Assembly (NCBI RefSeq): GCF_003003255.1
Contig: NZ_PVTD01000007.1
Coordinates: 62,001 to 126,000 of the forward strand
DNA from: Aliiruegeria haliotis
GTDB lineage: Bacteria; Pseudomonadota; Alphaproteobacteria; Rhodobacterales; Rhodobacteraceae
Direction of reading: 5' to 3'
Length of the DNA: 64,000 nt
The notes beneath the pieces were generated by a model. That model ran no database searches and was not told where the DNA came from. It saw only the letters and a program-made list of their open reading frames with translations. The translations under genes were made by a program, and so were the position numbers. Of the stretch, positions 1 through 64,000 are shown piece by piece. How positions within the stretch are numbered: position 1 is the stretch's first letter; each line of letters starts with the position of its first letter.

Positions 1-1
1 C

Positions 2-877
2 ATTGTCGTCGCCATCGGTGTTCTGATCACACCGTTGACAACACTGCTCACCGATTTACCGGACATGATCCGCAACGTTCAGCGCGACCTGGCTGGCGCC
101 GGCGGCGAGGCGATGGAGCAATTGCAGGAAGCAGCCGAAACGGCAGAGGACGCGCTCAACGGCGACACCGAGGACAAGATCGAAGTCGAGGTGGCATCCG
201 ACACCACTCTCCTGTCGCGTCTCCTTGCCACGGCACCTGCCGTGTTGGGGCAGATCGCATTGTCCCTGATCCTCATGTTCTTCCTGATCGCATCCGGTTC
301 CAAGTTCGTCAGAAGCGTCGTTCAGGCCTCCGACAATTTCTCTGACAAACGCAAATCGGTGGAGACAATCCGGGCCGTCACTGACCGCCTTGGCACCTAT
401 CTTGGCGGGATCACCGCGATCAACGCCGGGCTCGGTGTGGCCATCGGCTGCGCGATGTGGATGCTGGGCCTGCCCAATCCGATACTCTTCGGGTTCATTG
501 CGTTTCTGTTCAACTTCGTCCCTATCCTCGGGGCGATGGCCGGAGCGGGACTTGCGGCAATGGTGGGATACAGCGAAAGCACAGACCTTGCGGTGTCGTT
601 CTGGGTGTTCGGGACCTACATGGCGATCACCTCGATTGAAGGCCAGTTCGTCACGCCCTACCTGATTTCGGGGCGGCTCAACCTGAATCCTGCTGTCGTC
701 TTCATCTCGGTGGCGTTCTTTGCCTGGACCTGGTCGATCATTGGCATGGTCGTCGCCGTCCCGATCCTCGTGGCTGTCAAGATCCTGCTGGACGAGAACC
801 CGTCCACGCGGGCAATTGGACGGTTCCTCGGCGAAGGGGAGGCGATTGCATCAGAAAACCAAGACCCGACGGATTGA
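2..877 (+). CDS. AI-2E family transporter, C-terminal part (gene runs off the left edge)
   Basis: The frame is open to the first bases of the window, so the true start lies outside. The visible part has a soluble, charged stretch rich in Glu and Asp, then hydrophobic segments (QIALSLILMFFLIASG, then GLGVAIGCAMWMLGLPNP, FGFIAFLFNFVPILGAM, AVVFISVAFFAWTW and VVAVPILVAVKILLD). The GF-AFLFNFVPILGA pattern and the closing VPILVAVK segment are typical of the AI-2E exporter/YdiK/PerM family, a membrane family that includes an autoinducer-2 exporter, Na+/H+ antiporters and members of unknown substrate. The substrate here cannot be told. It converges with the FAD protein gene that follows. Confidence 0.85.
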   Translation: MVVAIGVLITPLTTLLTDLPDMIRNVQRDLAGAGGEAMEQLQEAAETAEDALNGDTEDKIEVEVASDTTLLSRLLATAPAVLGQIALSLILMFFLIASGSKFVRSVVQASDNFSDKRKSVETIRAVTDRLGTYLGGITAINAGLGVAIGCAMWMLGLPNPILFGFIAFLFNFVPILGAMAGAGLAAMVGYSESTDLAVSFWVFGTYMAITSIEGQFVTPYLISGRLNLNPAVVFISVAFFAWTWSIIGMVVAVPILVAVKILLDENPSTRAIGRFLGEGEAIASENQDPTD

Positions 878-895
878 GTACAACCCGTGTGACCT

Positions 896-2485
896 TCAGC
901 GGCTGACCGGTTTCACTGCCCGTTCGAACATCCCTTTCGCCCACTGGTCCGCGACCATGCCGAAGCAGTCGTGTATGCTGTCGGCAGCAATGACGCTGCC
1001 CTCTGTCAGGCGCCCCAGCATCGACATTCCCCGCGTCGTGATCCCGTCTGCGGCCACAACCTGGCCATCCGAAACGGTTTCGACCCCAGCTGTGTCGGCA
1101 AGCGCCCGGACCGCGCCCCGCCCTGCAAGCCCGCGGATCAGCTTCGAGTCGAGAGAGGAAAAGGCAGCGGAGGGGAGGACGGCATCAATCATCACGCCAG
1201 CGGTGCGCCGCCCGTCAAGCCGCCAGCCTTCCGGCACCAGTTCGATATCGGGATCGTTGGCAACGGTCAGGCGAACCAACCCTTGCTCGATTAGCGCAAG
1301 CAGCAACCGCGCATCCTCGACCGGCGGGCCGTAGGAATAACGTTTCAGCCCGGTGTCGAAGCCGACAATGGCCATACGCGTGTCAGCGCGGGCGGGTGTG
1401 TTGCGCAAGACGCGCCGCAGATCGGGCTGCCAGCCGCGCCAGATCTGGCCAACCGTGTAGCCAACCGAAGGTGGCTCGTCGCCGGCCGCGATCGCGATAT
1501 CCCGGCGCAGCGCGGCGACCGGATCTTCACCGCGTTGCGTGCCCGGGTTGATGAGTTCCGTGTCAATCCACTCGGATGCATCAGATCCGCAGATGCGGGC
1601 GACCGGTTGCAGGAGTGTCTGTGCCAGATGTCGCACGGATGCGTCCGGATCCAGCGCCAGTGCCTCCGCGAGCAAACGGCGGAACGTCTCTTTCTCAGAG
1701 GCGTCCAGCGCAAAACGCGCTGCCAGTTCCGCAGTTTCGGGCTTGGGCGCTGGCGCCATTCCATCGAGGGAGAACGGCAGGATCGTGGCGGGTTCACGAC
1801 CCGAAGGGATATAGCGCCCCGCATGCATGTGACCGCCGCGCCCGAGCGTCAACACGCTGATCATGTCGAGTGTCGACAGCCCGAGACCACGGATGCCAAC
1901 CACCGAATCCGTCCAGTTCTCCGCCGCAGCGACAACAGCCTCTGTGGGATACGCGGCCAAGAAAGGCAGGCGATGGCGATCCGCATGCGCCCGCCAGCGC
2001 GCGATCTGCTCGTCTGGAATCGTGTCCGGCTGGCCAAGGCTGAGCAGAACCTCGTCATAGGGACCAAAGGACTTGTCCCCCGCATTGAGCACCCAGGCCC
2101 CATCGTCGCCCTTCCCCGCATACGTCACGAAATGCGGCAGGATACGCAGTCGGAAAGTGTCAGGCAGAGCTTCGCGGACAGCAGAGAACCGAGCCGAGAG
2201 ATACGCGCCCAGGTGTGCCCGTGGCAGAAAACGGTTCTGGTCGTGCTCCTGCACCCATTCCTGAAACTGCGGAAAGGAAACGTTCGGCGGATCCGGGAGC
2301 TTCACATCCCGCAACGGAAGGTTCAGCAGACAACGCGGATCCTCTTCGGGGCTGAAATTCGGGCCGGCGCCCGGGTGCGGATCAGGCTCGAAAACATCCA
2401 CGGAGATCGGCCCGTGTCCGTGGCGCAGAAGTGCCTCCAGAGCACCCAGGCCGCGCGGGCCGAACCCAACAATTGCCAGGCGCAT
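896..2485 (-). CDS. FAD/NAD(P)-binding protein (NAD_binding_9-like)
   Basis: 529 aa. The N-terminus carries a Rossmann dinucleotide motif (IVGFGPRGLGALEAL, about residues 4-18) followed by an acidic strand end (VFEPDPHPGAG) and a second conserved block (LLNLPLRD). This layout is that of the FAD-NAD(P)-binding family that includes HcaB-like and ornithine-hydroxylase-like oxidoreductases of unknown substrate. The start lies 3 bases beyond the stop of the MscS gene, so it is the last gene of a three-gene operon (unknown protein, MscS channel, this protein). Nothing in the sequence identifies the substrate. A soluble flavoenzyme is the safe call. Confidence 0.75.
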   Translation of the reverse strand: MRLAIVGFGPRGLGALEALLRHGHGPISVDVFEPDPHPGAGPNFSPEEDPRCLLNLPLRDVKLPDPPNVSFPQFQEWVQEHDQNRFLPRAHLGAYLSARFSAVREALPDTFRLRILPHFVTYAGKGDDGAWVLNAGDKSFGPYDEVLLSLGQPDTIPDEQIARWRAHADRHRLPFLAAYPTEAVVAAAENWTDSVVGIRGLGLSTLDMISVLTLGRGGHMHAGRYIPSGREPATILPFSLDGMAPAPKPETAELAARFALDASEKETFRRLLAEALALDPDASVRHLAQTLLQPVARICGSDASEWIDTELINPGTQRGEDPVAALRRDIAIAAGDEPPSVGYTVGQIWRGWQPDLRRVLRNTPARADTRMAIVGFDTGLKRYSYGPPVEDARLLLALIEQGLVRLTVANDPDIELVPEGWRLDGRRTAGVMIDAVLPSAAFSSLDSKLIRGLAGRGAVRALADTAGVETVSDGQVVAADGITTRGMSMLGRLTEGSVIAADSIHDCFGMVADQWAKGMFERAVKPVSR

Positions 2486-2488
2486 ACG

Positions 2489-3298
2489 TTACTCCCCTGC
2501 CAGTTCCGGCATACGGACGATCCGAATGCCGGCCCCGACCAATGCGTCCCGTCCACGCGCGGTAAGATCCGAGATGAACGCAAATTGATCGCGGATCTCG
2601 AACGGATATGCCCGCAGCAGCACCCGCGTTCCGCAGGACTCGTTTCGCATCACCACGACAATCGGTCGTTCCCAATCCAGAAACGGGCTGGTGAGGGCCA
2701 CATCTTTCAACAGATCGGAAATGCCATCGGCACGGCGCCCCGGGTCGATCAGGAACTCGGCCACGCACATCAACGTGTTTTCACCGTTGTTGCTGTTGAT
2801 GATGTTCTCGGACCAGATACGCGAATGCGGGATGGTGACCACGTCATCATCTGCCGTGCGGAGTTCGACCGCCCGCAGGCCAATCTCGATCACCTCGCCA
2901 TAGTCGTCACCGATCCGGACCCAATCTCCGGACCGATACGGCTTTTCGTAGACCGCAACCAGACCCGCGAATGCGCTGGTCGCGAAGTCCTTCAGCGCGA
3001 AGCCCAGAGCCACGCCAATCGTACCGAGGATCAACACCAGGTTTTCCACGGTCACATCGAAAAGCAGCGGAATGATCAGCAAAAGGGCTGCCAGCATCAG
3101 AACAATGCGTGCAAGGGGCACTGCGTTCAGCACCATGATCCGCAGGTTGGTGGGCAGCAACTCGGCCAGTCGCGGAAGCGCGATTTTCACCAACTTGTAG
3201 AGCAAGATGAACAGGACAGCGATTGTTACGGCCTGCAGGATGTTCCAGGTCCCGAAGTCCTCGAATAGCGACCTGATCTGGTCGGCACGATCTTCCAT
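2489..3298 (-). CDS. MscS-family small mechanosensitive channel
   Basis: 269 aa, close to the 286 aa of E. coli MscS. It has an N-terminal helix (ILQAVTIAVLFILLYKL), a second segment (IVLMLAALLLIIPLLFDV) and the pore-lining TM3 region (LVLILGTIGVALGFALKDFATSAFAGL), which matches the glycine/alanine-packed TM3 of MscS. The beta domain follows (GDWVRIGDDYGEVIEIGLRAVEL, then PHSRIWSENIINS), and this is diagnostic of the family. It opens in the inner membrane under hypo-osmotic tension. It is sandwiched between an unknown 359-aa protein and the flavoprotein with gaps of 3 bases, so the three are probably co-expressed. Confidence 0.93.
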   Translation of the reverse strand: MEDRADQIRSLFEDFGTWNILQAVTIAVLFILLYKLVKIALPRLAELLPTNLRIMVLNAVPLARIVLMLAALLLIIPLLFDVTVENLVLILGTIGVALGFALKDFATSAFAGLVAVYEKPYRSGDWVRIGDDYGEVIEIGLRAVELRTADDDVVTIPHSRIWSENIINSNNGENTLMCVAEFLIDPGRRADGISDLLKDVALTSPFLDWERPIVVVMRNESCGTRVLLRAYPFEIRDQFAFISDLTARGRDALVGAGIRIVRMPELAGE

Positions 3299-3301
3299 CG
3301 C

Positions 3302-4381
3302 CTATACCTCCCCGACCGGAAAACCGGCCTCGCGCAGAACCCTGTGAACATGCGACGCCATGTGCGGAACGATCCTCAGGTGGCCCGTGTCGTCCATGCA
3401 CAGGAACCCGCGCCGCTTCAGGGCGCGAAGAAGGCCGTAGGGCAAGGTCAAGGGCAGCACGTTCGCGATGTCCTGTGGAGCGAGCCCGCCGTGGATCAAC
3501 ACCGCGTGCAGCAGGAACCTGGCATCACGCGTGTGGTTCATGGGCAAGGCAGGCCAGTCATACCGATCCAGCCAGGTCACATCGGCCTCCTCGGCGCTCA
3601 CATTCCGCGTGACCGAGTGTTCAAACACCTCGAGTGCAGCCCAAGGGCACCCCCAGACGTCCGCAGCCAGGTCGATCATGTAATCGTCGGCAAACTCCCC
3701 ATCCTCTGTGTTCAGGATGGCAGCGCCGGACTTCACCGACTTGAAGCAATGCGCATCGTGCTCGATTGCCAGCAAGGACGCGAGAGCCGCGGCGTCCAAC
3801 GGCGGGATCATGCGAACGTCCGAAACAAGGAGGTCAAGTCCGCAGATCCAATGAATGAAGCTCCACTGGATCGTGGAGCCACATAGCAGCAGCCGCGTCT
3901 TGTCCGTCTCGGCCTTTTCGCAGAACCGGCGAAGGCGCTCCAACCCGCTCGGGCTGCGCTCGCAAAGCGGATCGAGCGAAGGCAGCACCGCAAACCGCAA
4001 CCTGCCATCCAACTTGCCATCCTCCAGCGTGGCATGCCCGCGCGACTCTGCCCATCGCTGGAACAGATCGCTCGGTGCACTCGGCAACGACAGGCAAGCG
4101 CACACCCGATGCGGCGTGTCTTCCTCCTCGACCCAATCCGCGAAACTGTCATCCAGAAGGCCGAAAACGTGCTCGTCCAACCGGTCGAATGTCTCCTGTC
4201 CAAAGATCGGGGACGTTACGGATTGGAGGTCATCGGGGACGAGATCGCTTTCATCTTCGCCATTGTCCAGATGCAGGTTCCGGCGCAGTCGCAGGAATGC
4301 ATCGCGCACCCGGTTGGTCGCCCGTGTCTGCGGCTTTGGATAATCCGGAAACGATACCAGCGATTTCGGAAAGTGTTCCAT
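3302..4381 (-). CDS. Unrecognised 359-aa soluble protein, first gene of the mscS operon
   Basis: I do not recognise this family. The protein is soluble, with no signal peptide, membrane segment or clear nucleotide-binding loop. The N-terminal part (residues about 20-75) is acidic and resembles the linker and lid part of an ATPase, but no Walker motifs are visible. The middle has hydrophobic strands (RLLLCGSTIQWSFIHWICGLDLLV). The last 75 residues (HAVLIHGGLAPQDIANVLPL, then LLRALKRRGFLCMDDTGHLRI) read like a winged-helix unit. It ends 3 bases before mscS. A regulatory or scaffold role for the channel is possible but is only a guess from position. Confidence 0.6.
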   Translation of the reverse strand: MEHFPKSLVSFPDYPKPQTRATNRVRDAFLRLRRNLHLDNGEDESDLVPDDLQSVTSPIFGQETFDRLDEHVFGLLDDSFADWVEEEDTPHRVCACLSLPSAPSDLFQRWAESRGHATLEDGKLDGRLRFAVLPSLDPLCERSPSGLERLRRFCEKAETDKTRLLLCGSTIQWSFIHWICGLDLLVSDVRMIPPLDAAALASLLAIEHDAHCFKSVKSGAAILNTEDGEFADDYMIDLAADVWGCPWAALEVFEHSVTRNVSAEEADVTWLDRYDWPALPMNHTRDARFLLHAVLIHGGLAPQDIANVLPLTLPYGLLRALKRRGFLCMDDTGHLRIVPHMASHVHRVLREAGFPVGEV

Positions 4382-4517
4382 CCTGAATTCCTATAGAACC
4401 GTGTCCGGTCAAACTCACCAAACCACCAATCTGCCTGGGGAGGGAAATGAAAAATCCCCGCAACCGGCCCGGGTTCGCCCGGCGAGGCGTCAGGTTGCTT
4501 TCCTGTCAGGCTTGCAG

Positions 4518-4554
4518 CGAAAAAGGGCGCCGGATGCATGCGGCATCCGGCGCC
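4518..4554 (-). terminator. Intrinsic terminator after the CsbD gene
   Basis: A perfect 12-bp stem (4526-4537 pairs with 4543-4554, arm GGCGCCGGATGC) with a 5-base loop is followed on the minus strand by five T residues. It sits about 30 bases beyond the CsbD stop codon and would end transcripts from csbD and any read-through from the DUF892 gene. Confidence 0.85.
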
Positions 4555-4584
4555 TTGGCGACGTCTCGTCGCTTGCGCAGGTCA

Positions 4585-4779
4585 TCAGCTGTTCAGCCAG
4601 CTGTCGACCTCTTCTTTCGCTTCCTGCTTGGTCTTTCCGTATTTCTGCTGGATGTGGCCTTCAAGCTGCTCACGATCACCGTCGATCTTGTCGACTTCGT
4701 CGTCCGTCAGCTCGCCCCACTTCTCCTGGACCTTGCCTTTGAGTTGCTTCCACTCACCTTGGATCTGATCCCAGTTCAT
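4585..4779 (-). CDS. CsbD family stress protein
   Basis: 64 aa, the usual size of the CsbD family. It starts MNWDQIQGEWKQLKGKVQ, the family signature, and continues with KWGELTDDEVDKIDGDREQL and KYGKTKQEAKEEVDSWL. The start was chosen at the MNWDQ methionine because AAAGGAGC lies just upstream; the open frame extends 17 codons further without support. CsbD proteins are small, highly charged, stress-induced proteins whose molecular action is not known. It is preceded by an exact EcfG-type promoter (4837-4861) and followed by a strong terminator, so it can be a single-gene unit. Confidence 0.93.
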   Translation of the reverse strand: MNWDQIQGEWKQLKGKVQEKWGELTDDEVDKIDGDREQLEGHIQQKYGKTKQEAKEEVDSWLNS

Positions 4780-4836
4780 ATCCTGCTCCTTTCGTGTTTC
4801 GGTTTGGTCTGTTGTGCCGGTGTTCGACATGTCATC

Positions 4837-4861
4837 AACGCCGCTGCCAGCATTTCGTTCC
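4837..4861 (-). promoter_or_regulatory. EcfG-type promoter for the CsbD gene
   Basis: On the minus strand GGAAC (4861-4857), a 16-base spacer and CGTT (4840-4837) match the GGAAC-N16/17-CGTT consensus of the alphaproteobacterial general stress sigma factor EcfG. The expected start point near 4830 leaves a leader of about 50 bases before the CsbD ATG. Seen by eye; no transcript data. Confidence 0.8.
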
Positions 4862-4881
4862 CGAATTTCTGAGGCCGCGAG

Positions 4882-5379
4882 TTATTCCGCGCTCTGGTTG
4901 ACGCCACCACCGGTCGCGATCGCTGTCATCCGGCGGTCGCCGTCGTAGCCGGCATCGAGCATCTCGGAGAGCGTTGCCGCATCACCATCCAGATCAAGCT
5001 GGTTGGCAAAGGCCCGCAGAGTGCCATAGGCGGCGATCGCGTAGTGTGCGAGGCGCTGATATTGCGAAATGATGACAGCGTCGCGCACGTCACCTGAGGT
5101 CATCTCGGCATCAACGGCGTGAGCGCGTGCCTCCGCTACCAGACCTTCCATCCCTTTGCAGTGATGTGCATCGGGATCGATGTCGTGGCTGGCACAGAGC
5201 GAAGTCAGAGCGTCCATTCCACTCGAAATGCCATTTGACGCGTCGACCAGGGCTTCGGACAGCGCCGTGTCCCCCGCTGCGCGGCCCATTTCAACGGTAA
5301 CGTCGAGCGCCTGCTTGCAGGCAGAATACGCATCTTGCAGGCCTTCGTGGTAAACATCGTGGAGTGTCTTGTCGGACAT
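4882..5379 (-). CDS. DUF892 / YciE-type ferritin-like protein
   Basis: 165 aa. The MSDKTLHDVYHEGLQDAYSAC opening, four long helices, and the YQRLAHYAIAAYGTL segment match the DUF892 (YciF/YciE-like) ferritin-like family, which is stress-induced and may bind metal in a four-helix bundle. The start was placed at MSDKT because GAGGAAG precedes it; 45 upstream codons in the frame look non-coding. It is transcribed divergently from a 51-aa gene, with a GGAAC-N16-TGTT promoter in the shared intergenic space, so general stress control is likely. Function beyond the family is not established. Confidence 0.85.
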   Translation of the reverse strand: MSDKTLHDVYHEGLQDAYSACKQALDVTVEMGRAAGDTALSEALVDASNGISSGMDALTSLCASHDIDPDAHHCKGMEGLVAEARAHAVDAEMTSGDVRDAVIISQYQRLAHYAIAAYGTLRAFANQLDLDGDAATLSEMLDAGYDGDRRMTAIATGGGVNQSAE

Positions 5380-5429
5380 GGTGACTTCCTCTTCGTACTG
5401 TTGCGTCATTTCCGAACTCGTGATCATCC

Positions 5430-5454
5430 AACAGCCAGACGAACCTTTTGTTCC
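5430..5454 (-). promoter_or_regulatory. Near-consensus EcfG promoter for the DUF892 gene
   Basis: Minus-strand GGAAC (5454-5450), 16 bases, TGTT (5433-5430). The -10 element differs from the CGTT consensus at its first base only. It points at the DUF892 gene, whose ATG is about 50 bases further on. Confidence 0.65.
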
Positions 5455-5479
5455 CCAAGCGACGGTTGCGAACCGACAC

Positions 5480-5504
5480 GGAACCAAAGCCGCCCTCGTG
5501 CGTT
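5480..5504 (+). promoter_or_regulatory. EcfG-type promoter for the 51-aa gene
   Basis: Plus-strand GGAAC (5480-5484), a 16-base spacer and CGTT (5501-5504) match the consensus exactly. The predicted start near 5511 gives a leader of about 70 bases before the ATG at 5583. It is divergent from the DUF892 promoter at 5430-5454. Confidence 0.8.
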
Positions 5505-5582
5505 GCCAAGTCACTCAGTGCCCACGACGCTGTGCTTGCCATCGCGCACCGTGGAGCGGACCAATCAATACAGGAGAAACCC

Positions 5583-5738
5583 ATGTCCAAGACGCAAACG
5601 CGCCACCATGTCATCGAAGGCCTTAGAGGATCCGAGCAGCACCACCCGCTTAAAAACGAGCCGGGGGAAAAGGGTGATCCGGACCACAACAAGCCCGAGT
5701 CCGAGGGTGGAGACGACAAGAAAAGCACGACGGATTGA
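5583..5738 (+). CDS. 51-aa hydrophilic stress-type protein, unrecognised
   Basis: A very small protein made almost wholly of charged and polar residues (MSKTQTRHHVIEGLRGSEQH, then repeated acidic/basic pairs and GGDDKKSTTD at the end). It has no hydrophobic core, membrane segment or cysteine, and looks intrinsically disordered. CAGGAGAAACCC just before the ATG gives a good ribosome binding site, and an exact EcfG promoter lies about 80 bases upstream, which is the main reason to believe it is a real gene. No function can be assigned; such proteins are common members of general stress regulons. Confidence 0.7.
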   Translation: MSKTQTRHHVIEGLRGSEQHHPLKNEPGEKGDPDHNKPESEGGDDKKSTTD

Positions 5739-5767
5739 CGTCCACCAAGGGCGCATTGGCACCCGGG

Positions 5768-7192
5768 TCAACCGGAGGTTTCGGCGACGAGCCTTCGGGC
5801 GAGAGAGAGATCTACCTTGAGAGATCGCCGCGCGACCGCAGCGCTCTCGCCAGTCAAACGGAGGACATAGCTGGGGTGCCAGGTGAGAAGAACCTGTCCC
5901 CCGTCCGGTGTCCGCTCAATAGTGCCGCGCCTCGGCGCCAGCGGCGCGTCATTGCCTGTCAGCGCAAATGCAGCCGTCGCTCCCAGAGCGACGGTCAGCC
6001 GCGGTTTGACGAACTTCCGTTCCAGATCAAGCCACCAACGACAATGCAGGACCTCATCCCGCGATGGTGTCTGATGAAGGCGCCGCTTCCCGCGCGGCGT
6101 GAATTTGAAGTGCTTCACCGCGTTCGTGAGCCAAACCGGTCCTGTGCCGACCTCGCCCATCGCCTCGGTCAACACCTTGCCAGCCGGGCCGACGAAGGGT
6201 TGCCCGGAAAGGTCCTCAGCATCTCCTGGCTGCTCTCCTACGATCATCAACGGCGCCGACGGATCGCCTCGCCCCCAGACCGTCTGTGTGGCCGCTTCGC
6301 ATAGACCACACCGCCGACACACACGCGCAGCATCGGCTGCGGCCTCCAGGCTATCGACCGATCCGGGCGCGCCTTCGGCGAGCCGTTTCAGGATACCGGA
6401 AGCGCGGCTCGGTGGGGACGCAGGCTGTGCTGCGCGCATCGCGGCCACGCGCCGGTCGGCCTGCGCGAGCATTTCGGGGATCAGTTGGGTTTCGGGCATG
6501 TTCTTCCAGTATTTCTTCGGCATCTCCGACTGCATCGCCTTCAAATGAAGGCGTGCGGGATTGAAGATGTTCTGGAAATAGGTTGCCCAAAGGCTCTCGC
6601 AGGCGTCTTCGGGGACATCGGGCCGTTGCGCTGCGGGGTGAAAAGAAAGTGCACCATTCTCGAACCGGGCGACGCCAGCCGGTGTTGCGATGGTCCAGTC
6701 CATGTCCGCAAAACGCTTGGCAAAAAACGGAGTGGCGGCCTCGACGATACGGTGTTCCGGCTCGAACCACGCACCAAAACGTCGCCGGCTGGTCTCTGTT
6801 GGTAGTTCGCGAAACCGGACAAAGGCGTGCATCTTGTGGATGTCGCGCCGAACGGCCTTCGCCAGACGCTCCAGCCGACGCGTGAGCGGGTCGGCGGGGT
6901 TGGCAATTGCCCTACGGTCGCTCTGATGCCGGTGGAACGCAGAGTAGAGCAAGGCGGGCACCTCGGCCTCCTGATGGCACAGCACGCTACCCGCCAGATC
7001 GTTCAGGGGACGTGAAACCGTCGCCCGGCGCGGTCCCACTTCTCCCGGCAGCGGATCGCAAGCGAAGAGGTCGCCGCCGCCGCCAAACCGCCAGATGATG
7101 GCGTCGGGCGCAATGTCATGGCTCAGAAGCAGCCGCGTCGCGTCACGCCACCGCTCGGCGAAACCAAGTTCGGGAAGATCGATGCGGTACAT
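5768..7192 (-). CDS. UdgX family uracil-DNA binding protein with N-terminal DUF4130 domain
   Basis: 474 aa. Residues about 80-245 fit the DUF4130 domain found fused to UdgX. The C-terminal 190 residues are a family-4-like uracil-DNA glycosylase: three cysteines of the Fe-S site in VCRRCGLC (292-298), motif GEQPGD (319-324), the UdgX-specific loop KRRLH (369-373) and HPSYVLR (439-445). In UdgX the histidine of this loop forms a covalent bond with the abasic site after uracil release. The start overlaps the stop of the radical SAM gene by one base (TGATG), so the two are translationally coupled. Expected to act on uracil in DNA, most likely under SOS control through the promoter of the upstream gene. 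Confidence 0.92.
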   Translation of the reverse strand: MYRIDLPELGFAERWRDATRLLLSHDIAPDAIIWRFGGGGDLFACDPLPGEVGPRRATVSRPLNDLAGSVLCHQEAEVPALLYSAFHRHQSDRRAIANPADPLTRRLERLAKAVRRDIHKMHAFVRFRELPTETSRRRFGAWFEPEHRIVEAATPFFAKRFADMDWTIATPAGVARFENGALSFHPAAQRPDVPEDACESLWATYFQNIFNPARLHLKAMQSEMPKKYWKNMPETQLIPEMLAQADRRVAAMRAAQPASPPSRASGILKRLAEGAPGSVDSLEAAADAARVCRRCGLCEAATQTVWGRGDPSAPLMIVGEQPGDAEDLSGQPFVGPAGKVLTEAMGEVGTGPVWLTNAVKHFKFTPRGKRRLHQTPSRDEVLHCRWWLDLERKFVKPRLTVALGATAAFALTGNDAPLAPRRGTIERTPDGGQVLLTWHPSYVLRLTGESAAVARRSLKVDLSLARRLVAETSG

Positions 7193-8421
7193 CAGAACAG
7201 GCTGAGTTGCTCGGGTGGCGGCTCTAAGCGCGCTTTCAGATCGTCCGCGTCGGTCATCGCGCGAGGAGACCAATCCGGCGTCAACACAAAGGGCTTTGCC
7301 TTGCTCATCAGCGCGCCGATTTTCAGAAGGTCTCCGTAGCGGACGAGTCCGGAACGCCTGGCATTCAGAATACGGCTGACCGTTCGGGTCCCGAATCCCG
7401 GAACCCGCAGCAGAGTGTCCCGATCGGCCAGATTGACATCGACGGGAAAGACGCCTCGATTTGCCAACGCCCAGGCCAGCTTCGGGTCCACCTTCAGATC
7501 GAGGTTGCCGTCCAGCGTGGGGGCGGTGATTTCATTCACATCGAAGCCATAGAACCGCAAAAGCCAGTCCGCCTGGTACAGCCGATGCTCCCGCATCAGC
7601 GGCGGGCGGATCAGGGGCAGCGCCGCCGACGCCTCGGGGATCGGCGAAAAGGCCGAATAGTAGACACGCTTCAGATCGTAGCCGGCGTAGAGGCGGACGG
7701 AGGTGGACAGGATATCCCGGTCATTGGCCTGATCGGCACCGACGATCATCTGAGTCGACTGCCCCGCAGGCGCAAAGCGCGCAGGTCGTTTGCCAGTGTG
7801 CGTTCGCTCGCGGCTCGCATCCCTTGCCAGACGCACGTTCGCCATCGCCGCGCGGATGGTTTCTGGCTTCTTTTGCGGCGCCAATGCGCGGGTACTGGCA
7901 TCCTTGGGCAGTTCGATGTTGATCGACAGCCGATCCGCAAAAAGCCCGGCCTCCTCGATAAGCTCGGGGCTCGCTTCCGGGATGGACTTGAGGTGAATGT
8001 AGCCCTTGAACCCGTGGTCCCGCCGCAACATGCGGGCGATACGGACCATGTCGGCCATCGTGTCGTCCGGGCTGCGGATAATGCCCGACGACAGGAACAG
8101 GCCCTCGATATAATTGCGCCGGTAGAACTCCAGCGTCAGCGAGACCACCTCGGCAGGCGTAAACCGCGCCCGCTCCACGCCCGACGACACCCGATTGACG
8201 CAATATGCGCAATCGAAGATGCAAAAATTTGTCATCAGGATCTTCAGAAGGCTGATGCAGCGCCCATCCGGTGTGTAGGCATGGCAAATCCCGGAACCGC
8301 CCGCGCTGCCTATGCCGCCTGAGCGGCTGTCGCGCCGGGTCGTGCCGGAGGATGCGCAGGATGCATCGTACTTGGCCGCATCCGACAGAATGGCCAGTTT
8401 GTCTTGGAGGGTTCGTCGCAT
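7192..8421 (-). CDS. Radical SAM protein of the putative DNA modification/repair family
   Basis: 409 aa. The radical SAM cluster motif C-x3-C-x2-C is at C67, C71 and C74 (NFCIFDCAYCVNR), after the family-typical opening LAILSDAAKYDASCASSG. Near the C-terminus a helix-hairpin-helix unit (LLRVPGFGTRTVSRILNARR) suggests DNA binding. This family is regularly encoded next to UdgX, as here, and is thought to act in DNA repair or modification; the reaction is unknown. The start at MRRTLQDK was chosen because it agrees with the family. There is no ribosome binding site, but a good promoter places the transcript start at this ATG, implying a leaderless message. Confidence 0.9.
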   Translation of the reverse strand: MRRTLQDKLAILSDAAKYDASCASSGTTRRDSRSGGIGSAGGSGICHAYTPDGRCISLLKILMTNFCIFDCAYCVNRVSSGVERARFTPAEVVSLTLEFYRRNYIEGLFLSSGIIRSPDDTMADMVRIARMLRRDHGFKGYIHLKSIPEASPELIEEAGLFADRLSINIELPKDASTRALAPQKKPETIRAAMANVRLARDASRERTHTGKRPARFAPAGQSTQMIVGADQANDRDILSTSVRLYAGYDLKRVYYSAFSPIPEASAALPLIRPPLMREHRLYQADWLLRFYGFDVNEITAPTLDGNLDLKVDPKLAWALANRGVFPVDVNLADRDTLLRVPGFGTRTVSRILNARRSGLVRYGDLLKIGALMSKAKPFVLTPDWSPRAMTDADDLKARLEPPPEQLSLF

Positions 8422-8456
8422 GAGAACAAATATAGAACACTTGGGAGCACTGACAA
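8422..8456 (-). promoter_or_regulatory. SOS box overlapping a leaderless promoter of the radical SAM/udgX operon
   Basis: On the minus strand TTGTCA (8456-8451), 16 bases, TATATT (8434-8429), then 7 bases to the A of the ATG at 8421. The -10 element lies inside GTTC-N7-GTTC (8438-8424), the LexA box of alphaproteobacteria. LexA bound here would block the promoter directly. Both elements are exact by eye. LexA binding and the leaderless start are inferences. Confidence 0.75.
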
Positions 8457-8466
8457 CCCCCCGCAC

Positions 8467-9083
8467 ACTTCGTCACCGGGATGACGCGCGGCACTTGGAG
8501 GGCCGAACGCCAGACGCAGGGCCTACCAGCAGGACCGTAGCCCCCTCAAGCCTGTTTGGCTCGGCTACGCTCGCCGTATCCTAATCCTTGTGGGGTAAGA
8601 AACCTGAGGGCTCTTCCCCGACGACGGTTGTCTGTGAGATCGCGCGTTTGACGTCCAACGCACTGAGCGGTTGTCCTTGCAGCCCAACAAATGGACCGCT
8701 TCATCAAACCCCAAATGAGCAGTCCGACTTCTGCACGATCATTTCGCCCCAGGTGGCCCGGACAGCCTTTTTGCTCCATGGAATGCCGCAAACCCGATGC
8801 TGTTCCCAGAGCGCCCCACGCCGGACGGACTCCGTGCTGGAAGTGCTACCATATTCCTCTCACGACCAACAAAAGACCCTGCGCGAACAGGGCTTCAAAC
8901 TATCGATGAGCGAAGCAGCCAATCAGGCGACCGAGGCGTGAGCGCTTGACGCTCTTTCGGCAACGGAATCGGTCGCCTTGTCCGGAGATCCGGGGCGCGA
9001 GTTGACGCGGCAAGGGCAAGGAAAAAAACGGGTGGAATAAAGGGGTGGAAAGGGCTAACGCAGGTGGCTAAGGAGCCTCGAGC
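8467..9083. other. Intergenic stretch with no recognised gene
   Basis: Several short frames are open (for example 8588-8941 plus strand), but none has recognisable protein character or a convincing start. The last 80 bases are A- and G-rich and include AAGGAG-like sequence just before the ATG at 9084, which would serve as the ribosome binding site of the sulfotransferase fusion. Confidence 0.4.
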
Positions 9084-11111
9084 ATGTCACCATCTTCATC
9101 GAATTCGCCACTCAGGGGAGTATGGATGACCCCATCCGGGACGGCGATCTATCGGCACATTCCCAAATGCGCGTCCTCCACGCTTGGCCAGGTATTGTAT
9201 TATCTGGAACAAGGAGAGTTCGCTCCCAGAGATATTCACGAGCAGAAAGAAGGTCTGATCAAGGGAGACACCCCCGAAGGCAGTGCTCAAATCCAGGATG
9301 CCCTGAAGCGCCAGAGCGTCTTCGTTTTCACATGCGTGCGCAACCCGTACCCGAGAATCCTGAGCAGCTTTTTCGACAAGATCTGCTCCATTCAGCGTTG
9401 GGGTCGCCGGTACCGGCAACAACAACTTTCGCCGATGCTTGAGGCCTATCGCATCGATGTCGGCAGCCCTGAGAACGGCTTCGACTTCGACCAGATCGCG
9501 AGTTTCCGAAAGTATCTTCGCTTTGTGCGCGACAACGTGCTGTATCATGATCCGATGCCACCCGATTTCCATTGGGACAGGATGGCGGGTCTGGCCTCAA
9601 ATGTTTCGCGGGCAGGAGGGCGCTATGACACCGTCATCAAAGTCGAGGCTCTGGGAGAAGGCGTCGAGAAAGTCCTGACGCGCGTCAAGGCACGCCATCC
9701 TCTCCAGAAGGACGAAGTGCCACGCTTCAACGAAAGTGGGGATCGCGGCCCCAAACGGGCACATCCAGTATCCGACTACTACGGTCCGGAAGAGATCGAC
9801 ATAATGAAGGCGGTCTTCGAAAAGGACTTCGCGATTTTCGGATATGAAGCTGAGAGCCCTGGTGGCGGTCTTGGTTCATCCGAGCTTGATATCGATGAGG
9901 TCAATCGAGCCTTGGCGGCGACACGAGCCGACAACCGCAAGCCGACACGCACCATTCCTGCCGGGTCTCTTACATCAAGCTCAGGTTCAACTGATGCAGA
10001 GCGGGTGGAACGCGCAGTAAGGTTCCGTTTCGGCGCATCCCATGATGCAAAAAAGCTTGTCATGCCCGCTGAAGTCGCAACCACTGAAGCGACACTGAAG
10101 GAGAACGTTTTTGCGTTCGATTTGGCGGACATGAAGGTTCTTCCCCTCAATCATGGCCAAAGACGCATCAATGTTCGCAGAGACAGGTTCGTTCGCGGAC
10201 GGGACGGAAAGGGAGCTGCGTGGCGGGCCGCCCAAACTGCCAACGCCGCACGTGCTGCAGGTGTGACCGTGCCGCTTCTAGCCAACCTGTCCGATGGAGC
10301 AGTGTTTGATCCCAAGAGACTCGGTCCGTCTTGGCGTGACACCCCGGTGGTCCAGCATTCCCGGCGTGTGGGATCGGATGGGCTTTCCGTACTGGTGCCA
10401 CTCCCCGGCTATATGGAGCCACGTGGAGAACACCTTCCCATACCGGGCTTCGATCCCGTTTCCTTTTTAGAAAAGTTCCCGAAGGCGATCTGGCGAGGAA
10501 ATCCTTCGGGTCTGATCACCACAGAGAATGGCGGGCGCCGGTTTCTGCCTTGGGTGCTCAACGTGGCAAACAATTCAATACTTTCTGGCGGCAAGGCGGA
10601 TTTGACAACGGTCTCCAAGTTCAGACGATTCCGCTTCCTTTCGGGTTGCGCGGACAAGCCGAGGGTCGACGCCAAGTTCATTGCCCCCGAAAGCAGGGAT
10701 GGTTTCTTCGAGTCGATCGCACCCGAATTTCAATCATTCTTCGGCACACCGATGCCGCGCGAGGCGCAACTCCAATACCGCTATATCATTGCACTGGAAG
10801 GCAATGATTTCCCGACAAGCCTGTATTGGTCTCTCGGCTCCAACTCGGTAGTGTTCTGCACGCCTCGCAAATGGGAGTGCATTCTGGATGAGGCCCTGAC
10901 GGCCTGGGAGCACTACGTTCCCATTGCAGAGGATGGCTCCGACGTCGAGGCGCGCATCGACTGGTGCGAAAGCAATCCGAGAGAGTGTCTGGCGATCATT
11001 GGTCGAGCCAACGCAGCGATGCGCGAAATGACCGATATTGCGCTGAGGGATGCTATCGACGCGGCCGTGTGGGAGGTCTACCAGTCGAGACTTTCCGGTG
11101 TCAGCGCCTAG
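9084..11111 (+). CDS. Two-domain protein: sulfotransferase fused to a GT90 (CAP10-like) glycosyltransferase
   Basis: 675 aa. Residues about 15-255 form a sulfotransferase: the 5'-phosphosulfate loop is HIPKCASST (25-33) and the 3'-phosphate motif is CVRNPYPRILSSF (84-96). A low-complexity linker of about 85 residues follows (258-345). Residues about 350-660 match glycosyltransferase family 90: KAIWRGNPSG (467-476), YRYIIALEGNDFPTSLYW with LGSNSVVF (565-591), LDEALTAWEHYVP (601-613) and DVEARIDWC. GT90 enzymes (CAP10, LpsA-type) transfer xylose, glucose or similar sugars. The combination suggests one polypeptide that glycosylates and sulfates a surface glycan. No neighbour belongs to a polysaccharide pathway, and an IS3 relic begins 67 bases downstream, hinting at transfer. 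Confidence 0.85.
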   Translation: MSPSSSNSPLRGVWMTPSGTAIYRHIPKCASSTLGQVLYYLEQGEFAPRDIHEQKEGLIKGDTPEGSAQIQDALKRQSVFVFTCVRNPYPRILSSFFDKICSIQRWGRRYRQQQLSPMLEAYRIDVGSPENGFDFDQIASFRKYLRFVRDNVLYHDPMPPDFHWDRMAGLASNVSRAGGRYDTVIKVEALGEGVEKVLTRVKARHPLQKDEVPRFNESGDRGPKRAHPVSDYYGPEEIDIMKAVFEKDFAIFGYEAESPGGGLGSSELDIDEVNRALAATRADNRKPTRTIPAGSLTSSSGSTDAERVERAVRFRFGASHDAKKLVMPAEVATTEATLKENVFAFDLADMKVLPLNHGQRRINVRRDRFVRGRDGKGAAWRAAQTANAARAAGVTVPLLANLSDGAVFDPKRLGPSWRDTPVVQHSRRVGSDGLSVLVPLPGYMEPRGEHLPIPGFDPVSFLEKFPKAIWRGNPSGLITTENGGRRFLPWVLNVANNSILSGGKADLTTVSKFRRFRFLSGCADKPRVDAKFIAPESRDGFFESIAPEFQSFFGTPMPREAQLQYRYIIALEGNDFPTSLYWSLGSNSVVFCTPRKWECILDEALTAWEHYVPIAEDGSDVEARIDWCESNPRECLAIIGRANAAMREMTDIALRDAIDAAVWEVYQSRLSGVSA

Positions 11112-11178
11112 CGGAGAGATTGCGGCGCCCCCCCAAAAAAACGGGCCAGTGGTTGGTCCATAAAAAGGGGGGCGGAAG

Positions 11179-12140
11179 ATGGCTCGGAAACGGTATTCGG
11201 GCGAGGATGTTCTGAAGCTTCCGCTTAAGATTGGGCTAAAACTGACGGGCGGTGACGACGTTTGGTCGGTGTCAGCCAAGCGACTTGCGACAATGAGCCA
11301 TACCCGCAGCACAGGTCCGAGCGAGTTGCCGATGGTTTGCGCCACCGGCTCAAACAGCAATTGGCGACAGCGAATGTATCAACGGTTTTGTTGGATGGGC
11401 AATTCCCAGTTGCCCGAGTTGCGCAACCTTGAAAACGAGGACGCAAGGCTGGCGAAGATCGTGACCAAATGAAAAAGGGACAAAGCTGATCAAGAAGAAA
11501 AGCCAGAACTACCATAATCCGAGGGTTCCGCTGACCGGCGGGTGATTGCAAGGCAATCACCTAAAGGGAAACGGCGGGCCAGCTTCGTGAGATCGCGATT
11601 CAAACGCGCCAGTGGTTCGCAATGTAGGAACGCCAAACCTGAAGGCTGATCGGATTGGCACCCAACTCGACGCTGTACCCGGCGGTCACGAGGATCCATT
11701 TTGAACTGTGGCTTGCCATGATCCAAGGGGCAAAGTGCTGCGGTCACTACGGATATTGCAAGGTGGCCGACCTGCTGCGAGCTGAGCGCTGGTGCGGGAA
11801 CCACGTCCAAGCGAAGCGGCTCTGTGGCGAGGAACGGCTCCGGCAACCACAGCGGCATATGAGAAAACGACGCCGCTATCACAATGGCAGCTTGATCATC
11901 CGGTGCCCCTCGCCCCCCCCCAACCACGTCTAGAGCGTCGACTTCGTTTTTATTGCAAACTCAGTAGTGGGTGCGTCTACAAGATGTTGACGACAAACGA
12001 CGAATACTCTCGCCAAACACTGAAAGTGAACGCGCGCACCAAGATGCGACGAGTGGAGATGTTGTACAGCTGCTCCCGACGCGCGGGAACCTTGGCGGCG
12101 ACGTCCCGAAGGACATCGCCCTCCGCCTTCACGGCAAGAC
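11179..12140 (+). mobile_element. IS3-family insertion sequence relic (orfA and orfB, frameshifted)
   Basis: The frame at 11179-11472 starts MARKRYSGEDVLKLPLKI and ends with QLPELRNLENEDARLAKI, the leucine-zipper side of an IS3 OrfA. In another frame 11740-11933 reads YGYCKVADLLRAERW and HNGSLIIR, the OrfB helix-turn region before the DDE core, and 11965-12100 reads VYKMLTTNDEYSRQTLKV, the strand around the second catalytic region. No frame spans the whole, so the transposase is dead. No terminal inverted repeats were found. A second relic of the same type is at 25036. Confidence 0.75.
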
Positions 12141-12166
12141 CTGGCAATCTCCTCGCCCGTTTTACG

Positions 12167-12244
12167 TCATAGCTCCGCGAGGTAGAGGCCGAAACCTATG
12201 GCAACGACGGCAATGACGGCGGCAGCAACCAAACCAGATTTCAT
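12167..12244 (-). CDS. Possible 25-aa single-pass membrane peptide
   Basis: A tiny frame opens MKSGLVAAAVIAVVAIGFGL and ends in LAEL. Almost the whole length is one hydrophobic helix after a positively charged start, and GGAGAAAT lies just before the ATG. Only the hydrophobic composition and the ribosome binding site support it; it is similar in style to the better supported 22-aa peptide at 21821. It lies just downstream of the DUF533 gene on the same strand. Confidence 0.35.
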   Translation of the reverse strand: MKSGLVAAAVIAVVAIGFGLYLAEL

Positions 12245-12318
12245 CACATTTCTCCGTGTGCGTGTTTCATCAGGTCAAAGCGCGATCCGGCAGCAAGGTT
12301 CCACCGCCGGTCAGATTG

Positions 12319-13062
12319 TCACGCCGGGATCACCCGCTTTCCCATCGCCTGATGCAACACACCGGTCTGTGCAGTCTCGAGCTCAAGGGCCTCGGCCAGG
12401 TTTTGCAGGAACGTCCGCTCGTGCCCGTTCTCGGGATCGCCCACGAGCAATGCCGCGGCATAAACCTCCTTGCGCGCATCGCTTGGCGTGTCGGCCGCGA
12501 TCGCTCCAGCGTCAACAGGTTCTGTCAACGCATCTTGCAACAACCGGCGCTCTTCCTGTGTCGCGTCATCGAAAAACGACATCAGCGCGGATTGCTCGGC
12601 TTCATCAATCTTTCCATCGGCCCGCGCCATCTGGACCATCGCCCGGATCATCGGTCCGGCCGTCGACGTGTCCTCGATATCATTGAAGTCGAGTTCATCC
12701 TGAAGGTTGGGGCCAGACGCAGATGGCGCCTGCCCAGCCTGTCCGCCCAGAGCGGACGCAAGGGTTGAAAACAATCCTCCGATGCTCTGCGACCCAAGCT
12801 GTCCGGTCACGCCGGCTTCACGAGCGCCAGTTGCTTCTGCAAGACCAAGCGAGCCAAGCAGGTTCCCAAGCCCATCGGTGCTGGCATCCGTTGCCCCGCC
12901 AATGCGGCCAACCATGCCACCGCGGCCACCACCCGCCGGCACCGCGTTCGCGGTCATGGAGCGTTTCAGCCCCTCGATCCCGCCGGCTGAACGGAAAAGT
13001 TCCATCCCTTTCTTGGCAGCAAAGGCGAGGGCAAGTTTCGTGATCATGCGTTTCAACGACAT
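12319..13062 (-). CDS. DUF533 / TerB-like membrane-associated protein
   Basis: 247 aa. The N-terminal part has a short amphipathic helix (ITKLALAFAAKKGMELF), then a glycine- and serine-rich region of about 80 residues. The C-terminal 110 residues (MIRAMVQMARADGKIDEAEQ to LEQ-like helices ending HQAMGKR) match DUF533 (YebE), a member of the TerB superfamily whose acidic DGKID loop may bind metal. Function is unknown; relatives are stress-linked. The upstream region carries an unusual inverted repeat at 13317-13346 with two EcfG-like elements, but about 250 bases from the start. Confidence 0.8.
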   Translation of the reverse strand: MSLKRMITKLALAFAAKKGMELFRSAGGIEGLKRSMTANAVPAGGGRGGMVGRIGGATDASTDGLGNLLGSLGLAEATGAREAGVTGQLGSQSIGGLFSTLASALGGQAGQAPSASGPNLQDELDFNDIEDTSTAGPMIRAMVQMARADGKIDEAEQSALMSFFDDATQEERRLLQDALTEPVDAGAIAADTPSDARKEVYAAALLVGDPENGHERTFLQNLAEALELETAQTGVLHQAMGKRVIPA

Positions 13063-13882
13063 CGGGTGTCTCCTTGTTGTTGGAAATCGGTTGTCGGTGG
13101 CGCGGGCGTGTGGTGGCTTCCCGGGATCCGGCGTGAGGATCGGCGCACCGCCAAGGGTGGCCGTGGGGTTCTACATGGTGAACGCACCCACAACGAACGA
13201 CAGGATGCGTGCCGCGGAACACCGAACACGCGACAGGTAGAACCAAAAATCTCGCCAGCGTTGATCACGTCGAGTTTCCCAAAGCAGATGGAGCAGCAGT
13301 AGGCCGCATCCCTGAGGGAACAACTTGAAGCGGCAGGAGTTGTTCCATCAACGAGGCCGGCAAAGGAAACCGAATGGACATCCTAGGCGCAGAACCGACA
13401 GCCCAAATTGGCGCGGTAGCTTTTTCCACGCATAGCCCGGGGCATACGCCGGCTTTGGTGGCTATCATCGGACCGACCTCGAAGAGGCGCGCTCGGCGGG
13501 CCCTCGCATGCGTGTGGACGGCTCCTATCTGGCGGACTGCGCCCAGCGCGGTTTCCCCGGTTGTTTCCATCAGGGCCAACCCACAGAAGAATCCGCAGAG
13601 ACCAGCCCTTACAATTCGTTTGAAAGCCAAAGGGTTAAACGAAATGAAAGGCGCGAAGCAACCGGCACCACACGCCCGACTTGGAGCAATTTCCCGGCGT
13701 TCTCCGAAGTGCCGGACCTTCACGCGCCGCCCGCGTCGCCCGCACCATGCGCGCTATCGACTCGGCAGCCGTCCTGCAGCGACTGAAGAGTATCGACCAC
13801 GCCAACGGCACGAGGCGGAGTGCATTGTAACACGCCAAGCCAACGTAGGGCGGGCGACCCGGACCAGAGAACGAGGACGCAA
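13063..13882. other. 820-base stretch without a supported gene
   Basis: Two overlapping frames are open here (13265-13723 minus and 13374-13886 plus). Both are arginine- and proline-rich, lack recognisable domains and look like shadows in GC-rich DNA. The plus frame does have AAAGGA seven bases before its ATG, so it cannot be excluded. The only other structure seen is the inverted repeat at 13317-13346. Confidence 0.4.
13317..13346. repeat. 30-bp inverted repeat with 9-bp arms
   Basis: GGAACAACT (13317-13325), a 12-base loop, AGTTGTTCC (13338-13346). Read in either direction it contains GGAAC-N16-AGTT, the geometry of an EcfG promoter with a weakened -10, and it mirrors the two-way promoter at 18162-18192. 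It could also be an operator or a hairpin. Function not known. Confidence 0.5.
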
Positions 13883-14740
13883 ATGACCGACACCAAAATC
13901 ACCCCAACGGGCCCTGTCGAAGAGGAGAAGCTTGAGCAGGCCGAACCTCTTGCCCCGCCCCTGATCTACGAGGCCGTGCGGCGCGAAGGTCTCGCTGAAC
14001 TGAAGCGACCCTTTCAGGCGTTGTTCTTTTCCGGCATTGCCGCAGGGATCCTGATCAGCGCGTCGGTCCTCGGCGAAGCGATCTTTCGTACCTACCTTCC
14101 AGAGGCGCCGTGGCGACCGCTGGTCGAGAACCTCGGCTATTCGCTCGGCTTTCTGCTGGTGATCCTTGGCCGGATGCAACTTTTTACCGAGAACACCATC
14201 ACGACTGTGATGCCGTTCATAGCCGGCCCATCGGTGAAGAAGGCGGCAATGGTCGCCCGGCTTTGGTCCGTGGTGCTTGGAGCGAATGTCATCGGGGCGT
14301 TCATGGCCGCCGCCATGTTCCACACCGAAGCTGTTCCCAGCAATCTGTCACCGGCGATCCGGGCGCTTTCCGAACATGCGATCGGCATTGGAGCGTGGGA
14401 CAGCTTCCTTCGCGGCATCCCTGCGGGCCTCCTGATCGCAACCCTGGTCTGGATCCTCGCGCAGGGCCGAACATCGGAGTTCCTTGTCATCCTCGCAATC
14501 ACATGGCTGATTGCTGCCGGCGATTTCACACACATCGTCGCAGGCTCGGTCGAGGCGGCCTACCTGCTGATCGACGGCGCCGCTTCGCTTCCGGAGGTCC
14601 TGACAGGGTTCTTCGTGCCGGTATTCCTCGGAAATGTTGTTGGCGGGACGGCTGTGTTTACCATGCTGGCCTGGGGACAGGTGAAGGAAGAGATTGCGAC
14701 AGACAGCGCCGCTCGACACCGCGTGGCGCGGGCGGAATGA
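13883..14740 (+). CDS. Formate/nitrite transporter (FNT) family channel
   Basis: 285 aa with six hydrophobic segments, matching the FNT pentameric channel family: QALFFSGIAAGILISASVLG, then NLGYSLGFLLVILGRMQLFTENT, VVLGANVIGAFMAAAMF, FLRGIPAGLLIATLVWI, ILAITWLIAAGDFTHIVAG and FFVPVFLGNVVGGTAVF. The MQLFTENT loop in place of the usual LFTGN places it nearer the YfdC-like subgroup than FocA or NirC, so the anion is uncertain. The start at MTDTK was chosen for AACGAGGA just upstream. The first 40 residues are a polar cytoplasmic tail. Confidence 0.88.
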   Translation: MTDTKITPTGPVEEEKLEQAEPLAPPLIYEAVRREGLAELKRPFQALFFSGIAAGILISASVLGEAIFRTYLPEAPWRPLVENLGYSLGFLLVILGRMQLFTENTITTVMPFIAGPSVKKAAMVARLWSVVLGANVIGAFMAAAMFHTEAVPSNLSPAIRALSEHAIGIGAWDSFLRGIPAGLLIATLVWILAQGRTSEFLVILAITWLIAAGDFTHIVAGSVEAAYLLIDGAASLPEVLTGFFVPVFLGNVVGGTAVFTMLAWGQVKEEIATDSAARHRVARAE

Positions 14741-14828
14741 TCGGCACTCTGCCCGCCCTCGCCCCCCCGAGGCGATGTCTGCGATGTGGGGAAACCCTCA
14801 TCGCACAGGCGGCGAACCCATAGTGCCG

Positions 14829-15194
14829 TCAATCGAGACCACCGCTTTTCTCGATGGCTTCTATCAGCGAGGACGTGGTGAACGGGATCGGAAGGCGCAC
14901 GACAGCCTGCTGTTTCGACACGGCCTTTGGGTCCGGTTCCTCCGTGACCCCTTCGATGACAACCCACTGCGCGCCCGTGTCTCCCAGTTCTTCGGTCAAG
15001 GCTCTATAGCAGGACCGGGTTCCCAGATGGCCAGCAACGACCAACCGGGGCGGCGGTGGCGAACGCATGGACGCCACAGCGTCTGAATAGGTCGCCGCAA
15101 CGACGGGGGCGCAGTTTTTCCACCGGTCCGAGACGATTTCGGCGATGTCCTCCGCGATGAGTGGGGTGGACTCAACTATGAGGATCTGGTGCAT
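14829..15194 (-). CDS. Degenerate response-regulator receiver domain (stand-alone)
   Basis: 121 aa, one receiver fold. It opens MHQILIVESTPLIAEDIAEIV, as in CheY-like proteins, but the acidic pair is replaced by E-S, the phospho-accepting Asp position reads RLVVAGHL with no Asp, and the conserved Lys region reads VVRLPIPF. All three phosphorylation landmarks are therefore missing, so it is probably a pseudo-receiver acting by protein contact. The start was set at ATG 15194; a GTG nine bases upstream is possible. It is divergent from the Crp/Fnr gene and lies in the same area as the PhyR system. Confidence 0.65.
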   Translation of the reverse strand: MHQILIVESTPLIAEDIAEIVSDRWKNCAPVVAATYSDAVASMRSPPPPRLVVAGHLGTRSCYRALTEELGDTGAQWVVIEGVTEEPDPKAVSKQQAVVRLPIPFTTSSLIEAIEKSGGLD

Positions 15195-15274
15195 TGCTCT
15201 CACACGATCAGTTGGACGATCACCTTTAGACCGCTAGCGGGACCCCGGTCTTTAACATTTGATGTAGAGGGATC

Positions 15275-16021
15275 ATGAAAGCAGAAACTGATTGCGCCGC
15301 CTGCCCTCTTCGGAAGTTCGCGCTCTTCGAGGCGCTTGACGAAAACGATGAAGAGGCGACCCGTCGCTTCAAGGACGGAGAGCGCCGGGTCGACCCCGGC
15401 ACCATCCTGATGCATGAAGGCATGGTCAGCGAGGACTTCTACACCGTGCTTTCGGGCATGGGCTTGCGGTACAAAACGACACCCGATGGCAAGAGGCAGG
15501 TGATCAACTTCGTTCTTCCGGGAGATTTCATCGGTTTGCAGTCCGGCCTGATGTCCGAGATGAAGCACTCGGTGGAAACGACGACGCGGATGCACCTCTG
15601 CCGCTTCAAGCGCTCCTCCCTTCTGCCCTTCATGCGAAACAACCCCGGCCGCGCATTCGACGTGACCTGGTTGTCTGCTGTCGAGGAAAACCTCGTGGCC
15701 GAAGCGCTGGTGTCTATCGGGCAGCAACCGGCTGCCACGCGATTGGCCTGGGCCCTGCACAGGCTCTACACCCGCATTTCCGCTGTGGGCGCGGACCTCG
15801 GGCCTGGACGGATCCCCCTGCCTTACACTCAGCAGGACATGGCCGACGCGCTTGGCCTGTCTCTGGTGCATACCAACCGTATCCTGCGGCTTTTGCAAAC
15901 CGACGGGATGATCAGTTGGCGCGACAAGGTCCTGACTGTGCATGATGAGCGCGCACTCGCGAACCGGGCGGGCATGACGGCCGACATGCAGGAGACGATC
16001 CCGCGACGCCCACTGATCTGA
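15275..16021 (+). CDS. Crp/Fnr family transcription regulator
   Basis: 248 aa. An effector domain of the cyclic-nucleotide-binding fold (residues about 30-130: GTILMHEGMVSEDFYTVLSG, FVLPGDFIGLQSGLM) is followed by a dimer helix and a Crp-type helix-turn-helix (YTQQDMADALGLSLVHTNRILRLLQ, about 187-212). Only two N-terminal cysteines are seen (C7, C10), so an FNR-type four-cysteine oxygen-sensing Fe-S cluster is unlikely. The recognition helix reads VHTNR rather than the FNR E-x-x-S-R, so the DNA target probably differs from an FNR box. The ligand is unknown. Confidence 0.9.
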   Translation: MKAETDCAACPLRKFALFEALDENDEEATRRFKDGERRVDPGTILMHEGMVSEDFYTVLSGMGLRYKTTPDGKRQVINFVLPGDFIGLQSGLMSEMKHSVETTTRMHLCRFKRSSLLPFMRNNPGRAFDVTWLSAVEENLVAEALVSIGQQPAATRLAWALHRLYTRISAVGADLGPGRIPLPYTQQDMADALGLSLVHTNRILRLLQTDGMISWRDKVLTVHDERALANRAGMTADMQETIPRRPLI

Positions 16022-16060
16022 CCCGTTTGCACGGCGAACCGGCCAAGGGCTTCATCCGCC

Positions 16061-17824
16061 TCAGTCCGCCTGATCGCTCTCCGGGTCAACGACTGGCAGC
16101 GCCACGAAGGTCATCGAGACGCAATAGATACCGTCATCGACCGACACAACAACCCGGCCGCCAAGTTGCAACGCGAACGTCTGGATAAGACGCTGACCCA
16201 GTGAGGTTGAAGGGCTCTGGACCTGCAACTGTCGCGCCTGTGCTGCCGAAACGCTGTTTTCGATACGAACCTCGACACCACCTTCGGCATCGGTTTCGCG
16301 TAATTGATAGCGAACCCAAGGGGCCGCGCCCCCGTCGGAATCGGCATAGGACACGGCATTCGCCAAGCCTTCGATCGTGAAAAAGGCCAACGGCAGAGCC
16401 TGATCCGGCGTCAACGGCACCGAGGCCACGTCCCGTTCGATCGGAATGTCGATCCTGTCCGCCCGTTTCGGCACGACATCCGCCAACATGCGGAACACCC
16501 GCTCCAGCAGATCATCGGCACGGAGCTTTCCAATGGCATCAGTTCGGTAGAGCACCTTGTGCACAACGGCCATGCCCGCGACCCGCCGCTGGATGCCATC
16601 CAGAACGGCCATCGATTCCGCTTCCTCGATGCCCCGGGACTGCATGTTGATCAGCGACGAGATCATCTGAAGGTTGTTGGATACGCGGTGATGAACCTCT
16701 TTCAGCAGCACCTTTTGCTCAACCATTGCATTCAGCAGATCAGCCTCGTCACGGATCAGCTTCTCGGCCATTTCCGCAAACGTCGTCTCGATATAGGCCA
16801 GTTCCTGCGCGACCTTCTGCTCCGGCGGAGCAGGCAGCTCACGTACCGCTGCGAAACGGCGCATCTTGTTGGCAAGACCACGCACGCTCGCCACGACCTG
16901 CCGCTCGACGGTCAGGGTGATGAGGATGAGGCTGGCCAGCCACATGGCGAGGGCAAAGGCTGCGGGCGTGGATAGAAAGAAGCGCGGATCGAACCCTTTG
17001 GGCTCGGTCGACCAGGCCCCAACGGCAAAGAACGACCCTGCAACAACCGGAACCACCGAGTAATGCGTCATGGTCCCCGCGCCGCTCTCGGCGTCGAAGT
17101 TCTGCGCCTGCTCTCCGTCAACGGTGAGTACCTGTTGATCCTTCGGAAGCACGGAAGCGGCGTCCTCCAGCTCGAAGGACGCGGTCACCAACTCGCCGTT
17201 CGCATTGGCGGTGAAGAACCACGCACTCGCATCGCTGACCGGCGAATTGGCCATCTCCAGCACGGTTTCCCTCGGAAGTGAGACGGTCATGAAGCCCAGA
17301 AGCTCATCATTCGCGCGCCGGATCGGAGCGGTAACGATGACAACGGCCTGTTTCGACATGGGACCGTTCGCGCTCACGTCGACCCGGATGCGCGGATCTG
17401 CAAGCGCACGTTGAAAGCTCTCCGTTTGAGAGAACTCGCCGGTCTGCCCGGTTGAGGAGCAGGTCATGTTGCCTTCGGTGTCCACGGCTCCGGCGAACAC
17501 ATAGGCACCATCCGATCGCGAAACGAACGCCCTGAGGTGTTCCGAGCAGGCCGGCGACGATAGTCCGAATGAAGCGGCAGAAAGCGCGAGGGCCTGCGAG
17601 GCGCCAATTGCCGTGTCGACCAGCGCACGCTCAGCCTGCGCGATTTGCACCGTCTCCGCTTGCAAGGCTTCTTCGGTCCTCAGGCGCAGATCTTCCTCGA
17701 TCTGCATCGACTGGAGCATTGCGATCAGGCCCAAGGGGAGCAACGCCAGCGTCAGAAGGAAGCCCAGCCTCCTCGACAAGCCCCACCGGTTCTCCACCTG
17801 CCCGGTTGTCTCGGTGTCCGTCAT
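16061..17824 (-). CDS. Membrane sensor histidine kinase (HisKA_2 type), likely feeding PhyR
   Basis: 587 aa. Membrane helix at about 21-38, an extracytoplasmic sensor region of about 250 residues, second membrane helix at 285-303, coiled coil, then HisKA_2 with the phospho-histidine in KEVHHRVSNNLQMISSLINMQ pattern (H378/H379) and an HATPase domain (N-box EGLANAVSYA near 485-494, SLGQRLIQTFALQLGG at 541-556). This histidine kinase subclass is the one that phosphorylates PhyR in other alphaproteobacteria. The ATG overlaps the nepR stop by ATGA, so kinase and anti-sigma factor are made together. The signal it senses is not evident. Confidence 0.88.
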   Translation of the reverse strand: MTDTETTGQVENRWGLSRRLGFLLTLALLPLGLIAMLQSMQIEEDLRLRTEEALQAETVQIAQAERALVDTAIGASQALALSAASFGLSSPACSEHLRAFVSRSDGAYVFAGAVDTEGNMTCSSTGQTGEFSQTESFQRALADPRIRVDVSANGPMSKQAVVIVTAPIRRANDELLGFMTVSLPRETVLEMANSPVSDASAWFFTANANGELVTASFELEDAASVLPKDQQVLTVDGEQAQNFDAESGAGTMTHYSVVPVVAGSFFAVGAWSTEPKGFDPRFFLSTPAAFALAMWLASLILITLTVERQVVASVRGLANKMRRFAAVRELPAPPEQKVAQELAYIETTFAEMAEKLIRDEADLLNAMVEQKVLLKEVHHRVSNNLQMISSLINMQSRGIEEAESMAVLDGIQRRVAGMAVVHKVLYRTDAIGKLRADDLLERVFRMLADVVPKRADRIDIPIERDVASVPLTPDQALPLAFFTIEGLANAVSYADSDGGAAPWVRYQLRETDAEGGVEVRIENSVSAAQARQLQVQSPSTSLGQRLIQTFALQLGGRVVVSVDDGIYCVSMTFVALPVVDPESDQAD

Positions 17825-18030
17825 TGTGCACCAGCACCCGGATCGCCTTCCGGATCATCGCCGCTGGCGTTCCCGGCATGGCCGGTGGGCGGAAGCGCGA
17901 CATTCCCAAGCTTGCCCAGCAATCCGAGGAACTCATCGGACATGTCTTCACACGTGTCGTCCTCGAATGCTGACCGCAAGCTCGCTTCCAATTGCGCTCT
18001 GGCCAGATTGCTGATCCTGCCCTGTCTCAC
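17821..18030 (-). CDS. nepR: NepR-type anti-sigma factor
   Basis: 69 aa. The helical core (ISNLARAQLEASLRSAF, then EDMSDEFLGLLGKL) matches the two-helix pattern of NepR, in which a basic first helix is followed by the P/S-D-x-F-x-x-L-L-x-x-L second helix. NepR holds the sigma factor EcfG inactive until phosphorylated PhyR binds it. The start is GTG (MRQGRISN) with GAGG six bases upstream; no ATG is available in this frame. The tail after residue 45 is rich in Gly, Asp and Pro and probably disordered. It overlaps the kinase gene by ATGA and is divergent from phyR. The usual partner gene ecfG is not beside it. Confidence 0.8.
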   Translation of the reverse strand: MRQGRISNLARAQLEASLRSAFEDDTCEDMSDEFLGLLGKLGNVALPPTGHAGNASGDDPEGDPGAGAQ

Positions 18031-18161
18031 GTCATGCCTCGCCCGGTCTTCCTTTCCACCAACATCGGTGAACCACCTGCTCCGGCCTGTGCAACAACCG
18101 GAAAACAAACAAGAACCGGCATTGGATGCCGGCGCGGCCAATATTTCTCTGACCTTTGCAC

Positions 18162-18186
18162 GGAACCAACGCACAAGTTGCGCGTT
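18162..18186 (+). promoter_or_regulatory. EcfG-type promoter for phyR
   Basis: Plus-strand GGAAC (18162-18166), 16-base spacer, CGTT (18183-18186): exact consensus. The expected start near 18193 gives a leader of about 30 bases to the phyR ATG at 18223. It overlaps the opposing nepR promoter almost completely. Confidence 0.85.
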
Positions 18187-18192
18187 AGTTCC
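18168..18192 (-). promoter_or_regulatory. EcfG-type promoter for nepR-kinase, overlapping the phyR promoter
   Basis: Minus-strand GGAAC (18192-18188), 16-base spacer, CGTT (18171-18168): exact consensus. The two promoters share 19 base pairs face to face, so the polymerases cannot both bind at once. The leader to the nepR GTG is about 130 bases. Confidence 0.8.
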
Positions 18193-18222
18193 CCGAAACA
18201 GCAATCTTTTTTGGGAAACAAA

Positions 18223-19071
18223 ATGACGCCGCAGGATACCTCCGCTGCCGAAGCGCCACGCACCATGCGCGGGCTCATCGCCCCCCACCTGCCCTTCCTT
18301 CGTCGCTATGCCCGTGCCCTGACCGGGCAGCAGGTCAGCGGGGACAGACTGGCGGCCATGACACTCGAGGCGATCCTGGCGGAGCCCGAAGCGCTTCCTG
18401 TCGGATCTTTGTCCCAAAGGGCCGCACTGTACTACGTCTTTCACCGCATCTGGGTCAGCCTTGGCCGCCCGATGGCAGACGACACGCAGGAGAGCGACCC
18501 GCTGCGGGCACGCGCGCAGGACAAGATCGCGAAGCTCACTGAGAACACGCGGGAGGCGCTGCTGCTCCACACGGTCGAAGACTTCTCGGTCCAGGATGTC
18601 GCGGCCATCATGGAACTGACCTTAGATGAAGCCCGCCATTTGATCGAAACCGCACAAAACGAAATGCTCGGTGCCGTTGCGGGTCGGGTGATGATCATTG
18701 AGGACGAGGTATTGATTGCAATGGACCTTCAGTCCATCGTCGAAAGCCTCGGCCACACTGTCACCGGCATTGCCCGGACGAAGGATGAAGCCGTGGCGCT
18801 CGGCAAGGCCAGCGAGCCCGACCTTATCCTCGCCGACATTCGGCTGGCAGATGACTCCAGCGGTATCGACGCAGTCAACGAGCTTTTGGAAGCGTCCCCC
18901 CAGGTGCCAGTGATCTTCATCACCGCGTACCCCGAACGCCTGTTGACCGGAGAGCGCCCGGAACCCGCTTTCCTGATTGCCAAGCCGTTCAACCAACAGC
19001 AGGTCATCTCCGCCGTGGGACAGGCGATGTTCTTCGCCTCGACGGCGCCACTGCATCGGCAATCGGCTTGA
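18223..19071 (+). CDS. phyR: PhyR, general stress response regulator
   Basis: 282 aa. Residues about 15-150 are a sigma-factor-like domain (LPFLRRYARALTGQQVSGDR for the sigma2 part; LTENTREALLLHTVEDFSVQ and DVAAIMELTLDEARHLI for the sigma4 part). The receiver follows: acidic patch EDE (160-162), phospho-Asp D205 in LILADIRL, T234 in the FITAYPERLLTG block typical of PhyR receivers, and K254 in IAKPF. When phosphorylated, PhyR binds NepR and frees EcfG. The start at MTPQD was chosen for its weak GGGAAA site; MRGLI 14 codons on is an alternative. It is driven by an EcfG promoter, so it is probably self-activating. Confidence 0.95.
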   Translation: MTPQDTSAAEAPRTMRGLIAPHLPFLRRYARALTGQQVSGDRLAAMTLEAILAEPEALPVGSLSQRAALYYVFHRIWVSLGRPMADDTQESDPLRARAQDKIAKLTENTREALLLHTVEDFSVQDVAAIMELTLDEARHLIETAQNEMLGAVAGRVMIIEDEVLIAMDLQSIVESLGHTVTGIARTKDEAVALGKASEPDLILADIRLADDSSGIDAVNELLEASPQVPVIFITAYPERLLTGERPEPAFLIAKPFNQQQVISAVGQAMFFASTAPLHRQSA

Positions 19072-19139
19072 AGAAGAGCGCCTCCAGAGGCCCTCGCTTC
19101 AGTGCTGGAAGTTGCCGCCAGCAAGGCTGAGCCACCCTG

Positions 19140-19183
19140 GATGGCGATCCGGTCGCACCCACAATGGCGACCGGAACGCCATC
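19140..19183. terminator. Hairpin between convergent phyR and creA
   Basis: Arms 19140-19146 plus 19149-19156 pair with 19067-like partners at 19167-19174 and 19177-19183 (GATGGCG/CGCCATC and CCGGTCGC/GCGACCGG), with one 2-base internal mismatch and a 10-base loop. No T-run follows on either strand, so it may be a two-way terminator of weak type or an mRNA end stabiliser. Confidence 0.5.
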
Positions 19184-19191
19184 AGGAGCCG

Positions 19192-19716
19192 CTATTGCGA
19201 CTGGAGCGGCACAACAGCAGACAAGGCCATTTTGCCCGATCCGTCCGTGACTTGCGCGCCATGACTGAGATAGACCAGCGCGTTTCGAGCCGGATCGGCA
19301 ATTCGCGTCACCTTGAGCGACTTGAGAATGAGCGACTGGCGTTCGGAGAAAATCTTTTCCTTCCGGGGAAGGTTGGCGATGTCCTCTGACGCGATGGGAC
19401 CGGTCGCAACGCAATCGATGGCGCTGTAGCTCGGGTCTTCGAACCAGTTTCCCTTCTGGAGACGATCAATCATCCCCCGGTCGAAGTACGAGACGTAGCA
19501 GGCGACTTGAGGCAGATCAGGATCCTGAACGACTTCCACGATGACGTCGTTGCCCACCCAATCCACACCCACCTCGGCCACCACATCGGCATGCGCAGAC
19601 AGGGGTGTGGCAAGGGCAACAAGCAGGCTGGCGCCCTTCGCCCACTTGCCTGCACGATTGACCGCTGACGTGCGGTGCGCTTTCAGGTCAGTCGGACGGG
19701 GTTTCCTGGCGGTCAT
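19192..19716 (-). CDS. creA: CreA family periplasmic protein
   Basis: 174 aa. After a signal-like stretch (KGASLLVALATPLSAHADV) the mature part matches E. coli CreA closely in layout: VGVDWVGNDVIVEVVQDPDL, VACYVSYFDRG, AIDCVATGPI, IFSERQSLILKSLKV, RIADPARNALVYLSH and ALSAVVPL. CreA is a secreted protein of unknown role. The start at MTARK gives a longer than usual N-terminal part before the signal sequence; a later start is possible. An exact EcfG promoter lies about 50-80 bases upstream, placing it in the stress regulon. It converges on phyR. Confidence 0.88.
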   Translation of the reverse strand: MTARKPRPTDLKAHRTSAVNRAGKWAKGASLLVALATPLSAHADVVAEVGVDWVGNDVIVEVVQDPDLPQVACYVSYFDRGMIDRLQKGNWFEDPSYSAIDCVATGPIASEDIANLPRKEKIFSERQSLILKSLKVTRIADPARNALVYLSHGAQVTDGSGKMALSAVVPLQSQ

Positions 19717-19769
19717 ACGCGATCTCCGGTTTCGTCTGCAGTGCACCACATGGGCAAGCTCGCTTTCCC

Positions 19770-19794
19770 AACGCGCAACGACCCATTTCGTTCC
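19770..19794 (-). promoter_or_regulatory. EcfG-type promoter for creA
   Basis: Minus-strand GGAAC (19794-19790), 16-base spacer, CGTT (19773-19770): exact consensus. Predicted start near 19763, about 47 bases before the creA ATG. Confidence 0.8.
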
Positions 19795-20043
19795 ACTATA
19801 AGCGCACTTGGACCAGCGGCGATCGCCGGCCATCCCTGCCCTTTTCCACCTGTCCTTCGGTTCTGAACGCGGTCAGTTCGCTGCGCGTCTGTCCTCGCCC
19901 CCCAGAAGGATTTCTCGCGCCGTCCATTTTCACGGCGCCGATCGTCTTGCTTTGGCAACCGTTGTGCTCCCTGCGACGAGTGGCCGGGTGCAGCATGCAC
20001 TTTCCCATGAAAATGACCGGTCTCAGGTCCGTCTTGCAGACCC

Positions 20044-20664
20044 TCAAACGGCGCTGAGCAAGGTCAGTGGCAGGGCCAGCGCCGTGCCGAGGGCGGCAAA
20101 CCCGAACAGAGCGAACACGCCGTCGCGCATGAGCAGAGAGGTCGAAAACAGCACGACCGCAAGGCCGAGGATCGACGACGAAAAGGGCACGAGTTCCAGC
20201 AACGGCATGGCGCATCCGCAAATGAGGCACAAAAGCTGGATGGTCGAGCGTCCGGCCGGCTTCATCAACAACTGGAGGCGCTCCTTGGAGTGATCGTCCA
20301 ACCAATCCGCAATCGACCGGAGGCGTATCATGACCCTTTCCGCCTTGTCGCCGTCAAGTTCGCGGCGCATCAGCCATCCGGGAAGCCAAAGCGACTCGCT
20401 CTGCATCAGCATTTGTACGGCGACGAATGCGATGGCGAGGCCACAGACAGTGGCAAACCCCGGAATGCCGCTCAGCGGCGATACGACCAGCAGCGCCGGC
20501 ACCAGCATCACCGGCACGAAGCAGTCTGACCCGAACGCATCCGTCACTTCGGCAAGCGAGACCGTGTTCTGCTCCGCCAGTTCGGCCACGTTGTCGACGA
20601 TGCATCGCACGGGCCGGTCCACCTCCTCCAGATCGGGCGCGGAAACGGAGTTGTTGTCGGTCAT
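20044..20664 (-). CDS. ExoD family exopolysaccharide synthesis-related membrane protein
   Basis: 206 aa. A polar start (EVDRPVRCIVDNVAELAEQN) is followed by hydrophobic segments (CFVPVMLVPALLVVSPLSGIP, TVCGLAIAFVAVQMLM, IQLLCLICGCAMPLLELVPF, SSILGLAVVLFSTSLL and FALFGFAALGTALALPLTLL). The order and the LVSPLSGIPG-like turn match ExoD, first described in Sinorhizobium exopolysaccharide and alkaline tolerance. The molecular role is unknown. It lies 75 bases after yihY on the same strand, so the two may form an operon; no separate EcfG promoter was found. Confidence 0.82.
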   Translation of the reverse strand: MTDNNSVSAPDLEEVDRPVRCIVDNVAELAEQNTVSLAEVTDAFGSDCFVPVMLVPALLVVSPLSGIPGFATVCGLAIAFVAVQMLMQSESLWLPGWLMRRELDGDKAERVMIRLRSIADWLDDHSKERLQLLMKPAGRSTIQLLCLICGCAMPLLELVPFSSSILGLAVVLFSTSLLMRDGVFALFGFAALGTALALPLTLLSAV

Positions 20665-20739
20665 GGTGATTTGCCTTTCAGAAGGTGGCCGCCTGGCGCC
20701 CGCATCGCGAATGGTGCGCTGCCTGAGCGAAAACGCGGC

Positions 20740-21690
20740 CTATTGGCTGCCGACCGCTTCGCCGAGGCTATCTGCCTTGACGGCACCGCGCTCGCCCATC
20801 GGCTTCTCCGGCCCGACAGTCGAATCCTTCCGTGTCTGGGCCTCCATCTCTCCGTTCAACTCGGCGCCAAGCAGGATGATGAAGGCCGAGATCCACAACC
20901 ACATCAGAAGCACGATGACACCGGCCAGCGCTCCAAAGCTCTCATTGTAGCTGCCAAAGGTACTGACGTAGAAGGCGAAGCCCGCCGATCCGGCCATCCA
21001 GAGCGCGCAGGCCACGATGGCTCCGGGCGTTACCCATTCGACCCGGGCCGCCGTGCGCGACGGCCCCCAGCGATACAGCAGGGCAAGGCCGATCATGGTC
21101 AGCACGAGCATCGCGACCCACGCGAGAGCAGTGCCACCAGCTTCGGCGACGCCACCCAGATTGATCGTGGCGAGGGTCGATGGCAGGACGATTGCCACCA
21201 GCACGCCGATGATGAGGCCGATGAGCAACAGCACGGTCATCCCCAGCGTCACGGCGGTCAACAAGAAGTATCCCCTCTTCTCCTTCTCGTCGTAGGCGAC
21301 GTTCAGCCCGGTGATCAGGCCCCGCACCCCGCGCGACGCGGAGTAGATAGCCAAGCCGAGACTGAAGAGAGCGGCCAGCCCAAGGCGACCGTTCTCGGCC
21401 CCGGACACCTCCTGGGCCTGGCGTGTGATGATGTCGAGCGCGTCCTGCGGCACAAGCCCTGCGAGTTGGGACAGCGTATCCACGATCTCGTCTGGCTCGA
21501 CCAACAGGCCCCCGATCGCAAGCACCGCGCTGATCGCAGGAAACACCGAGAGCAGACCATAGAATGCAGCGCCGGCGGCAATCAGGGAAATGTGGTCGGC
21601 AGTGACCTCATTCTTGACCCTCAACAGGATATCCTTCCACCCGGAGCGGGGGATCTGCGTCGGGGAAGTCGCCGTGCGTCCACGTGCCAT
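20740..21690 (-). CDS. YihY/BrkB family inner-membrane protein
   Basis: 316 aa with about six membrane helices. Family landmarks are present: ISLIAAGAAFYGLLSVFPAI near the N-terminus, YSASRGVRGLITGLNVAYDE in the middle, then a PGAIVACALWMAGSAGFAFY segment and SFGALAGVIVLLMWLWISAF near the end. The start at MARGRT was taken because GAGGTCCCTC precedes it; 36 codons of open frame upstream look non-coding. YihY/BrkB proteins are transporters or envelope proteins of unknown substrate. Probably co-transcribed with the ExoD gene. Confidence 0.9.
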   Translation of the reverse strand: MARGRTATSPTQIPRSGWKDILLRVKNEVTADHISLIAAGAAFYGLLSVFPAISAVLAIGGLLVEPDEIVDTLSQLAGLVPQDALDIITRQAQEVSGAENGRLGLAALFSLGLAIYSASRGVRGLITGLNVAYDEKEKRGYFLLTAVTLGMTVLLLIGLIIGVLVAIVLPSTLATINLGGVAEAGGTALAWVAMLVLTMIGLALLYRWGPSRTAARVEWVTPGAIVACALWMAGSAGFAFYVSTFGSYNESFGALAGVIVLLMWLWISAFIILLGAELNGEMEAQTRKDSTVGPEKPMGERGAVKADSLGEAVGSQ

Positions 21691-21820
21691 GAGGGACCTC
21701 ACTCTGATTGCAAAACAAAGCTGAACGGTGGCCCGGAAGCGGGGCTCCCGGCCGAACAGCAAACGGGAAAGTGTTGGATGGATGATGCGGCGGCACAATG
21801 CACCGCGAAAGGAGCGCCGA

Positions 21821-21889
21821 TTAGAAGAGGAAACTGATGATTGCCAATGCCACGACGACGACGCCGATGATGTAGAAAAGCCGGTGCAT
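21821..21889 (-). CDS. 22-aa membrane peptide under an EcfG promoter
   Basis: The frame reads MHRLFYIIGVVVVALAIISF then LF and stop: a short basic start and one hydrophobic helix filling the rest. GGAGACAAA sits about ten bases before the ATG, and an exact GGAAC-N16-CGTT promoter lies 35-60 bases upstream, so transcription and translation signals both point to this tiny gene. Such peptides usually sit in the inner membrane and modulate larger proteins, but no role can be assigned. It lies between the DUF202 and YihY genes on the same strand. Confidence 0.65.
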   Translation of the reverse strand: MHRLFYIIGVVVVALAIISFLF

Positions 21890-21923
21890 GCTATTTGTCT
21901 CCGTTACTGATGCTTTCCTAGAC

Positions 21924-21948
21924 AACGGCTCGCACCGGATTTGGTTCC
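21924..21948 (-). promoter_or_regulatory. EcfG-type promoter for the 22-aa peptide gene
   Basis: Minus-strand GGAAC (21948-21944), 16-base spacer, CGTT (21927-21924): exact consensus. Predicted start near 21917, leaving about 28 bases to the peptide ATG. It might also feed the yihY-exoD genes further on. Confidence 0.8.
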
Positions 21949-21991
21949 CACGCACGGGCCATGTTTCCGGAATCGGTGACCGTGACCGGGC

Positions 21992-22378
21992 TCAAAGCGT
22001 CCAGAGAATGATCCCCGTGGCCACGGCCCCGATGCTGAGGATTGCGGCAAGCAAAGCCATTCGGCGCGCCGACTGAGCTTCCGCATCATGCTCGGACATA
22101 CGTTTGTGGGCCTTGCGCGACTTTCTGACCGACGCCCAGAAGATCAGGAGGGCGGACAGGACGAAAATCTCGGCAACAGCCTTCGCCAGGAGCGGATAGT
22201 CCGTGTCCTGGAAGACGGCCTTCAAACCGAGCGCCACAGCGATACAAGCCATTCCGGTGCGCATCCAACTGGCAAATGTACGCTCGTTGGCAAGGATCGT
22301 GCGGTCCTCCGCCCATGCTGTGCGTGTATCGGCCAGTTCCTCTGAGGAGGGATTCTCGGAAAGATTGGTATCGGGCAT
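21992..22378 (-). CDS. DUF202 (YidH-like) membrane protein
   Basis: 128 aa. The RTILANERTFASWMRTGMACIAVALGL pattern in the first half is the DUF202 signature (L-A-x-E-R-T-x-L-A-W-x-R-T). Three hydrophobic segments follow that motif (ACIAVALGLKAVF, AEIFVLSALLIFWASV and ALLAAILSIGAVATGIILW). Function unknown; the family is small inner-membrane proteins. It starts about 44 bases after the FUSC gene on the same strand and is probably read together with it. Confidence 0.88.
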   Translation of the reverse strand: MPDTNLSENPSSEELADTRTAWAEDRTILANERTFASWMRTGMACIAVALGLKAVFQDTDYPLLAKAVAEIFVLSALLIFWASVRKSRKAHKRMSEHDAEAQSARRMALLAAILSIGAVATGIILWTL

Positions 22379-22422
22379 CTGCGGATCAGGTCCTTGGTTG
22401 CGCGACCGTCAATAGGTGACGC

Positions 22423-23403
22423 TCAGGTGATTGCCTCGGTCAACTTGCGGGATTCTGTAACCAGTTCCGCCAAACCAAAATCGAGCACAGCGTTGTGAAT
22501 CGCCTCGGGGTCGTCCGCCTCTTCAACCTGCCCCAAGTCGGGAGAGACCGGCAACTCGGCGTGCTCGCCGTCGGCCAGCTTCAAGAGCGCGTCGCAGATG
22601 CCTTCCATTTTCTGGCGCGTGCCTTCGTCGGCCGTCCAGCCTTCTTCCACGGCACGGTCGATGATCACGATGGAATTGTAGACCCGTCTCAGGTGCTGGA
22701 TCTGGTCGTTCGCACCCGCGATGCTTCCCAGCCGCATTTCTTCGGCTGCGGTCGCCGCCCGGTCAAACTCCTGCCGGTAACGGCGGTCTGCCTCTGCTGC
22801 CACGGTGTTGCAATTGCTAGATGACGCTTTGAGCACTTGGGCCAAACGTTCCGAGAGTGCTGCCAGCGCCGCTCGACGATGCCGCACAAATCGCGCCTTG
22901 GCGCGATCCGGCCACACTAGGATCGACACTGCAATCCCCACCCCGACACCGATCAGAATGGCAACTCCACGGTCGATGCTCACGTCGACGACGTTCTCCG
23001 GATGGCCCAAAGACAAGGCAATCGCCGCCACCGTTCCATATTGCCATGACGGCCGCACGACCGAAATGGCGTTCAGCAGGAATACCGTGGTCGCGAGTGC
23101 GGAAACGGTGCCCCAGTGGCGTGGCAACAGCCAGAGGCACAGCAGCCCGATCAGCGACCCGACGAGCGTGGCCGCGATGCGGTGCATGCCGGCCCCGACG
23201 CTTTCGTCGGTATTGGTGGACAGGATGAACACCGCAGACAGGACCGCCAGGAACTCTTCCGGCAACGCCAGGCTGCGCATCAAGATGAGGGACGTGGCGG
23301 CGGCCACCGCTCCCTGGACACCAAGACGGATCGCCTCGCTGCCTTCGTGATGCCAGCGAAATTTCTCGACTGCCTGGTTGAATACGGACCCCACGACGCG
23401 CAA
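22423..23403 (-). CDS. FUSC family (aromatic acid exporter-like) membrane protein
   Basis: 326 aa. The N-terminal half has six closely spaced hydrophobic segments (AIRLGVQGAVAAATSLILM, FLAVLSAVFILST, RIAATLVGSLIGLLCLWLL, ATTVFLLNAISVV, GTVAAIALSLG and AILIGVGVGIAVSILVWP). The ending VWPDRAK followed by a long helical cytoplasmic half (residues 170-326) is the standard layout of the FUSC/ArAE family of exporters. Substrate unknown. It starts 6 bases after the 87-aa gene, so it belongs to that EcfG-promoted unit together with the DUF202 gene. Confidence 0.85.
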   Translation of the reverse strand: MRVVGSVFNQAVEKFRWHHEGSEAIRLGVQGAVAAATSLILMRSLALPEEFLAVLSAVFILSTNTDESVGAGMHRIAATLVGSLIGLLCLWLLPRHWGTVSALATTVFLLNAISVVRPSWQYGTVAAIALSLGHPENVVDVSIDRGVAILIGVGVGIAVSILVWPDRAKARFVRHRRAALAALSERLAQVLKASSSNCNTVAAEADRRYRQEFDRAATAAEEMRLGSIAGANDQIQHLRRVYNSIVIIDRAVEEGWTADEGTRQKMEGICDALLKLADGEHAELPVSPDLGQVEEADDPEAIHNAVLDFGLAELVTESRKLTEAIT

Positions 23404-23409
23404 CGTCTC

Positions 23410-23673
23410 CTACCCTTTGCGGAGTGCGTCTATGAGGTCGTCCTTTGACATGTCTGAACGGCCGTCGATCTCCAACTCCTGCGCCCGCTCGTACAGCTCT
23501 TCCTTGGTCCATGCCTCGTAGGCACTGGCCGATCCGCCCTTTTGACCAGGATTCTGCCGGTCGTTCGCGTGGGCATTCGCAATTCGCGCGGCCTTCTCCT
23601 TGCTGGCTCCATCCTCGCGCAGCGCTTCATAAACGTCGTCATCCTTGACCGAGGGTCCATGATCTGATGTCAC
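23410..23673 (-). CDS. 87-aa Rho-N/SAP-like small protein
   Basis: 87 aa, starting at GTG (MTSDHGPSVKDD), with GGAG seven bases upstream. The first half (DDDVYEALREDGASKEKAAR) is a conserved charged helix; the last 35 residues (AWTKEELYERAQELEIDGRS then DMSKDDLIDALRKG) form the two-helix SAP/Rho N-terminal type fold that binds nucleic acid. Proteins of this build are common small stress proteins in alphaproteobacteria. Its EcfG promoter lies at 23787-23811, but a strong terminator-like hairpin (23700-23739) stands in the leader between promoter and start codon, suggesting attenuation. Confidence 0.85.
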   Translation of the reverse strand: MTSDHGPSVKDDDVYEALREDGASKEKAARIANAHANDRQNPGQKGGSASAYEAWTKEELYERAQELEIDGRSDMSKDDLIDALRKG

Positions 23674-23699
23674 AACCGGTCTCCGCAGTTTGAACGGTG

Positions 23700-23739
23700 A
23701 AAAAAATGGTGGGCCGCCAGGGGTGTGGTCGGCCCACCA
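23700..23739 (-). terminator. Intrinsic terminator in the leader of the 87-aa gene
   Basis: Perfect 10-bp stem (23707-23716 with 23730-23739, arm TGGTGGGCCG), 13-base loop, then seven T residues on the minus strand (23706-23700). It ends the host-attachment operon, whose last stop is at 23837, yet it also lies downstream of the promoter at 23787-23811. Confidence 0.85.
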
Positions 23740-23786
23740 AGTGAGGGACATTGAGCAGGCTCGCGACGAACCGTCTCTGTCTCGTG

Positions 23787-23811
23787 AACGTTTCAACGGC
23801 AAATTGGTTCC
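23787..23811 (-). promoter_or_regulatory. EcfG-type promoter for the 87-aa/FUSC/DUF202 genes
   Basis: Minus-strand GGAAC (23811-23807), 16-base spacer, CGTT (23790-23787): exact consensus. The transcript would start near 23780 and cross the terminator at 23739-23700 before the GTG at 23673. Confidence 0.8.
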
Positions 23812-23836
23812 ACAGCTTGACTGGGAAACTGGCCAA

Positions 23837-24325
23837 TCAGCCGAATTCGACGGTGCTCCTGTCCCGCGCAGTCCCAAGCAGATCGGCAAGGCGCGCTTCG
23901 AGCTTGTCGATGGGCTCGTTGGTCAGGTTCTTGTCGACCTCGGCCACCACTTTGTCGCGCACTTCACTGTGCAACTCGGTGCGCAGATTGCCCAGCAGCG
24001 AGGGCGCAGCGACGATCACAATTTCCTCGAAGTCACCAGCTATGGCGCGTCGATACAGAAGGTCCGCCACATCGGTCGCAAAACGTTCCTTCTCCAGTTC
24101 GTGCCAGTCGGTATCCGCGACGGCCGAGCGCTGTACGGAGGGTCCATCGTTGAAACGTCCCGGCTTGTGCGCCCCCTGCTCCCGGGTCGCTGGATTGTCC
24201 TGCGTCTCCTTGCGGACGACCTCGAAGTGGAAGTCGAATGCGTCCCCCACATTGCGCAGGAACAACGCCTTTTCGCTGTCGGCGACGAGAACCCATGTTC
24301 CGGTCATGATCGTGGTACCCATCAT
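23837..24325 (-). CDS. Host attachment family (baeRF-like) protein
   Basis: 162 aa. The opening TGTWVLVADSEKALFLRNVG, the middle HELEKERFATDVADLL, and the strand EIVIVAAPSLLGNLRTEL are the landmarks of the bacterial host attachment/baeRF family, distant relatives of the release factor eRF1 middle domain. Named from Agrobacterium plant attachment, the molecular job is unknown; several family members are stress-induced and may act at ribosomes. GAGGAGG before the ATG is a strong ribosome site. The ATG overlaps the stop of the 69-aa gene (ATGA). A terminator follows at 23739. Confidence 0.85.
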   Translation of the reverse strand: MMGTTIMTGTWVLVADSEKALFLRNVGDAFDFHFEVVRKETQDNPATREQGAHKPGRFNDGPSVQRSAVADTDWHELEKERFATDVADLLYRRAIAGDFEEIVIVAAPSLLGNLRTELHSEVRDKVVAEVDKNLTNEPIDKLEARLADLLGTARDRSTVEFG

Positions 24326-24531
24326 TGATCCTCCTCTTCGTCGCTGCGGAGCACCCGGGTCTTGCCAGCCGGGCGTTCGTTGGCGCGTTTCAATTCGTCT
24401 CGCGTACCGATGTCGCGCGGCAGACGCCCACCGGAGCGGCCCTGTTGAGAGACGCTGCCTTCTGCACCGAGGAAATCCTTGTCCTCGTCCTTTTCCTTGC
24501 TCGGGTCATAACTCCGGGATTGTTTGCTCAT
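24322..24531 (-). CDS. 69-aa hydrophilic protein, partner of the host-attachment gene
   Basis: Starts MSKQSRSYDPSKEKDEDKDF behind AAAGGAAC. Over half its residues are charged or Gly/Ser, ending RSDEEEDQ, with no hydrophobic core, so it is probably disordered. It overlaps the host-attachment gene by ATGA and is the first gene of that EcfG-promoted unit. Not recognised; it resembles the 51-aa protein at 5583 in character but not in sequence. Confidence 0.75.
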   Translation of the reverse strand: MSKQSRSYDPSKEKDEDKDFLGAEGSVSQQGRSGGRLPRDIGTRDELKRANERPAGKTRVLRSDEEEDQ

Positions 24532-24649
24532 GGTCCTGTTCCTTTCTTTCCCTGTCGCGTTGGACACCGACGGGCGTTTGGTGTTTGAACCGCCTCGCCC
24601 GCTCGGGCGCGCAGTGCACAGGGATCGGCACCGCCTTCTTCACACCGAC

Positions 24650-24674
24650 AACGATTGCGAGAGGGAAATGTTCC
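24650..24674 (-). promoter_or_regulatory. EcfG-type promoter for the 69-aa/host-attachment operon
   Basis: Minus-strand GGAAC (24674-24670), 16-base spacer, CGTT (24653-24650): exact consensus. The leader to the ATG at 24531 is about 110 bases. Confidence 0.8.
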
Positions 24675-25035
24675 GGCAGGTAAGACCTCTAACAGATCGA
24701 GAACGCCCCAACGCGCGCCCACCCGGCAGAGGCAAAGCGTCAAAGACCATTCCACCCACGGTGGCATTCCCGTCTGAAAGCCAGGACGAACGTTGATGTG
24801 CCGTTTTTGCCAAGTGCGGCATGGAGAATGACTGCTCGGACTCGGAATCAAGCTTCTGATATTGCGTCTGAAAAATAGTTGCGGCGACTCATAACCAGTG
24901 GTCTGGAACTCGTCGCGCAGCAGGCAGAGTGACTTGGTATTCTGCCCGAACTCCCTTGTCAGTCCAGACTACTTCGCCATGGATTGCCCTCCAAAACACC
25001 GGGCCATTGTCTGAACACGAAACGGGGGACACGAG
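24675..25035. other. Intergenic stretch before the second IS3 relic
   Basis: No open frame with protein character was found. Beyond the EcfG promoter at its left border nothing recognisable is seen. It is the boundary between the stress-gene block and the catabolic half of the window. Confidence 0.5.
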
Positions 25036-25445
25036 ATGCCTCGACGAAGGTACCCGGATGAGGACATCTGGAAGCTGCTGCGTGAGATAGAGCTGAAACT
25101 GGCGGATGGAGATGTCGTGCGGTCGGCCTGTCGTGCGGTCGGTGTCAGTGACCCAACCTTCTACAACTTGTGTCGTCGGTTTGGCGGCATCGGCAAATAC
25201 CAGCTATCGGATTTGCGCAACATGGAGAAACAGAATGCCAGGCTGAGGAGCTAACGGGAGCGTGGCCGCAGTGCGGCCGTGTAGGCCCGCAGAACAGTGG
25301 CAGAGCGAGAACTCGATAGGCTCATTCTCAAGGAAAGCCTGAACCACCAGAAGCCCAGGGTCACGCTGACCGACAGGTGATTGCGGGGCAACTACTGAGA
25401 GGGAGACGACAAGCCAGTTTCGTCAGGCCGCCATTCAAACGCGTC
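25036..25445 (+). mobile_element. IS3-family relic (OrfA and start of OrfB only)
   Basis: 25036-25254 encodes MPRRRYPDEDIWKLLREIEL and a helix-turn-helix (RSACRAVGVSDPTFYNLCRR), a standard IS3 OrfA, broken by a stop. In another frame 25290-25370 resumes with ERELDRLILKESLNHQKPRV, the OrfA end. Bases 25330-25440 are visibly alike in order to 11485-11610 of the first relic. Most of OrfB is deleted. It ends just before the AraC-type gene. Confidence 0.75.
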
Positions 25446-25515
25446 AGAAGCTCGCCACACCCACTGCTCGCTGACGCCGATATCCCGAGACCAACGAGCG
25501 CATCTCCACCTGCTT

Positions 25516-26526
25516 TCAGCTACTCGATGTCAACTCTCTCGGCGGTTTTCCGGTCCAGCGCCGCATCGCTCGCGTCAGGGTTTCCTGGTTGGCGTAGCCG
25601 AGTTCGGTTGCGAGGTCTTTGAGCAGTGGTGGCGCCGGCTCCTCCAACCTCGCAATTGCCATGCTGGCCCGTGTGCCTTCCACGAGGCCAGAGAAGCTCT
25701 TTCCTTCTTCGCGAAGACGGCGTTTGAACGTCCGACTGCTCATGTCCGCGGCAGCGGCCACAGCATCGACACTGGGCTTCGTCCGCGGCAGCATGCTGGC
25801 AAGCAAAGTAACGACATCGTCGGCCAGGCAGTTACCTAGCTTCAGAGGGGGCACGGTGGGGTCGGCGATCTCGGACGCACGTTCCCGAACGCTCTCAGGC
25901 ATCAAGCAATCAGCGACCTGCCCGTCTATTGCGATATCCAACAGGCGGTCCTTGCGGCCGCCGACCCTTTCTCCGAGGAACGGTTCCAGGTGTGAAACAC
26001 CCTCACTTGGATGCGGAACAAGTCCGAGTGTGGCGATGCTGGTGGGGAACCCCGTCGCCTCGCTGCAGATCATGTCCACGAGAGAGGCCACATATTGCTG
26101 GACATAGTGCAGAACCTCGTCCTCTCCGAGATTCAGTGTCCAGCCGTCATTGATAGTGATGCCGGGACCATCCGTCTGAACGGCAAAGATCTCATGGGTA
26201 GAGTGAACGGGCATGCTCTGTGAAAGCCTCCGAAACCCGGCACGCACCGTGGGGCCCATGAGGGCCGCCGCACCAATGAAGCCAATCTCGTAGCCGCCAC
26301 GACCCCTTGCGATCCGCCAGGGCGTGTCGGGACCATCGGTTCTTGCAATGTCCACCAGCAACCGAACCGCGCCAGAAAGCGGAATAGGAAGAAGGGGATC
26401 CCCCGTCGATATCCACTCAAGGCCGGCGCGCGTCATGAAGGGCGCAGGATCGTGGCCGGCCTCGACCAGCCATCGGTGCATCGGTGCGATCGATGCGGCC
26501 CGGATCAATGGAATGCTCTGCGACAT
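25516..26526 (-). CDS. AraC family transcription regulator
   Basis: 336 aa. The N-terminal 200 residues match the arabinose-binding-like regulatory domain of the OruR/ArgR-type AraC subgroup (IPLIRAASIAPMHRWLVEAG near the start, PTVRAGFRRLSQSMPVHS in the middle). The C-terminal 90 residues are a double helix-turn-helix (VDAVAAAADMSSRTFKRRLR and LKDLATELGYANQETLTRAM) ending RRWTGKPPRELT. GAGGAGAG before the ATG fixes the start; 51 upstream codons are unsupported. Divergent from the arylsulfatase gene 145 bases away, so it probably controls it. Effector unknown. Confidence 0.9.
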   Translation of the reverse strand: MSQSIPLIRAASIAPMHRWLVEAGHDPAPFMTRAGLEWISTGDPLLPIPLSGAVRLLVDIARTDGPDTPWRIARGRGGYEIGFIGAAALMGPTVRAGFRRLSQSMPVHSTHEIFAVQTDGPGITINDGWTLNLGEDEVLHYVQQYVASLVDMICSEATGFPTSIATLGLVPHPSEGVSHLEPFLGERVGGRKDRLLDIAIDGQVADCLMPESVRERASEIADPTVPPLKLGNCLADDVVTLLASMLPRTKPSVDAVAAAADMSSRTFKRRLREEGKSFSGLVEGTRASMAIARLEEPAPPLLKDLATELGYANQETLTRAMRRWTGKPPRELTSSS

Positions 26527-26671
26527 AAACTCTCCTCTCGTGTGGATGATTATGGCCCAGGAAGTCAAATTCAAGCCGAATACCTTGATACAAATCATGA
26601 TTGCGAGATGCCGCAATTTGAAGAGTGCGGTCGATGTCCGGAGAACGGGCGCAACAACAGAGGAAACGAAG

Positions 26672-29170
26672 ATGTTCAAACGCGATATCTTTGCAGCCGT
26701 GTTGACAGGGGCAGTTCTGCTGATGCAGACGACGCTCCCCGTCGTGGCTGAAACAGCATCCGGTGCACCGGGCGCAACCCGGGTGATCGAGGGCGCGCAA
26801 CTGCCGCCGGCGCCAGGGAAGTTTGGTGGTGATATCGAGCCTCAAGCAATGAAGTCGACGCCCTGGTGGCCCCCACGCGTAGTGCCGCCCAAGGACGCGC
26901 CCAATGTCCTGTTGATCATCCTCGACGATGCCGGCTTCGGCATTCCCAGTACGTTCGGCGGCGTGATCCCGACGGACACGATGGACGCGCTGGCCAAGGA
27001 AGGTCTGAGCTACACCAACATTCACTCCACCGCGCTCTGCTCACCGACCCGCGCGGCGCTGATCACCGGGCGCAACCACCATTCGGTGGGCTTCGGCGTG
27101 ATCTCGGAGCAATCGACCGGCTATCCGGGATACAACTCCATCATCCCCGACAGCAAGGCGACGATCGGGCGGATCCTGCTGGAGAACGGCTACAACACCT
27201 CGTGGTTTGGCAAAGACCACAACACGCCGGCCTTCGCGGCGAGCCAGTCCGGCCCGTTCGATCAATGGCCGACCGGCATGGGTTTCGAATATTTCTACGG
27301 TTTTGTCGGTGGGGACGCCAACCAGTGGCAGCCGAACCTGTTCCGCAACACCACCCAGATCTACCCGTTCGACGGAGATCCGGAGTGGAACCTGATCACC
27401 GGCATGGCGGATGATGCCATCGACTGGATCACGCGGATGCACCAGATCGACCCGGACAAGCCCTTCCTGGTGAAATACGCGCCGGGCGCCACCCATGCCC
27501 CGCATCACCCGACGAAGGAATGGGTCGAGAAGATCGAGAAGATGGAACTCTTCGACGACGGCTATGAAGCGCTGCGCGAGACGATCTTCGAGAACCAGAA
27601 GAAGTTGGGGCTTGTGCCCGAGGATGCGACGCTCGCCCCCTGGCCGGCAGACAAGATCAAGCCGTGGGATCAACTGACGGACGAGGAGAAGAAACTCTTC
27701 ATCCGCCAGGTCGAGGTCTTTGCCGCCTATGCCGCCTATACCGATCACGAGATCGGCCGGGTTGTGCAGGCCGTCGAGGATTTGGGTGAGACCGACAATA
27801 CGCTCATCATCTACATCAACGGCGACAACGGCACCTCTGCCGAAGGTGGCCCGATGGGTACGCCAAACGAGGTGGCATGGTTCAACGGCATCGCCGCGAT
27901 GCCCGCCAAGACACAGATGCAGTGGTATGACGACTGGGGCACCGAGGCGACCTACAACCACATGTCCGCCGGCTGGTCCTGGGCACTCGATACGCCCTTC
28001 GACCACTTCAAGCAGAATGCCAACCGCCTGGGCGGCATCCGGCAGAACATGGTGGTCTCCTGGCCCAACGGCATCACCGACAAGGGCGGCATGCGCGACC
28101 AGTTCATGCATGTGATCGACGTCGTGCCGACCATCCTCGAGGTTGCCGGGATCGACGCGCCGCAGGAGGTTGACGGCATCATCCAGTCGCCGATCGAGGG
28201 CACGAGCTTTGCCTATACGTTCGACAAGGCGAACGCGACGGCGCCGAGCCGCCACCGGACCCAGTATTTCGAGATGATGGGCCAGTGGGCGCTCTATCAC
28301 GAAGGCTGGCTGCTGAGCACCAAGGTCAACCGGATGCCATGGGAAACGCCAAAAACGCCGAACGCGGACCCGCTCAACAACCAGGTGCTGCAACTCTATG
28401 ACCTGACGACGGACATGAACCAGCGCAAGGATCTTGCCAAGGATCATCCGGAGAAGGTCGAAGAGTTGAAGACGATCTTTATCGAGGAGGCGAAGAAGTA
28501 CCAGGTCTTCCCGATGGATGCCTCGGTGACATCTCGCCTTGCCCAGCCGCGGCCGAACATCACCGCTGGCCGGAGCGAGTTCGTCTACACCCAGCCGATG
28601 ACGGGCCTGCCGCAGGGCGACTCGCCCTCGCTGCTCAACGCGTCCTACACGATCACTGCCGAGATCGACGTGCCGGAGGGCGGCGCAGAAGGCATGATCT
28701 TGACCTCGGGCGGTCGGTTCGCGGGTTACGGCTTCTACCTGCTCAAGGGCGTGCCGGTCTTCACCTGGAACATGCTCAACCTCGAGCGCATCCAGTGGAA
28801 GGGACAAGAGGCGCTGACCCCGGGCAAGCATACTGTCGAGTTCGACTTCAAATATGACGGGCTCGGTGCGGAAACCCTCGCCTATGGCAGCACCAGCGGC
28901 CTCGGCCAGGGCGGCACCGGTACGTTGAAGGTGGACGGCAAGGAGGTCGCTTCGAAGCAGATGAAGCACACCATCCCGACGATCCTGCAATGGGACGAGG
29001 CCTTCGATGTGGGCGTGGACACGCTGACCGGCGTCTATGACACCGACTACACGCCGCCCTTCGCGCTGACCGCGAAGCTCGACAAGCTGACCATCAAGGT
29101 CGACCGGCCAAAGCTGAGCAAGGCAGACATCCAGAAGCTCGAGGAAGCCGCCCAGAAAGCGAGTGACTGA
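26672..29170 (+). CDS. Secreted arylsulfatase
   Basis: 832 aa. A signal peptide is at 1-27 (FAAVLTGAVLLMQTTLPVVA). Metal ligands in LLIILDDAGFG (80-90) and the formylglycine motif CSPTR at 123-127 (modified Cys C123), followed by AALITGR, define a type I sulfatase. Its length and C-terminal beta domain match the long periplasmic arylsulfatases (about 780 aa) of marine and soil bacteria. GAGGAAAC lies before the ATG. It hydrolyses sulfate esters, exact substrate unknown. Formylglycine formation needs a maturase, and none is seen in the window. A strong hairpin follows the stop. Confidence 0.93.
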   Translation: MFKRDIFAAVLTGAVLLMQTTLPVVAETASGAPGATRVIEGAQLPPAPGKFGGDIEPQAMKSTPWWPPRVVPPKDAPNVLLIILDDAGFGIPSTFGGVIPTDTMDALAKEGLSYTNIHSTALCSPTRAALITGRNHHSVGFGVISEQSTGYPGYNSIIPDSKATIGRILLENGYNTSWFGKDHNTPAFAASQSGPFDQWPTGMGFEYFYGFVGGDANQWQPNLFRNTTQIYPFDGDPEWNLITGMADDAIDWITRMHQIDPDKPFLVKYAPGATHAPHHPTKEWVEKIEKMELFDDGYEALRETIFENQKKLGLVPEDATLAPWPADKIKPWDQLTDEEKKLFIRQVEVFAAYAAYTDHEIGRVVQAVEDLGETDNTLIIYINGDNGTSAEGGPMGTPNEVAWFNGIAAMPAKTQMQWYDDWGTEATYNHMSAGWSWALDTPFDHFKQNANRLGGIRQNMVVSWPNGITDKGGMRDQFMHVIDVVPTILEVAGIDAPQEVDGIIQSPIEGTSFAYTFDKANATAPSRHRTQYFEMMGQWALYHEGWLLSTKVNRMPWETPKTPNADPLNNQVLQLYDLTTDMNQRKDLAKDHPEKVEELKTIFIEEAKKYQVFPMDASVTSRLAQPRPNITAGRSEFVYTQPMTGLPQGDSPSLLNASYTITAEIDVPEGGAEGMILTSGGRFAGYGFYLLKGVPVFTWNMLNLERIQWKGQEALTPGKHTVEFDFKYDGLGAETLAYGSTSGLGQGGTGTLKVDGKEVASKQMKHTIPTILQWDEAFDVGVDTLTGVYDTDYTPPFALTAKLDKLTIKVDRPKLSKADIQKLEEAAQKASD

Positions 29171-29180
29171 ACCGAAGGGC

Positions 29181-29208
29181 GTCGGCCGGGCCCCATCGCC
29201 CGGCCGAC
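29181..29208 (+). terminator. Hairpin after the arylsulfatase gene
   Basis: Perfect 10-bp stem (GTCGGCCGGG at 29181-29190 with 29199-29208), 8-base loop, no T-run. It could reduce read-through into the two small secreted protein genes or stabilise the upstream mRNA end. Confidence 0.55.
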
Positions 29209-29252
29209 GACACACTCAAAAAGCGACCAGAATCCGAACCAGGGAGGGATGT

Positions 29253-29591
29253 ATGGCGACCAAATTGAACGGATGGAAAAGGAGCCTTTGGGTCACGGCC
29301 TTTGCCGCCGGGCTGGTGTTTTCCTGGACCAGCGGACCTGTCGAAACAATCACCGGAACCGACCTGTCCGGCAGGCTCGGTTTCGCGGTCGCCGAGGCGC
29401 GCCCGGGCGCTCGCACTGTGCGTCGCGTCGATCGGCGCACCACGCGCCGGACCGTTGCGGCGACCACCGCGTACCTCAGCACCTTGCCGGGGAATTGCCC
29501 CCAGCGGGGTCGCTATTGGTATTGCGACGGCACCTACTACGAGCAGGTAAACCATGAGGGACAAGACGTCTATGTGGTGGTGACGCCATGA
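29253..29591 (+). CDS. 112-aa secreted protein, unrecognised
   Basis: The start MATKLNGWKRSLWVTAFAAG follows GGGAGGG. A basic start and hydrophobic stretch (LWVTAFAAGLVFSWTSG) form a signal peptide or anchor. The mature part is rich in Arg and Thr, then ends with an aromatic cysteine pair region (GNCPQRGRYWYCDGTYYEQV). The two cysteines probably form a disulfide. This C-terminal tyrosine-rich pattern is seen in many small periplasmic proteins of unknown function. The stop overlaps the next start (ATGA), so both are co-translated downstream of the arylsulfatase. Confidence 0.7.
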   Translation: MATKLNGWKRSLWVTAFAAGLVFSWTSGPVETITGTDLSGRLGFAVAEARPGARTVRRVDRRTTRRTVAATTAYLSTLPGNCPQRGRYWYCDGTYYEQVNHEGQDVYVVVTP

Positions 29592-30013
29592 TCCGGATCA
29601 CACAAGCCGTCCTGCGGCTGTCCGCCATATCCTGCCTTGTCCTGACCGCGCTGGTATCGACACCCGAACCGGCCGCAGCCAACGACATCATCGGTGCCTG
29701 CGAAACGGAGATTGCCACCTTCTGCGCCGCGGTCGAGCCGGGCCACGGGCGGCTCGCAGCTTGTCTCTATGCCCATGAGAACAAGCTCGATGCGGCCTGC
29801 GACAGCGCGATCGGCGATCTTGGCGACATGCTTGACTTGTTCTTCGAGGAGGTCCGTTTCCTGTCCCAGGTATGTGCCGATGACATGACCAATCTCTGCG
29901 CCGAAAGCGCCGCGGAAGCCGGCGGTCACTTCTACTGCCTGAAGGAACACCAGACGGAGCTTTCACCGGGCTGTGCAGCCGTCGTCGAACCCCTGCGTCT
30001 GATTGACGACTGA
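29588..30013 (+). CDS. 141-aa secreted cysteine-rich protein (GLG1-repeat-like)
   Basis: Signal peptide 1-31 (LRLSAISCLVLTALVSTPEP region, cleavage near AAAN). The mature part has two similar units with cysteines spaced as in C-x-x-x-I-x-x-F-C, C-L-Y and C-D-S-A, then C-A-D-D-M-x-x-L-C, C-L-K and C-A-A, the pattern of cysteine-rich GLG1/FGFR-like repeats found in bacterial periplasmic proteins. Eight cysteines can be paired. Role unknown; possibly a partner or chaperone of the secreted sulfatase, judged from position only. Confidence 0.75.
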   Translation: MIRITQAVLRLSAISCLVLTALVSTPEPAAANDIIGACETEIATFCAAVEPGHGRLAACLYAHENKLDAACDSAIGDLGDMLDLFFEEVRFLSQVCADDMTNLCAESAAEAGGHFYCLKEHQTELSPGCAAVVEPLRLIDD

Positions 30014-30024
30014 GCTGCTCACGC

Positions 30025-30049
30025 GCTTGCTTCCTGGTGGGGAGCAAGC
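30025..30049 (+). terminator. Possible terminator after the cysteine-rich protein gene
   Basis: GCTTGCT (30025-30031) pairs with AGCAAGC (30043-30049), 11-base loop, no T-run. It lies 12 bases after the stop codon. Weak. Confidence 0.35.
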
Positions 30050-30600
30050 CTACCAGCCGAGAGAAACCCGAAAACACGTGAGCCGAAGGTTGCTGCACCG
30101 GCGTAGCTTGGGTTGCGTCGATTGAAGGAACTGCATCACTCGGAATACGACTTTTGTTGCGGGGTACTACGCTCCGGCGCCTTGGGTGTGGCGGTGAGCG
30201 GTGAGCGGACACACACTCCCTGCGGCTGAGGCGTTTCAAGCGCCGATCACGACAGTTCTCGTCGCAGAAACGCGGCAGCCGGATCCGGTCTTTCTCGGTG
30301 CATATTGATCGCACCGGAGCAGCCGAACGGAACGGTTTAGCACCCGCTCCCCCGAACACACTGCTCGTTGAGCGAGATCGTCGTCACCAGGGCGACAGCG
30401 ATGCCCCTTGAGCGTGTCGTTGTCGGGCAATCAAAGCCAGCGCGGCTGCGGAAGGATCGCACTGCGGGGGGCTGTCGGACGAGTTTGCGCCACTCTCCGA
30501 ATAGTCAGTCAGCCCACCCAATATGCCGCGCTGAGTTCGCGCCCCTCGTTGGAGCGGCGAGACGGCCGGCCGGAGTCGTGGAGGGCCTACCAGCGGTCGC
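30050..30600. other. Intergenic stretch without a supported gene
   Basis: Short arginine- and serine-rich open frames exist on both strands but none looks like a protein. Lies between the arylsulfatase genes and an IS6 relic and may include further unrecognisable insertion-sequence debris. Confidence 0.4.
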
Positions 30601-30870
30601 TCAATACAGCCCTCCCGTTCCGCATTCTCGTATCAAAGCTCTCCAAAACGTCTTCTTCTTGATAACAGACTGCCAGCGTTCATCGTTGACCTTTGCGAGA
30701 GCATCGTCGAGGTTCCTGCGCCACTGTGACCAAACATACCGGCGTTCTGCGTGTTTTCCACGAATCCTGGAAGCGAAAGTCGGGCTAAATCGCCGCTGCC
30801 GGAACTGAACGGCTTCATGACCGATCTCGATCCCGCGCTTTCGCGAAAGGCCTTCGCCGTCTCCGAATCA
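30601..30870 (-). mobile_element. IS6-family transposase relic 1
   Basis: The minus frame between stops at 30868 and 30601 has no start codon and reads LSRKRGIEIGHEAVQFRQRR, then FSPTFASRI, SQWRRNLDDALAKVNDER and FWRALIRE. This follows the IS6/IS26 transposase order: MSRKRGIEISYEAVRFWW-like helix-turn-helix, then the first catalytic strand (HLDEVFVKING) and YLWRAVD. The first acidic residue survives but the rest is degenerate and truncated. Two similar relics on the same strand lie at 42130 and 63600. Confidence 0.7.
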
Positions 30871-31030
30871 GAGTGGAAATCTGAAGGACAGCATCGCCAC
30901 CAAGCGGGCCGTTTCCGGGCCGATCATGAGGTGCTTGCAAGGATCGCCTCTCGTTGCCCGGCAAGGCTGGCCAGCCCCTGCCCGGCCTCAAACCAAGGTC
31001 GTGTGACAACCCGACCGTCGGACTGCACGA

Positions 31031-31050
31031 CGCCCCCCAACCGGGGGGCG
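31031..31050 (-). terminator. Hairpin after the isomerase-like gene
   Basis: CGCCCCCC (31031-31038) and GGGGGGCG (31043-31050) pair perfectly with a 4-base loop, 11 bases beyond the stop of the isomerase gene. Very stable, but without a T-run. Confidence 0.55.
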
Positions 31051-31061
31051 CAGCAGATATC

Positions 31062-32651
31062 TCAGATCCCGCAGATATTGACCGAAATCCCGAGCTTCCT
31101 GGCCAGCTCGGCGCGGATTGCGAGTGCCCGGTCGGCCTCGTCTGCGCTGTTTGCGTAAACGACCTGGATGTGATTGGCACGGTGCCGCGCCATCATCTGA
31201 TCCCGGCTGACGCCAGTCAGCACTCCGTGCATGACCGGCCATTCCGGAGTGGTCGAAGCGCTGCGGCGATTGGTTTCCGCTTCCGGAAGTGACACCGCCT
31301 GACCGCGGCCAATGTCCATGTGAAGAGCCCCATCTTCGACGAAAATCCGCGACCAGATGATCTCGCCCGGCTTGGCGATGCCCTTGAGCGTTCCGCCGCC
31401 ATTGGGGAAGAACATCGGCGGCTGCCGCAAGCTCTCGCTTCCGGCCCAGCCTCCTACGTTGTGCGCCGGCGGAACCGCACCGGAGATCTCGAACACCCAG
31501 ACAAAGTCGTCACGGTTCCCCGACCGGTCCGCATCTCCCCACCGAAGGTCATGCAAGGTCGTCTCCACTGGCTGACCAAGCGCCCGATGAACCCGGTTGA
31601 TCAGGACGGCATCGAGGCCGGCGCATTCATCCACCTCATTGAAATGCACGATCGCTTCGCCCGGGCGGATCGGCTGGCCGTCCGCGTCAACGACATCGGG
31701 CCGGTCATCGTTGTTGAGCATCCCTTCCACCAGATCCGAAGCTGGCATCAGGTCTTTCAACCCCTGCTGGTACTGTATGCCTATGGCTTCGCAGCCAAAC
31801 TCATCGGCCAGCCGAACAGCCGCGATATACATCCGGCATTGGTCAATCACCTGCGCCTCGGTCAGATCGGTCGCGTGATCCGGGCCGAAGTCGAACGAAA
31901 GCCCCCGCGCCTTCAGCCAGTCGAACACGGCGCGGGCTTCGACCTCGGGCACCTGTGTTGCGGCATGGAACAGCGTGGATTGTGACAGCCGTTCCTTGAA
32001 CACGCCGAGCGGCATCAGAAGCTCGTCGGGGATGATGGCGTTGAACATCCCCATGCAACCTTCATCGAAAACGCCGAGGATCACCTTGTTGCGCATCAGG
32101 TCATCTGCGATGGCCGAAACGATGTTGCGATCCTCAGCGCCGAGATCGGCCCCCTCGAAGGGCCGGACATGGCTCAAGTCATGCGTGACCGAACCGGAAT
32201 CCAACCACTCACGCAGACCGGCGAGGAAGAAATCGTCATCGAAATTCTCGCTCCATAGCGTGGAAAACCGCACGCCCGCCTTGATGAGCGAGCCATTGAG
32301 GTTGAGCATCCCGACCAACCCCGGCCACTGCCCGGACCAGTTTGCCACCGTCAGGATCGGCCCCTTGTGAGAGGTCAGCCCGGCGAGAACGTGGTGGGAG
32401 TATTGCCAGACCGCTTCTGCCACGATCAATGGGGCCTGCGGATCGATACCGCGAAAGACGTCCATGCCCTCGCGCTGCGAAGCGATGAAGCCGTGGCCGG
32501 CAGGCTTGATCGGGTGAGCCCGCTTCACGCTGTGGCCCATGTCCGCCAACACTTCGGTCAGCCCGTCCTCCATCGCCTTTTGCGCAGGCCAGCACATCAC
32601 GTTGGCGCTTTCCCGAAGGTCGCCACTGGCGATCAGGGTAATCTCGGTCAT
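31062..32651 (-). CDS. L-fucose/L-arabinose isomerase-fold protein
   Basis: 529 aa. The protein follows the fucose isomerase fold: an N-terminal Rossmann part ([20 protein letters not shown], then [17 protein letters not shown], a block typical of the family), a central [19 protein letters not shown] region containing metal-site acidic residues, [13 protein letters not shown], and a C-terminal barrel ([17 protein letters not shown], then [20 protein letters not shown]). It most likely interconverts an aldose and a ketose with a bound divalent metal. Its ATG overlaps the kinase stop (ATGA), so it acts with that kinase on the ketose product. The sugar is not identified. Confidence 0.8.
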
Positions 32652-34282
32652 TGTTCCGTCTCCTCGGAGTGCATGAGTTCGGCGTAGGCGGCGAAGTCGT
32701 CCTGCATCCGCCTGAACACCCGGTACTTTCTGTCGTGGTATCGGGCGATTGCGTCGCCACGCGGCCTGACGACCCGTCCCGGCCCGCTCATGGCCCGCAT
32801 CGCGGCCTCAAGGCTTTCGTAGTCGCCGCCGGCCACCGCACCCAACATGGCCGAGCCGAGCAAGACGGGCTCCTGCTGGTCCGGCACGATCACGCTGACG
32901 CCACAGGCATCGGCCAACTCGCGCAGAAACAATGCGTTCTTCGCCAATCCGCCGCTGACCACCATCGTCGAGACAGGGGCACCTCGCGATGCCATTTCCT
33001 CCAGAACATGTCGGGTGCCATAGGCCAGCGCCTGAAGGGTCGCGAGGTAGTCGAGGGCAAGGTCCGTCATCCCGTGGTCGAGCGACAGCCCGCTGATTGC
33101 GCCTCGGCGTGTCGGGTCGGCCAAGGGCGCGCGGTTGCCATGAAAGTCGGGCTGGACGTGCCGTTCGGTCGTCAGAACCGTTGTCTCCTGTCCCATCTCC
33201 TCCAAGAGTTCTTGAAGGATACGGTGGATGCTCCTGCCCGACGATTTGGCCCGTTCGTGCAGTTCAGCGCTGGCGGAGTGACGCGCGATAACGGCGTCGA
33301 TCAGTGCGCCGGCCGCCGATTGCCCGCCTTCCAGCGCCCAGAGGCCAGGAAGCAGCACCGAGTAATATGGCCCCCAGACGCCAGGAACGAAGACCGGGTC
33401 CGACGACAATGCGATGTGACAGGTCGATGTGCCGGCGATCACCGCCATCCGCTCGCTCAGCGCGGCGACATCGGGCTGGCAGCCAAGTGTGCCAAGTGCA
33501 CCCGAATAGGCGTCGATCAATCCCGCGGCGACGGGGATACCCGCGACCAATCCCAGTTCGTCGGCCGCCTCCGATGTCAGAGACCCGATCGGTTCTTCGG
33601 GGGCGCAAAAGGCATCGCCGATTTTCGTGCGGCCTTCGCCAGTAAGATCCTCGAGGCCAATCCTCGTGAGGAAGGCGTCGTCCCACCCCTCTCCCGATTG
33701 TCCCTTGTGGGCAAGGTAGGTCCATTTGCACGTGCTCGAGCACAACGAGCGCGTCTTGCTCCCGGTGGCTCGCCACGCCAACCAATCAGGAAGGTCAAAG
33801 AACAGTCCGGCCTTCGCCCAGACATCCGGCAAGTTGCTCTTCAGCCACCGCAACTTGGGCATTTCCATTTCTGGCGAAATCGCTTTGCCGACGTAGTCCA
33901 GCACACCCGCCCCGGTTGCGTTGATCTCGTCGGCGTCACTGATAGCGCGGTGATCCATCCACAGGATGATGTCCTGCTCCGGAGCCCCATCTGGCGAGAT
34001 GCTCAACGGCGCACCATCACCTTCGGAGACAACGAGGGAGCAAGTCGCGTCAAACCCGATCCCGCCAATATCTTCCGGCGCGACACCGGATTGATCCATC
34101 GCCTTGCGAACGGACGCGCAGATCGCTCGCCAGATATCGACCGAGGATTGCTGTGCGAAATCGGCGGCCGGTCGCCAGGTCCGGGTGTCGCGGGAACCGA
34201 CGCCCAACAGACGCCCTTCGCTGTCAAACACGCCGGCCCGCGCGCTACCGGTGCCAACGTCGATGCCAAGATAGCAGCTCAT
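32648..34282 (-). CDS. FGGY family carbohydrate kinase (ribulokinase-like)
   Basis: 544 aa. The opening [17 protein letters not shown] is the phosphate-binding motif of FGGY kinases, with [17 protein letters not shown] and [17 protein letters not shown] typical of the ribulokinase/FGGY subgroup rather than glycerol or xylulose kinases. The C-terminal ATP-site motif is [15 protein letters not shown]. It should phosphorylate a ketose such as ribulose made by the adjoining isomerase-like enzyme. No aldolase or epimerase gene follows in the window, so the later steps must be encoded elsewhere. The start has no strong Shine-Dalgarno sequence but agrees with the family start. Confidence 0.88.
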
Positions 34283-34474
34283 GTCCGTCCCTCGATCCTA
34301 TCCATTCGATGTATCCCCGGTCGGAGCGACCTATCGCCGGCGCATCGCTGAAAAGCGCCGGACTTACTGAAAGGCAATGCAGCCAATGGCTTGCATCCAT
34401 CGGCCTCGGGATAGCCGACTTTCGAAACTGCATTTGCCTGACCTTCCGGTCCCATTCTGACGGCCACCCTTGGG

Positions 34475-35524
34475 CTAGCGAGCGCGGGGTGGCGCGGTTG
34501 AGCCACCAAGCTCGAGCTCCGGAACCATGAAGGCCTCGCGCGGCGGTTGGCCCGTATCCGCGCCCGGAAGGGCCAGCCGCTCCAGCAGCCACCCGGTTGC
34601 CTTGGCCGCCATTTTTGAAACCGGTTGAGCCGTGCATGTTACTCTCGGTTCGATCAGATCGCTCCAGGGAAGGTTGTCGACACTGGCCAGCGAAACGTCC
34701 TCCGGGCAACGCAGCCCAAGCGCCCGGACCGCCTTCAGGGCGCCGTGCGCGGAGGTGTTGTTCGCCGTGATGATAGCGGTGGGCGGCTCCGGTCGGTTCA
34801 GCAGATGGAGCGCCTGCGCATAAGACGGCTCTGACCGGAACTGACCATTCACCACGAGGTCATCAGGCAAGGGCAAACCCGCTTCCGACATCGTCTCCCT
34901 GATACCTTCCAGCCGTTCACGGGCGGTCCAGAGCCCCGGTGTTCCCGCGATATGAGCAATCCGGCGATGACCAAGGTCCAGCAGATGCCGGGTGAGCATT
35001 CGAACGGCGAGCCGATTGTCCAGGCCGACGTGGTCACAGGCCAATCCATCCAGATGCTGGTCGAAGGTCACGAACGTCATCGGTAGCGAGGTAAGCTCCT
35101 CCACGTACTGCGCATCATTGCCGGACGCGGTGAGGATTGCCCCGCGAATCCGCATGGACTGGAAACGCCGCAGAATCTCGCGCTCCCGGTCCGGGCTGTC
35201 ATCGCTGGTCGCCGTAATGACCAGAAAACCCTGTTGCGCAGCATTTTCCTGCACCGCCCGCAAGATCGACCCGTTGTGGGGGTTGCGCATGTCACTGACC
35301 ATGAACCCGATCAGCTTGTTTCTGCCGGACTTGAGGCTTTGGGCCATCGCATTTGGCGCATAGCCGATCGCTCGCGCGGCGCTCAGCACGCGCTCAAGCG
35401 TGTCAGCCGAGACCCGCTCAGGCGCACTGAACGACAGCGATGCCGTGGACTTTGCCACCCCGGCCCGCTGCGCGACATCGGAGATTGTTGCATGTTTTCC
35501 GGTTCGTCGCGTCAAACTCGGCAC
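34475..35524 (-). CDS. LacI family repressor
   Basis: 349 aa, GTG start. The LacI helix-turn-helix is ATISDVAQRAGVAKSTASLS (12-31), with hinge NAMAQSLKSGRNKLIGFMVS. The effector domain of periplasmic-binding-protein type follows (RNPHNGSILRAVQENAAQQG to the end). No ATG is available in the frame before the helix-turn-helix, so GTG was taken. A palindromic operator (35535-35546) lies just 10 bases upstream of its start and a second one (35631-35646) before the ABC binding protein gene, so it very probably represses itself and the transport operon until the sugar or its phosphate binds. Confidence 0.93.
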   Translation of the reverse strand: MPSLTRRTGKHATISDVAQRAGVAKSTASLSFSAPERVSADTLERVLSAARAIGYAPNAMAQSLKSGRNKLIGFMVSDMRNPHNGSILRAVQENAAQQGFLVITATSDDSPDREREILRRFQSMRIRGAILTASGNDAQYVEELTSLPMTFVTFDQHLDGLACDHVGLDNRLAVRMLTRHLLDLGHRRIAHIAGTPGLWTARERLEGIRETMSEAGLPLPDDLVVNGQFRSEPSYAQALHLLNRPEPPTAIITANNTSAHGALKAVRALGLRCPEDVSLASVDNLPWSDLIEPRVTCTAQPVSKMAAKATGWLLERLALPGADTGQPPREAFMVPELELGGSTAPPRAR

Positions 35525-35534
35525 CTCGTAGTTA

Positions 35535-35546
35535 CGAACCGGTTCG
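35535..35546. promoter_or_regulatory. LacI-type operator 1
   Basis: CGAACCGGTTCG, a perfect 12-bp palindrome with the central CG typical of LacI operators, close to the repressor start codon. Shares its 12-bp core with operator 2. Confidence 0.8.
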
Positions 35547-35630
35547 AAGAAAGCCGGTTCACCTTACCGCCCTGAGAGTAGGCTTCTGAAAAAATTGTAG
35601 CCAACTCATCTCGATTTGACCATAGTAAAT

Positions 35631-35646
35631 ATCGAACCGGTTCGAT
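35631..35646. promoter_or_regulatory. LacI-type operator 2
   Basis: ATCGAACCGGTTCGAT, a perfect 16-bp palindrome, 56 bases before the binding protein ATG. Centre-to-centre distance to operator 1 is 98 bp, suitable for looping by a repressor tetramer or for separate control of the two divergent genes. Confidence 0.85.
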
Positions 35647-35701
35647 TGATTCGACGCGATGCCCGCAAGAAGGTCGACCGGTCCGATTCTGGGAGGAAGC
35701 A

Positions 35702-36988
35702 ATGAAAGTACTGGGCACCGCCTGCGTTGTGTCTCTGGCAGCACTGGCCATTGGAATGCCGGCCGTCGCGGCCGACAAGGCGACGGTCAAGTTCTGGACC
35801 CTCAAGAACCCTGGCATGGCAGAATTCGCCGCAGAAGCCATAGAGGCCTTCAAGGAGAAGCGCCCCGACATCGAGGTTGTCTACGAGGACTTTCCGAACG
35901 AAGCGTACAAAACCGCGATTCAGGTTGCCTTGAATGGCTCCGAGCCGCCCGACGCGTTCTACAACTGGGTCGGCGAGGACTCTGCCCGCCTAGTGCGGGA
36001 AGGCCTGGTCATGGACGTGTCCGAATACGGCACAGAGCCGGACGGGTTCCAGTCAATTCTGAGCGACGGCTGGCTCTCGACACTGCAATATGACGGCAAG
36101 CAATACGGTGTTCCGCTGGAGGCCGTGTCCAAGTTCTTCTACTACAACACGAACTTCTTCGCCGAGCATGAGCTGAAAGTGCCGGATTCCTTCGATGGCC
36201 TGCTACAGAGCTGCCGCGATATCCGTGCGATCGACGAAGACATCGTGCCGATGCCGCTGGGCAACTCGGAACGCTGGAAGCTCAACCACTTCATCACCAT
36301 GCTGAACGAACGCGTCGTTGGGCATGAGGCGGCGAACCCGGACTATGCGCTGGAGGCCGACGACGCCACGCTCTTCACCAATCCGCGGTATGTTGAGGCT
36401 CTTCAAAAGGTTCTCGACCTGCAGGAAGCTGGCTGTTTCCAGGATGCGCCGAACGCCACGTCGCCCGAGTTGACGCGCACGATGTTCGCCACCGAGGCCT
36501 CCCCGATGATCTATTGCGGGTCTTGGTGTGCCGGCATTTTCAACGGCGAAGGTTTCGAGGACTTCAAGATGTTCCGCATGCCGGAAGTCAAAGGTGGTGA
36601 CGGCGCCGATGGCACCAACTTCCTGATTGTCCAAGGCTACCAGATCTCGGCCAAGAGCAAGTACCCCGAAGAGACCGTTGCCTGGCTGAGCCACCTGGTT
36701 TCTCCGGAAATGGCCGTTCGCTATGCCGAGACGATGGGCCGTGTTCCGTCCAACCCGGCGAGCCTCGACAGCTCCGATCAGCTGACGGAATCGTTCAAGT
36801 GGATCGCCAAGGACGTCTCGGAGATCACCGTTCCGATCAACGTGCTTGACGTGAAACTGGAGAACACGGTTTCCGAAGCCTACCTCGACGGCGGCGTCGA
36901 ACTGCTCAACGGAACCCTTACTCCCGAGCAGGTGATGGAAAAGGTGCGGGAAACCGCGCTCAAGGCCAAGGCCAAACTTGACAAGTAA
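35702..36988 (+). CDS. ABC sugar-binding protein (extracellular solute-binding family 1)
   Basis: 428 aa with signal peptide (MKVLGTACVVSLAALAIGMP, cleavage near AVAAD). The mature part follows the family-1 sugar-binding fold: TVKFWTLKNPGMAEFAAEAI, IEVVYEDFPNEAYKTAIQVA, PPDAFYNWVGE and GVPLEAVSKFFYYNT near the hinge. Periplasmic receptor of the importer encoded by the next three genes. GGGAGGAAGC before the ATG is a good ribosome site. Preceded by the LacI operator and followed by an intra-operon hairpin that should keep its expression above that of the permeases. Confidence 0.92.
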   Translation: MKVLGTACVVSLAALAIGMPAVAADKATVKFWTLKNPGMAEFAAEAIEAFKEKRPDIEVVYEDFPNEAYKTAIQVALNGSEPPDAFYNWVGEDSARLVREGLVMDVSEYGTEPDGFQSILSDGWLSTLQYDGKQYGVPLEAVSKFFYYNTNFFAEHELKVPDSFDGLLQSCRDIRAIDEDIVPMPLGNSERWKLNHFITMLNERVVGHEAANPDYALEADDATLFTNPRYVEALQKVLDLQEAGCFQDAPNATSPELTRTMFATEASPMIYCGSWCAGIFNGEGFEDFKMFRMPEVKGGDGADGTNFLIVQGYQISAKSKYPEETVAWLSHLVSPEMAVRYAETMGRVPSNPASLDSSDQLTESFKWIAKDVSEITVPINVLDVKLENTVSEAYLDGGVELLNGTLTPEQVMEKVRETALKAKAKLDK

Positions 36989-37005
36989 CCCCATCACCTG
37001 ACCCC

Positions 37006-37035
37006 GCGTCCGCCCAACCATCTATGGGCGGACGC
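37006..37035 (+). terminator. Intra-operon attenuator hairpin between binding protein and permeases
   Basis: Perfect 10-bp stem GCGTCCGCCC (37006-37015) with 37026-37035, 10-base loop, followed by ATTTT. Partial termination here would lower permease levels relative to the binding protein. Confidence 0.7.
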
Positions 37036-37058
37036 ATTTTCCCGGAGAAGGCTCCGTC

Positions 37059-37964
37059 ATGTCACAGACATCCCGGCCCCGCAGTCGGAGCGGCAACCTG
37101 GCCGCCGAAAAACTGACCTACGCAGCCATGCTCACACCAGCTCTGCTGCTTCTCGCGGTCTTCGTCTTCATCCCGGTCGCGCTCGTGATCTACGGATCGC
37201 TGTTCGACTTCGGCCTGACCTCCCGCGACTGGACGTTCGTCGGCCTCGGGAACTACGTCGAGGCCTTTGGCGACGACGTTTTCTGGATCGCGCTGCGCAA
37301 CAACCTCATCATCGTTATCGGTTCCATCGTCCTCCAGGTCGGCTTCGGTACGCTTCTGGCGGCGGTTCTTGACCGCGGTGTCCGGCTCGGTCGAACGTTG
37401 ATGCGGACCATTATCTTTGCACCGATGGTTATTTCCAGCGTTGCCGTCGGCCTCATCTGGCTCATCATCCTCGACCCGAATGTCGGCCCACTGAATGCCG
37501 TGGTGAAGGGCGTTGGCCTGACCCCGCCAAAACTCGGCTGGCTCGGCGATCCCTCGATCTCGATCTGGGTCGTTCTCGGTATCGCCGCCTGGCAATACAC
37601 CGGCTTCATGATGGTCCTGATCCTTGCCGGACTACAGGCAGTACCGAAAGACATCTACCAGGCAGCCGCACTCGACGGCGCCACCGGGCTTCGGGCCTTC
37701 TGGTACATCACCCTGCCCTCCATCCGGAACATCCTGATCGTGGCGATCCTCATCACGACGGTTGGTGGCTTCAAGGTGTTCGACCTGATCTTCGTGACGA
37801 CCGGCGGCGGGCCAGCAAACTCCACGCAAGTGCTCGGTACCTACATCTACCTGCAAGCGTTCAACATCGGTGAAATGGGCTTTGCCAACGCGATCTCCGT
37901 GGTCCTGCTGCTGATCGCGGTCGGGTTGGGCTGGCTGCAACTCAAGACATCTCGGAAGGCGTGA
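37059..37964 (+). CDS. ABC sugar transporter permease (MalF/UgpA type)
   Basis: 301 aa with six membrane helices (first: YAAMLTPALLLLAVFVFIPVALVI). The cytoplasmic EAA loop reads IYQAAALDGATGLRAFWYITLPSI, where the family has E-A-A-x3-G-x9-I-x-L-P, contacting the ATPase. GGAGAAGG precedes the ATG. First of two permeases, 70 bases after the binding protein and 3 bases before the second permease. Confidence 0.93.
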   Translation: MSQTSRPRSRSGNLAAEKLTYAAMLTPALLLLAVFVFIPVALVIYGSLFDFGLTSRDWTFVGLGNYVEAFGDDVFWIALRNNLIIVIGSIVLQVGFGTLLAAVLDRGVRLGRTLMRTIIFAPMVISSVAVGLIWLIILDPNVGPLNAVVKGVGLTPPKLGWLGDPSISIWVVLGIAAWQYTGFMMVLILAGLQAVPKDIYQAAALDGATGLRAFWYITLPSIRNILIVAILITTVGGFKVFDLIFVTTGGGPANSTQVLGTYIYLQAFNIGEMGFANAISVVLLLIAVGLGWLQLKTSRKA

Positions 37965-37967
37965 CCG

Positions 37968-38792
37968 GTGGAACAGCGTAGATTCAAGGCAACGTCCCTC
38001 GTCCTGTACGGTTTCACCGGACTGTGGAGCCTGATGGTCCTGATACCCATCGCCTACATGATCATGGCCGCGTTCAAGACCAAGCGTTCCATGTTCATAG
38101 ACCCGATCGGATGGCCTGACGCCCTCAACTGGGAAAGCTTCGAGCGTGCCTGGGGCGTCGGTGTTGGCGGGTTCATGATCAACTCGGTCCTCGTGACATT
38201 CCTGTCAGTCGTGGTGATTGTCATCTTCTCAGGCATGGCAGCCTATGCATTGACACGAATGCCCGGGCGAAGCGGGCAGATCATTTATCTGCTGATCGTC
38301 GCCGGGTTCGCGATACCGGTACAGGCCGTGTTGGTTCCAGTGTTCCAGATCATGTCCGGAGCCGGGTTCCTGAACTCACGGCTGGCGCTGGTCCTTCCCT
38401 ACGCCGCCTACGGCATCCCGTTCACAGTGATCCTGTTTTACGCTTTCTTCCTGGACTTCCCTCGCGAACTGGAAGAGGCCGCGCGTCTTGATGGATGTAC
38501 CCGGTTCCAGACTTTCCTGCGGGTGATCCTGCCGCTGTCCGGCCCTGCCATCGCCAGCGCCGCGATCTTCCAATCCGTCTTCATCTGGAACGAGTTCATC
38601 CTGGCACTGCTGATCCTCACCAAGCCGGCATTCAAGACTTTGCCGGTCGGGATCCTCGAACTTCAGGGCGAATTTACGTCCGATTGGCCGGCGGTGATGG
38701 CCGGGCTCACACTCGCCACCCTGCCGCTGCTGCTGATCTTCGTTCTGGCACAGAAATACTTTGTCCGCAGCCTCGCGGGCCTGGGCAAATGA
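37968..38792 (+). CDS. ABC sugar transporter permease (MalG/UgpE type)
   Basis: 274 aa, GTG start (MEQRRFKATSLVLYG) directly after the first permease. Six membrane helices; the EAA loop is ELEEAARLDGCTRFQTFLRV followed by ILPLSGPA. The family-typical F-x-W-N-E-F-x-x-A-L-x-x-L segment is present. Forms the heterodimeric channel with the preceding permease. Confidence 0.93.
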   Translation: MEQRRFKATSLVLYGFTGLWSLMVLIPIAYMIMAAFKTKRSMFIDPIGWPDALNWESFERAWGVGVGGFMINSVLVTFLSVVVIVIFSGMAAYALTRMPGRSGQIIYLLIVAGFAIPVQAVLVPVFQIMSGAGFLNSRLALVLPYAAYGIPFTVILFYAFFLDFPRELEEAARLDGCTRFQTFLRVILPLSGPAIASAAIFQSVFIWNEFILALLILTKPAFKTLPVGILELQGEFTSDWPAVMAGLTLATLPLLLIFVLAQKYFVRSLAGLGK

Positions 38793-38808
38793 CAAAGGAC
38801 ACACCCTC

Positions 38809-39933
38809 ATGAGCACCGTTGAGATATCGGGCCTCGTAAAGAACTTCGGCGCGTTCCAGGCACTCAAGTCCATCGATCTTTCTATCGGAGACGGAGAGTT
38901 CGTGGTCATGGTGGGGCCATCTGGCTGTGGCAAGTCCACATTGCTACGCGCGATTGCCGGACTGGAAATGCCCGATGACGGCATGATCATGGTTGGCGAC
39001 CGCGACGTGACCTTCGAAGAGCCGGCCGACCGTGGCGTAGCGATGGTCTTCCAGAACTACGCGCTCTACCCGCATATGACCGTGGCAGGGAACATGGGGT
39101 TCGGGCTGAAAATGGCCGGGATCGCGAAGGACGCCATTGCGGACGCCGTACAACGGGCCTCCGACATCCTGAGCATCGGGGATCACCTCCACAAGCAGCC
39201 CAAGGCGCTGTCTGGAGGGCAGAAACAACGCGTCGCCATCGGCCGCGCAATTACCCGGCAGCCGAAGGTGTTCCTGTTCGACGAGCCGCTCTCAAACCTC
39301 GATGCCGCGTTGCGCACGCGGATGCGTGTGGAACTGGGCCGGCTGCACAACGAACTGAATGCCACGATGATCTATGTCACGCACGATCAGACCGAAGCGA
39401 TGACGATGGCCGATCGCATCGTGGTTCTGAGCAGCGGCGCCATCGAGCAGGTCGGAAGCCCGCGAGACCTTTACAACCGGCCGGGCAACCTTTTCGTGGC
39501 GGGCTTTCTCGGCTCACCGAAGATGAACGTTCTGCAAGCAACCCTGGTGTCCGCTACAGACGGCGAACTGACCGCTTCAGTTGCCGGGTTGCCCGATATC
39601 ACGCGCCCGCTGGACGTGACCGAGGGCCGTGAACTGGCCGTCGGTGACAAGGTTTTGCTGGGCATACGGCCCGAGGCGCTCGGTGAAGGTGACATCAGTT
39701 TCAATCTCAAGGCACGGGTTGTCGAGAACCTTGGTCGGGAGACTCTCATCTACGGGACGCCCGAGAATTTCCGCTCTTGCGACGGCGATGCGGAAGACGG
39801 CGATATCGTCGTCCAGTATCCGCGCCAATACGATGCCGCAGCAGGGCAGACACTCACTGTCGGAATGCCCCTCGATGCCTTCTACATCTTCGACTCCGAT
39901 GGACGGACCCGCAGCTTCGCCGCCGCCCACTAA
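38809..39933 (+). CDS. ABC sugar transporter ATPase (UgpC/MalK type)
   Basis: 374 aa. Walker A GPSGCGKST, signature LSGGQKQRVAIGRA, Walker B VFLFDEPLSNLD, switch His in YVTHDQTEAM, then the C-terminal OB-fold regulatory domain of MalK-type proteins (GIRPEALGEGDI). Start at MSTVE chosen from the AAAGGA upstream; the frame opens 16 codons earlier inside the permease gene. Energises the importer with the two permeases before it. Confidence 0.95.
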   Translation: MSTVEISGLVKNFGAFQALKSIDLSIGDGEFVVMVGPSGCGKSTLLRAIAGLEMPDDGMIMVGDRDVTFEEPADRGVAMVFQNYALYPHMTVAGNMGFGLKMAGIAKDAIADAVQRASDILSIGDHLHKQPKALSGGQKQRVAIGRAITRQPKVFLFDEPLSNLDAALRTRMRVELGRLHNELNATMIYVTHDQTEAMTMADRIVVLSSGAIEQVGSPRDLYNRPGNLFVAGFLGSPKMNVLQATLVSATDGELTASVAGLPDITRPLDVTEGRELAVGDKVLLGIRPEALGEGDISFNLKARVVENLGRETLIYGTPENFRSCDGDAEDGDIVVQYPRQYDAAAGQTLTVGMPLDAFYIFDSDGRTRSFAAAH

Positions 39934-39955
39934 ACGCACATCAAGGACGTTTCCC

Positions 39956-41938
39956 ATGCGCTACCGCCAAATCCACCTCGACTTCCACACCTCTGGAAAG
40001 ATCCCCGGCATTGGCAGTCGGTTCGATCCCAAGGACTTCGCGCAGACCTACAAGAACGCTCACGTCAATGCGGTGAACCTCTTCTCCAAGTGTCACCACG
40101 GGTACTCCTACCACCCGACCGAGATCGGCGAAATGCACCCCCATCTGGAGTTTGACCTCCTGCGGGCCCAGGTCGACGCGCTGCAGGCCGAAGGGATAAA
40201 GACGCCGATCTATGTCTCGGCAGTGTGGGACGAACTGGCCGCCGCAAAGCACCCGGAATGGCGCATCGTCAGCCCGGATGGGGAGCAACCGATGTTCTAT
40301 GGCGAAGAGGCCGGTGGCGGCTGGAAATTCCTCGATCTCAGTTCACCTTATGTGGACTACCTGATTTCGCAGATCGAGGAGGTGGTCCACCTGTTCCCGA
40401 ACCTGGACGGGCTGTGGATAGACATTTGCTTCCAGTTGCAATCTATCAGCCCCTCGGCGCTTGCCGGGATGGCTTCCACCGGGCTCGACTTCCAGAGTGA
40501 AGCGGATCGGATCCTCTTCGCCGAGCAAACTGCCCTTGCTTTCTACGGTCGGGTTCGTGCCATCGCGGACAAGGCCGGCGTCCCAGTGTTCTTCAATCTT
40601 GGTCACCTGCGGCGGGGCAGGACCGACGTCTTGCGCCGCTATTTCTCCCACCTGGAGATCGAGTCCCTTCCGACAGGAAACTGGGGGTACGAGCATTTCC
40701 CCGTCAGTGCCCGATACATGGAACCGCTCGGAATGGAGTACCTCGGCATGACCGGTAAGTTCCACCACATGTGGGGCGAGATGGGCGGCTACAAGAAACC
40801 CGAGGCCCTGGTCTACGAGTGCGGGGCAATGCTGGCGCAAGGCGCGCGGATCTGTATCGGCGACCATCTGCACCCATCCGGCCGGATCGACCCGTCGACC
40901 TACAAGGCAATTGGCGAAGCCTACAAATGGGTCGAAGATCGTGAACCCTGGTGTGAGGGCACAGCGAACCGGGCAGAGATCGGAGTCATCAGTACAGAAT
41001 CCATCGACAAACCGGCCTACGGCGATCGCCCGGAGCACCACAACGCTGCGGATGACGGGGTCGTGCGAATTCTGCTGGAGTCGAAGTTCACCTTCGATTT
41101 GCTTGATGAGGACAGCGACTACGCCCCGTACCGGCTTCTGGTATTGCCCGACCGGGTTCGCATCGATGCAGCGCTCAAGGACAAGCTGGACGCCTATCTG
41201 GCACAAGGCGGACGTCTGCTTCTGACGGGTGCCAGCGGAATCGACGGCGACACAATGCTCTATCCAGCCGGGACCGAGTGGCACGGGACATCCCCAAACA
41301 AGGGTGGAGATTTTGGCCTTCCGGTGCAGGATCTGCGCTCCAGCTTTGTCGACGAACCGCTGTTCTACTATGCACCCGCCGAGCGGTTGACCCTCACGTC
41401 CGGCAAAAGCCTCGGCGACGTCTATGAGCCGTATTTCGATCGCGGCGAGAACTTCAGCGGTCACCTGAACACGCCCTGTCAGCCCGACCCGAGCGCCTAT
41501 GTCTTCGGAGCCAGAGACGGGGCCGTCACACGCCTGGCCTTCCCCGTTTTCTCCGCCTACTACCACGCAGGCGCGGTTGCGATGCTTGAGATCGCGACCC
41601 GGGCCATTGAATCCGCCCTTGGCCGAGAGCGGATGATCCGTAGCGATCTGCCCACTGGTGCCCGAGCCACATTGCGGGCACTGCCAGATGGAAAGGGAGA
41701 CGTTCTTCACCTAGTATATGCAACGCCGGTCCTGCGCGGCGTGCTGCGAGAGGACAACGTGCAACCGATTCAGGACATCGTTCCGTTGAAAGACATCTCC
41801 GTCGATCTGGAAGCCCGAAACGTCACGTCCGTACGCCTTGTCCCGGAGGGAACGGCTCTAGAGTTCGACGCGACCGGGGATCGTCTTCGCTTCCGCGTAC
41901 CGTTCATCCGTGCGCATCAGATGGTAGAGGTGTGCTGA
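39956..41938 (+). CDS. Glycoside hydrolase-like protein (GHL6 plus GH42-type trimerisation domain)
   Basis: 660 aa, no signal peptide. The N-terminal barrel (MRYRQIHLDFHTSGKIPGIG, AQTYKNAHVNAVNLFSKCHH, then YVSAVWDE and FPNLDGLWIDICFQ) resembles the hypothetical glycosyl hydrolase 6 / alpha-fucosidase-like TIM barrels. Residues about 380-560 (RPEHHNAADDGVVRILLESK, then YRLLVLPDRV and LLLTGASG) match the beta-galactosidase trimerisation (flavodoxin-like) domain. Cytoplasmic and last in the LacI-controlled ABC operon, so it should cleave the imported glycoside. Specific activity is unknown; an alpha-fucosidase- or arabinosidase-like role would fit the neighbouring isomerase. A stable hairpin follows. 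Confidence 0.75.
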   Translation: MRYRQIHLDFHTSGKIPGIGSRFDPKDFAQTYKNAHVNAVNLFSKCHHGYSYHPTEIGEMHPHLEFDLLRAQVDALQAEGIKTPIYVSAVWDELAAAKHPEWRIVSPDGEQPMFYGEEAGGGWKFLDLSSPYVDYLISQIEEVVHLFPNLDGLWIDICFQLQSISPSALAGMASTGLDFQSEADRILFAEQTALAFYGRVRAIADKAGVPVFFNLGHLRRGRTDVLRRYFSHLEIESLPTGNWGYEHFPVSARYMEPLGMEYLGMTGKFHHMWGEMGGYKKPEALVYECGAMLAQGARICIGDHLHPSGRIDPSTYKAIGEAYKWVEDREPWCEGTANRAEIGVISTESIDKPAYGDRPEHHNAADDGVVRILLESKFTFDLLDEDSDYAPYRLLVLPDRVRIDAALKDKLDAYLAQGGRLLLTGASGIDGDTMLYPAGTEWHGTSPNKGGDFGLPVQDLRSSFVDEPLFYYAPAERLTLTSGKSLGDVYEPYFDRGENFSGHLNTPCQPDPSAYVFGARDGAVTRLAFPVFSAYYHAGAVAMLEIATRAIESALGRERMIRSDLPTGARATLRALPDGKGDVLHLVYATPVLRGVLREDNVQPIQDIVPLKDISVDLEARNVTSVRLVPEGTALEFDATGDRLRFRVPFIRAHQMVEVC

Positions 41939-41962
41939 CCGGGGCGTCTGCAGATGAATGAT

Positions 41963-41989
41963 CTGGGGCCGGATCCTGACCGGCCCCAG
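41963..41989 (+). terminator. Hairpin after the glycoside hydrolase gene
   Basis: Perfect 10-bp stem CTGGGGCCGG (41963-41972) with 41980-41989 and a 7-base loop, 25 bases after the stop. No T-run. Likely end of the LacI-controlled operon. Confidence 0.6.
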
Positions 41990-42129
41990 GTTCCGGCAAG
42001 CAAAAGTGTCATAACAGGCAGACACGGCGTGCATCGTGGACCAGTCAGACAGGTACAGCCCACGCAATCAGAACTGGACTGAGTTCGGAAAGTGGCGCTG
42101 TCCATTGTACCGGGCAGGTGCCACGCCGT

Positions 42130-42320
42130 TCAGCAAGAGCCGCCGCGGGGTTGGCCATGAAGAGGTTTCTGCCGAAGAGGCTGCGTTCCTAGTTGAGGTG
42201 TATTTGCGACTGTGGCGTGGGCGGCGGCGGATTTCTGCAGCCTTCGCACGCTCAGGAACTGGATCATAGCTCGCTCCCGTTCTCGGAGTGGAAAGTGCGA
42301 ACTAAAAAACTCTGTTGCTA
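42130..42320 (-). mobile_element. IS6-family transposase relic 2
   Basis: The minus frame here reads ATEFFSSHFPLRERERAMIQ then FLSVRRLQKSAAAHATV and ends at 42130. It lines up with the IS6 transposase C-terminus NRAENSHLPFRRRERAMLRF followed by RRMRSLQKFAAVHASV. The Glu of the third catalytic motif remains. No start and no upstream catalytic part can be recognised. Confidence 0.65.
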
Positions 42321-42399
42321 GACGAGCTTCCCTTCCCCAGCCAATCGTCGGTATCGAGCGATTTTGGAGCGGCACCACAGTGGCCAAGTGTGTCCTTTG

Positions 42400-43196
42400 C
42401 GATCGCCTCTACTCAACCCTGCTTTCAGGATCTCAATCGTCAGCAACTCATTTGTCGGCCCCGGGCGTTATTAATTTCCACCGAAGCTGTCGGCGGCAAC
42501 CCGAGAATGTGAAACCTTCTCCGATCGGACGAAATGGAACGCAAGGATCCGCCTCACCGTGTCGGACGGGCAATTGGCTGGCAGGAAGTTGCGCAGAAGA
42601 AATGGTGTGGATACCGGAAGCGGCACAGGATTTGCCGAACTCGCGCAAGTGGCTGCTGTTGTCCTATCTGCGTCATGCGAGCCTTCGCCGTGCCGCGCAG
42701 ATGTCGGTGTCACCTACGAGTGCGCCTCGACCTGCATGAGGAACATCTGCGACAGCTTGTTGAGAGAAAGAATGAGTTGATCCGATCGGTCCTACACAAC
42801 CAGGCGGCATTCTGCGATCGAATGGAGGCGCCGAACAACCTGACGCAGTTTGCAACCATGGGGCCGTCGCGGACCCACCGAGACCAAGTTCGCCTTTAAC
42901 ACTGCGTCCCGCAGGAGCCCAGAGCGCTCCACCAGCGCAACCCATTGCGATTGATTGACAGTATTCCACTCGAATCTCGTTTGCCATCCACGCACTGCTT
43001 ACGGTGCTACCTTGGGAGAAAGGGGCAACCTTGGCTGCCTGCGCGTCGGCCAGCCAGAAAGAGTGTCTCCTGTCACCGCTCCGCTCTTCTTGGGGGCTTT
43101 GAGCCACACCGACTCATGGCAATCATTGCTCCCGATCCTCGCTTTTGCCCGCACTCCCCATGCGAACGTCAGGATCGTTAGCTACCGTCGCGGTTC
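42400..43196. other. Intergenic stretch, probably degraded mobile DNA
   Basis: No frame gives a convincing protein. The frame at 42212-42739 (plus) contains AEEMVWIPEAAQDLPNSRKW and helical-looking stretches but no family I recognise. Its base composition is less biased than neighbouring genes. Probably remnants around the IS6 relic. Confidence 0.4.
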
Positions 43197-44381
43197 CTAA
43201 TCGGCGAAGGGACTGACGCATTTCTCCTTGCGGAACAGTGCCCCGTCGACCACGACTCCCTCTGCGTTCCAACCCGAGTTCAGCAGCGAAAATGATGCCC
43301 GGAACCCGGGCGCAACGCGTCCAAGTTTCCTATGAAGGTTCAGGCAACGTGCCGGATTGGCCGTAGCCATTCGAACACAGCGGCCCAATGGTGTCTGGGC
43401 AAATCGGTGCAGGTTCCGGACCGCCTCGTTCATCGCCAGATGGGCACCAGCAAGGGTACCGTCCGGTCCGGTCAGCTTTCCGTCCAATAGATGAATAGAT
43501 TTGCCATAAAGGTCGAACTCGGTTTTCCCGCCGGCGAGGGTTTGCATCGCGTCGGTCACAAGGCAGAGTCCATCCGGCAGGGAACGCGCAGCCAGTGCAA
43601 GGTTCAGGGGATGGACGTGAATACCATCGGCGATGATCCCGGCGAAACCGTGTTGTGTGCCCAGAACCTCGCCCACGATACCCGGATTGCGCCCAACCGT
43701 CTGGGACATTGCGTTGAACAGATGGGTTACACCAACCACGCCATCGGCGCGCGCGTCCGCCATCTGTTCGGCACTCGCCGCGCTGTGCCCGGCAAAAAGA
43801 ACGACACCGGCCGCAGACAATTGACGGAGGTGAGGTCGATGCTGGCATTCGGGCGCCAGCGTCAGCAGGATCGGCAGATCCGCTGCCGCCTGGCAAAGGT
43901 AGGCGACATCTTCCTGGTCCAATGCACGGATATGCTCTGTGGGGTGGATCCCCGGGCGTTGCAGCGAAAAGAACGGGCCTTCGAGATGAACACCCAGAAT
44001 GCCCGGTACGCCTTCGGCAATTGCCTCGCGCACAGCGTCGACTGCACGTTGGTAGTCTCGTCCGGGCGCAGTCGTGAAGGTGGGAAGAAGATACGCGGTT
44101 CCGCCGGCGCGCGCGCCTGCGGCGATCGCTCTCAGGCCGGCGACATTCGGCTCGAAGTTGAACTGGATGTCATTGGCGCCATTGATCTGCAGGTCGATAA
44201 ACCCCGGCGTGACGATTTCCGCTTCGATGCACTCCGACGGCAGTCTGAAGCCGCCCCGGACCGGGCTGAGGCTCTCGATCCTGCCGGCCGCGATACGGAT
44301 CAGCACATCCTTGGCCGGCACCTCAGCCTCACCGTCGTAGAGGGTTCGAGCAAACAGGTGGAAGGATCGCTGGTCAGCCAT
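43197..44381 (-). CDS. nagA: N-acetylglucosamine-6-phosphate deacetylase
   Basis: 394 aa. Amidohydrolase landmarks: TPGFIDLQINGANDIQF, the metal-binding GVHLEGPFFSLQRPGIHP, LFAGHSAASAEQM, GVTHLFNAMSQTVGRNPG (zinc His), IIADGIHVHP and CLVTDAMQTLAGG (catalytic Asp). It converts GlcNAc-6-P to GlcN-6-P plus acetate. Start at MADQRS, overlapping the nagB stop by 8 bases. Last gene of the sialic acid catabolic chain. Confidence 0.95.
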   Translation of the reverse strand: MADQRSFHLFARTLYDGEAEVPAKDVLIRIAAGRIESLSPVRGGFRLPSECIEAEIVTPGFIDLQINGANDIQFNFEPNVAGLRAIAAGARAGGTAYLLPTFTTAPGRDYQRAVDAVREAIAEGVPGILGVHLEGPFFSLQRPGIHPTEHIRALDQEDVAYLCQAAADLPILLTLAPECQHRPHLRQLSAAGVVLFAGHSAASAEQMADARADGVVGVTHLFNAMSQTVGRNPGIVGEVLGTQHGFAGIIADGIHVHPLNLALAARSLPDGLCLVTDAMQTLAGGKTEFDLYGKSIHLLDGKLTGPDGTLAGAHLAMNEAVRNLHRFAQTPLGRCVRMATANPARCLNLHRKLGRVAPGFRASFSLLNSGWNAEGVVVDGALFRKEKCVSPFAD

Positions 44382-45162
44382 GGGACGGCTGCACGTCGAT
44401 TCCATCCGGGTGGACGTATTGATAATACTCGCGGAGCGTCAGATCAGTGGCCGCGGCGGCATCGAGAACCACCGTTGCCTTGGGATGCAGTTGCAAGGCC
44501 GAGGCGGGGCAATGCGCACCAAGCGGCCCCTCGATCATTTTCCGCACCGCGTCTGCCTTGTTGCTGCCGGTCGCCAGAAGGAGGCAATCCCGCGCGTCGA
44601 GAATGGTTCCGATACCCATGGTGATGGCGTATTTCGGGGTGGCCTCCTGCCCGTCGAAGTATTGCTGGTTGGCCATCCGCGTGCTTTCCGTCAGGGTCTT
44701 CAACCGCGTCCGCGAGGCCAGGCTCGATGTGGGCTCGTTGAAACCGATATGCCCGTTCTGTCCGATGCCGAGAAGCTGGAGATCAATGCCGCCCGCGTCG
44801 CGGATCTTCGCCTCGTAGGCTGCGGATTCCGCGACGGGATCGGCCGCATCAGACGCTGGAAGAAACGTCCGGCCAACAGGGAATCCTGCGCGACCGAACA
44901 GCCGGCTGTTCATGTAACTCCGATAGGTCGCCGGGTGATCTGGTGCCAACCCCCAGTACTCATCAAGGTTGAACGTCTTGACCTCTTCCACCGGGACGCC
45001 GCTTTCCGACAATGCAAGGATCAGCCGGTCATAAACCGCTTCCATCGTTCCACCGGTCGCCAGCCCCAAGACAGACGCCGGACTTGCGGCGATCCGGTTC
45101 GACAGGATGTCGGCCACAGCCTGTTGGGCCAGTTCTGCAGAATTGTGTATCAGGACTTTCAT
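44374..45162 (-). CDS. nagB: Glucosamine-6-phosphate deaminase
   Basis: 262 aa, close to the 266 aa of E. coli NagB. Motifs: LGLATGGTMEAVYDRL (phosphate site), VKTFNLDEYWGLAPDHPATY (catalytic Asp region), LQLLGIGQNGHIGFNEPTSS (active-site His and Glu), ITMGIGTILDARDCLLLATG. Produces fructose-6-P and ammonia from GlcN-6-P. Start MKVLIHN; ATG overlaps the nanK stop (ATGA). The upstream 69 codons in this frame lie within nanK and are not used. Confidence 0.96.
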   Translation of the reverse strand: MKVLIHNSAELAQQAVADILSNRIAASPASVLGLATGGTMEAVYDRLILALSESGVPVEEVKTFNLDEYWGLAPDHPATYRSYMNSRLFGRAGFPVGRTFLPASDAADPVAESAAYEAKIRDAGGIDLQLLGIGQNGHIGFNEPTSSLASRTRLKTLTESTRMANQQYFDGQEATPKYAITMGIGTILDARDCLLLATGSNKADAVRKMIEGPLGAHCPASALQLHPKATVVLDAAAATDLTLREYYQYVHPDGIDVQPSHG

Positions 45163-46073
45163 CTGGTTTCGGTGCTCCAATCCATTGCTGCGAGCGCCCC
45201 GAGCAGCACGCCGTCCGCGCCGAGCCGGGCAGGAACGACGTATGGCCGGAACAGGGACGGCTCGGTGCCCAGATAGTGCGAGACTCTCTGCGCGTACCCC
45301 TCCGCCAGGCCAATCCCCCCGCCCAGGACAACGCGATCGATACCTAGAGTTGCGGTTAGGTTGGCGCACATCTCAGCCACCGCGGCGGCCGAGGTGTTGA
45401 TGATATCCGCGGCCCAGTCGGCACCTGCGCGCCAGTGCTCGAACACCTCCCGAGCGTCCTTCACCCGATGCCCGCGCCGGTTGGCCTCTGCCGAGATGGC
45501 GCGACCGGCGGCGATGCTCTCGACCGTCCCCAGGCGCCCGCACCCACATCGTTGCGACGCGAGCCGCGATGTCGAAAATCCGATATGCCCCGACAGCCCG
45601 TTCGCGGAGCGGAGCGGCATTCCACCGATCACGAAGCCACCGCCAACTCCAGTTGAAACCGTCACATAGGCCATTGCGTCGCTGCCTTGCCCGGCCCCGA
45701 AATGGTACTCTGCAAGGGCGGCCGCCTGCGCGTCGTTGATCACTGAAACCTGCCGGTCGAATACATCCGAACCGAGTGTGCGCAGGTTCACGTCCGAAAG
45801 GTTGCTCAGGGTCTCGCTGTTGACCGCCCGCCAGATGCCACCGGCATCCACCCGCCCGGCGACGGCCATCGCGATAGGATCAGACGTTTCCAGTCCAACG
45901 TTTCGGGCGAGATCCTGCATGTCCGCAACCTGATCGGCCGTCGACGCGGCGCCGCGCGTCGGCACCTGTGCGCGAGCAACGATGTCGCCGCGTTCAATCC
46001 GCGCCGCGGCAAGTTTGGTGCCGCCCAGATCCAGCGCCACGCCAGACAGCGCGCTCCGTGAAAGAACCGTCAT
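45159..46073 (-). CDS. nanK: ROK family kinase, probable N-acetylmannosamine kinase
   Basis: 304 aa. ROK layout: GVALDLGGTKLAAARIE (ATP phosphate loop), VINDAQAAALAEYHFGAG, VTVSTGVGGGFVIGG, the GHIGFS loop and the zinc motif CGCGRLGTVES. In this neighbourhood (nanE before, nagB after) it should phosphorylate ManNAc at C6. Start MTVLSR overlaps the nanE stop by ATGA. Confidence 0.9.
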   Translation of the reverse strand: MTVLSRSALSGVALDLGGTKLAAARIERGDIVARAQVPTRGAASTADQVADMQDLARNVGLETSDPIAMAVAGRVDAGGIWRAVNSETLSNLSDVNLRTLGSDVFDRQVSVINDAQAAALAEYHFGAGQGSDAMAYVTVSTGVGGGFVIGGMPLRSANGLSGHIGFSTSRLASQRCGCGRLGTVESIAAGRAISAEANRRGHRVKDAREVFEHWRAGADWAADIINTSAAAVAEMCANLTATLGIDRVVLGGGIGLAEGYAQRVSHYLGTEPSLFRPYVVPARLGADGVLLGALAAMDWSTETR

Positions 46074-46756
46074 CGCCGGAAGCCGTCTCGCACAGCCGCG
46101 CTGAACCAACCCGCAATATGCTCGACACGCGTGATCGCACTGCCGACAGTCACGCAGTCTGCCCCTGCCTCGATAGCCTTCCGGGCAAGATCCGGAGAAT
46201 TATAGCGCCCCTCGGCCATGACGAACGCGCCGAGACCGGAGAATACCTGCACGAGGGCGAGATCGGGCGCCTCCGAACCTGTGTCGGTATCGGCCGTGTA
46301 GCCCGACAGAGTGGTGCCAATGATCCCTGCGCCATTGGCAATCGCAGCCTTTGCGTCCGCGACTGTCGAGCAATCAGCCATCGCAATCCGTCCGGCGTCC
46401 GTGACTTCGCGCACGATATTCTGCCGAGCATCCGGCATCGGCCGCGAGGTTCCATCATAAGCGACGATGTCCGCCCCCGAGTCGACCAACGCAATCGCAT
46501 CCGACAGGTAGGGCGTGATCCGCACGGGCGTATCCGGCAGGTCCCGCTTGACGATGCCGATGATTGGCACATCGACCGCGGCGCGCACCGCCCGGACGTT
46601 TTCTGCCCCCTCGATGCGCAGACCGCTGGCACCTCCGTTCACGGCGGCCTGCGCCATCGCGACGATGATATCCGTATGGTCCATGGGACCGCCGGTTACG
46701 GGTTGGCAGGATGCAACGAACCCGCCTTTCAGGTGTGAGAGTGTCTGCATGGTCAT
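46070..46756 (-). CDS. nanE: N-acetylmannosamine-6-phosphate 2-epimerase
   Basis: 228 aa, usual NanE length. Motifs: LKGGFVASCQPVTGGPMDHT, GASGLRIEGAENVRAVRAAV, PIIGIVKRDLPDTPVRITPY (catalytic Lys), DIVAYDGTSRPMP (catalytic Asp region), MADCSTVADAKAA, IIGTTLSGYT, and VMAEGRYNSPDLARKAIEAG. Converts ManNAc-6-P to GlcNAc-6-P. Start MTMQTL overlaps the TRAP permease stop by ATGA. Confidence 0.96.
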   Translation of the reverse strand: MTMQTLSHLKGGFVASCQPVTGGPMDHTDIIVAMAQAAVNGGASGLRIEGAENVRAVRAAVDVPIIGIVKRDLPDTPVRITPYLSDAIALVDSGADIVAYDGTSRPMPDARQNIVREVTDAGRIAMADCSTVADAKAAIANGAGIIGTTLSGYTADTDTGSEAPDLALVQVFSGLGAFVMAEGRYNSPDLARKAIEAGADCVTVGSAITRVEHIAGWFSAAVRDGFRR

Positions 46757-48027
46757 TGCATTAAGCTGGGCAGGCCTGTCGCCAGGATCGGGAAGGCGCA
46801 GACCAGCACCAGAACGATGAGCGGCGGGATCAACCACGGAAGAATTGCCTTGGCGAGCTTGTGGTACTCGATCTCGCCAACCTGGGCGACGACGAACAGG
46901 GCCATCCCCATGGGCGGCGTCAGCGTGGAGATCATCAGGTTCAGCACGACGATGATCCCGAAATGCACAGGATCAATCCCGAAACCGAGCGCCAGCGGGA
47001 TTAGGATCGGCACCACGATCAGCAGGATCGCCAAAGATTCGATAAAGGCACCCAGCACGAAGATCATCAGGTTGATTGCGATCAGGAAGGACAGCGGGCT
47101 GTCGACAAAGTCGAGAAAGAAGCTTGCGATCTGTTGGGGGGCCTGCTCGCGGGCCAGCACGAAACCGAGCACGGAGACGCCGGCGATAATCGTGCCGATG
47201 GTGGCCGAGGTCACGGCGGTTTCATAGATCGCGTCGAAGAAACGGCGCAGCGTCAGCTCACGATAGAACACAAGGTCGATGATGATGGCGTAGAGCACGG
47301 TCACGGCCGCGGCCTCGGTGGGCGAGAACAAGCCGCTGAAGATGCCGCCGACAATGACCATCGGGGTCAGCAGTGCGGGGAAGGACTTCAGGAACAGCCG
47401 CCAGACCTCGCCCGCGCTGTGGACCGGGTCCTTCGGGTAGTTTCGCCTCTTGGCGAGCACGTAGACCATTGCCATCAACGCGCCGGCGCAGAGGAACCCG
47501 GGCACGACCCCGCCGAGAAAGAGCTTGCCGATCGAGGTGTTGGAGATCACGCCATAGAGAACCATGGTGATCGAGGGCGGCACCAGCGGACCGATCATCG
47601 AGGACGCGGCCGTGACAGAGCCGGAGAACGCGTCATCATAGCCTGCGTCGCGCATCGCCTTGATTTCCATCTTGCCCAGCCCCCCGGCATCGGCGACCGC
47701 CGAGCCAGACATGCCAGAAAAGAACAGGGACGCGAGAACGTTCACATGGCCCAGCCCCCCTGTGAAGCGCCCGACCAGCGCGCGTGCAAAGCCGAACAAG
47801 TGGTTGGTAATGCCTGCGGAGTTTAGGATTGCGGCGGCCAGCAGGAACAGCGGCACCGCGAGCATCGGAAAGGAGTTGAGCCCGTCCACCATGCGCTGCA
47901 CGGCGAACGACATACCCATTCCGGTGTGATAGAAATACCCGACCGATACGAGGATCATGGCGATGCCGATCGGCACGCCACCGAAGACCATGAACAGCCA
48001 GACGGCACAGACGACGATCAGGGTCAT
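46753..48027 (-). CDS. siaM: TRAP transporter large permease (DctM/SiaM type)
   Basis: 424 aa, about 12 hydrophobic segments. Typical DctM opening (FMVFGGVPIGIAMILVSVGY), NVLASLFFSGMSGSAVADAG (sodium-site region of TRAP M subunits), VTAASSMIGPLVPPSITMVL and NLMISTLTPPMGMALFVVAQ near the end. Secondary sodium-driven permease partnering SiaQ and SiaP. Assignment to sialic acid rests on the flanking nan genes. Confidence 0.92.
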   Translation of the reverse strand: MTLIVVCAVWLFMVFGGVPIGIAMILVSVGYFYHTGMGMSFAVQRMVDGLNSFPMLAVPLFLLAAAILNSAGITNHLFGFARALVGRFTGGLGHVNVLASLFFSGMSGSAVADAGGLGKMEIKAMRDAGYDDAFSGSVTAASSMIGPLVPPSITMVLYGVISNTSIGKLFLGGVVPGFLCAGALMAMVYVLAKRRNYPKDPVHSAGEVWRLFLKSFPALLTPMVIVGGIFSGLFSPTEAAAVTVLYAIIIDLVFYRELTLRRFFDAIYETAVTSATIGTIIAGVSVLGFVLAREQAPQQIASFFLDFVDSPLSFLIAINLMIFVLGAFIESLAILLIVVPILIPLALGFGIDPVHFGIIVVLNLMISTLTPPMGMALFVVAQVGEIEYHKLAKAILPWLIPPLIVLVLVCAFPILATGLPSLMQ

Positions 48028-48515
48028 TTGGTGCCCTCCGGGTCAAAAGCAAAGGGACGGCGATGGATCAATTGCCAGCGGATGCGGCTGGCGACACGCC
48101 AGATGATGAAGACCGCGGCAATCGGATAGGACGCGTAGAGCACGGCATCCGAGAAAGGCAGCGTCACGGATTCGTTGCTCCATGTGCGCAGGACGGTCTT
48201 GTAGCCGATCCAGAACAGGTGGCAGGTGACCGCAAGGTAGATGATGTCGATGGCGGTGAAGAGAACGAAGCGCATCCGGCCAAGAAGCAATTCGGCCAGG
48301 ATCCCCATGCGAAGCTGAACATTCCGGCGCTCCGCTTCCCCCGTGGCAATGAACGCCATCCAGACCCAGATCCAGCGCGCCAGTTCCTCGGTCCAGACCG
48401 GCGCAGCGAACAGTCCCGAGCGGCCGAAGACCTGCAACAGAACCACGAAAATCAGCCCGAGAAACAACACCGTCGCGGCGTATCCCTCTATGCTGTACCT
48501 GCCATTTCCCGACAT
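48024..48515 (-). CDS. siaQ: TRAP transporter small permease (DctQ/SiaQ type)
   Basis: 163 aa, four membrane helices: AATVLFLGLIFVVLLQVFGR, then WTEELARWIWVWMAFIATGE (the DctQ signature W-x-E-E-x-x-R), FVLFTAIDIIYLAVTCHLFW and VLYASYPIAAVFIIWRVAS. Overlaps the large permease start by ATGA. Works as the fixed partner of SiaM. Confidence 0.9.
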   Translation of the reverse strand: MSGNGRYSIEGYAATVLFLGLIFVVLLQVFGRSGLFAAPVWTEELARWIWVWMAFIATGEAERRNVQLRMGILAELLLGRMRFVLFTAIDIIYLAVTCHLFWIGYKTVLRTWSNESVTLPFSDAVLYASYPIAAVFIIWRVASRIRWQLIHRRPFAFDPEGTK

Positions 48516-48547
48516 CTACCTGCTCCGGTCCTGCCTTGGGTTGAAGA

Positions 48548-48572
48548 CGGCGCGCCATGAAACGGCGCGCCG
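48548..48572 (-). terminator. Intra-operon hairpin between siaP and siaQ
   Basis: Nine-bp arms built on GGCGCGCC (48549-48556 and 48564-48571, extended by C48548-G48572) with a 7-base loop, just after the siaP stop. No T-run. Comparable to the hairpin at 37006 and likely protects or limits transcripts so that the binding protein is in excess. Confidence 0.6.
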
Positions 48573-48581
48573 CCCCGTGCT

Positions 48582-49541
48582 TTATTTCTTGAACAGGGCA
48601 GAGATGCTGCCCTCGCCGAATTCGCCCTCAAGCTCATCGTAGTAGGGCTGCATCGCATCGCGGAACGGACCGGTATCCGGGCGCGTGATGGTCAGGCCCT
48701 TGGCCTCGAAATCAGCGATCAGGCTCTCTTCCTTGTCCATCACGATCTTGTTGGCGACTTCGCCGCCCTTCATGATGGCTTCCTGCAGCCAGGCCTTTTC
48801 CTGATCCGACAGCTTGTCCCAAGTCTGCGTGCCGACCTGAATGGCCGACGAGGCAACGAAGTGGCCGGTCAGCGCGATGTGGTCCTGAACCTCGTAGAAC
48901 TTCATCGCCTCGATGGTCGGCAGCGGGTTTTCCTGTGCATCGACCTGATTGGTTTGCAGCGCAAGGTAGACCTCGGCAAATGCCACGGGCGCGGGCGACG
49001 CACCGGTATTCTCAGCATAGGCGATCAGGAACGGCACGTTGGGCGTGCGCATGCGCAGGCCTTTCAAGTCCTCAAGGGAATTGATCGGCCTGTTGGCCGT
49101 GGTGTGGCGTGTGCCGAGGTACCAGACATCAAGAACCTTGACGCCCTGCTCCTGGAAGGCAGCGTCCATCTTCTGGCCGAACTCGCCTGCAATCAGCTCT
49201 TTCAGGTGGTCGAAGTCGGAGACCACGTAGGGGGCACCGATCAGCTTCAGCTCCGGAATGATGTAGCTCATGTCCGGATAGCCGGTCATCACGAGGTCGA
49301 GTTCACCGGCCTGAGCTTGCGCAACCATCGCCTTGAAATCGCCAAGGGTCGAGGACGGGAACATCTTCAGGGACATCTCGCCGCCGGAGATCTCCTGCAG
49401 CGCTTCGTCCATGGCCAACATGCCCTGGTACATCGGGGATGCTTCGTTTTCCTGCGTCCCGAATGTCAGGACGGTTTCTGCCTGCGCGGCGGCCGTCAGC
49501 ATCACGCTTGCTACGACTGTCCCCAGTATCTGTTTCAACAT
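48582..49541 (-). CDS. siaP: TRAP transporter solute-binding protein (DctP/SiaP type)
   Basis: 319 aa. Signal peptide MLKQILGTVVASVMLTAAAQ. Mature part of DctP family: VLTFGTQENEASPMYQGM, DLVMTGYPDMSYIIPELKL, then the ligand-arginine motif LEDLKGLRMRTPNVPFL (binds the substrate carboxylate) and TNQVDAQENPLPTIEAMKFY. Captures a carboxylated sugar; N-acetylneuraminate is inferred from the nan genes. First transport gene, 71 bases after nanR on the same strand. Confidence 0.92.
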   Translation of the reverse strand: MLKQILGTVVASVMLTAAAQAETVLTFGTQENEASPMYQGMLAMDEALQEISGGEMSLKMFPSSTLGDFKAMVAQAQAGELDLVMTGYPDMSYIIPELKLIGAPYVVSDFDHLKELIAGEFGQKMDAAFQEQGVKVLDVWYLGTRHTTANRPINSLEDLKGLRMRTPNVPFLIAYAENTGASPAPVAFAEVYLALQTNQVDAQENPLPTIEAMKFYEVQDHIALTGHFVASSAIQVGTQTWDKLSDQEKAWLQEAIMKGGEVANKIVMDKEESLIADFEAKGLTITRPDTGPFRDAMQPYYDELEGEFGEGSISALFKK

Positions 49542-49612
49542 TTCTCTCTCCTCACTGAAGTGTTGTTTCCCGCAATCGAAGAACAAGGCCGGCCTGCGCC
49601 GGTGTCCTTCAG

Positions 49613-50335
49613 CTACTCCCTGCCGGCACCTGCCAGCCTGGATCTGTACGATCGCATCAGGTGCTGATCGGTCAGTTCCGCCGCCTTCATCGGGTCGCCC
49701 GCGACAATGGCATCGTAAATCGCGACATGCTCGTCATAGGAAATCCGATCGGACACATTCAGCGAAGGCCTTCTCGGTCTGTTGGCGAGCATGTTGCTCA
49801 CGAACATGTCGTGCAATTTCAGGATGATCGGATTGCCGACAACGGCAACGATCGCACGATGAAATGCAATGTCGCTTGCCGGGAAGCGGTCGGTGTCGAT
49901 ATCGGCCTCGTTCTGCTCCAAGGCCGACTTGATCTTGTGAAGCTGGATCGACGTGGCATTTGCGGCCGCGATCCGCGCAGCAGCGGCCTCGATAAACTGG
50001 CGCAATTGTTCGAGATGTGCCCCGCTCTCGGCATCCCCCAGAAGGCTGGAGATGTGGCTGGCAGCCGATGAGAGGATGCCGTCCAGGGTCGGCTGCGCAG
50101 CCCGTGGTCGGCGGCCGGTCTCAAGCTTCACATAGCCACGGCCCTGCATCAGCAGCAGGGCTTCGCGCACTGTTGGCCGAGAGGTGGCGAACTCTTCACA
50201 CAACGCTCGTTCCGTTGGCAGGGGGTCGCCAGCCGGAAGTTCGCCGGAGTTGATCCGCCGCTCCAGTGCCGCCGCGATCTCAACGGCAGCGCCTTTGGTC
50301 CTGGTGGCATCCTTGTCTGTCGAGCTGAGAATCAC
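49613..50335 (-). CDS. nanR: GntR/FadR-type regulator, NanR-like
   Basis: 240 aa, GTG start (MILSSTDKD) with GGAGGGG upstream. N-terminal winged helix (EIAAALERRINSGELPAGDP, LPTERALCEEFATSRPTVRE ALLLM) and C-terminal FCD helical ligand domain (HLEQLRQFIEAAAARIAAAN, metal-type residues in FHRAIVAVVGNP and SYDEHVAIYDAI). In this position it most likely represses the sialic acid genes and responds to N-acetylneuraminate, as NanR does in E. coli. TTTACCA/TGGTAAA repeats in the nanR-nanA gap are the likely targets. Confidence 0.88.
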   Translation of the reverse strand: MILSSTDKDATRTKGAAVEIAAALERRINSGELPAGDPLPTERALCEEFATSRPTVREALLLMQGRGYVKLETGRRPRAAQPTLDGILSSAASHISSLLGDAESGAHLEQLRQFIEAAAARIAAANATSIQLHKIKSALEQNEADIDTDRFPASDIAFHRAIVAVVGNPIILKLHDMFVSNMLANRPRRPSLNVSDRISYDEHVAIYDAIVAGDPMKAAELTDQHLMRSYRSRLAGAGRE

Positions 50336-50366
50336 CGGACCCCTCCAAGTCGTTGATGTTGATTTT

Positions 50367-50430
50367 TGGTAAAGCCAAACCGTCCTTATTGTCAAACAAT
50401 ACTTTACCACTTCGATTTTTTGATTTACCA
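50367..50430. promoter_or_regulatory. Candidate NanR operator: three TTTACCA/TGGTAAA repeats
   Basis: TGGTAAA at 50367-50373, TTTACCA at 50403-50409 and again at 50424-50430. The last two are direct repeats 21 bp apart, two helical turns, and the first is inverted to them. E. coli NanR binds GGTATA repeats, so a related half-site is plausible. The AT-rich block between nanR and nanA is the only such stretch nearby. Confidence 0.6.
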
Positions 50431-50502
50431 GATACGCCAGATTGTTGAGTCCTGTTGGCAGGTCGTCTTGCCCGGGCTTCGAAAGTTCCGAAGGAAAATC
50501 AG

Positions 50503-51399
50503 ATGACTAATGCACTCGCCGGAATGTACGCAGCGCTCCTCTCCGGATTCGCGGACAACGAGGATCTGGACGAGAAGCGCCAAAGAAACATCGTCGACCA
50601 TGTTCTGCGTCAGGGCCTGAAGGGTCTCTATGTCGGCGGAAGCACAGGCGAGTCCGGCCTGATGAGCACCGACGAGCTGTTCGAGCAGCAAGCCGTGGTG
50701 AAAGATGCCACCAACGGCCACGAGACCAAGCTGATCGCCCATGTCGGACAGCCCTCGCTGCGGGATTCGATCCGCCTCGCCCGCAACGCCGAAAAGCTGG
50801 GATATGACGCGCTGTCAGCCCTGCCACCGCATTCCTACCGGTTCACGCCGGACGAGATTTTCCACTACTACAAGGCGCTGGCCGCCTCGACGGGCCTGCC
50901 GCTGATTATCTACGAGATTCCCGGGCGTGTGGGGCGCGAATCCTCTGTGGCCGAGCTTTCGGCTATCCTGGATCTGCCGGGCGTCGCCGGAATCAAGTTC
51001 TCCAGTATGAACCTGATGATCCTGTCGCAGCTGCGAAGCAAACACCCCGACAGCGTGATCTACTTCGGCTCGGATGAAACGTACATGACAGGCGCGATTG
51101 CGGGAGCAAATGGCGGCATCGGCTCCACGTACAACGTTCTTGGCAAACTCTATGTTGCCATGGACGAGGCCATGAGTGGCGGCCAGATCGAGCGCGTACG
51201 GGACCTTCAGGCGATTTCACGAACCTACGTCGAACGTCTGTTCGAGGTGGGTGTGATGCCCGGAATAAAACTGTCCCTGAGGCACCTCGGAGTTGATTGC
51301 GGCCCCTGCCGTGCGCCGTTCCGCATCCTGTCCGACGCAGGCCGCAAGCCTTTGATCGATTTTCTGGAACAACCGGACGTCAAACCTTGGGTTTCGTGA
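50503..51399 (+). CDS. nanA: N-acetylneuraminate lyase
   Basis: 298 aa. DapA/NanA barrel with GLYVGGSTGESGLMS (substrate carboxylate loop; GSTGE as in NAL rather than GTTGE of DapA), catalytic Y137 in IIYEIPGRVG and Schiff-base K165 in VAGIKFSS. Cleaves N-acetylneuraminate to ManNAc and pyruvate. AAGGAAAA precedes the ATG. Divergent from nanR and the transport-catabolism chain. Confidence 0.95.
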   Translation: MTNALAGMYAALLSGFADNEDLDEKRQRNIVDHVLRQGLKGLYVGGSTGESGLMSTDELFEQQAVVKDATNGHETKLIAHVGQPSLRDSIRLARNAEKLGYDALSALPPHSYRFTPDEIFHYYKALAASTGLPLIIYEIPGRVGRESSVAELSAILDLPGVAGIKFSSMNLMILSQLRSKHPDSVIYFGSDETYMTGAIAGANGGIGSTYNVLGKLYVAMDEAMSGGQIERVRDLQAISRTYVERLFEVGVMPGIKLSLRHLGVDCGPCRAPFRILSDAGRKPLIDFLEQPDVKPWVS

Positions 51400-51732
51400 A
51401 GGCGCAGGAGATCTTAGGGACGCTACGGGCACTTGTCCGAGGGTCAGCTTCGCGGCCTTGGTATCCATTTGAGGGTCCTCTTCGGGATCGCCGCATCGAT
51501 CCCTGATCAATCAGCGGCAGTCACCGACCAGGGAGCGGCTTCGATGCGGTCGCATGTCCTGTGTAGTCCACCAGGTTCTTCTGGCACCGCCGACATTGCA
51601 GATCCAAATCCTCACCTTTTCGGCCTTTCTCAAGTCGAGCAGAAGAAAGCGAACAGCACCAAAATCCCCGATGGGCAGGCCGACAGATCGGACATCTCTG
51701 ACACCAAGTGCCAGTGCTTTCTACGTCCCCCG
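51400..51732. other. Gap between nanA and the sulfatase gene
   Basis: No gene is supported. The minus frame 51521-51754 contains a cysteine-rich stretch (CQRCPICRPAHRGFWCCSL and LQCRRCQKNLVDY) that looks zinc-ribbon-like but has no proper start and overlaps the sulfatase end; I regard it as unproven. Confidence 0.4.
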
Positions 51733-53160
51733 CTACCGGTTTCGTCGACGCCACGCCTTGAGATGTGTTCGGCCAATATCCCGGGTCTCGCGATGCTCCG
51801 GTTTGCCAGCGAGGTTGGTTGTCTCGGCCGGGTCTGTCTCCAGATCGTACAACTCGTCCAGATCGCCCATTGGGTCGTCGATGAACTTGAAACGGCCGAA
51901 ACGAACCATTGCGCGCTCCCCTTCGGCCTCGCGCCGCAGAAGCGTTTTCTTGATCGCCTCGATGCCCGCTGGCGCACCGTCGTTTGCGTAGTCTTCAAAC
52001 CTGTAGAGTGGACCGCCGGCGCCGTATTCCGACACGACAGATGTGCGGAACGGTTGTATCAGCGCCTCGGCCAGACCGTCGACCGCACCCAGAATGGACG
52101 GATCCGTGCCTTGTGCGGACAGCAGGAACGGCAGGATGTCGACAAGACTCACTGGCTGTTGTGCGCGAGTTCCAGCCGGCAGGATACCGGGCGCCCGCAC
52201 CACCAGCGGCACCCGCGCAAGGCAGTCCGGGAAGCCCCCCCCCTTGCTCATCATGCCGAAATTGCCACCGAAATCACCATGGTCGGCACAGAAGACGACG
52301 ATCGTGTTGTCGGCCTGTCCCGTATCCTCCAATGCATCGAGGATTCGGCCGAGATAGTGGTCGACCTGACGGATCATCGCAAAATAAATGCTGACACAAA
52401 TGGCGAGATCTTCCTGCGCGTCGGCCGGCCATGCCAGCATTCCGTGCAGAATGCGCAATCGCTCGGGCATTTGCCCCCAATCGACGGGCCGTTCCTTGGG
52501 AAGGTCCGACAGGTCAATCCGCGCTTCATCGAACCAGCGGCGCGCAACCTCGAAGGGCGGGTGCGGGTCGGGAAAGGACACCCATGCGGCGAAGGGACGA
52601 TCGGACGTGGCGATGAACTCAGCCGTGCAAGCCGCAATCGCCGGTGTCGCGTAGTGCTCTTCCGGATGGTCCGTAGTCGCATGTGGATACGGTGCGTCTG
52701 TCGCGGGCATGTTCCGGCGCATTGTATTCGCCGCATGCACCGCTCGTGCCCGATCCGGGTCCCGCTGCCATGCCTCTGCCGATTCCGGGACGCCGTAGTG
52801 CTCAACCTCGAACGCTTCGTCGAAAGCCTGTTTCTGTGCCGCGGTGAAGCAATGATCCTTTCCGATCAGCGCCGTGCGGTAGCCCATATCACGCCAGAGC
52901 GAGAAAGGGTTCGGACGATTCTCCGGAAAGCTGTCCTGATTGGTCTGGCAACCGGTGCGGGAGGGGTGGCATGCGGTCCACGTGGCGATACGTGCCGGCA
53001 CGCAGAGCGGACAGGGCGTATAGGCGCAGTCATAGACCACACCTCCGGTCGCCAACCGCTCGAGAGAGGGTGTCGGCACCAGCGGGTTACCGTAGAGCGA
53101 ACTCGCCTGCGCGCTCATCTGGTCAGCCATGATCACCAGGATGTTCGGCAGCGGAGTGGA
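51733..53160 (-). CDS. Cytoplasmic-type sulfatase (CxPxR)
   Basis: 475 aa, GTG start with AAGGATAGG upstream, no signal peptide. Type I sulfatase: metal ligands in NILVIMADQMSAQASS, formylglycine motif CVPAR at 54-58 followed by IATWTACHPSRTGC, substrate-side His/Asp in FVSFPDPHPPF-like WVSFPDPHPPFE, and VVFCADHGDFGG. Long C-terminal strand region FGRFKFIDDPMGDLDELYDL. Being cytoplasmic and 7 bases after the ABC ATPase gene, it should remove sulfate from an imported sulfated sugar. The motif cysteine form needs the FGE maturase, not seen here. Confidence 0.9.
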   Translation of the reverse strand, partial: STPLPNILVIMADQMSAQASSLYGNPLVPTPSLERLATGGVVYDCAYTPCPLCVPARIATWTACHPSRTGCQTNQDSFPENRPNPFSLWRDMGYRTALIGKDHCFTAAQKQAFDEAFEVEHYGVPESAEAWQRDPDRARAVHAANTMRRNMPATDAPYPHATTDHPEEHYATPAIAACTAEFIATSDRPFAAWVSFPDPHPPFEVARRWFDEARIDLSDLPKERPVDWGQMPERLRILHGMLAWPADAQEDLAICVSIYFAMIRQVDHYLGRILDALEDTGQADNTIVVFCADHGDFGGNFGMMSKGGGFPDCLARVPLVVRAPGILPAGTRAQQPVSLVDILPFLLSAQGTDPSILGAVDGLAEALIQPFRTSVVSEYGAGGPLYRFEDYANDGAPAGIEAIKKTLLRREAEGERAMVRFGRFKFIDDPMGDLDELYDLETDPAETTNLAGKPEHRETRDIGRTHLKAWRRRNR

Positions 53161-53167
53161 CACGCGC

Positions 53168-54250
53168 CTATCCTTTTCTGATCGATGTGTCGTTCGCATC
53201 GAAGAAGTGAACGGCGCCCTTGTCGAGGGTCAGATGTACGGCCGTTCCCTCCGGTGGCGATGTTTGGCCGTGATGGACGATCAGGCAGGGCGCACCGCCG
53301 TCCAGTTCCAGGTGGATCAGGGAATTGCCCCCGGTGTATTCACTCATGCGCAGAACCGCGGGCATGCCCCGACCGCCCGGGTCAATCGAAAGGTCTTCGG
53401 GCCGCATCCCGACTTTGACCGCGCCTTCCGGCACGCCGAGTTGCGCCGCAACCCCGGGTGGCAATTTGTCGATGTCGAAAACGTTCATTCGCGGGCTGCC
53501 GATGAACTGCGCCACGAAGAGGTTGTCGGGGCGCAGATACAGCTCTTGCGGGCTGCCGACCTGTTCGATCTGCCCGTCACGCAACACCACGATCCGGTCG
53601 GCAAGCGTCATTGCCTCGATCTGGTCGTGGGTCACATAGATCATCGTGTTGCCAAGCCGTTCGTGCAACTGCGCGATCTCGGCCCGCATGTGGACCCGCA
53701 ACTCGGCATCCAGATTCGACAGCGGTTCGTCGAAGAGGAAAATCCGTGGGTTTCCGACGATGGCCCGCCCGATTGCCACACGCTGCCTCTGCCCACCGGA
53801 CAATTCACGCGGGAAACGGTCCAGCAAGGCATCGAGTTTCAGGGTCGCCGAGGCATCGGCCACGCGGCTCTCGATTTCGCGCGCCGGCATCTTCCGCACC
53901 TTCAGGCCAAAGCCCATATTCTGGGCTACGGTGAGATGGGGGTAAAGCGCGTAGGACTGAAACACCATCGCCACCCCCCGGCGCGCGGGCGGCACATCGT
54001 TTACGACGCGCTCTCCGATCGAGACGGTGCCCGACGTGACGTCCTCCAGACCCGAGATCATTCGCAGCAGGGTGGACTTGCCACAGCCCGACGGACCGAC
54101 GAAGACGACGAACTCGCCCTCCCGGACCTGAAGATCCACGCCGCGGATCACGTTCACGGCGCCGAAACTCTTGGCGACGTTCTGGAATTCAAGGGCCGGT
54201 AGCCTGGGGTCCGAAGTGGTCGCCTGCTGGGTGTCCATGGTTGGTCTCAT
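53168..54250 (-). CDS. ABC sugar transporter ATPase (UgpC/MalK type)
   Basis: 360 aa. Walker A GPSGCGKST, signature LSGGQRQRVAIGRA, Walker B IFLFDEPLSNLD, switch His YVTHDQIEAM, then a MalK regulatory domain (VGMRPEDLSIDPGG). Start MRPTMDTQ is preferred because its ATG overlaps the permease stop (ATGA); MDTQ four codons on is an alternative. Energises the importer of the next two genes upstream. Confidence 0.95.
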   Translation of the reverse strand: MRPTMDTQQATTSDPRLPALEFQNVAKSFGAVNVIRGVDLQVREGEFVVFVGPSGCGKSTLLRMISGLEDVTSGTVSIGERVVNDVPPARRGVAMVFQSYALYPHLTVAQNMGFGLKVRKMPAREIESRVADASATLKLDALLDRFPRELSGGQRQRVAIGRAIVGNPRIFLFDEPLSNLDAELRVHMRAEIAQLHERLGNTMIYVTHDQIEAMTLADRIVVLRDGQIEQVGSPQELYLRPDNLFVAQFIGSPRMNVFDIDKLPPGVAAQLGVPEGAVKVGMRPEDLSIDPGGRGMPAVLRMSEYTGGNSLIHLELDGGAPCLIVHHGQTSPPEGTAVHLTLDKGAVHFFDANDTSIRKG

Positions 54251-55134
54251 CCTTTCACTCCCGACAGGGCGAAGCTTTCGATGATCTGGCGTTGTGCCAG
54301 AACGTAGATGGTCAGCACCGGCACCACGGCCAACGTCGTGGCTGCCAGTTGCAGATGCCACAGCGGCATCCCGTAGGCGTCGGTGAAGTTGGCCAGCGAC
54401 AACGGCAGCGTGAACTTTTCGAGGCTCGACAGGAACACCAGTGGTTCGAGGAACAGGTTCCAGGAGAACAGGAAGGTGATGATCGCCACGGCGCCGAGCG
54501 CCGGGCGCGACATCGGCAGGGCAATCTTCCACCACACGCCAAGGCGACTGAGCCCGTCCATCGTTCCAGCCTCTTCCAGTTCCTTGGGAAGCGCGACGAA
54601 ATACTGCCGCATCAGGAATGTGGCCATCACACCGTGGGAGCCGAAAGTCGGCAGCAGGATCAGCGGGGCATGTGTGTCCATCAGGCCGAGCCAGCGCACG
54701 AGGAAGAAGTTGGGAATGATGGTCACCTCTTCGGGCACCATAAGTCCGGATACCAGAAACAGCATGATCAGCCCGGCCCCGGCAAAACGCATCCGTGCAA
54801 GCGCATATCCAGCCAGCGACGCGATGATCAGGGTCAGCCCAGTCACCGAGAGCGAGATGTAGATGGAGTTGAAATAGTGCCGGGCGAAGGGTTGGTAGTT
54901 GAACACTTCGACGAAGTTTGACCAGAGGAATCTGTCCGGGATCAGGCTGGGTGCACCAAAGATCTCGGCGGCGCTCTTGAGCGAAGACGACACCATCCAC
55001 AGGAACGGAAAGACGAAGGGCACCGCCACCACCAGCAGCGCGCTTGTCCAGCAGACACGAGTGATCAGGCGGATGCGTTTGTGCGATGGGCCCTTGTGGA
55101 CCATTTGCGCGGCGGCGGTTTCGGTCGGGTTCAT
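54247..55134 (-). CDS. ABC sugar transporter permease (MalG type)
   Basis: 295 aa, six helices (ALLVVAVPFVFPFLWMVSSS first). EAA loop ELEEAGTMDGLSRLGVWWKI followed by ALPMSRPAL. Start at ATG 55134, overlapping the stop of the other permease by ATGA; the open frame upstream belongs to that gene. Confidence 0.93.
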   Translation of the reverse strand: MNPTETAAAQMVHKGPSHKRIRLITRVCWTSALLVVAVPFVFPFLWMVSSSLKSAAEIFGAPSLIPDRFLWSNFVEVFNYQPFARHYFNSIYISLSVTGLTLIIASLAGYALARMRFAGAGLIMLFLVSGLMVPEEVTIIPNFFLVRWLGLMDTHAPLILLPTFGSHGVMATFLMRQYFVALPKELEEAGTMDGLSRLGVWWKIALPMSRPALGAVAIITFLFSWNLFLEPLVFLSSLEKFTLPLSLANFTDAYGMPLWHLQLAATTLAVVPVLTIYVLAQRQIIESFALSGVKG

Positions 55135-56066
55135 GCCCTGTCCTTCCGACGGAAGTAGACCTGCAAGAGCGTCAGGGCCATTGCGATCACGAACATGATC
55201 ACCGCCAGAGCGGAGGCATAGCCGATTGCGAAGAACTCGAAGGCTTGCTGATAAATGTAGAAGGCCAGAACGAGCGTGCCGTTCTCCGGACCGCCCTCGG
55301 TCATCAGGTAAATGTGGTCGAACACCTTGAGCGAGCCGACAACGGTGACGATGGAGATGATGAGTGTTGCGGGTGCCAGAAGCGGCCATGTGATCATGCG
55401 AAAGATCTGCCAGCCCGAGGCACCCTCAAGCCGCGCCGCGGAATCATAGTCGCGCGGGATGGATTGCAGCGCGGCGATGTAGAGGATCATGTTCAACCCG
55501 ACCATCTTGATCACGCGCGTCACGATGACAGCCGCCATGGCCCAGTTCGGCTCGCGCAGCCAGTTCGGCCCGTCGATCCCCATAAGAGCCAGCATTTCGT
55601 TCAACGCCCCGGCCTCGCCCTGCAAGAGGAACTTCCAGACGATGGCCCAGGCCACGGCAGAGGTGACGACGGGGGCAAAGAAGATCACCCGAAAGAACAC
55701 CACCCCCCTGAAGGGGCGGTGCAGGGCCAGCGCAAGCAAGAGCGCGAGTCCCATGTTCAGCGGCACGAGGCCCGCCGCAAAGACAAGCGAGTTGCGCAGC
55801 ACCCGCCAGAAATCGGGGTTGTGACGCAGTGCATCGGCATAGTTGGCATAGCCGACAAAGGTGGCCTCGCCCGTCAGCAGGTTCCATTGCAACATGGAAT
55901 AGCCGATCACAGCAATCAAAGGTCCGAAGAAGAAGACGAGGAACCCGATGGTGATCGGGCTGACGAAGAGAAGCGCCGTAAGCGCTTCCCGCCGCCGGAG
56001 AGAGAGCCGGAGCATCCGGCCCTTCCCGTTGTTTACAGTCGACAGGTCTGTCATGGCGCTGGCCAT
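55131..56066 (-). CDS. ABC sugar transporter permease (MalF type)
   Basis: 311 aa, six helices (LTALLFVSPITIGFLVFFFG first). EAA-type loop is DYDSAARLEGASGWQIFRMI then TWPLLAPA. GAGGAAGG before the ATG. 27 bases after the binding protein gene. Confidence 0.93.
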   Translation of the reverse strand: MASAMTDLSTVNNGKGRMLRLSLRRREALTALLFVSPITIGFLVFFFGPLIAVIGYSMLQWNLLTGEATFVGYANYADALRHNPDFWRVLRNSLVFAAGLVPLNMGLALLLALALHRPFRGVVFFRVIFFAPVVTSAVAWAIVWKFLLQGEAGALNEMLALMGIDGPNWLREPNWAMAAVIVTRVIKMVGLNMILYIAALQSIPRDYDSAARLEGASGWQIFRMITWPLLAPATLIISIVTVVGSLKVFDHIYLMTEGGPENGTLVLAFYIYQQAFEFFAIGYASALAVIMFVIAMALTLLQVYFRRKDRA

Positions 56067-56093
56067 TTTGCCTTCCTCAACCGAAGGGCCGGG

Positions 56094-57338
56094 TCAGAGA
56101 TGCGGCTTGATGGCGTCGCAAACCGCGTTCAGCACGGCGCCAACATCGGCGTCCGGGCGCCACAGGCCGTCAAAACGCGGCTTCGCAGCGGCCATGATCT
56201 GCGCGAACTTCTCGTGCGAGGCCAGCACAGTCCCCGAGGAAATGGCATCGGCAACCCAGGCCATTTCCTGCTCGCTGAGCAGGGCGTTGGACGAAGTGAA
56301 GCTGTCAGACGCCAGGACCGACGCGCGGATCGGCGGGAAGAACTCAGCCATCCTGGCGGTGTTTTCCGTGTTGGTCATATGGGCCACGAATTCGGCCGCG
56401 AGCTCTGTATTCTTGCCGTTTGCAAAGGCTACGATGGCGGCTTGCCCGATGATATCGGCGCGCGATCCGTCGGCTGCGGCCGGCAGTGGCGCAATCCCCC
56501 ATTCGAAACTCGCATCCTTCAGCTTCGAGGTGCGCGAGATCTGGTTGCTGGTCATCGCGGCACCGCCGGCAAAGAAATCGTCCTGCTCGCCCGGCGGTAC
56601 GATGGATTTGTCGACAAAGATCATTTCATGGAGCGTCGTGACCGCCTCGACGGCCTCTGGGCTGTTCAGCAGGCACTCGCCATCGGCCCAGACATCGCCG
56701 CCATTGGCATAGATCGCCGGTTCAAGGAACTGCATGATCCGGGCATCAAAGCCCGCGCCGTCCTTGGTCTGAAAACCGAATGCCGCGTCCGATGTTGTGG
56801 CCTTGGCCGTCTCGCGGAAGGTTTCGTAGTTCCAGGTGCCAGCCTCGAAATGCTCAACCGGCGTCTTGACGCCCGCAGCTGCGAACAGGTCCTTGTTGAA
56901 GAAGGTCATGAAAGGCGACGTCGAGAACGGAATACCATAAACCGCATCATCCCTGACCCACAGGCTCTGCGCCGGCTTTGCAAGGTCGTCGTAGTCGTAT
57001 CCGTCAGTCGACTTGAGGACATCGGCGACGTCCAGAAGCACACCTGCGTTGACGAAACTGGGTGCTGCGGTTTCCAGCAACCACCCCAGGTCAGGCACGT
57101 TGCCACCAGCCTGTTGCAGCGTGATCTTCTGCGTGTATTCCGAGAACGGGATCGTCTCGAACCGCACCGTGACACCCTCGTGGTTTGCAATGAAGCTGTC
57201 GGCGATCTCGTTCAGCATGTTCAGATGGGCTTCGTTGCCCGACCAGACAGTGAACCGCAGTTCCTGTGCCGTGGCCGGCGCCGCAAGTGCGGCCGCGCTC
57301 ACCAGCGCCCCCGCGAGCAATCTTGCCTTGAGTTTCAT
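56094..57338 (-). CDS. ABC sugar-binding protein (extracellular solute-binding family 1)
   Basis: 414 aa, signal peptide (ARLLAGALVSAAALAAPATA). Mature part: LRFTVWSGNEAHLNMLNEIA, VTVRFETIPFSEYTQKITLQ, GGNVPDLGWLLE and AVYGIPFSTSPFMTFFNKDL, the sugar-binding family-1 pattern. Receptor of the importer; the ligand is unknown. First gene after the SDR gene in a minus-strand operon that starts with the GntR regulator. Confidence 0.92.
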   Translation of the reverse strand: MKLKARLLAGALVSAAALAAPATAQELRFTVWSGNEAHLNMLNEIADSFIANHEGVTVRFETIPFSEYTQKITLQQAGGNVPDLGWLLETAAPSFVNAGVLLDVADVLKSTDGYDYDDLAKPAQSLWVRDDAVYGIPFSTSPFMTFFNKDLFAAAGVKTPVEHFEAGTWNYETFRETAKATTSDAAFGFQTKDGAGFDARIMQFLEPAIYANGGDVWADGECLLNSPEAVEAVTTLHEMIFVDKSIVPPGEQDDFFAGGAAMTSNQISRTSKLKDASFEWGIAPLPAAADGSRADIIGQAAIVAFANGKNTELAAEFVAHMTNTENTARMAEFFPPIRASVLASDSFTSSNALLSEQEMAWVADAISSGTVLASHEKFAQIMAAAKPRFDGLWRPDADVGAVLNAVCDAIKPHL

Positions 57339-57409
57339 GTCTTCCTCCCTTCGGTTTCCCTACCGCGAATGCGGCATCTGTCCGGCACGGTTCGTCCGCA
57401 CCGGTTGGT

Positions 57410-58198
57410 TCAGCGTGGCGACATGTTTGCCGCCAGTGCGTCCCCGGCAGACCATCCTCCGTCCACCGGGATATTGACCCCGGTGATGTAGCCACTCTCC
57501 TCCGCGGCCAGCATCAGATAGGCCGGCACACAATCCTCCGGGGTGCCGATCCGCCCCACCGGAACCTTTGCAATGACCGTTCTCTGCACTTCGGGATCCG
57601 CCAGCGCCGCACGGCTGCGATCCGTTTCGATGGAGCCGGGCGAAACCACGTTCACCGTGATCCCGTCGCGCCCAACCTCCCGAGCCAAGGCCGCGACAGC
57701 GGTAAGCTGTGCCGACTTCAACGCGGCATAGGCCAGCGTCTCGGCGCGTGGCCGGGCGGCCATGATGCTCCCGGTTGCGATGATCCGACCCCATCCCTTT
57801 GCGCGCATGCCGGGCACAAGCGCCTGAGCAAGAGCAATTGTTGCCGTGAAGTTCGCCGCCACGTGGTTCGCAATTGACGCCTCGGACAGTTCGTTCCAAT
57901 CGCACCTGCGCTCGATGGCGGCGTTGATAACGGCAATGTCGACCGGTCCCTCCGAAAGAACGGCTCGGGCAAGCGAGCCCGCCGCACCCGGCTGTGTCAG
58001 GTCGGCCTCGAGGACAGACACGGCGACACCGAGCCCGCGCGCGGCATCCGCTACTGCTTCTGCACTCTTGGAATTGGAGAAATGGTGCACCACGAGGTCC
58101 GCCCCCTGACCAGCGAACGCCAGAGCCACTGCCCGGCCGATCCCGGTATCACCCGCGGTGACCAACACGCGGCGTCCCCGATGCGACTGCGGCGTCAC
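57410..58198 (-). CDS. SDR family sugar dehydrogenase
   Basis: 262 aa, GTG start overlapping the regulator stop (GTGA). Classical short-chain dehydrogenase: cofactor motif TAGDTGIGRAVAL, VINAAIERR (in place of NNAG), catalytic Ser in IATGSIMAARP and YAALKSA giving the Y-x-x-x-K pair, then VVSPGSIETDR and the ending YITGVNIPVDGGWSAG. Probably oxidises a sugar at C1 to the lactone with NAD(P)+, judged from the lactonase and dehydratases of the same locus. Confidence 0.9.
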   Translation of the reverse strand: MTPQSHRGRRVLVTAGDTGIGRAVALAFAGQGADLVVHHFSNSKSAEAVADAARGLGVAVSVLEADLTQPGAAGSLARAVLSEGPVDIAVINAAIERRCDWNELSEASIANHVAANFTATIALAQALVPGMRAKGWGRIIATGSIMAARPRAETLAYAALKSAQLTAVAALAREVGRDGITVNVVSPGSIETDRSRAALADPEVQRTVIAKVPVGRIGTPEDCVPAYLMLAAEESGYITGVNIPVDGGWSAGDALAANMSPR

Positions 58199-58956
58199 CA
58201 GCCATTTCCTTTCTGAACGAGCTTTTCCACCTCGACGGCGGCCAGGTCGGCGGCGGCAAAATGGTCGCGCATGGCGGTTTCCGCGGCATCCGGATCGCCG
58301 GCCTCGATAGCCTCTGCAATCGCCACATGGCGGTCGATCGTTTCCGCCCATTCGGTCGGGCCACGAGTGTTGCGGTGACTGAACACCTCTGACACCGCAC
58401 GCTGGATGGACTCCAGCCCCTCCATTTGCACCCGGATCAGGAAATTCCCCGTGGCGAGAGCGATGGCATGGTGAAAGGCGACGTCAAGATCTGGAAAGTG
58501 ATCGGCATCGACATCCATTGCCTCCATCCCCTTCCGCGCTTCGCGCATCGCCTCCATGCCCTCGGGATCCTGGCGTTCCGCTGCGATCCGGGCCACGCCC
58601 GGCTCGACCACCAGCCGCAACTCGTTGGCATGGCGCATGTGTTTGGGATTGGCGCGTATCGCCATGCCATAGACCCGGTCGAGGGGTCCGCCGTTCAGCC
58701 GCTTCGCCCGCGAGAGTTTCCCGTGCTGGGTGTGCACCAGCCCTGCAGAAGCCAGCGCGCGCAGAGCCTCCCGGGCGATCGGCTTGCTGACACCGAATTC
58801 GGCGCTGATCTCAGCCTCCGACGGCAGGGCGTCCCCGGGGGCGATCCGCCCCTCCAGCAACGCCATGGCGATCGCATCGGCCACCGTTTCGGCGAGCCGC
58901 CTCGGCCCCCCGGGCGCCGCGAAGGGCGTGTTCGTTCGTTTGTCGAGTATTGCCAT
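58195..58956 (-). CDS. GntR family (FadR subfamily) regulator
   Basis: 253 aa. Winged helix RLAETVADAIAMALLEGRIA, LPSEAEISAEFGVSKPIARE and ALRALASAGLVHTQHG; FCD domain with NELRLVVEPGVARIAAERQD, LDVAFHHAIALATGN and TIDRHVAIAEAIEAGDPDAA. Probably represses both this operon and the divergent dehydratase operon in the absence of a sugar acid. The candidate operator lies at 59002-59024. Confidence 0.92.
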   Translation of the reverse strand: MAILDKRTNTPFAAPGGPRRLAETVADAIAMALLEGRIAPGDALPSEAEISAEFGVSKPIAREALRALASAGLVHTQHGKLSRAKRLNGGPLDRVYGMAIRANPKHMRHANELRLVVEPGVARIAAERQDPEGMEAMREARKGMEAMDVDADHFPDLDVAFHHAIALATGNFLIRVQMEGLESIQRAVSEVFSHRNTRGPTEWAETIDRHVAIAEAIEAGDPDAAETAMRDHFAAADLAAVEVEKLVQKGNGW

Positions 58957-59001
58957 CTGAACGCTCCGATTCCCCTCACGCTACGCTCAGCTCTCTTTCT
59001 T

Positions 59002-59024
59002 AGCAACTGAAATTATAAGTTGCT
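59002..59024. promoter_or_regulatory. Candidate GntR operator between the divergent operons
   Basis: AGCAACT (59002-59008), 9-base AT-rich centre, AGTTGCT (59018-59024): perfect 7-bp inverted repeat in the only AT-rich part of the intergenic space, about 45 bases from the regulator start. Confidence 0.55.
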
Positions 59025-59078
59025 TAGTTACTATGTTTGACGTACCGCTTGTAGGGCCCGACCTGGCAGGAGACCGGC

Positions 59079-60227
59079 ATGCCTCAGACAGTTGACCCCT
59101 CGGTGGACAACGGCTTTCGGATCACGGACGTAATCGCCCATCCGGTGACGCAGCGGCTGCCGCAGCCGACACACACGGCATGGGGCGTCTATGAAGAGGT
59201 CTCCATCGTTCTGGTCGAGATCCGCACCGAGGGCGGCGCGGTCGGCGTGGGGGAGTGCCTCGCGCGGTTTTCGCCGCTCGCATATGCGTCGCTCGTCGAG
59301 GATCTGCTGCGCCCGGTTCTCGTCGGCCAACCGGCCTCTCCCATCGGCCGGCACTGGCGAAACATGAGCCGAACGCTTTCCGGCCGGCAGGGTGGCGCGT
59401 TGATCGAGGCGATCTCTGGCGTCGATATCGCCCTGTGGGACCTGCTGGGAAAACAGTGCCAGCAGCCCATTTCAACGCTGCTGGGCGGTGAGGGGCGCAC
59501 CCATGTGCCGGTCTACGGCGCATCCGTGCACTGGGGAGAGGATGCCAAGGCGCTGGCAGGGTTGGAGAGCCTTTTGGAAAGGGGCTTTCGCAGTATCAAG
59601 GTCAAGATCGGTGGCACCCCACGCGAAGCTGCCAGCCGCATCGCCCTCATCCGTAAGGCTGCCGGTGACGAGATCGAACTGACCGCCGATGCAAACTGGA
59701 ATTTCACCCGAGCCGAAGCGATCGAGGTCGGGAATGCATTGCACGACAACGGCTATGCCTGGTTCGAGGAACCCGTGCGCCCGGACGACGAGCAGGGCTA
59801 TCGCCTGCTGGCCGAGAAGCTCTCGGTGCCGCTTGCGGCCGGAGAAAGCAACTTCACCGCGCGGCAAGCCCTGCCACTGTTGCAATCGGGGGCCTTGGCC
59901 GTTTTGCAACCGGACGTGGCCCGCGCCGGGGGGATCTCGGAAACATGGCTGGCCGCGCAGCTTGCGGACACCCACGAGGCTCAGTTCGCCCCCCATGTCG
60001 GCATGTCGGGCATCGTCTGCGAAGCCGCAAGCCTCCATCTCGCGGCGGCGGCTCCCAACACGCGAGCCATGGAATGCGCGGCTACCGCCAATCGGTTCAA
60101 GTCCGATCTGGCAGACATGCGCCCAACAGTGGAACAGATGCGCGACGGTGTCGTACCGGTTCCCACTGGGCCAGGGTTGGGGATCGAGATCAACTGGGAG
60201 GCGGTCGCCGCGATGCGCCCGGAGTAA
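59079..60227 (+). CDS. Mandelate racemase/muconate lactonizing-type dehydratase 1
   Basis: 382 aa. Enolase superfamily: lysine pair K174/K176 in SIKVKIGG, metal ligands D204 in TADANWN, E230 in WFEEPVRP and E256 in AAGESNF, catalytic H306 in APHVGMSG. These are the residues of the MR-type acid-sugar dehydratases. The subgroup cannot be named from the sequence; a sugar-acid dehydratase is the most likely role. 9 bases before its paralogue, the next gene. Confidence 0.9.
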   Translation: MPQTVDPSVDNGFRITDVIAHPVTQRLPQPTHTAWGVYEEVSIVLVEIRTEGGAVGVGECLARFSPLAYASLVEDLLRPVLVGQPASPIGRHWRNMSRTLSGRQGGALIEAISGVDIALWDLLGKQCQQPISTLLGGEGRTHVPVYGASVHWGEDAKALAGLESLLERGFRSIKVKIGGTPREAASRIALIRKAAGDEIELTADANWNFTRAEAIEVGNALHDNGYAWFEEPVRPDDEQGYRLLAEKLSVPLAAGESNFTARQALPLLQSGALAVLQPDVARAGGISETWLAAQLADTHEAQFAPHVGMSGIVCEAASLHLAAAAPNTRAMECAATANRFKSDLADMRPTVEQMRDGVVPVPTGPGLGIEINWEAVAAMRPE

Positions 60228-60236
60228 CAAGACACC

Positions 60237-61376
60237 ATGCAGGACTACACAACCGATCCCTCGATACGCATCACCGATGCCATCGCCCATCCTCTTACCC
60301 AGAAGATGCCCCGCCCCACCATTACCTCATGGGGCACCTACAGCACGGTGTCGCTGGTGCTGGTCGAGGTCCGCACCGATGCGGGGCATGTAGGTGTCGG
60401 CGAAACGCTGGCCCGGTTCGCGCCACGCGCCTATTGCGACCTGATCGAAACCGCCCTGAAACCAAGACTGGTCGGCCAATCGCCGTTCGACATCTCCGCC
60501 CATTGGCACTCTATGCGCCGAGCCCTGTCAGGCCGCTCTGGAGGCATGTTGTTCGAAGCCATCTCCGGCGTCGATATCGCACTTTGGGACATTCTTGGCA
60601 AAGCAGCAGGGCTGCCCGTCTGGGCCTTGCTTGGCGGGGTCGGCCGCAAGCAGGTCGATGTCTACGCGGCAGCGGTGAACTGGGGCGACGACGCGCAGGC
60701 CGATGCCGAGCTGGACAGCTACATCGAACGTGGCTTCTCCCGGATCAAGGTGAAGATGGCCCGCCCTGTTGATGAAGCCTGCCGGCGGATCGAGCGCATG
60801 CGCAAGCGCGCGGGCGACGGTGTCGGCCTGTGTGTCGATGCCAACTGGGCCTACGAGCTTGACGAAGCGGTGGAAGTCGGGCGCGCACTCACGGCCAATG
60901 GCTATGACTGGTTCGAAGAGCCCCTGAAACCCGAGGACGAGGCCGGCTACGAGGCGCTGCGCGCCCAATGCGGCACGCCGCTGGCCGGTGGCGAAAGCAA
61001 CTACACCACCGATCAGGCTGTCCGACTGGTTGCCGGACGCACGCTTTCGGTGCTCCAGCCCGATGTCGCCCGGGCCGGCGGCATCACCGAAACCCGACGG
61101 ATGGCCGATCTTGCCCAGACCTTCAACGTCGCCTATGCGCCGCATATCGGCATGTCCGGCATCGTTTGCGAGACGGCCTCCGTGCACCTCGCCGCCGCCA
61201 TGCCCGCCTTCCGCGTGATGGAATGCGAATGCGACGAAAGCCCGTTCAAGACCCAACTGGCCGATCTGCCCCCCGGCTGCCTGAGGCAGAAGGGCGGACA
61301 GGTCTCTGTGCCAAAGGGCCCGGGGCTCGGGATCGAAATCGACTGGGATGCGGTACGTGCGTTGCGTGACGGCTGA
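60237..61376 (+). CDS. Mandelate racemase/muconate lactonizing-type dehydratase 2
   Basis: 379 aa, a diverged tandem copy of the previous gene with matching landmarks: RIKVKMARP, CVDANWAYEL, WFEEPLKPED, AGGESNYTTDQ and APHIGMSGIVCE. The shared opening pattern (RITDAIAHPLTQKMPRPT) shows a duplication. Both keep all catalytic residues, so each is probably active, perhaps on epimeric acids or in sequential steps. Confidence 0.9.
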   Translation: MQDYTTDPSIRITDAIAHPLTQKMPRPTITSWGTYSTVSLVLVEVRTDAGHVGVGETLARFAPRAYCDLIETALKPRLVGQSPFDISAHWHSMRRALSGRSGGMLFEAISGVDIALWDILGKAAGLPVWALLGGVGRKQVDVYAAAVNWGDDAQADAELDSYIERGFSRIKVKMARPVDEACRRIERMRKRAGDGVGLCVDANWAYELDEAVEVGRALTANGYDWFEEPLKPEDEAGYEALRAQCGTPLAGGESNYTTDQAVRLVAGRTLSVLQPDVARAGGITETRRMADLAQTFNVAYAPHIGMSGIVCETASVHLAAAMPAFRVMECECDESPFKTQLADLPPGCLRQKGGQVSVPKGPGLGIEIDWDAVRALRDG

Positions 61377-61412
61377 CCGCATCGACGACCCGTGCAAGCA
61401 GAAGGAACTGAA

Positions 61413-62291
61413 ATGGATACTGAAACCCTTGTCACAGCGTTGCGGCGGGCAGACCCACGTCTCAGCCGCTTCAATCCGCTTTCCCGAATTTACAGTCACG
61501 ACGAATTCCTCAACGGGTTCTGCGGCTGGTCGCAGCTGGTTGGCAACTACGAGGATACGCTCGACTCGATGCACCCGGGCTATGCACAGCACCTCAGCCC
61601 GATGCTATCGACGCTCGGCCATTGGGATGCAGGCTCGCATGGCCCGCTGAACGACGGCCATGCGCTCAAAATCGCCACCCGCCCGCGCCGCGGTGCGCAG
61701 AATGTCGCCCTGAAGCGTCAGACATTCAGGGAGGCCGGAAAGATCCGTTTCGAGGCCTATTTCACGTTCAAGCCCGAAGCTTGCGAACTTCAGCTTTCCG
61801 AAGCCGACGTGCGTTCGGTAGGGTTCCTGTTCGATCTTCAAAGCGGAGATACCGCGTCGAATCCCGAACGCGTCATGCCGCACCTTCGTTTCCTGAATGC
61901 GCTTGACGGAGAGCATATCCAGAAATGGCAATTCAAACGGGACACTGCGTTCCGCCCGATCGGTGACGGCACAAAGACAGTGACGCACTACCATTTGTCG
62001 CCCGAGAACTGGGAAGATCTGCCAGGTGGTGAGCAGCGACTTTGCTACAACGAGATCCCGACCAAGGTGAACTGGACCTACCTGTGTTTTGATTTCGACC
62101 TCGCGTCGATGCAGGCGCTTTCATTCCGCTGCAATGACCGTGAATTCGATCTGTCGGGGTTCGAGTCGATCCACATTCCGGCGATGAAGAACCTCTGGTG
62201 CATGCTGAATGTCTGCGTCTTTGCCGAAACCGATACTGACAAACGGGCCTTCCTCTACATGGATTCTGCCTGCATCTCCGGAGATTTCTGA
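61413..62291 (+). CDS. Unrecognised 292-aa protein of the dehydratase locus
   Basis: Start MDTETLVTALRRADPRLSRF behind AAGGAAC. No signal peptide or membrane helix. Strand-rich with many aromatic residues (RIYSHDEFLNGFCGWSQLVG, FREAGKIRFEAYFTFK, WTYLCFDFDLASMQALSFRC and FLYMDSACISGDF), so a beta-sandwich of carbohydrate-binding type is likely. It overlaps the next gene by one base (TGATG). Not a known enzyme to me; a sugar-binding or mutarotase/isomerase role would fit but is a guess. Confidence 0.7.
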   Translation: MDTETLVTALRRADPRLSRFNPLSRIYSHDEFLNGFCGWSQLVGNYEDTLDSMHPGYAQHLSPMLSTLGHWDAGSHGPLNDGHALKIATRPRRGAQNVALKRQTFREAGKIRFEAYFTFKPEACELQLSEADVRSVGFLFDLQSGDTASNPERVMPHLRFLNALDGEHIQKWQFKRDTAFRPIGDGTKTVTHYHLSPENWEDLPGGEQRLCYNEIPTKVNWTYLCFDFDLASMQALSFRCNDREFDLSGFESIHIPAMKNLWCMLNVCVFAETDTDKRAFLYMDSACISGDF

Positions 62292-62623
62292 TGGCGACCG
62301 AGTTTACTGCAATCATCGCCCGAAACGAACCCTGGCAAGAGACGGGCGCGACGGAGCCCTACGAGGCCGGCTGGGCCCGCGAGGCCGTGATTTATGCCCG
62401 ATCCCTCAAGCCAGCCAGCGGCGCCGGACTGACAGCACGCGTACAGATGTCGCCGGACGGGATACGTTGGGTGGACGAGGGCACGGTGCTTGAGATTCCG
62501 GAGGACTGCGAGACGGTGGCAATGGCCCGGGTTGCGCATTTTGGCAACTGGCTGCGGCTCTCGGCGGATCTCGGGGACGGCGGCCACTGCTGCCTGCTCT
62601 TGACATTGCACCTCAAGGATTGA
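62291..62623 (+). CDS. Unrecognised 110-aa protein paired with the 292-aa protein
   Basis: MATEFTAIIARNEPWQETGA start, beta-strand pattern throughout (LTARVQMSPDGIRWVDEGTV, TVAMARVAHFGNWLRLSADL, CCLLLTLHLKD). It resembles a small jelly-roll or fibronectin-like unit. Overlap with the preceding gene by one base suggests a stoichiometric partner. Ends 13 bases before the lactonase gene. Confidence 0.65.
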   Translation: MATEFTAIIARNEPWQETGATEPYEAGWAREAVIYARSLKPASGAGLTARVQMSPDGIRWVDEGTVLEIPEDCETVAMARVAHFGNWLRLSADLGDGGHCCLLLTLHLKD

Positions 62624-62636
62624 GGGCGCGCCGCAG

Positions 62637-63509
62637 ATGGCACTGCCCGAAATCGATATCCTCCCGCTGACACCGAACGCTGTCGGCGAGGGCATCCTGT
62701 GGTGTGAGCATAGCCAAAGCCTCTGGTGGGTCGATATCCGGGCGCCGAGCCTGCATCGGTTCTGGCCAGAGACTGGCCGGTCTGAGCACTGGGAGATGCC
62801 GCAGACCATCGGCTGCCTCGCCCTCACCGAGGCAACCGGGATCATCGTGGCGTTGAAGGCGGGTCTTCACCTGTTTGACCCGGAGAGCGGGGCGTTGAGC
62901 CTGCTCACGTCCCTTGCCGGCGAACCGCCCGGCAACCGGCCGAACGACGGCGCGGTCTCACGATCGGGGCGGTTCTTTGTGGGCACCATGCCGGAACACG
63001 ACCGCTCGAAACCGACAGGCCAGGTCCATCGCCTCGACGGTACGGTGGCGCGGCCGCTGCTGGGTGGGCTTCACATCACCAACGGGCTCGCTTTCAGCCC
63101 GGATGATCGCACTGCCTATCTCTCCGACTCCTGGCCCGACGTTCAAACGATCTGGGCGTTCGACCACGATCCCGAGGACGGCGCGCTCTCAGGCCAGCGC
63201 CTGTTTTTCGACTGCGCGGCTACCGCCGGCAGACCCGACGGCGCATGCGTCGACACGGATGGTTGCTACTGGATGGCCGGTGTCGGCGGCAGCGAGGTTT
63301 TGCGCATCACGCCGAAGGGAGACGTCGACCGCCGCATCCCACTTCCGGTGTCAATGCCGACCAAGCCCTGCTTTGGCGGCCCGGATCTGCGGACGCTCTT
63401 CATCACCAGCATCGGCCTGAATTCCAATGCACCAAGCCCCGACGGGCGTGTCATTGCAATAGATGCAGGGTTTCAGGGGGTTCCCGAAGCTAGATGCGCA
63501 GTGCCCTGA
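62637..63509 (+). CDS. SMP-30/gluconolactonase family lactonase
   Basis: 290 aa, standard length. Metal and catalytic residues of the six-bladed propeller: NAVGEGILW (Glu ligand), RPNDGAVSRSGRFFVGTM, HITNGLAFSPDDRTAYLSDS (Asn ligand, Asp) and RPDGACVDTDGCYWMA. Hydrolyses a sugar lactone to the aldonic acid, linking the SDR dehydrogenase with the enolase-family dehydratases of this locus. An IS6 relic follows soon after. Confidence 0.92.
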   Translation: MALPEIDILPLTPNAVGEGILWCEHSQSLWWVDIRAPSLHRFWPETGRSEHWEMPQTIGCLALTEATGIIVALKAGLHLFDPESGALSLLTSLAGEPPGNRPNDGAVSRSGRFFVGTMPEHDRSKPTGQVHRLDGTVARPLLGGLHITNGLAFSPDDRTAYLSDSWPDVQTIWAFDHDPEDGALSGQRLFFDCAATAGRPDGACVDTDGCYWMAGVGGSEVLRITPKGDVDRRIPLPVSMPTKPCFGGPDLRTLFITSIGLNSNAPSPDGRVIAIDAGFQGVPEARCAVP

Positions 63510-63599
63510 CAGGGTGGTGTCGGACCACTCGACGTTGTCTCTGCAAGGTCAGGATCGCGGTCTCCTATGCCGTGCCGAGGTGACACGACACGGCAAGGT

Positions 63600-64000
63600 G
63601 GACTGTACGGTTCTTTCCCGGGGGCCTTTGGCTGAGGGGGCGCTCCGCTCCGGAATTGAATGATCGAAGCCACAGGAGTGAACAGCGGCAAACGACTGGA
63701 GACTTCGCATCCGCCGGAGCCGGAGCATCGTCCACTCTCGTCGCCGGAACAACTGGTGTGAGCTTTCGACCCATTTGTTGAACAAACTGCCCGTTTACTC
63801 GCAGTTTGCCACTCCTTTCATCTTTCACGAAGCGCCGCAGGACCGCTGGTACGGGTCATGAAGTCATCCGCCCAGACGTGGCGCTTCAGCGATCTGCTGA
63901 GAAGTTTCAATGCCGCCTCTTGGTCACGAAGCTCTCAAGGACATCGCGCTCGTGGTCGACGGCCCGCCACAGGTAGTGCCGCTCTCCGTTGATCTCCACG
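63600..64000 (-). mobile_element. IS6-family transposase relic 3 (continues past the right edge)
   Basis: Reading leftwards from the edge the minus strand gives VEINGERHYLWRAVDHERDV then LESFVTKRRH, followed by a stop. A shifted frame continues AALKLLSRSLKRH, and a third (63785-63627) gives NKWVESSHQLFRRREWTMLR and MRSLQSFAAVH. This is the IS6/IS26 transposase order from the first catalytic strand to the C-terminus (third-motif Glu kept in VESSH), broken by at least two frameshifts. Inactive unless the break is a sequencing artefact. Confidence 0.8.

Follow-up and report, generated by a model that had tools for sequence, protein, structure and literature searches.

A putative second PhyR-NepR partner switch lacking its own sigma factor within a cluster of predicted EcfG-type promoters in Aliiruegeria haliotis

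The window, a stretch of 64,000 nucleotides of the Aliiruegeria haliotis genome, contains a phyR-nepR-kinase locus surrounded by predicted EcfG-type promoters of the general stress response (GSR), all between positions 4837 and 24674. Searches for tRNA genes and for Rfam families (gathering threshold) gave no match in the window. The features of the island are as follows:

4585-4779, minus strand: CsbD-like stress protein, 64 aa (Pfam CsbD, run from the longer start 4830)
4837-4861, minus strand: predicted EcfG-type promoter before csbD
4882-5409, minus strand: DUF892 protein, 175 aa (Pfam DUF892, E 1.4e-40)
5430-5454, minus strand: predicted EcfG-type promoter, TGTT variant, before the DUF892 gene
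5480-5504, plus strand: predicted EcfG-type promoter before the 51-aa gene
5583-5738, plus strand: hydrophilic 51-aa protein from a small conserved family with the motif GSEQH..LKN....GDP.H (no Pfam match)
14829-15203, minus strand: pseudo-receiver, with a receiver fold that lacks an Asp at the phosphoacceptor position, head to head with the Crp-like gene
15275-16021, plus strand: Crp/Fnr-family regulator
16061-17824, minus strand: phyK2, 587-aa histidine kinase of the HWE/HisKA_2 type with a dCache-like sensor (Pfam matches to HisKA_2 and HWE_HK exceed the cut-off)
17821-18030, minus strand: nepR2, 69 aa, GTG start, stop overlapping the phyK2 start (ATGA)
18162-18192, both strands: predicted interlocked divergent EcfG-type promoter pair, 31 bp, GGAAC-N1-AACG-N11-CGTT-N1-GTTCC
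18162-18186, plus strand: predicted EcfG-type promoter toward phyR2
18168-18192, minus strand: predicted EcfG-type promoter toward nepR2-phyK2
18223-19071, plus strand: phyR2, sigma-like domain and receiver, 282 aa (Pfam PhyR_sigma2, PhyR_sigma-like, Response_reg)
19192-19716, minus strand: CreA-family protein (Pfam CreA)
19770-19794, minus strand: predicted EcfG-type promoter before creA
20044-20664, minus strand: ExoD-family protein (Pfam ExoD), 75 bases downstream of yihY
20740-21690, minus strand: YihY/BrkB-family membrane protein (Pfam PF03631, run from the longer start 21798)
21924-21948, minus strand: predicted EcfG-type promoter before yihY/brkB and exoD
22423-23403, minus strand: FUSC-family membrane protein
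23410-23751, minus strand: DUF7218 and Rho_N protein, 113 aa
23787-23811, minus strand: predicted EcfG-type promoter before the DUF7218/Rho_N and FUSC genes
23837-24325, minus strand: baeRF family 12/Host_attach-family protein (Pfam)
24322-24531, minus strand: 69-aa hydrophilic protein, 4-base overlap with the baeRF12 start (no Pfam or NCBIfam match)
24650-24674, minus strand: predicted EcfG-type promoter before the 69-aa gene and baeRF12

The motif GGAAC-N16-CGTT is found at eight exact sites in the window, all inside 4837-24674, and these sites together with the TGTT variant at 5454-5430 lie precisely where a sequence-only reading had placed them, each with a 16-base spacer. The available portions of two published reports give the same consensus and describe autoregulated divergent units (PMC3892343, PMC4814048). 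Allowing spacers of 15 to 18 bases raises the number of exact matches in the window to 11 through three N18 matches, one of which falls in the interval, though inside the kinase gene; dinucleotide shuffles of the window gave a mean of 2.5 matches over the same spacers and reached 11 in 0 of 100 cases. The earlier claim that each site stands 28-140 bases from a start codon holds, when counted between the last base of the -10 box and the preferred start codon, for seven sites (36 to 138 bases) and fails for two. The site at 5430 is 21 bases from the ATG at 5409, with an in-frame ATG 30 bases further on (51 bases), and the site at 21924 is 234 bases from the ATG at 21690, or 126 from a TTG.

The product of phyR2 scores 343.6 bits with the PhyR model NF006623 (cut-off 240) and deviates at none of the 100 columns whose conservation among 113 PhyR rows is 93% or higher. 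PhyR1, the paralogue encoded on contig C5, misses five of these columns. In a tree that took 35 of the 80 named loci, PhyR2 pairs with L131, from an uncultured relative, at 100/99 and not with the congeners, and PhyR1 groups with four rows from congeners at 93/87. The branch leading to PhyR2 is long (0.69, compared with 0.23 for L131), and L131, its closest relative, belongs to a full phyR//nepR-ecfG-kinase locus. NepR2 has no Pfam or NCBIfam match and scores 19.3 bits with a profile of 90 NepRs (reversed sequence, -2.0). These reference proteins, located at 90 of 113 loci with a search pattern that required some conserved L positions, carry near-invariant I, D, N, and P residues in 87, 77, 83, and 90 of 90 cases, and NepR2 has L, E, S, and S instead. 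It retains L, R, and F at places that match, by spacing, PhyR-binding residues elsewhere. Because L, R, and F are kept but I, D, N, and P are lost, NepR2 is more likely to temper PhyR than to hold EcfG. The kinase PhyK2 scores 156.8 bits over residues 24-573 with the PhyK model NF051872, below its cut-off of 750, and its dCache_1 match lies below the Pfam cut-off. It deviates at three of 39 near-invariant columns, and one deviation, K to S, appears from inspection by eye to lie inside the HHRVxNNLQ box. The neighboring pseudo-receiver is linked to the switch by position only; its profile search was run without PhyR frames, and of 28 matches, seven that were ordinary receivers or PhyR were excluded. 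Homologues of the Crp/Fnr regulator occur near phyR at 29 of 111 related loci, two of them with the motif upstream.

The canonical phyR-nepR-ecfG order is absent from the window, where nepR2 runs straight into phyK2 and no ecfG match above 60 bits occurs in the 58 kb around nepR2. At related loci ecfG lies beside phyR in 110 of 111 cases (31 of 31 within 0.7 kb and 79 of 80 within 1.5 kb). Of 29 phyR loci outside the family, which are the best-scoring ones and not a random draw, 11 gave no match to ecfG in about 3 kb of sequence. A complete phyR1-nepR1-ecfG-phyK1 locus with its own promoter island is present on contig C5 and encodes the only EcfG found in the genome, the best match to this protein besides itself having 37% identity and 83 bits. 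The C5 sigma factor scores 304.6 with NF009198 (cut-off 270), a model titled 'RNA polymerase sigma factor', and its place in a nepR-ecfG operon is the reason for reading this match as EcfG. The ECF gene at C7:33165 was set aside as a second EcfG, as the general ECF superfamily model is the only one of the 25 listed that it passes.

Since the window switch has no sigma factor of its own, EcfG would be supplied in trans from the C5 locus. We consider it probable that the interval is the core of a GSR island with nine EcfG promoters and a second partner switch that draws on this EcfG. It is unlikely that the window cassette is instead decaying, that is, a GSR locus, probably horizontally gained, in which ecfG was lost and drift is under way, the target genes being all that still functions. 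Decay would be in keeping with the missing ecfG, the long PhyR2 branch, the K to S change in the kinase, and the loss of near-invariant residues from NepR2, whose short and divergent sequence could be a product of decay. However, PhyR2 is intact at every near-invariant column, more so than PhyR1, the 587-aa kinase frame is open throughout, the interlocked promoter is exact, and the ATGA overlap of nepR2 and phyK2 has been kept.

The phyR2 and nepR2-phyK2 units diverge from the 31-bp element at 18162-18192, in which each -35 box is 1 base away from the -10 box of the opposite promoter, giving the geometry of a bidirectional promoter. The layout at the C5 locus is identical. The exact palindrome is present in 16 of 296 family genomes, including this one (control, 0). 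Among 96 distinct phyR loci not selected by promoter, 41 have interlocked exact pairs, and in 28 neither side of the phyR-nepR gap carries an exact promoter. Wherever both promoters are exact they interlock at related loci (41 of 41), whereas in other families the two exact promoters stand back to back without overlap (0 of 5 interlocked). The available part of a report on Rhodobacter sphaeroides places the nepR-ecfG promoter opposite the coding region of phyR (PMC5830050), and no description of an interlocked EcfG-type promoter pair was found in the literature searched. The dyad itself, with Crp-like and pseudo-receiver genes nearby, could also be read as an operator for a dimeric transcription factor, with symmetry alone making both strands look like EcfG promoters. 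We regard this as quite improbable, as exact EcfG boxes are kept in both arms with spacers of 16 or 17 bases, identical boxes stand alone before other island genes, the middle of the element appears by eye to be unconserved in 55 elements, and the same two promoters occur without overlap at the five loci outside the family. A pair of interlocked EcfG-type promoters is the preferred reading of the element.

The genome (5.04 Mb in 33 contigs, 99.97% complete) contains 83 exact N16 sites, and a reversed-pattern control also gives 83. The density check that had been proposed from the sequence shows no overall excess but a local density above background: the densest 20 kb of the genome holds eight sites, and random placements had a mean maximum of 3.3 and never reached 8 in 20,000. 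Real sites drown in this background, and genome-wide counting was accordingly dropped as a regulon test in favor of position relative to genes. Two further exact sites precede the window, by 5.4 and 3.0 kb, and the island therefore comprises 10 exact sites in 30 kb, and the second island, on C5, has six in 8.5 kb. With 'upstream' defined as a same-strand start within 350 bases of the site, all 16 exact sites of the two islands are upstream of genes, compared with 10 of 67 elsewhere; 11 sites were left unplaced, nine without a downstream gene in the stretch examined and two more than 350 bases away. The home-made gene caller used for this comparison mis-called 1628-3268 and missed nepR1 and nepR2, for which reason the scoring of both nepR-side sites used the next gene after nepR. 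The motif, its position 5' of genes, and its local density over the genome background thus bear out the sequence-only reading. As the motif has no genome-wide excess over the control, the promoter assignment draws on local density, position, and conservation.

That reading had also taken such clustering to be unusual, which did not hold, as clustering around phyR is the rule in related genomes. It had passed over the missing ecfG, the second and complete locus with its own island, and the interlocking of two of its nine sites. At 97 loci unselected by promoter, sites outnumber the control about tenfold at 0.4-5 kb from phyR (142 versus 14), still exceed it at 5-7.5 kb (34 versus 14), and are at background at 7.5-20 kb (21 versus 20). 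These loci are 17 plus 80 kept of 441, overlap in part, and have 96 distinct upstream regions; two G004 loci and a G027 fragment from the family and three loci outside it were left out, and 14 loci chosen only by the palindrome are outside these counts and inside the 111. The compared phyR loci are related to each other, so that Fisher values overstate their independence. It is very improbable that the island merely reflects a high density of small intergenic promoters wherever small genes are crowded, with no selected clustering with phyR: the genome-wide count does equal the control, but site density falls with distance from phyR.

Conservation of the motif before island genes varies across the 111 loci. 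CsbD homologues occur near phyR at 18 loci, 13 with the motif upstream, and ExoD homologues at four, all four with the motif; exoD itself is probably co-transcribed with yihY, whose homologues have the motif at only three of 36. The DUF892, DUF202, FUSC, UdgX, 51-aa, baeRF12, and 69-aa genes have no homologue with the motif upstream at these loci. Homologues of the 69-aa protein occur at two loci, where distances suggest that they adjoin baeRF12 homologues. The expectation that small new members could be found by promoter is supported for the 51-aa gene. Its product has four matches outside its own genome (295 genomes), three of which are small proteins with its motif, in G058 and G261 (both adjoining csbD) and in G069. 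Insertion of the island is not established by an empty site in congeners: five of them have an AraC-sulfatase pair like that right of the island, and the stretches examined there contained no island gene (>80 bits), but no left-flank synteny was found. The gene set is GSR-like, presumably so for the genes other than csbD and mscS. In Sphingopyxis granuli, csbD and an mscS gene are named as directly GSR-regulated, according to the available portion of a report (PMC7083833).

In the proposed working of the island, the nine sites would be EcfG promoters driving mostly small genes for the envelope, DNA protection, and unknown functions, together with the island's own regulators. We infer their dependence on EcfG from sequence. 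PhyR2 would act as anti-anti-sigma factor, NepR2 as an anti-sigma-like protein, and the HWE kinase would complete the second partner switch. A signal would activate PhyK2, phosphorylated PhyR2 would take up NepR, and the freed EcfG would fire both islands, including both regulator pairs through the two interlocked bidirectional promoters. As one polymerase would exclude the other, each firing would yield either PhyR or the NepR-side operon. This mutual exclusion, the pairing of PhyK2 with PhyR2, and the role of NepR2 are likewise what we infer from the arrangement. More tentatively, and with somewhat less than even confidence, Rhodobacteraceae may have fused two GSR autoregulatory promoters into one interlocked two-way ECF promoter, each EcfG firing giving either the activator PhyR or the NepR-EcfG-kinase operon, which combines restraint and sigma factor, a coupling that would limit runaway and noise; in the sigma-less copy of this genome, with the same element, PhyR2 would open the shared EcfG to a new signal and NepR2 would be a PhyR brake.

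The window locus resembles the PhyR-NepR-EcfG GSR loci of Alphaproteobacteria in its PhyR with sigma-like domain and receiver, its NepR-like protein, its HWE kinase, and its divergent units each behind GGAAC-N16-CGTT, and differs in having no ecfG and, relative to the five back-to-back loci of other families, in its interlocked promoters. As far as the available portions of the following reports describe them, related arrangements are known. Sinorhizobium meliloti has extra PhyR and NepR copies (RsiA2/RsiB2), rsiA2 being reported as not RpoE2-regulated, and none of the six ecfG genes of Methylobacterium extorquens AM1 lies at the phyR locus (PMC4814048); in comparison, the second cassette of the window adds a kinase, a promoter-rich island, and an EcfG-type promoter on the nepR side. 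L31 and F35 are important in the NepR-like paralogue NepR2 of Sphingomonas melonis Fr1, a PhyR-binding protein that exerts negative feedback; by description, its gene adjoins ecfG, whereas nepR2 of the window lies between phyR2 and the kinase (PMC6599016). Rubellimicrobium thermophilum likewise has two loci, GSR and GSR', in one genome, with promoters predicted from GGAAC-N16-17-C/GGTT; its GSR region has its own PhyR, EcfG, and another HWE kinase, whereas the window locus keeps NepR and has no EcfG (PMC12148442). Bidirectional sigma-70 promoters of Escherichia coli are short pseudo-symmetrical elements that give two divergent transcripts from mutually exclusive polymerases, with a common -10 element and start sites mostly 18, also 10 or 23, bp apart (PMC12825309). 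In contrast, the predicted ECF-type -35 and -10 boxes considered here interlock over 31-33 bp.

These results turn a list of motif matches into two testable rules, one of position plus promoter and one of an interlocked regulator promoter. In the related group GSR targets cluster within about 7 kb of the regulator, so that a search for new GSR genes can combine position with promoter. The regulator pair on one interlocked ECF-type promoter offers a natural system for mutual exclusion in a stress switch, and the sigma-less second cassette offers a natural test of one sigma factor wired to two sensors.

By computation, the eight exact matches to GGAAC-N16-CGTT, and likewise the TGTT variant, were found where the sequence-only reading had placed them between 4837 and 24674; the only further match in this interval with a spacer of 15-18 bases has a spacer of 18 and lies within a kinase gene. 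The nine sites are predicted EcfG promoters, and EcfG-driven transcription of the island genes is likewise a prediction. The genome-wide motif scan proposed in that reading showed no excess in the whole Aliiruegeria haliotis genome (5.04 Mb, 33 contigs), with 83 exact sites and 83 in the reversed-pattern control, so the motif alone is uninformative genome-wide. The local density, however, exceeds that of random placement: the densest 20 kb holds 8 sites, compared with a mean maximum of 3.3, and 8 was never attained in 20,000 placements. When genes were called around each of the 83 sites, 46 were inside called genes, 26 were upstream of one (within 350 bases) and 11 were unplaceable. All 16 sites in the two islands were upstream of a gene, as were 10 of the 67 other sites, and 16 of the 26 promoter-like sites therefore fall in about 40 kb, less than 1% of the genome. 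Beyond the two islands, at G000:C2:149154-149336 (locus L008), another pair of exact sites in divergent orientation precedes a gene for a PLD-type membrane peptide and one with a signal-peptide-like start (both identified by eye), and is likely a further real site of the general stress response. The window's island extends 5.4 kb leftward of the window on its contig, C7, and its final site is at 24674, with these features at its margins:

C7:56614, site before a PLD-type membrane peptide gene (named by eye)
C7:59005, site before a PRC-barrel gene
25036-25254, plus strand, transposase remnant (HTH_Tnp_1), just past the last site

A frame at 11179-11472 (plus strand) resembles the transposase remnant and has no Pfam hit. 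The second island, on contig C5, has six exact sites in 8.5 kb and contains phyR1, nepR1, ecfG and an HWE kinase gene, together with ferritin-like (Dps-like), DUF1328, second csbD, pyridoxamine-oxidase-like and AI-2E transporter genes.

Clustering of this kind had been taken as unusual, the assumption being that EcfG regulons are normally dispersed. Near phyR in these relatives this assumption fails and clustering is the rule, because sites are far above control within 5 kb and the neighboring genes are shared. At 97 phyR loci chosen without regard to promoter (17 plus 80 named loci, the latter visible only to about 10 kb), sites outnumbered the reversed control by 118 to 3 at up to 0.4 kb from the start of phyR, 142 to 14 at 0.4-5 kb and 34 to 14 at 5-7.5 kb, and stood at 21 to 20 beyond 7.5 kb. 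The window's island extends 24 kb from phyR, beyond the stretches viewed at other loci. The gene set near phyR is a common pool, reshuffled between loci.

Genes near phyR at 111 loci, including 14 palindrome-selected loci; TGTT allowed in the upstream motif; reversed control 0 for each gene
DUF1328: 55 loci, 39 with motif upstream
YihY: 36 loci, 3 with motif upstream
AI-2E: 26 loci, 17 with motif upstream
PLD-type peptide: 19 loci, 16 with motif upstream
CsbD: 18 loci, 13 with motif upstream
Dps-like: 16 loci, 13 with motif upstream

The proposal that new small members can be found by promoter is supported for one gene, encoding 51 amino acids at 5583, because three of its four matches are small proteins of 69-77 amino acids with a common motif; two of these adjoin csbD, and a GGAAC-N16-TGTT site precedes the third. 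The four matches come from 4 other genomes of 295 searched, the remaining one falling in an unrelated 725-amino acid open frame. Two further genes in the window lie head to head:

14829-15203, minus strand, receiver-fold protein (AlphaFold pLDDT 87, with receivers making up most of the PDB matches listed)
15275-16021, plus strand, Crp-like gene

The receiver-fold protein has no Asp at the phosphoacceptor place. A homologue is present at 21 of 113 phyR loci, with a Crp-like match starting within about 310 bases at 18 of these, and Asp is absent from 11 of 13 aligned members (by eye), those at loci L150 and L176 having one.

The window's regulator cassette, in which nepR2 and phyK2 are directly joined on the minus strand by an ATGA overlap, has no ecfG scoring above 60 bits in the 58 kb examined around it, and the sole EcfG found in the genome is that on C5. 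The next best ECF, at 83 bits, was rejected as a second EcfG; of the 25 models listed, the general one for the ECF superfamily is the sole one it passes, and it falls under the 165 bits that, with 1e-50, was applied for most EcfG paralogues in Methylobacterium, according to the portion seen of PMC4814048. At other family loci ecfG lies within 0.7 kb of phyR in 31 of 31 fetched and within 1.5 kb in 79 of 80 named ones (records titled Rhodobacteraceae or under Paracoccaceae or Roseobacteraceae, and one titled Hyphomicrobiales). At the exception, L152, one deletion at about 9100-9460, which could be genuine or an artefact of assembly, seems to span the nepR end, the whole of ecfG and the kinase start, leaving phyR. 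Outside the family, phyR loci lacking ecfG are not rare (11 of 29, in roughly 3 kb fetched for each).

PhyR1 and PhyR2 are 62% identical. In the PhyR tree (73 rows) four of five congener rows group with PhyR1 at 93/87, and the other congener row, which is a second copy from G301, is placed elsewhere; PhyR2 pairs at 100/99 with L131, a complete locus on an uncultured Rhodobacteraceae contig, on a branch three times as long as L131's (bootstrap not settled). Both groups lie within one ten-row clade (99/95), with weak support for the exact split between them. In congener G301 phyR is present at two loci, one of which has a pair of ecfG-like genes nearby. At 1e-30, PhyR was matched in five of nine genomes of the genus, A. 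haliotis included, four of the eight congeners having no match, and no congener match to PhyR2 above 65% identity was found in these nine genomes. The simplest history would be that a locus like L131 was gained and its ecfG then lost; a possible alternative is duplication with losses.

Across the 100 PhyR columns with conservation of 93% or more among 113 rows, PhyR2 deviates at none and PhyR1 at 5. PhyK2 deviates at 3 of 39 conserved columns, one (K to S) apparently within the HHRVxNNLQ box. NepR2 scores 19.3 bits against the NepR profile, compared with -2.0 for its reversed sequence, and has L, E, S and S in place of the conserved I, D, N and P (87, 77, 83 and 90 of 90 NepRs). An L, an R and an aromatic residue are retained in the pattern L-R-x-x-F, whose spacing resembles that of Leu-32, Arg-33 and Tyr-36 in Sphingomonas melonis NepR. 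There, as reported in the part available of PMC6599016, alanine at Leu-32 or Tyr-36 reduced activity and replacement of Arg-33 did not, and the NepR2 of that species binds PhyR and dampens the response. By analogy, a role as PhyR brake would be more likely for A. haliotis NepR2 than one as EcfG clamp.

Between phyR2 and nepR2-phyK2, two divergent promoters share 31 bp at 18162-18192. Of 296 family genomes, 16, A. haliotis included, carry the exact palindrome, with none in the control; among 387 genomes sampled across the class it occurs in A. haliotis only, five other family members there lacking it. In that sample 118 genomes exceed the cut-off of a PhyR sigma-like model, which also matches genomes outside the class. 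Among 96 distinct unselected upstream regions, both exact promoters are present at 41, and each of the 41 has an interlocked pair whose offset is 6 to 8 bases; five further exact pairs at those loci are set apart. Only one side is exact in 15 and 12 of the other regions and neither in 28. If one mismatch is tolerated, the interlocked count at these unselected family loci becomes 62 of 71. At 29 phyR loci of other families both exact promoters are present at 5, all back to back and none interlocked, and one mismatch gives 1 of 19 interlocked. A second kind of symmetrical EcfG-type pair, offset by 2 bases, in which both strands use GGAACG...CGTTCC, is seen at L131 (5088-5114) and at phyR loci of genomes G092 and G017. 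The published literature searched, mostly outside subscription papers, contained no description of the interlocked arrangement or of the clustering, which is weak evidence of novelty. If transcription starts 5 to 10 bases past CGTT, each start site would coincide with the -35 box of the opposing promoter or lie just past it, and there would therefore be no room for two polymerases. At E. coli bidirectional sigma-70 promoters, according to the sections seen of PMC12825309, polymerases compete once one direction is strongly activated, and transcription so constrained has lower cell-to-cell variation. At the interlocked pair, the overlap suggests that transcription in the two directions would be mutually exclusive.
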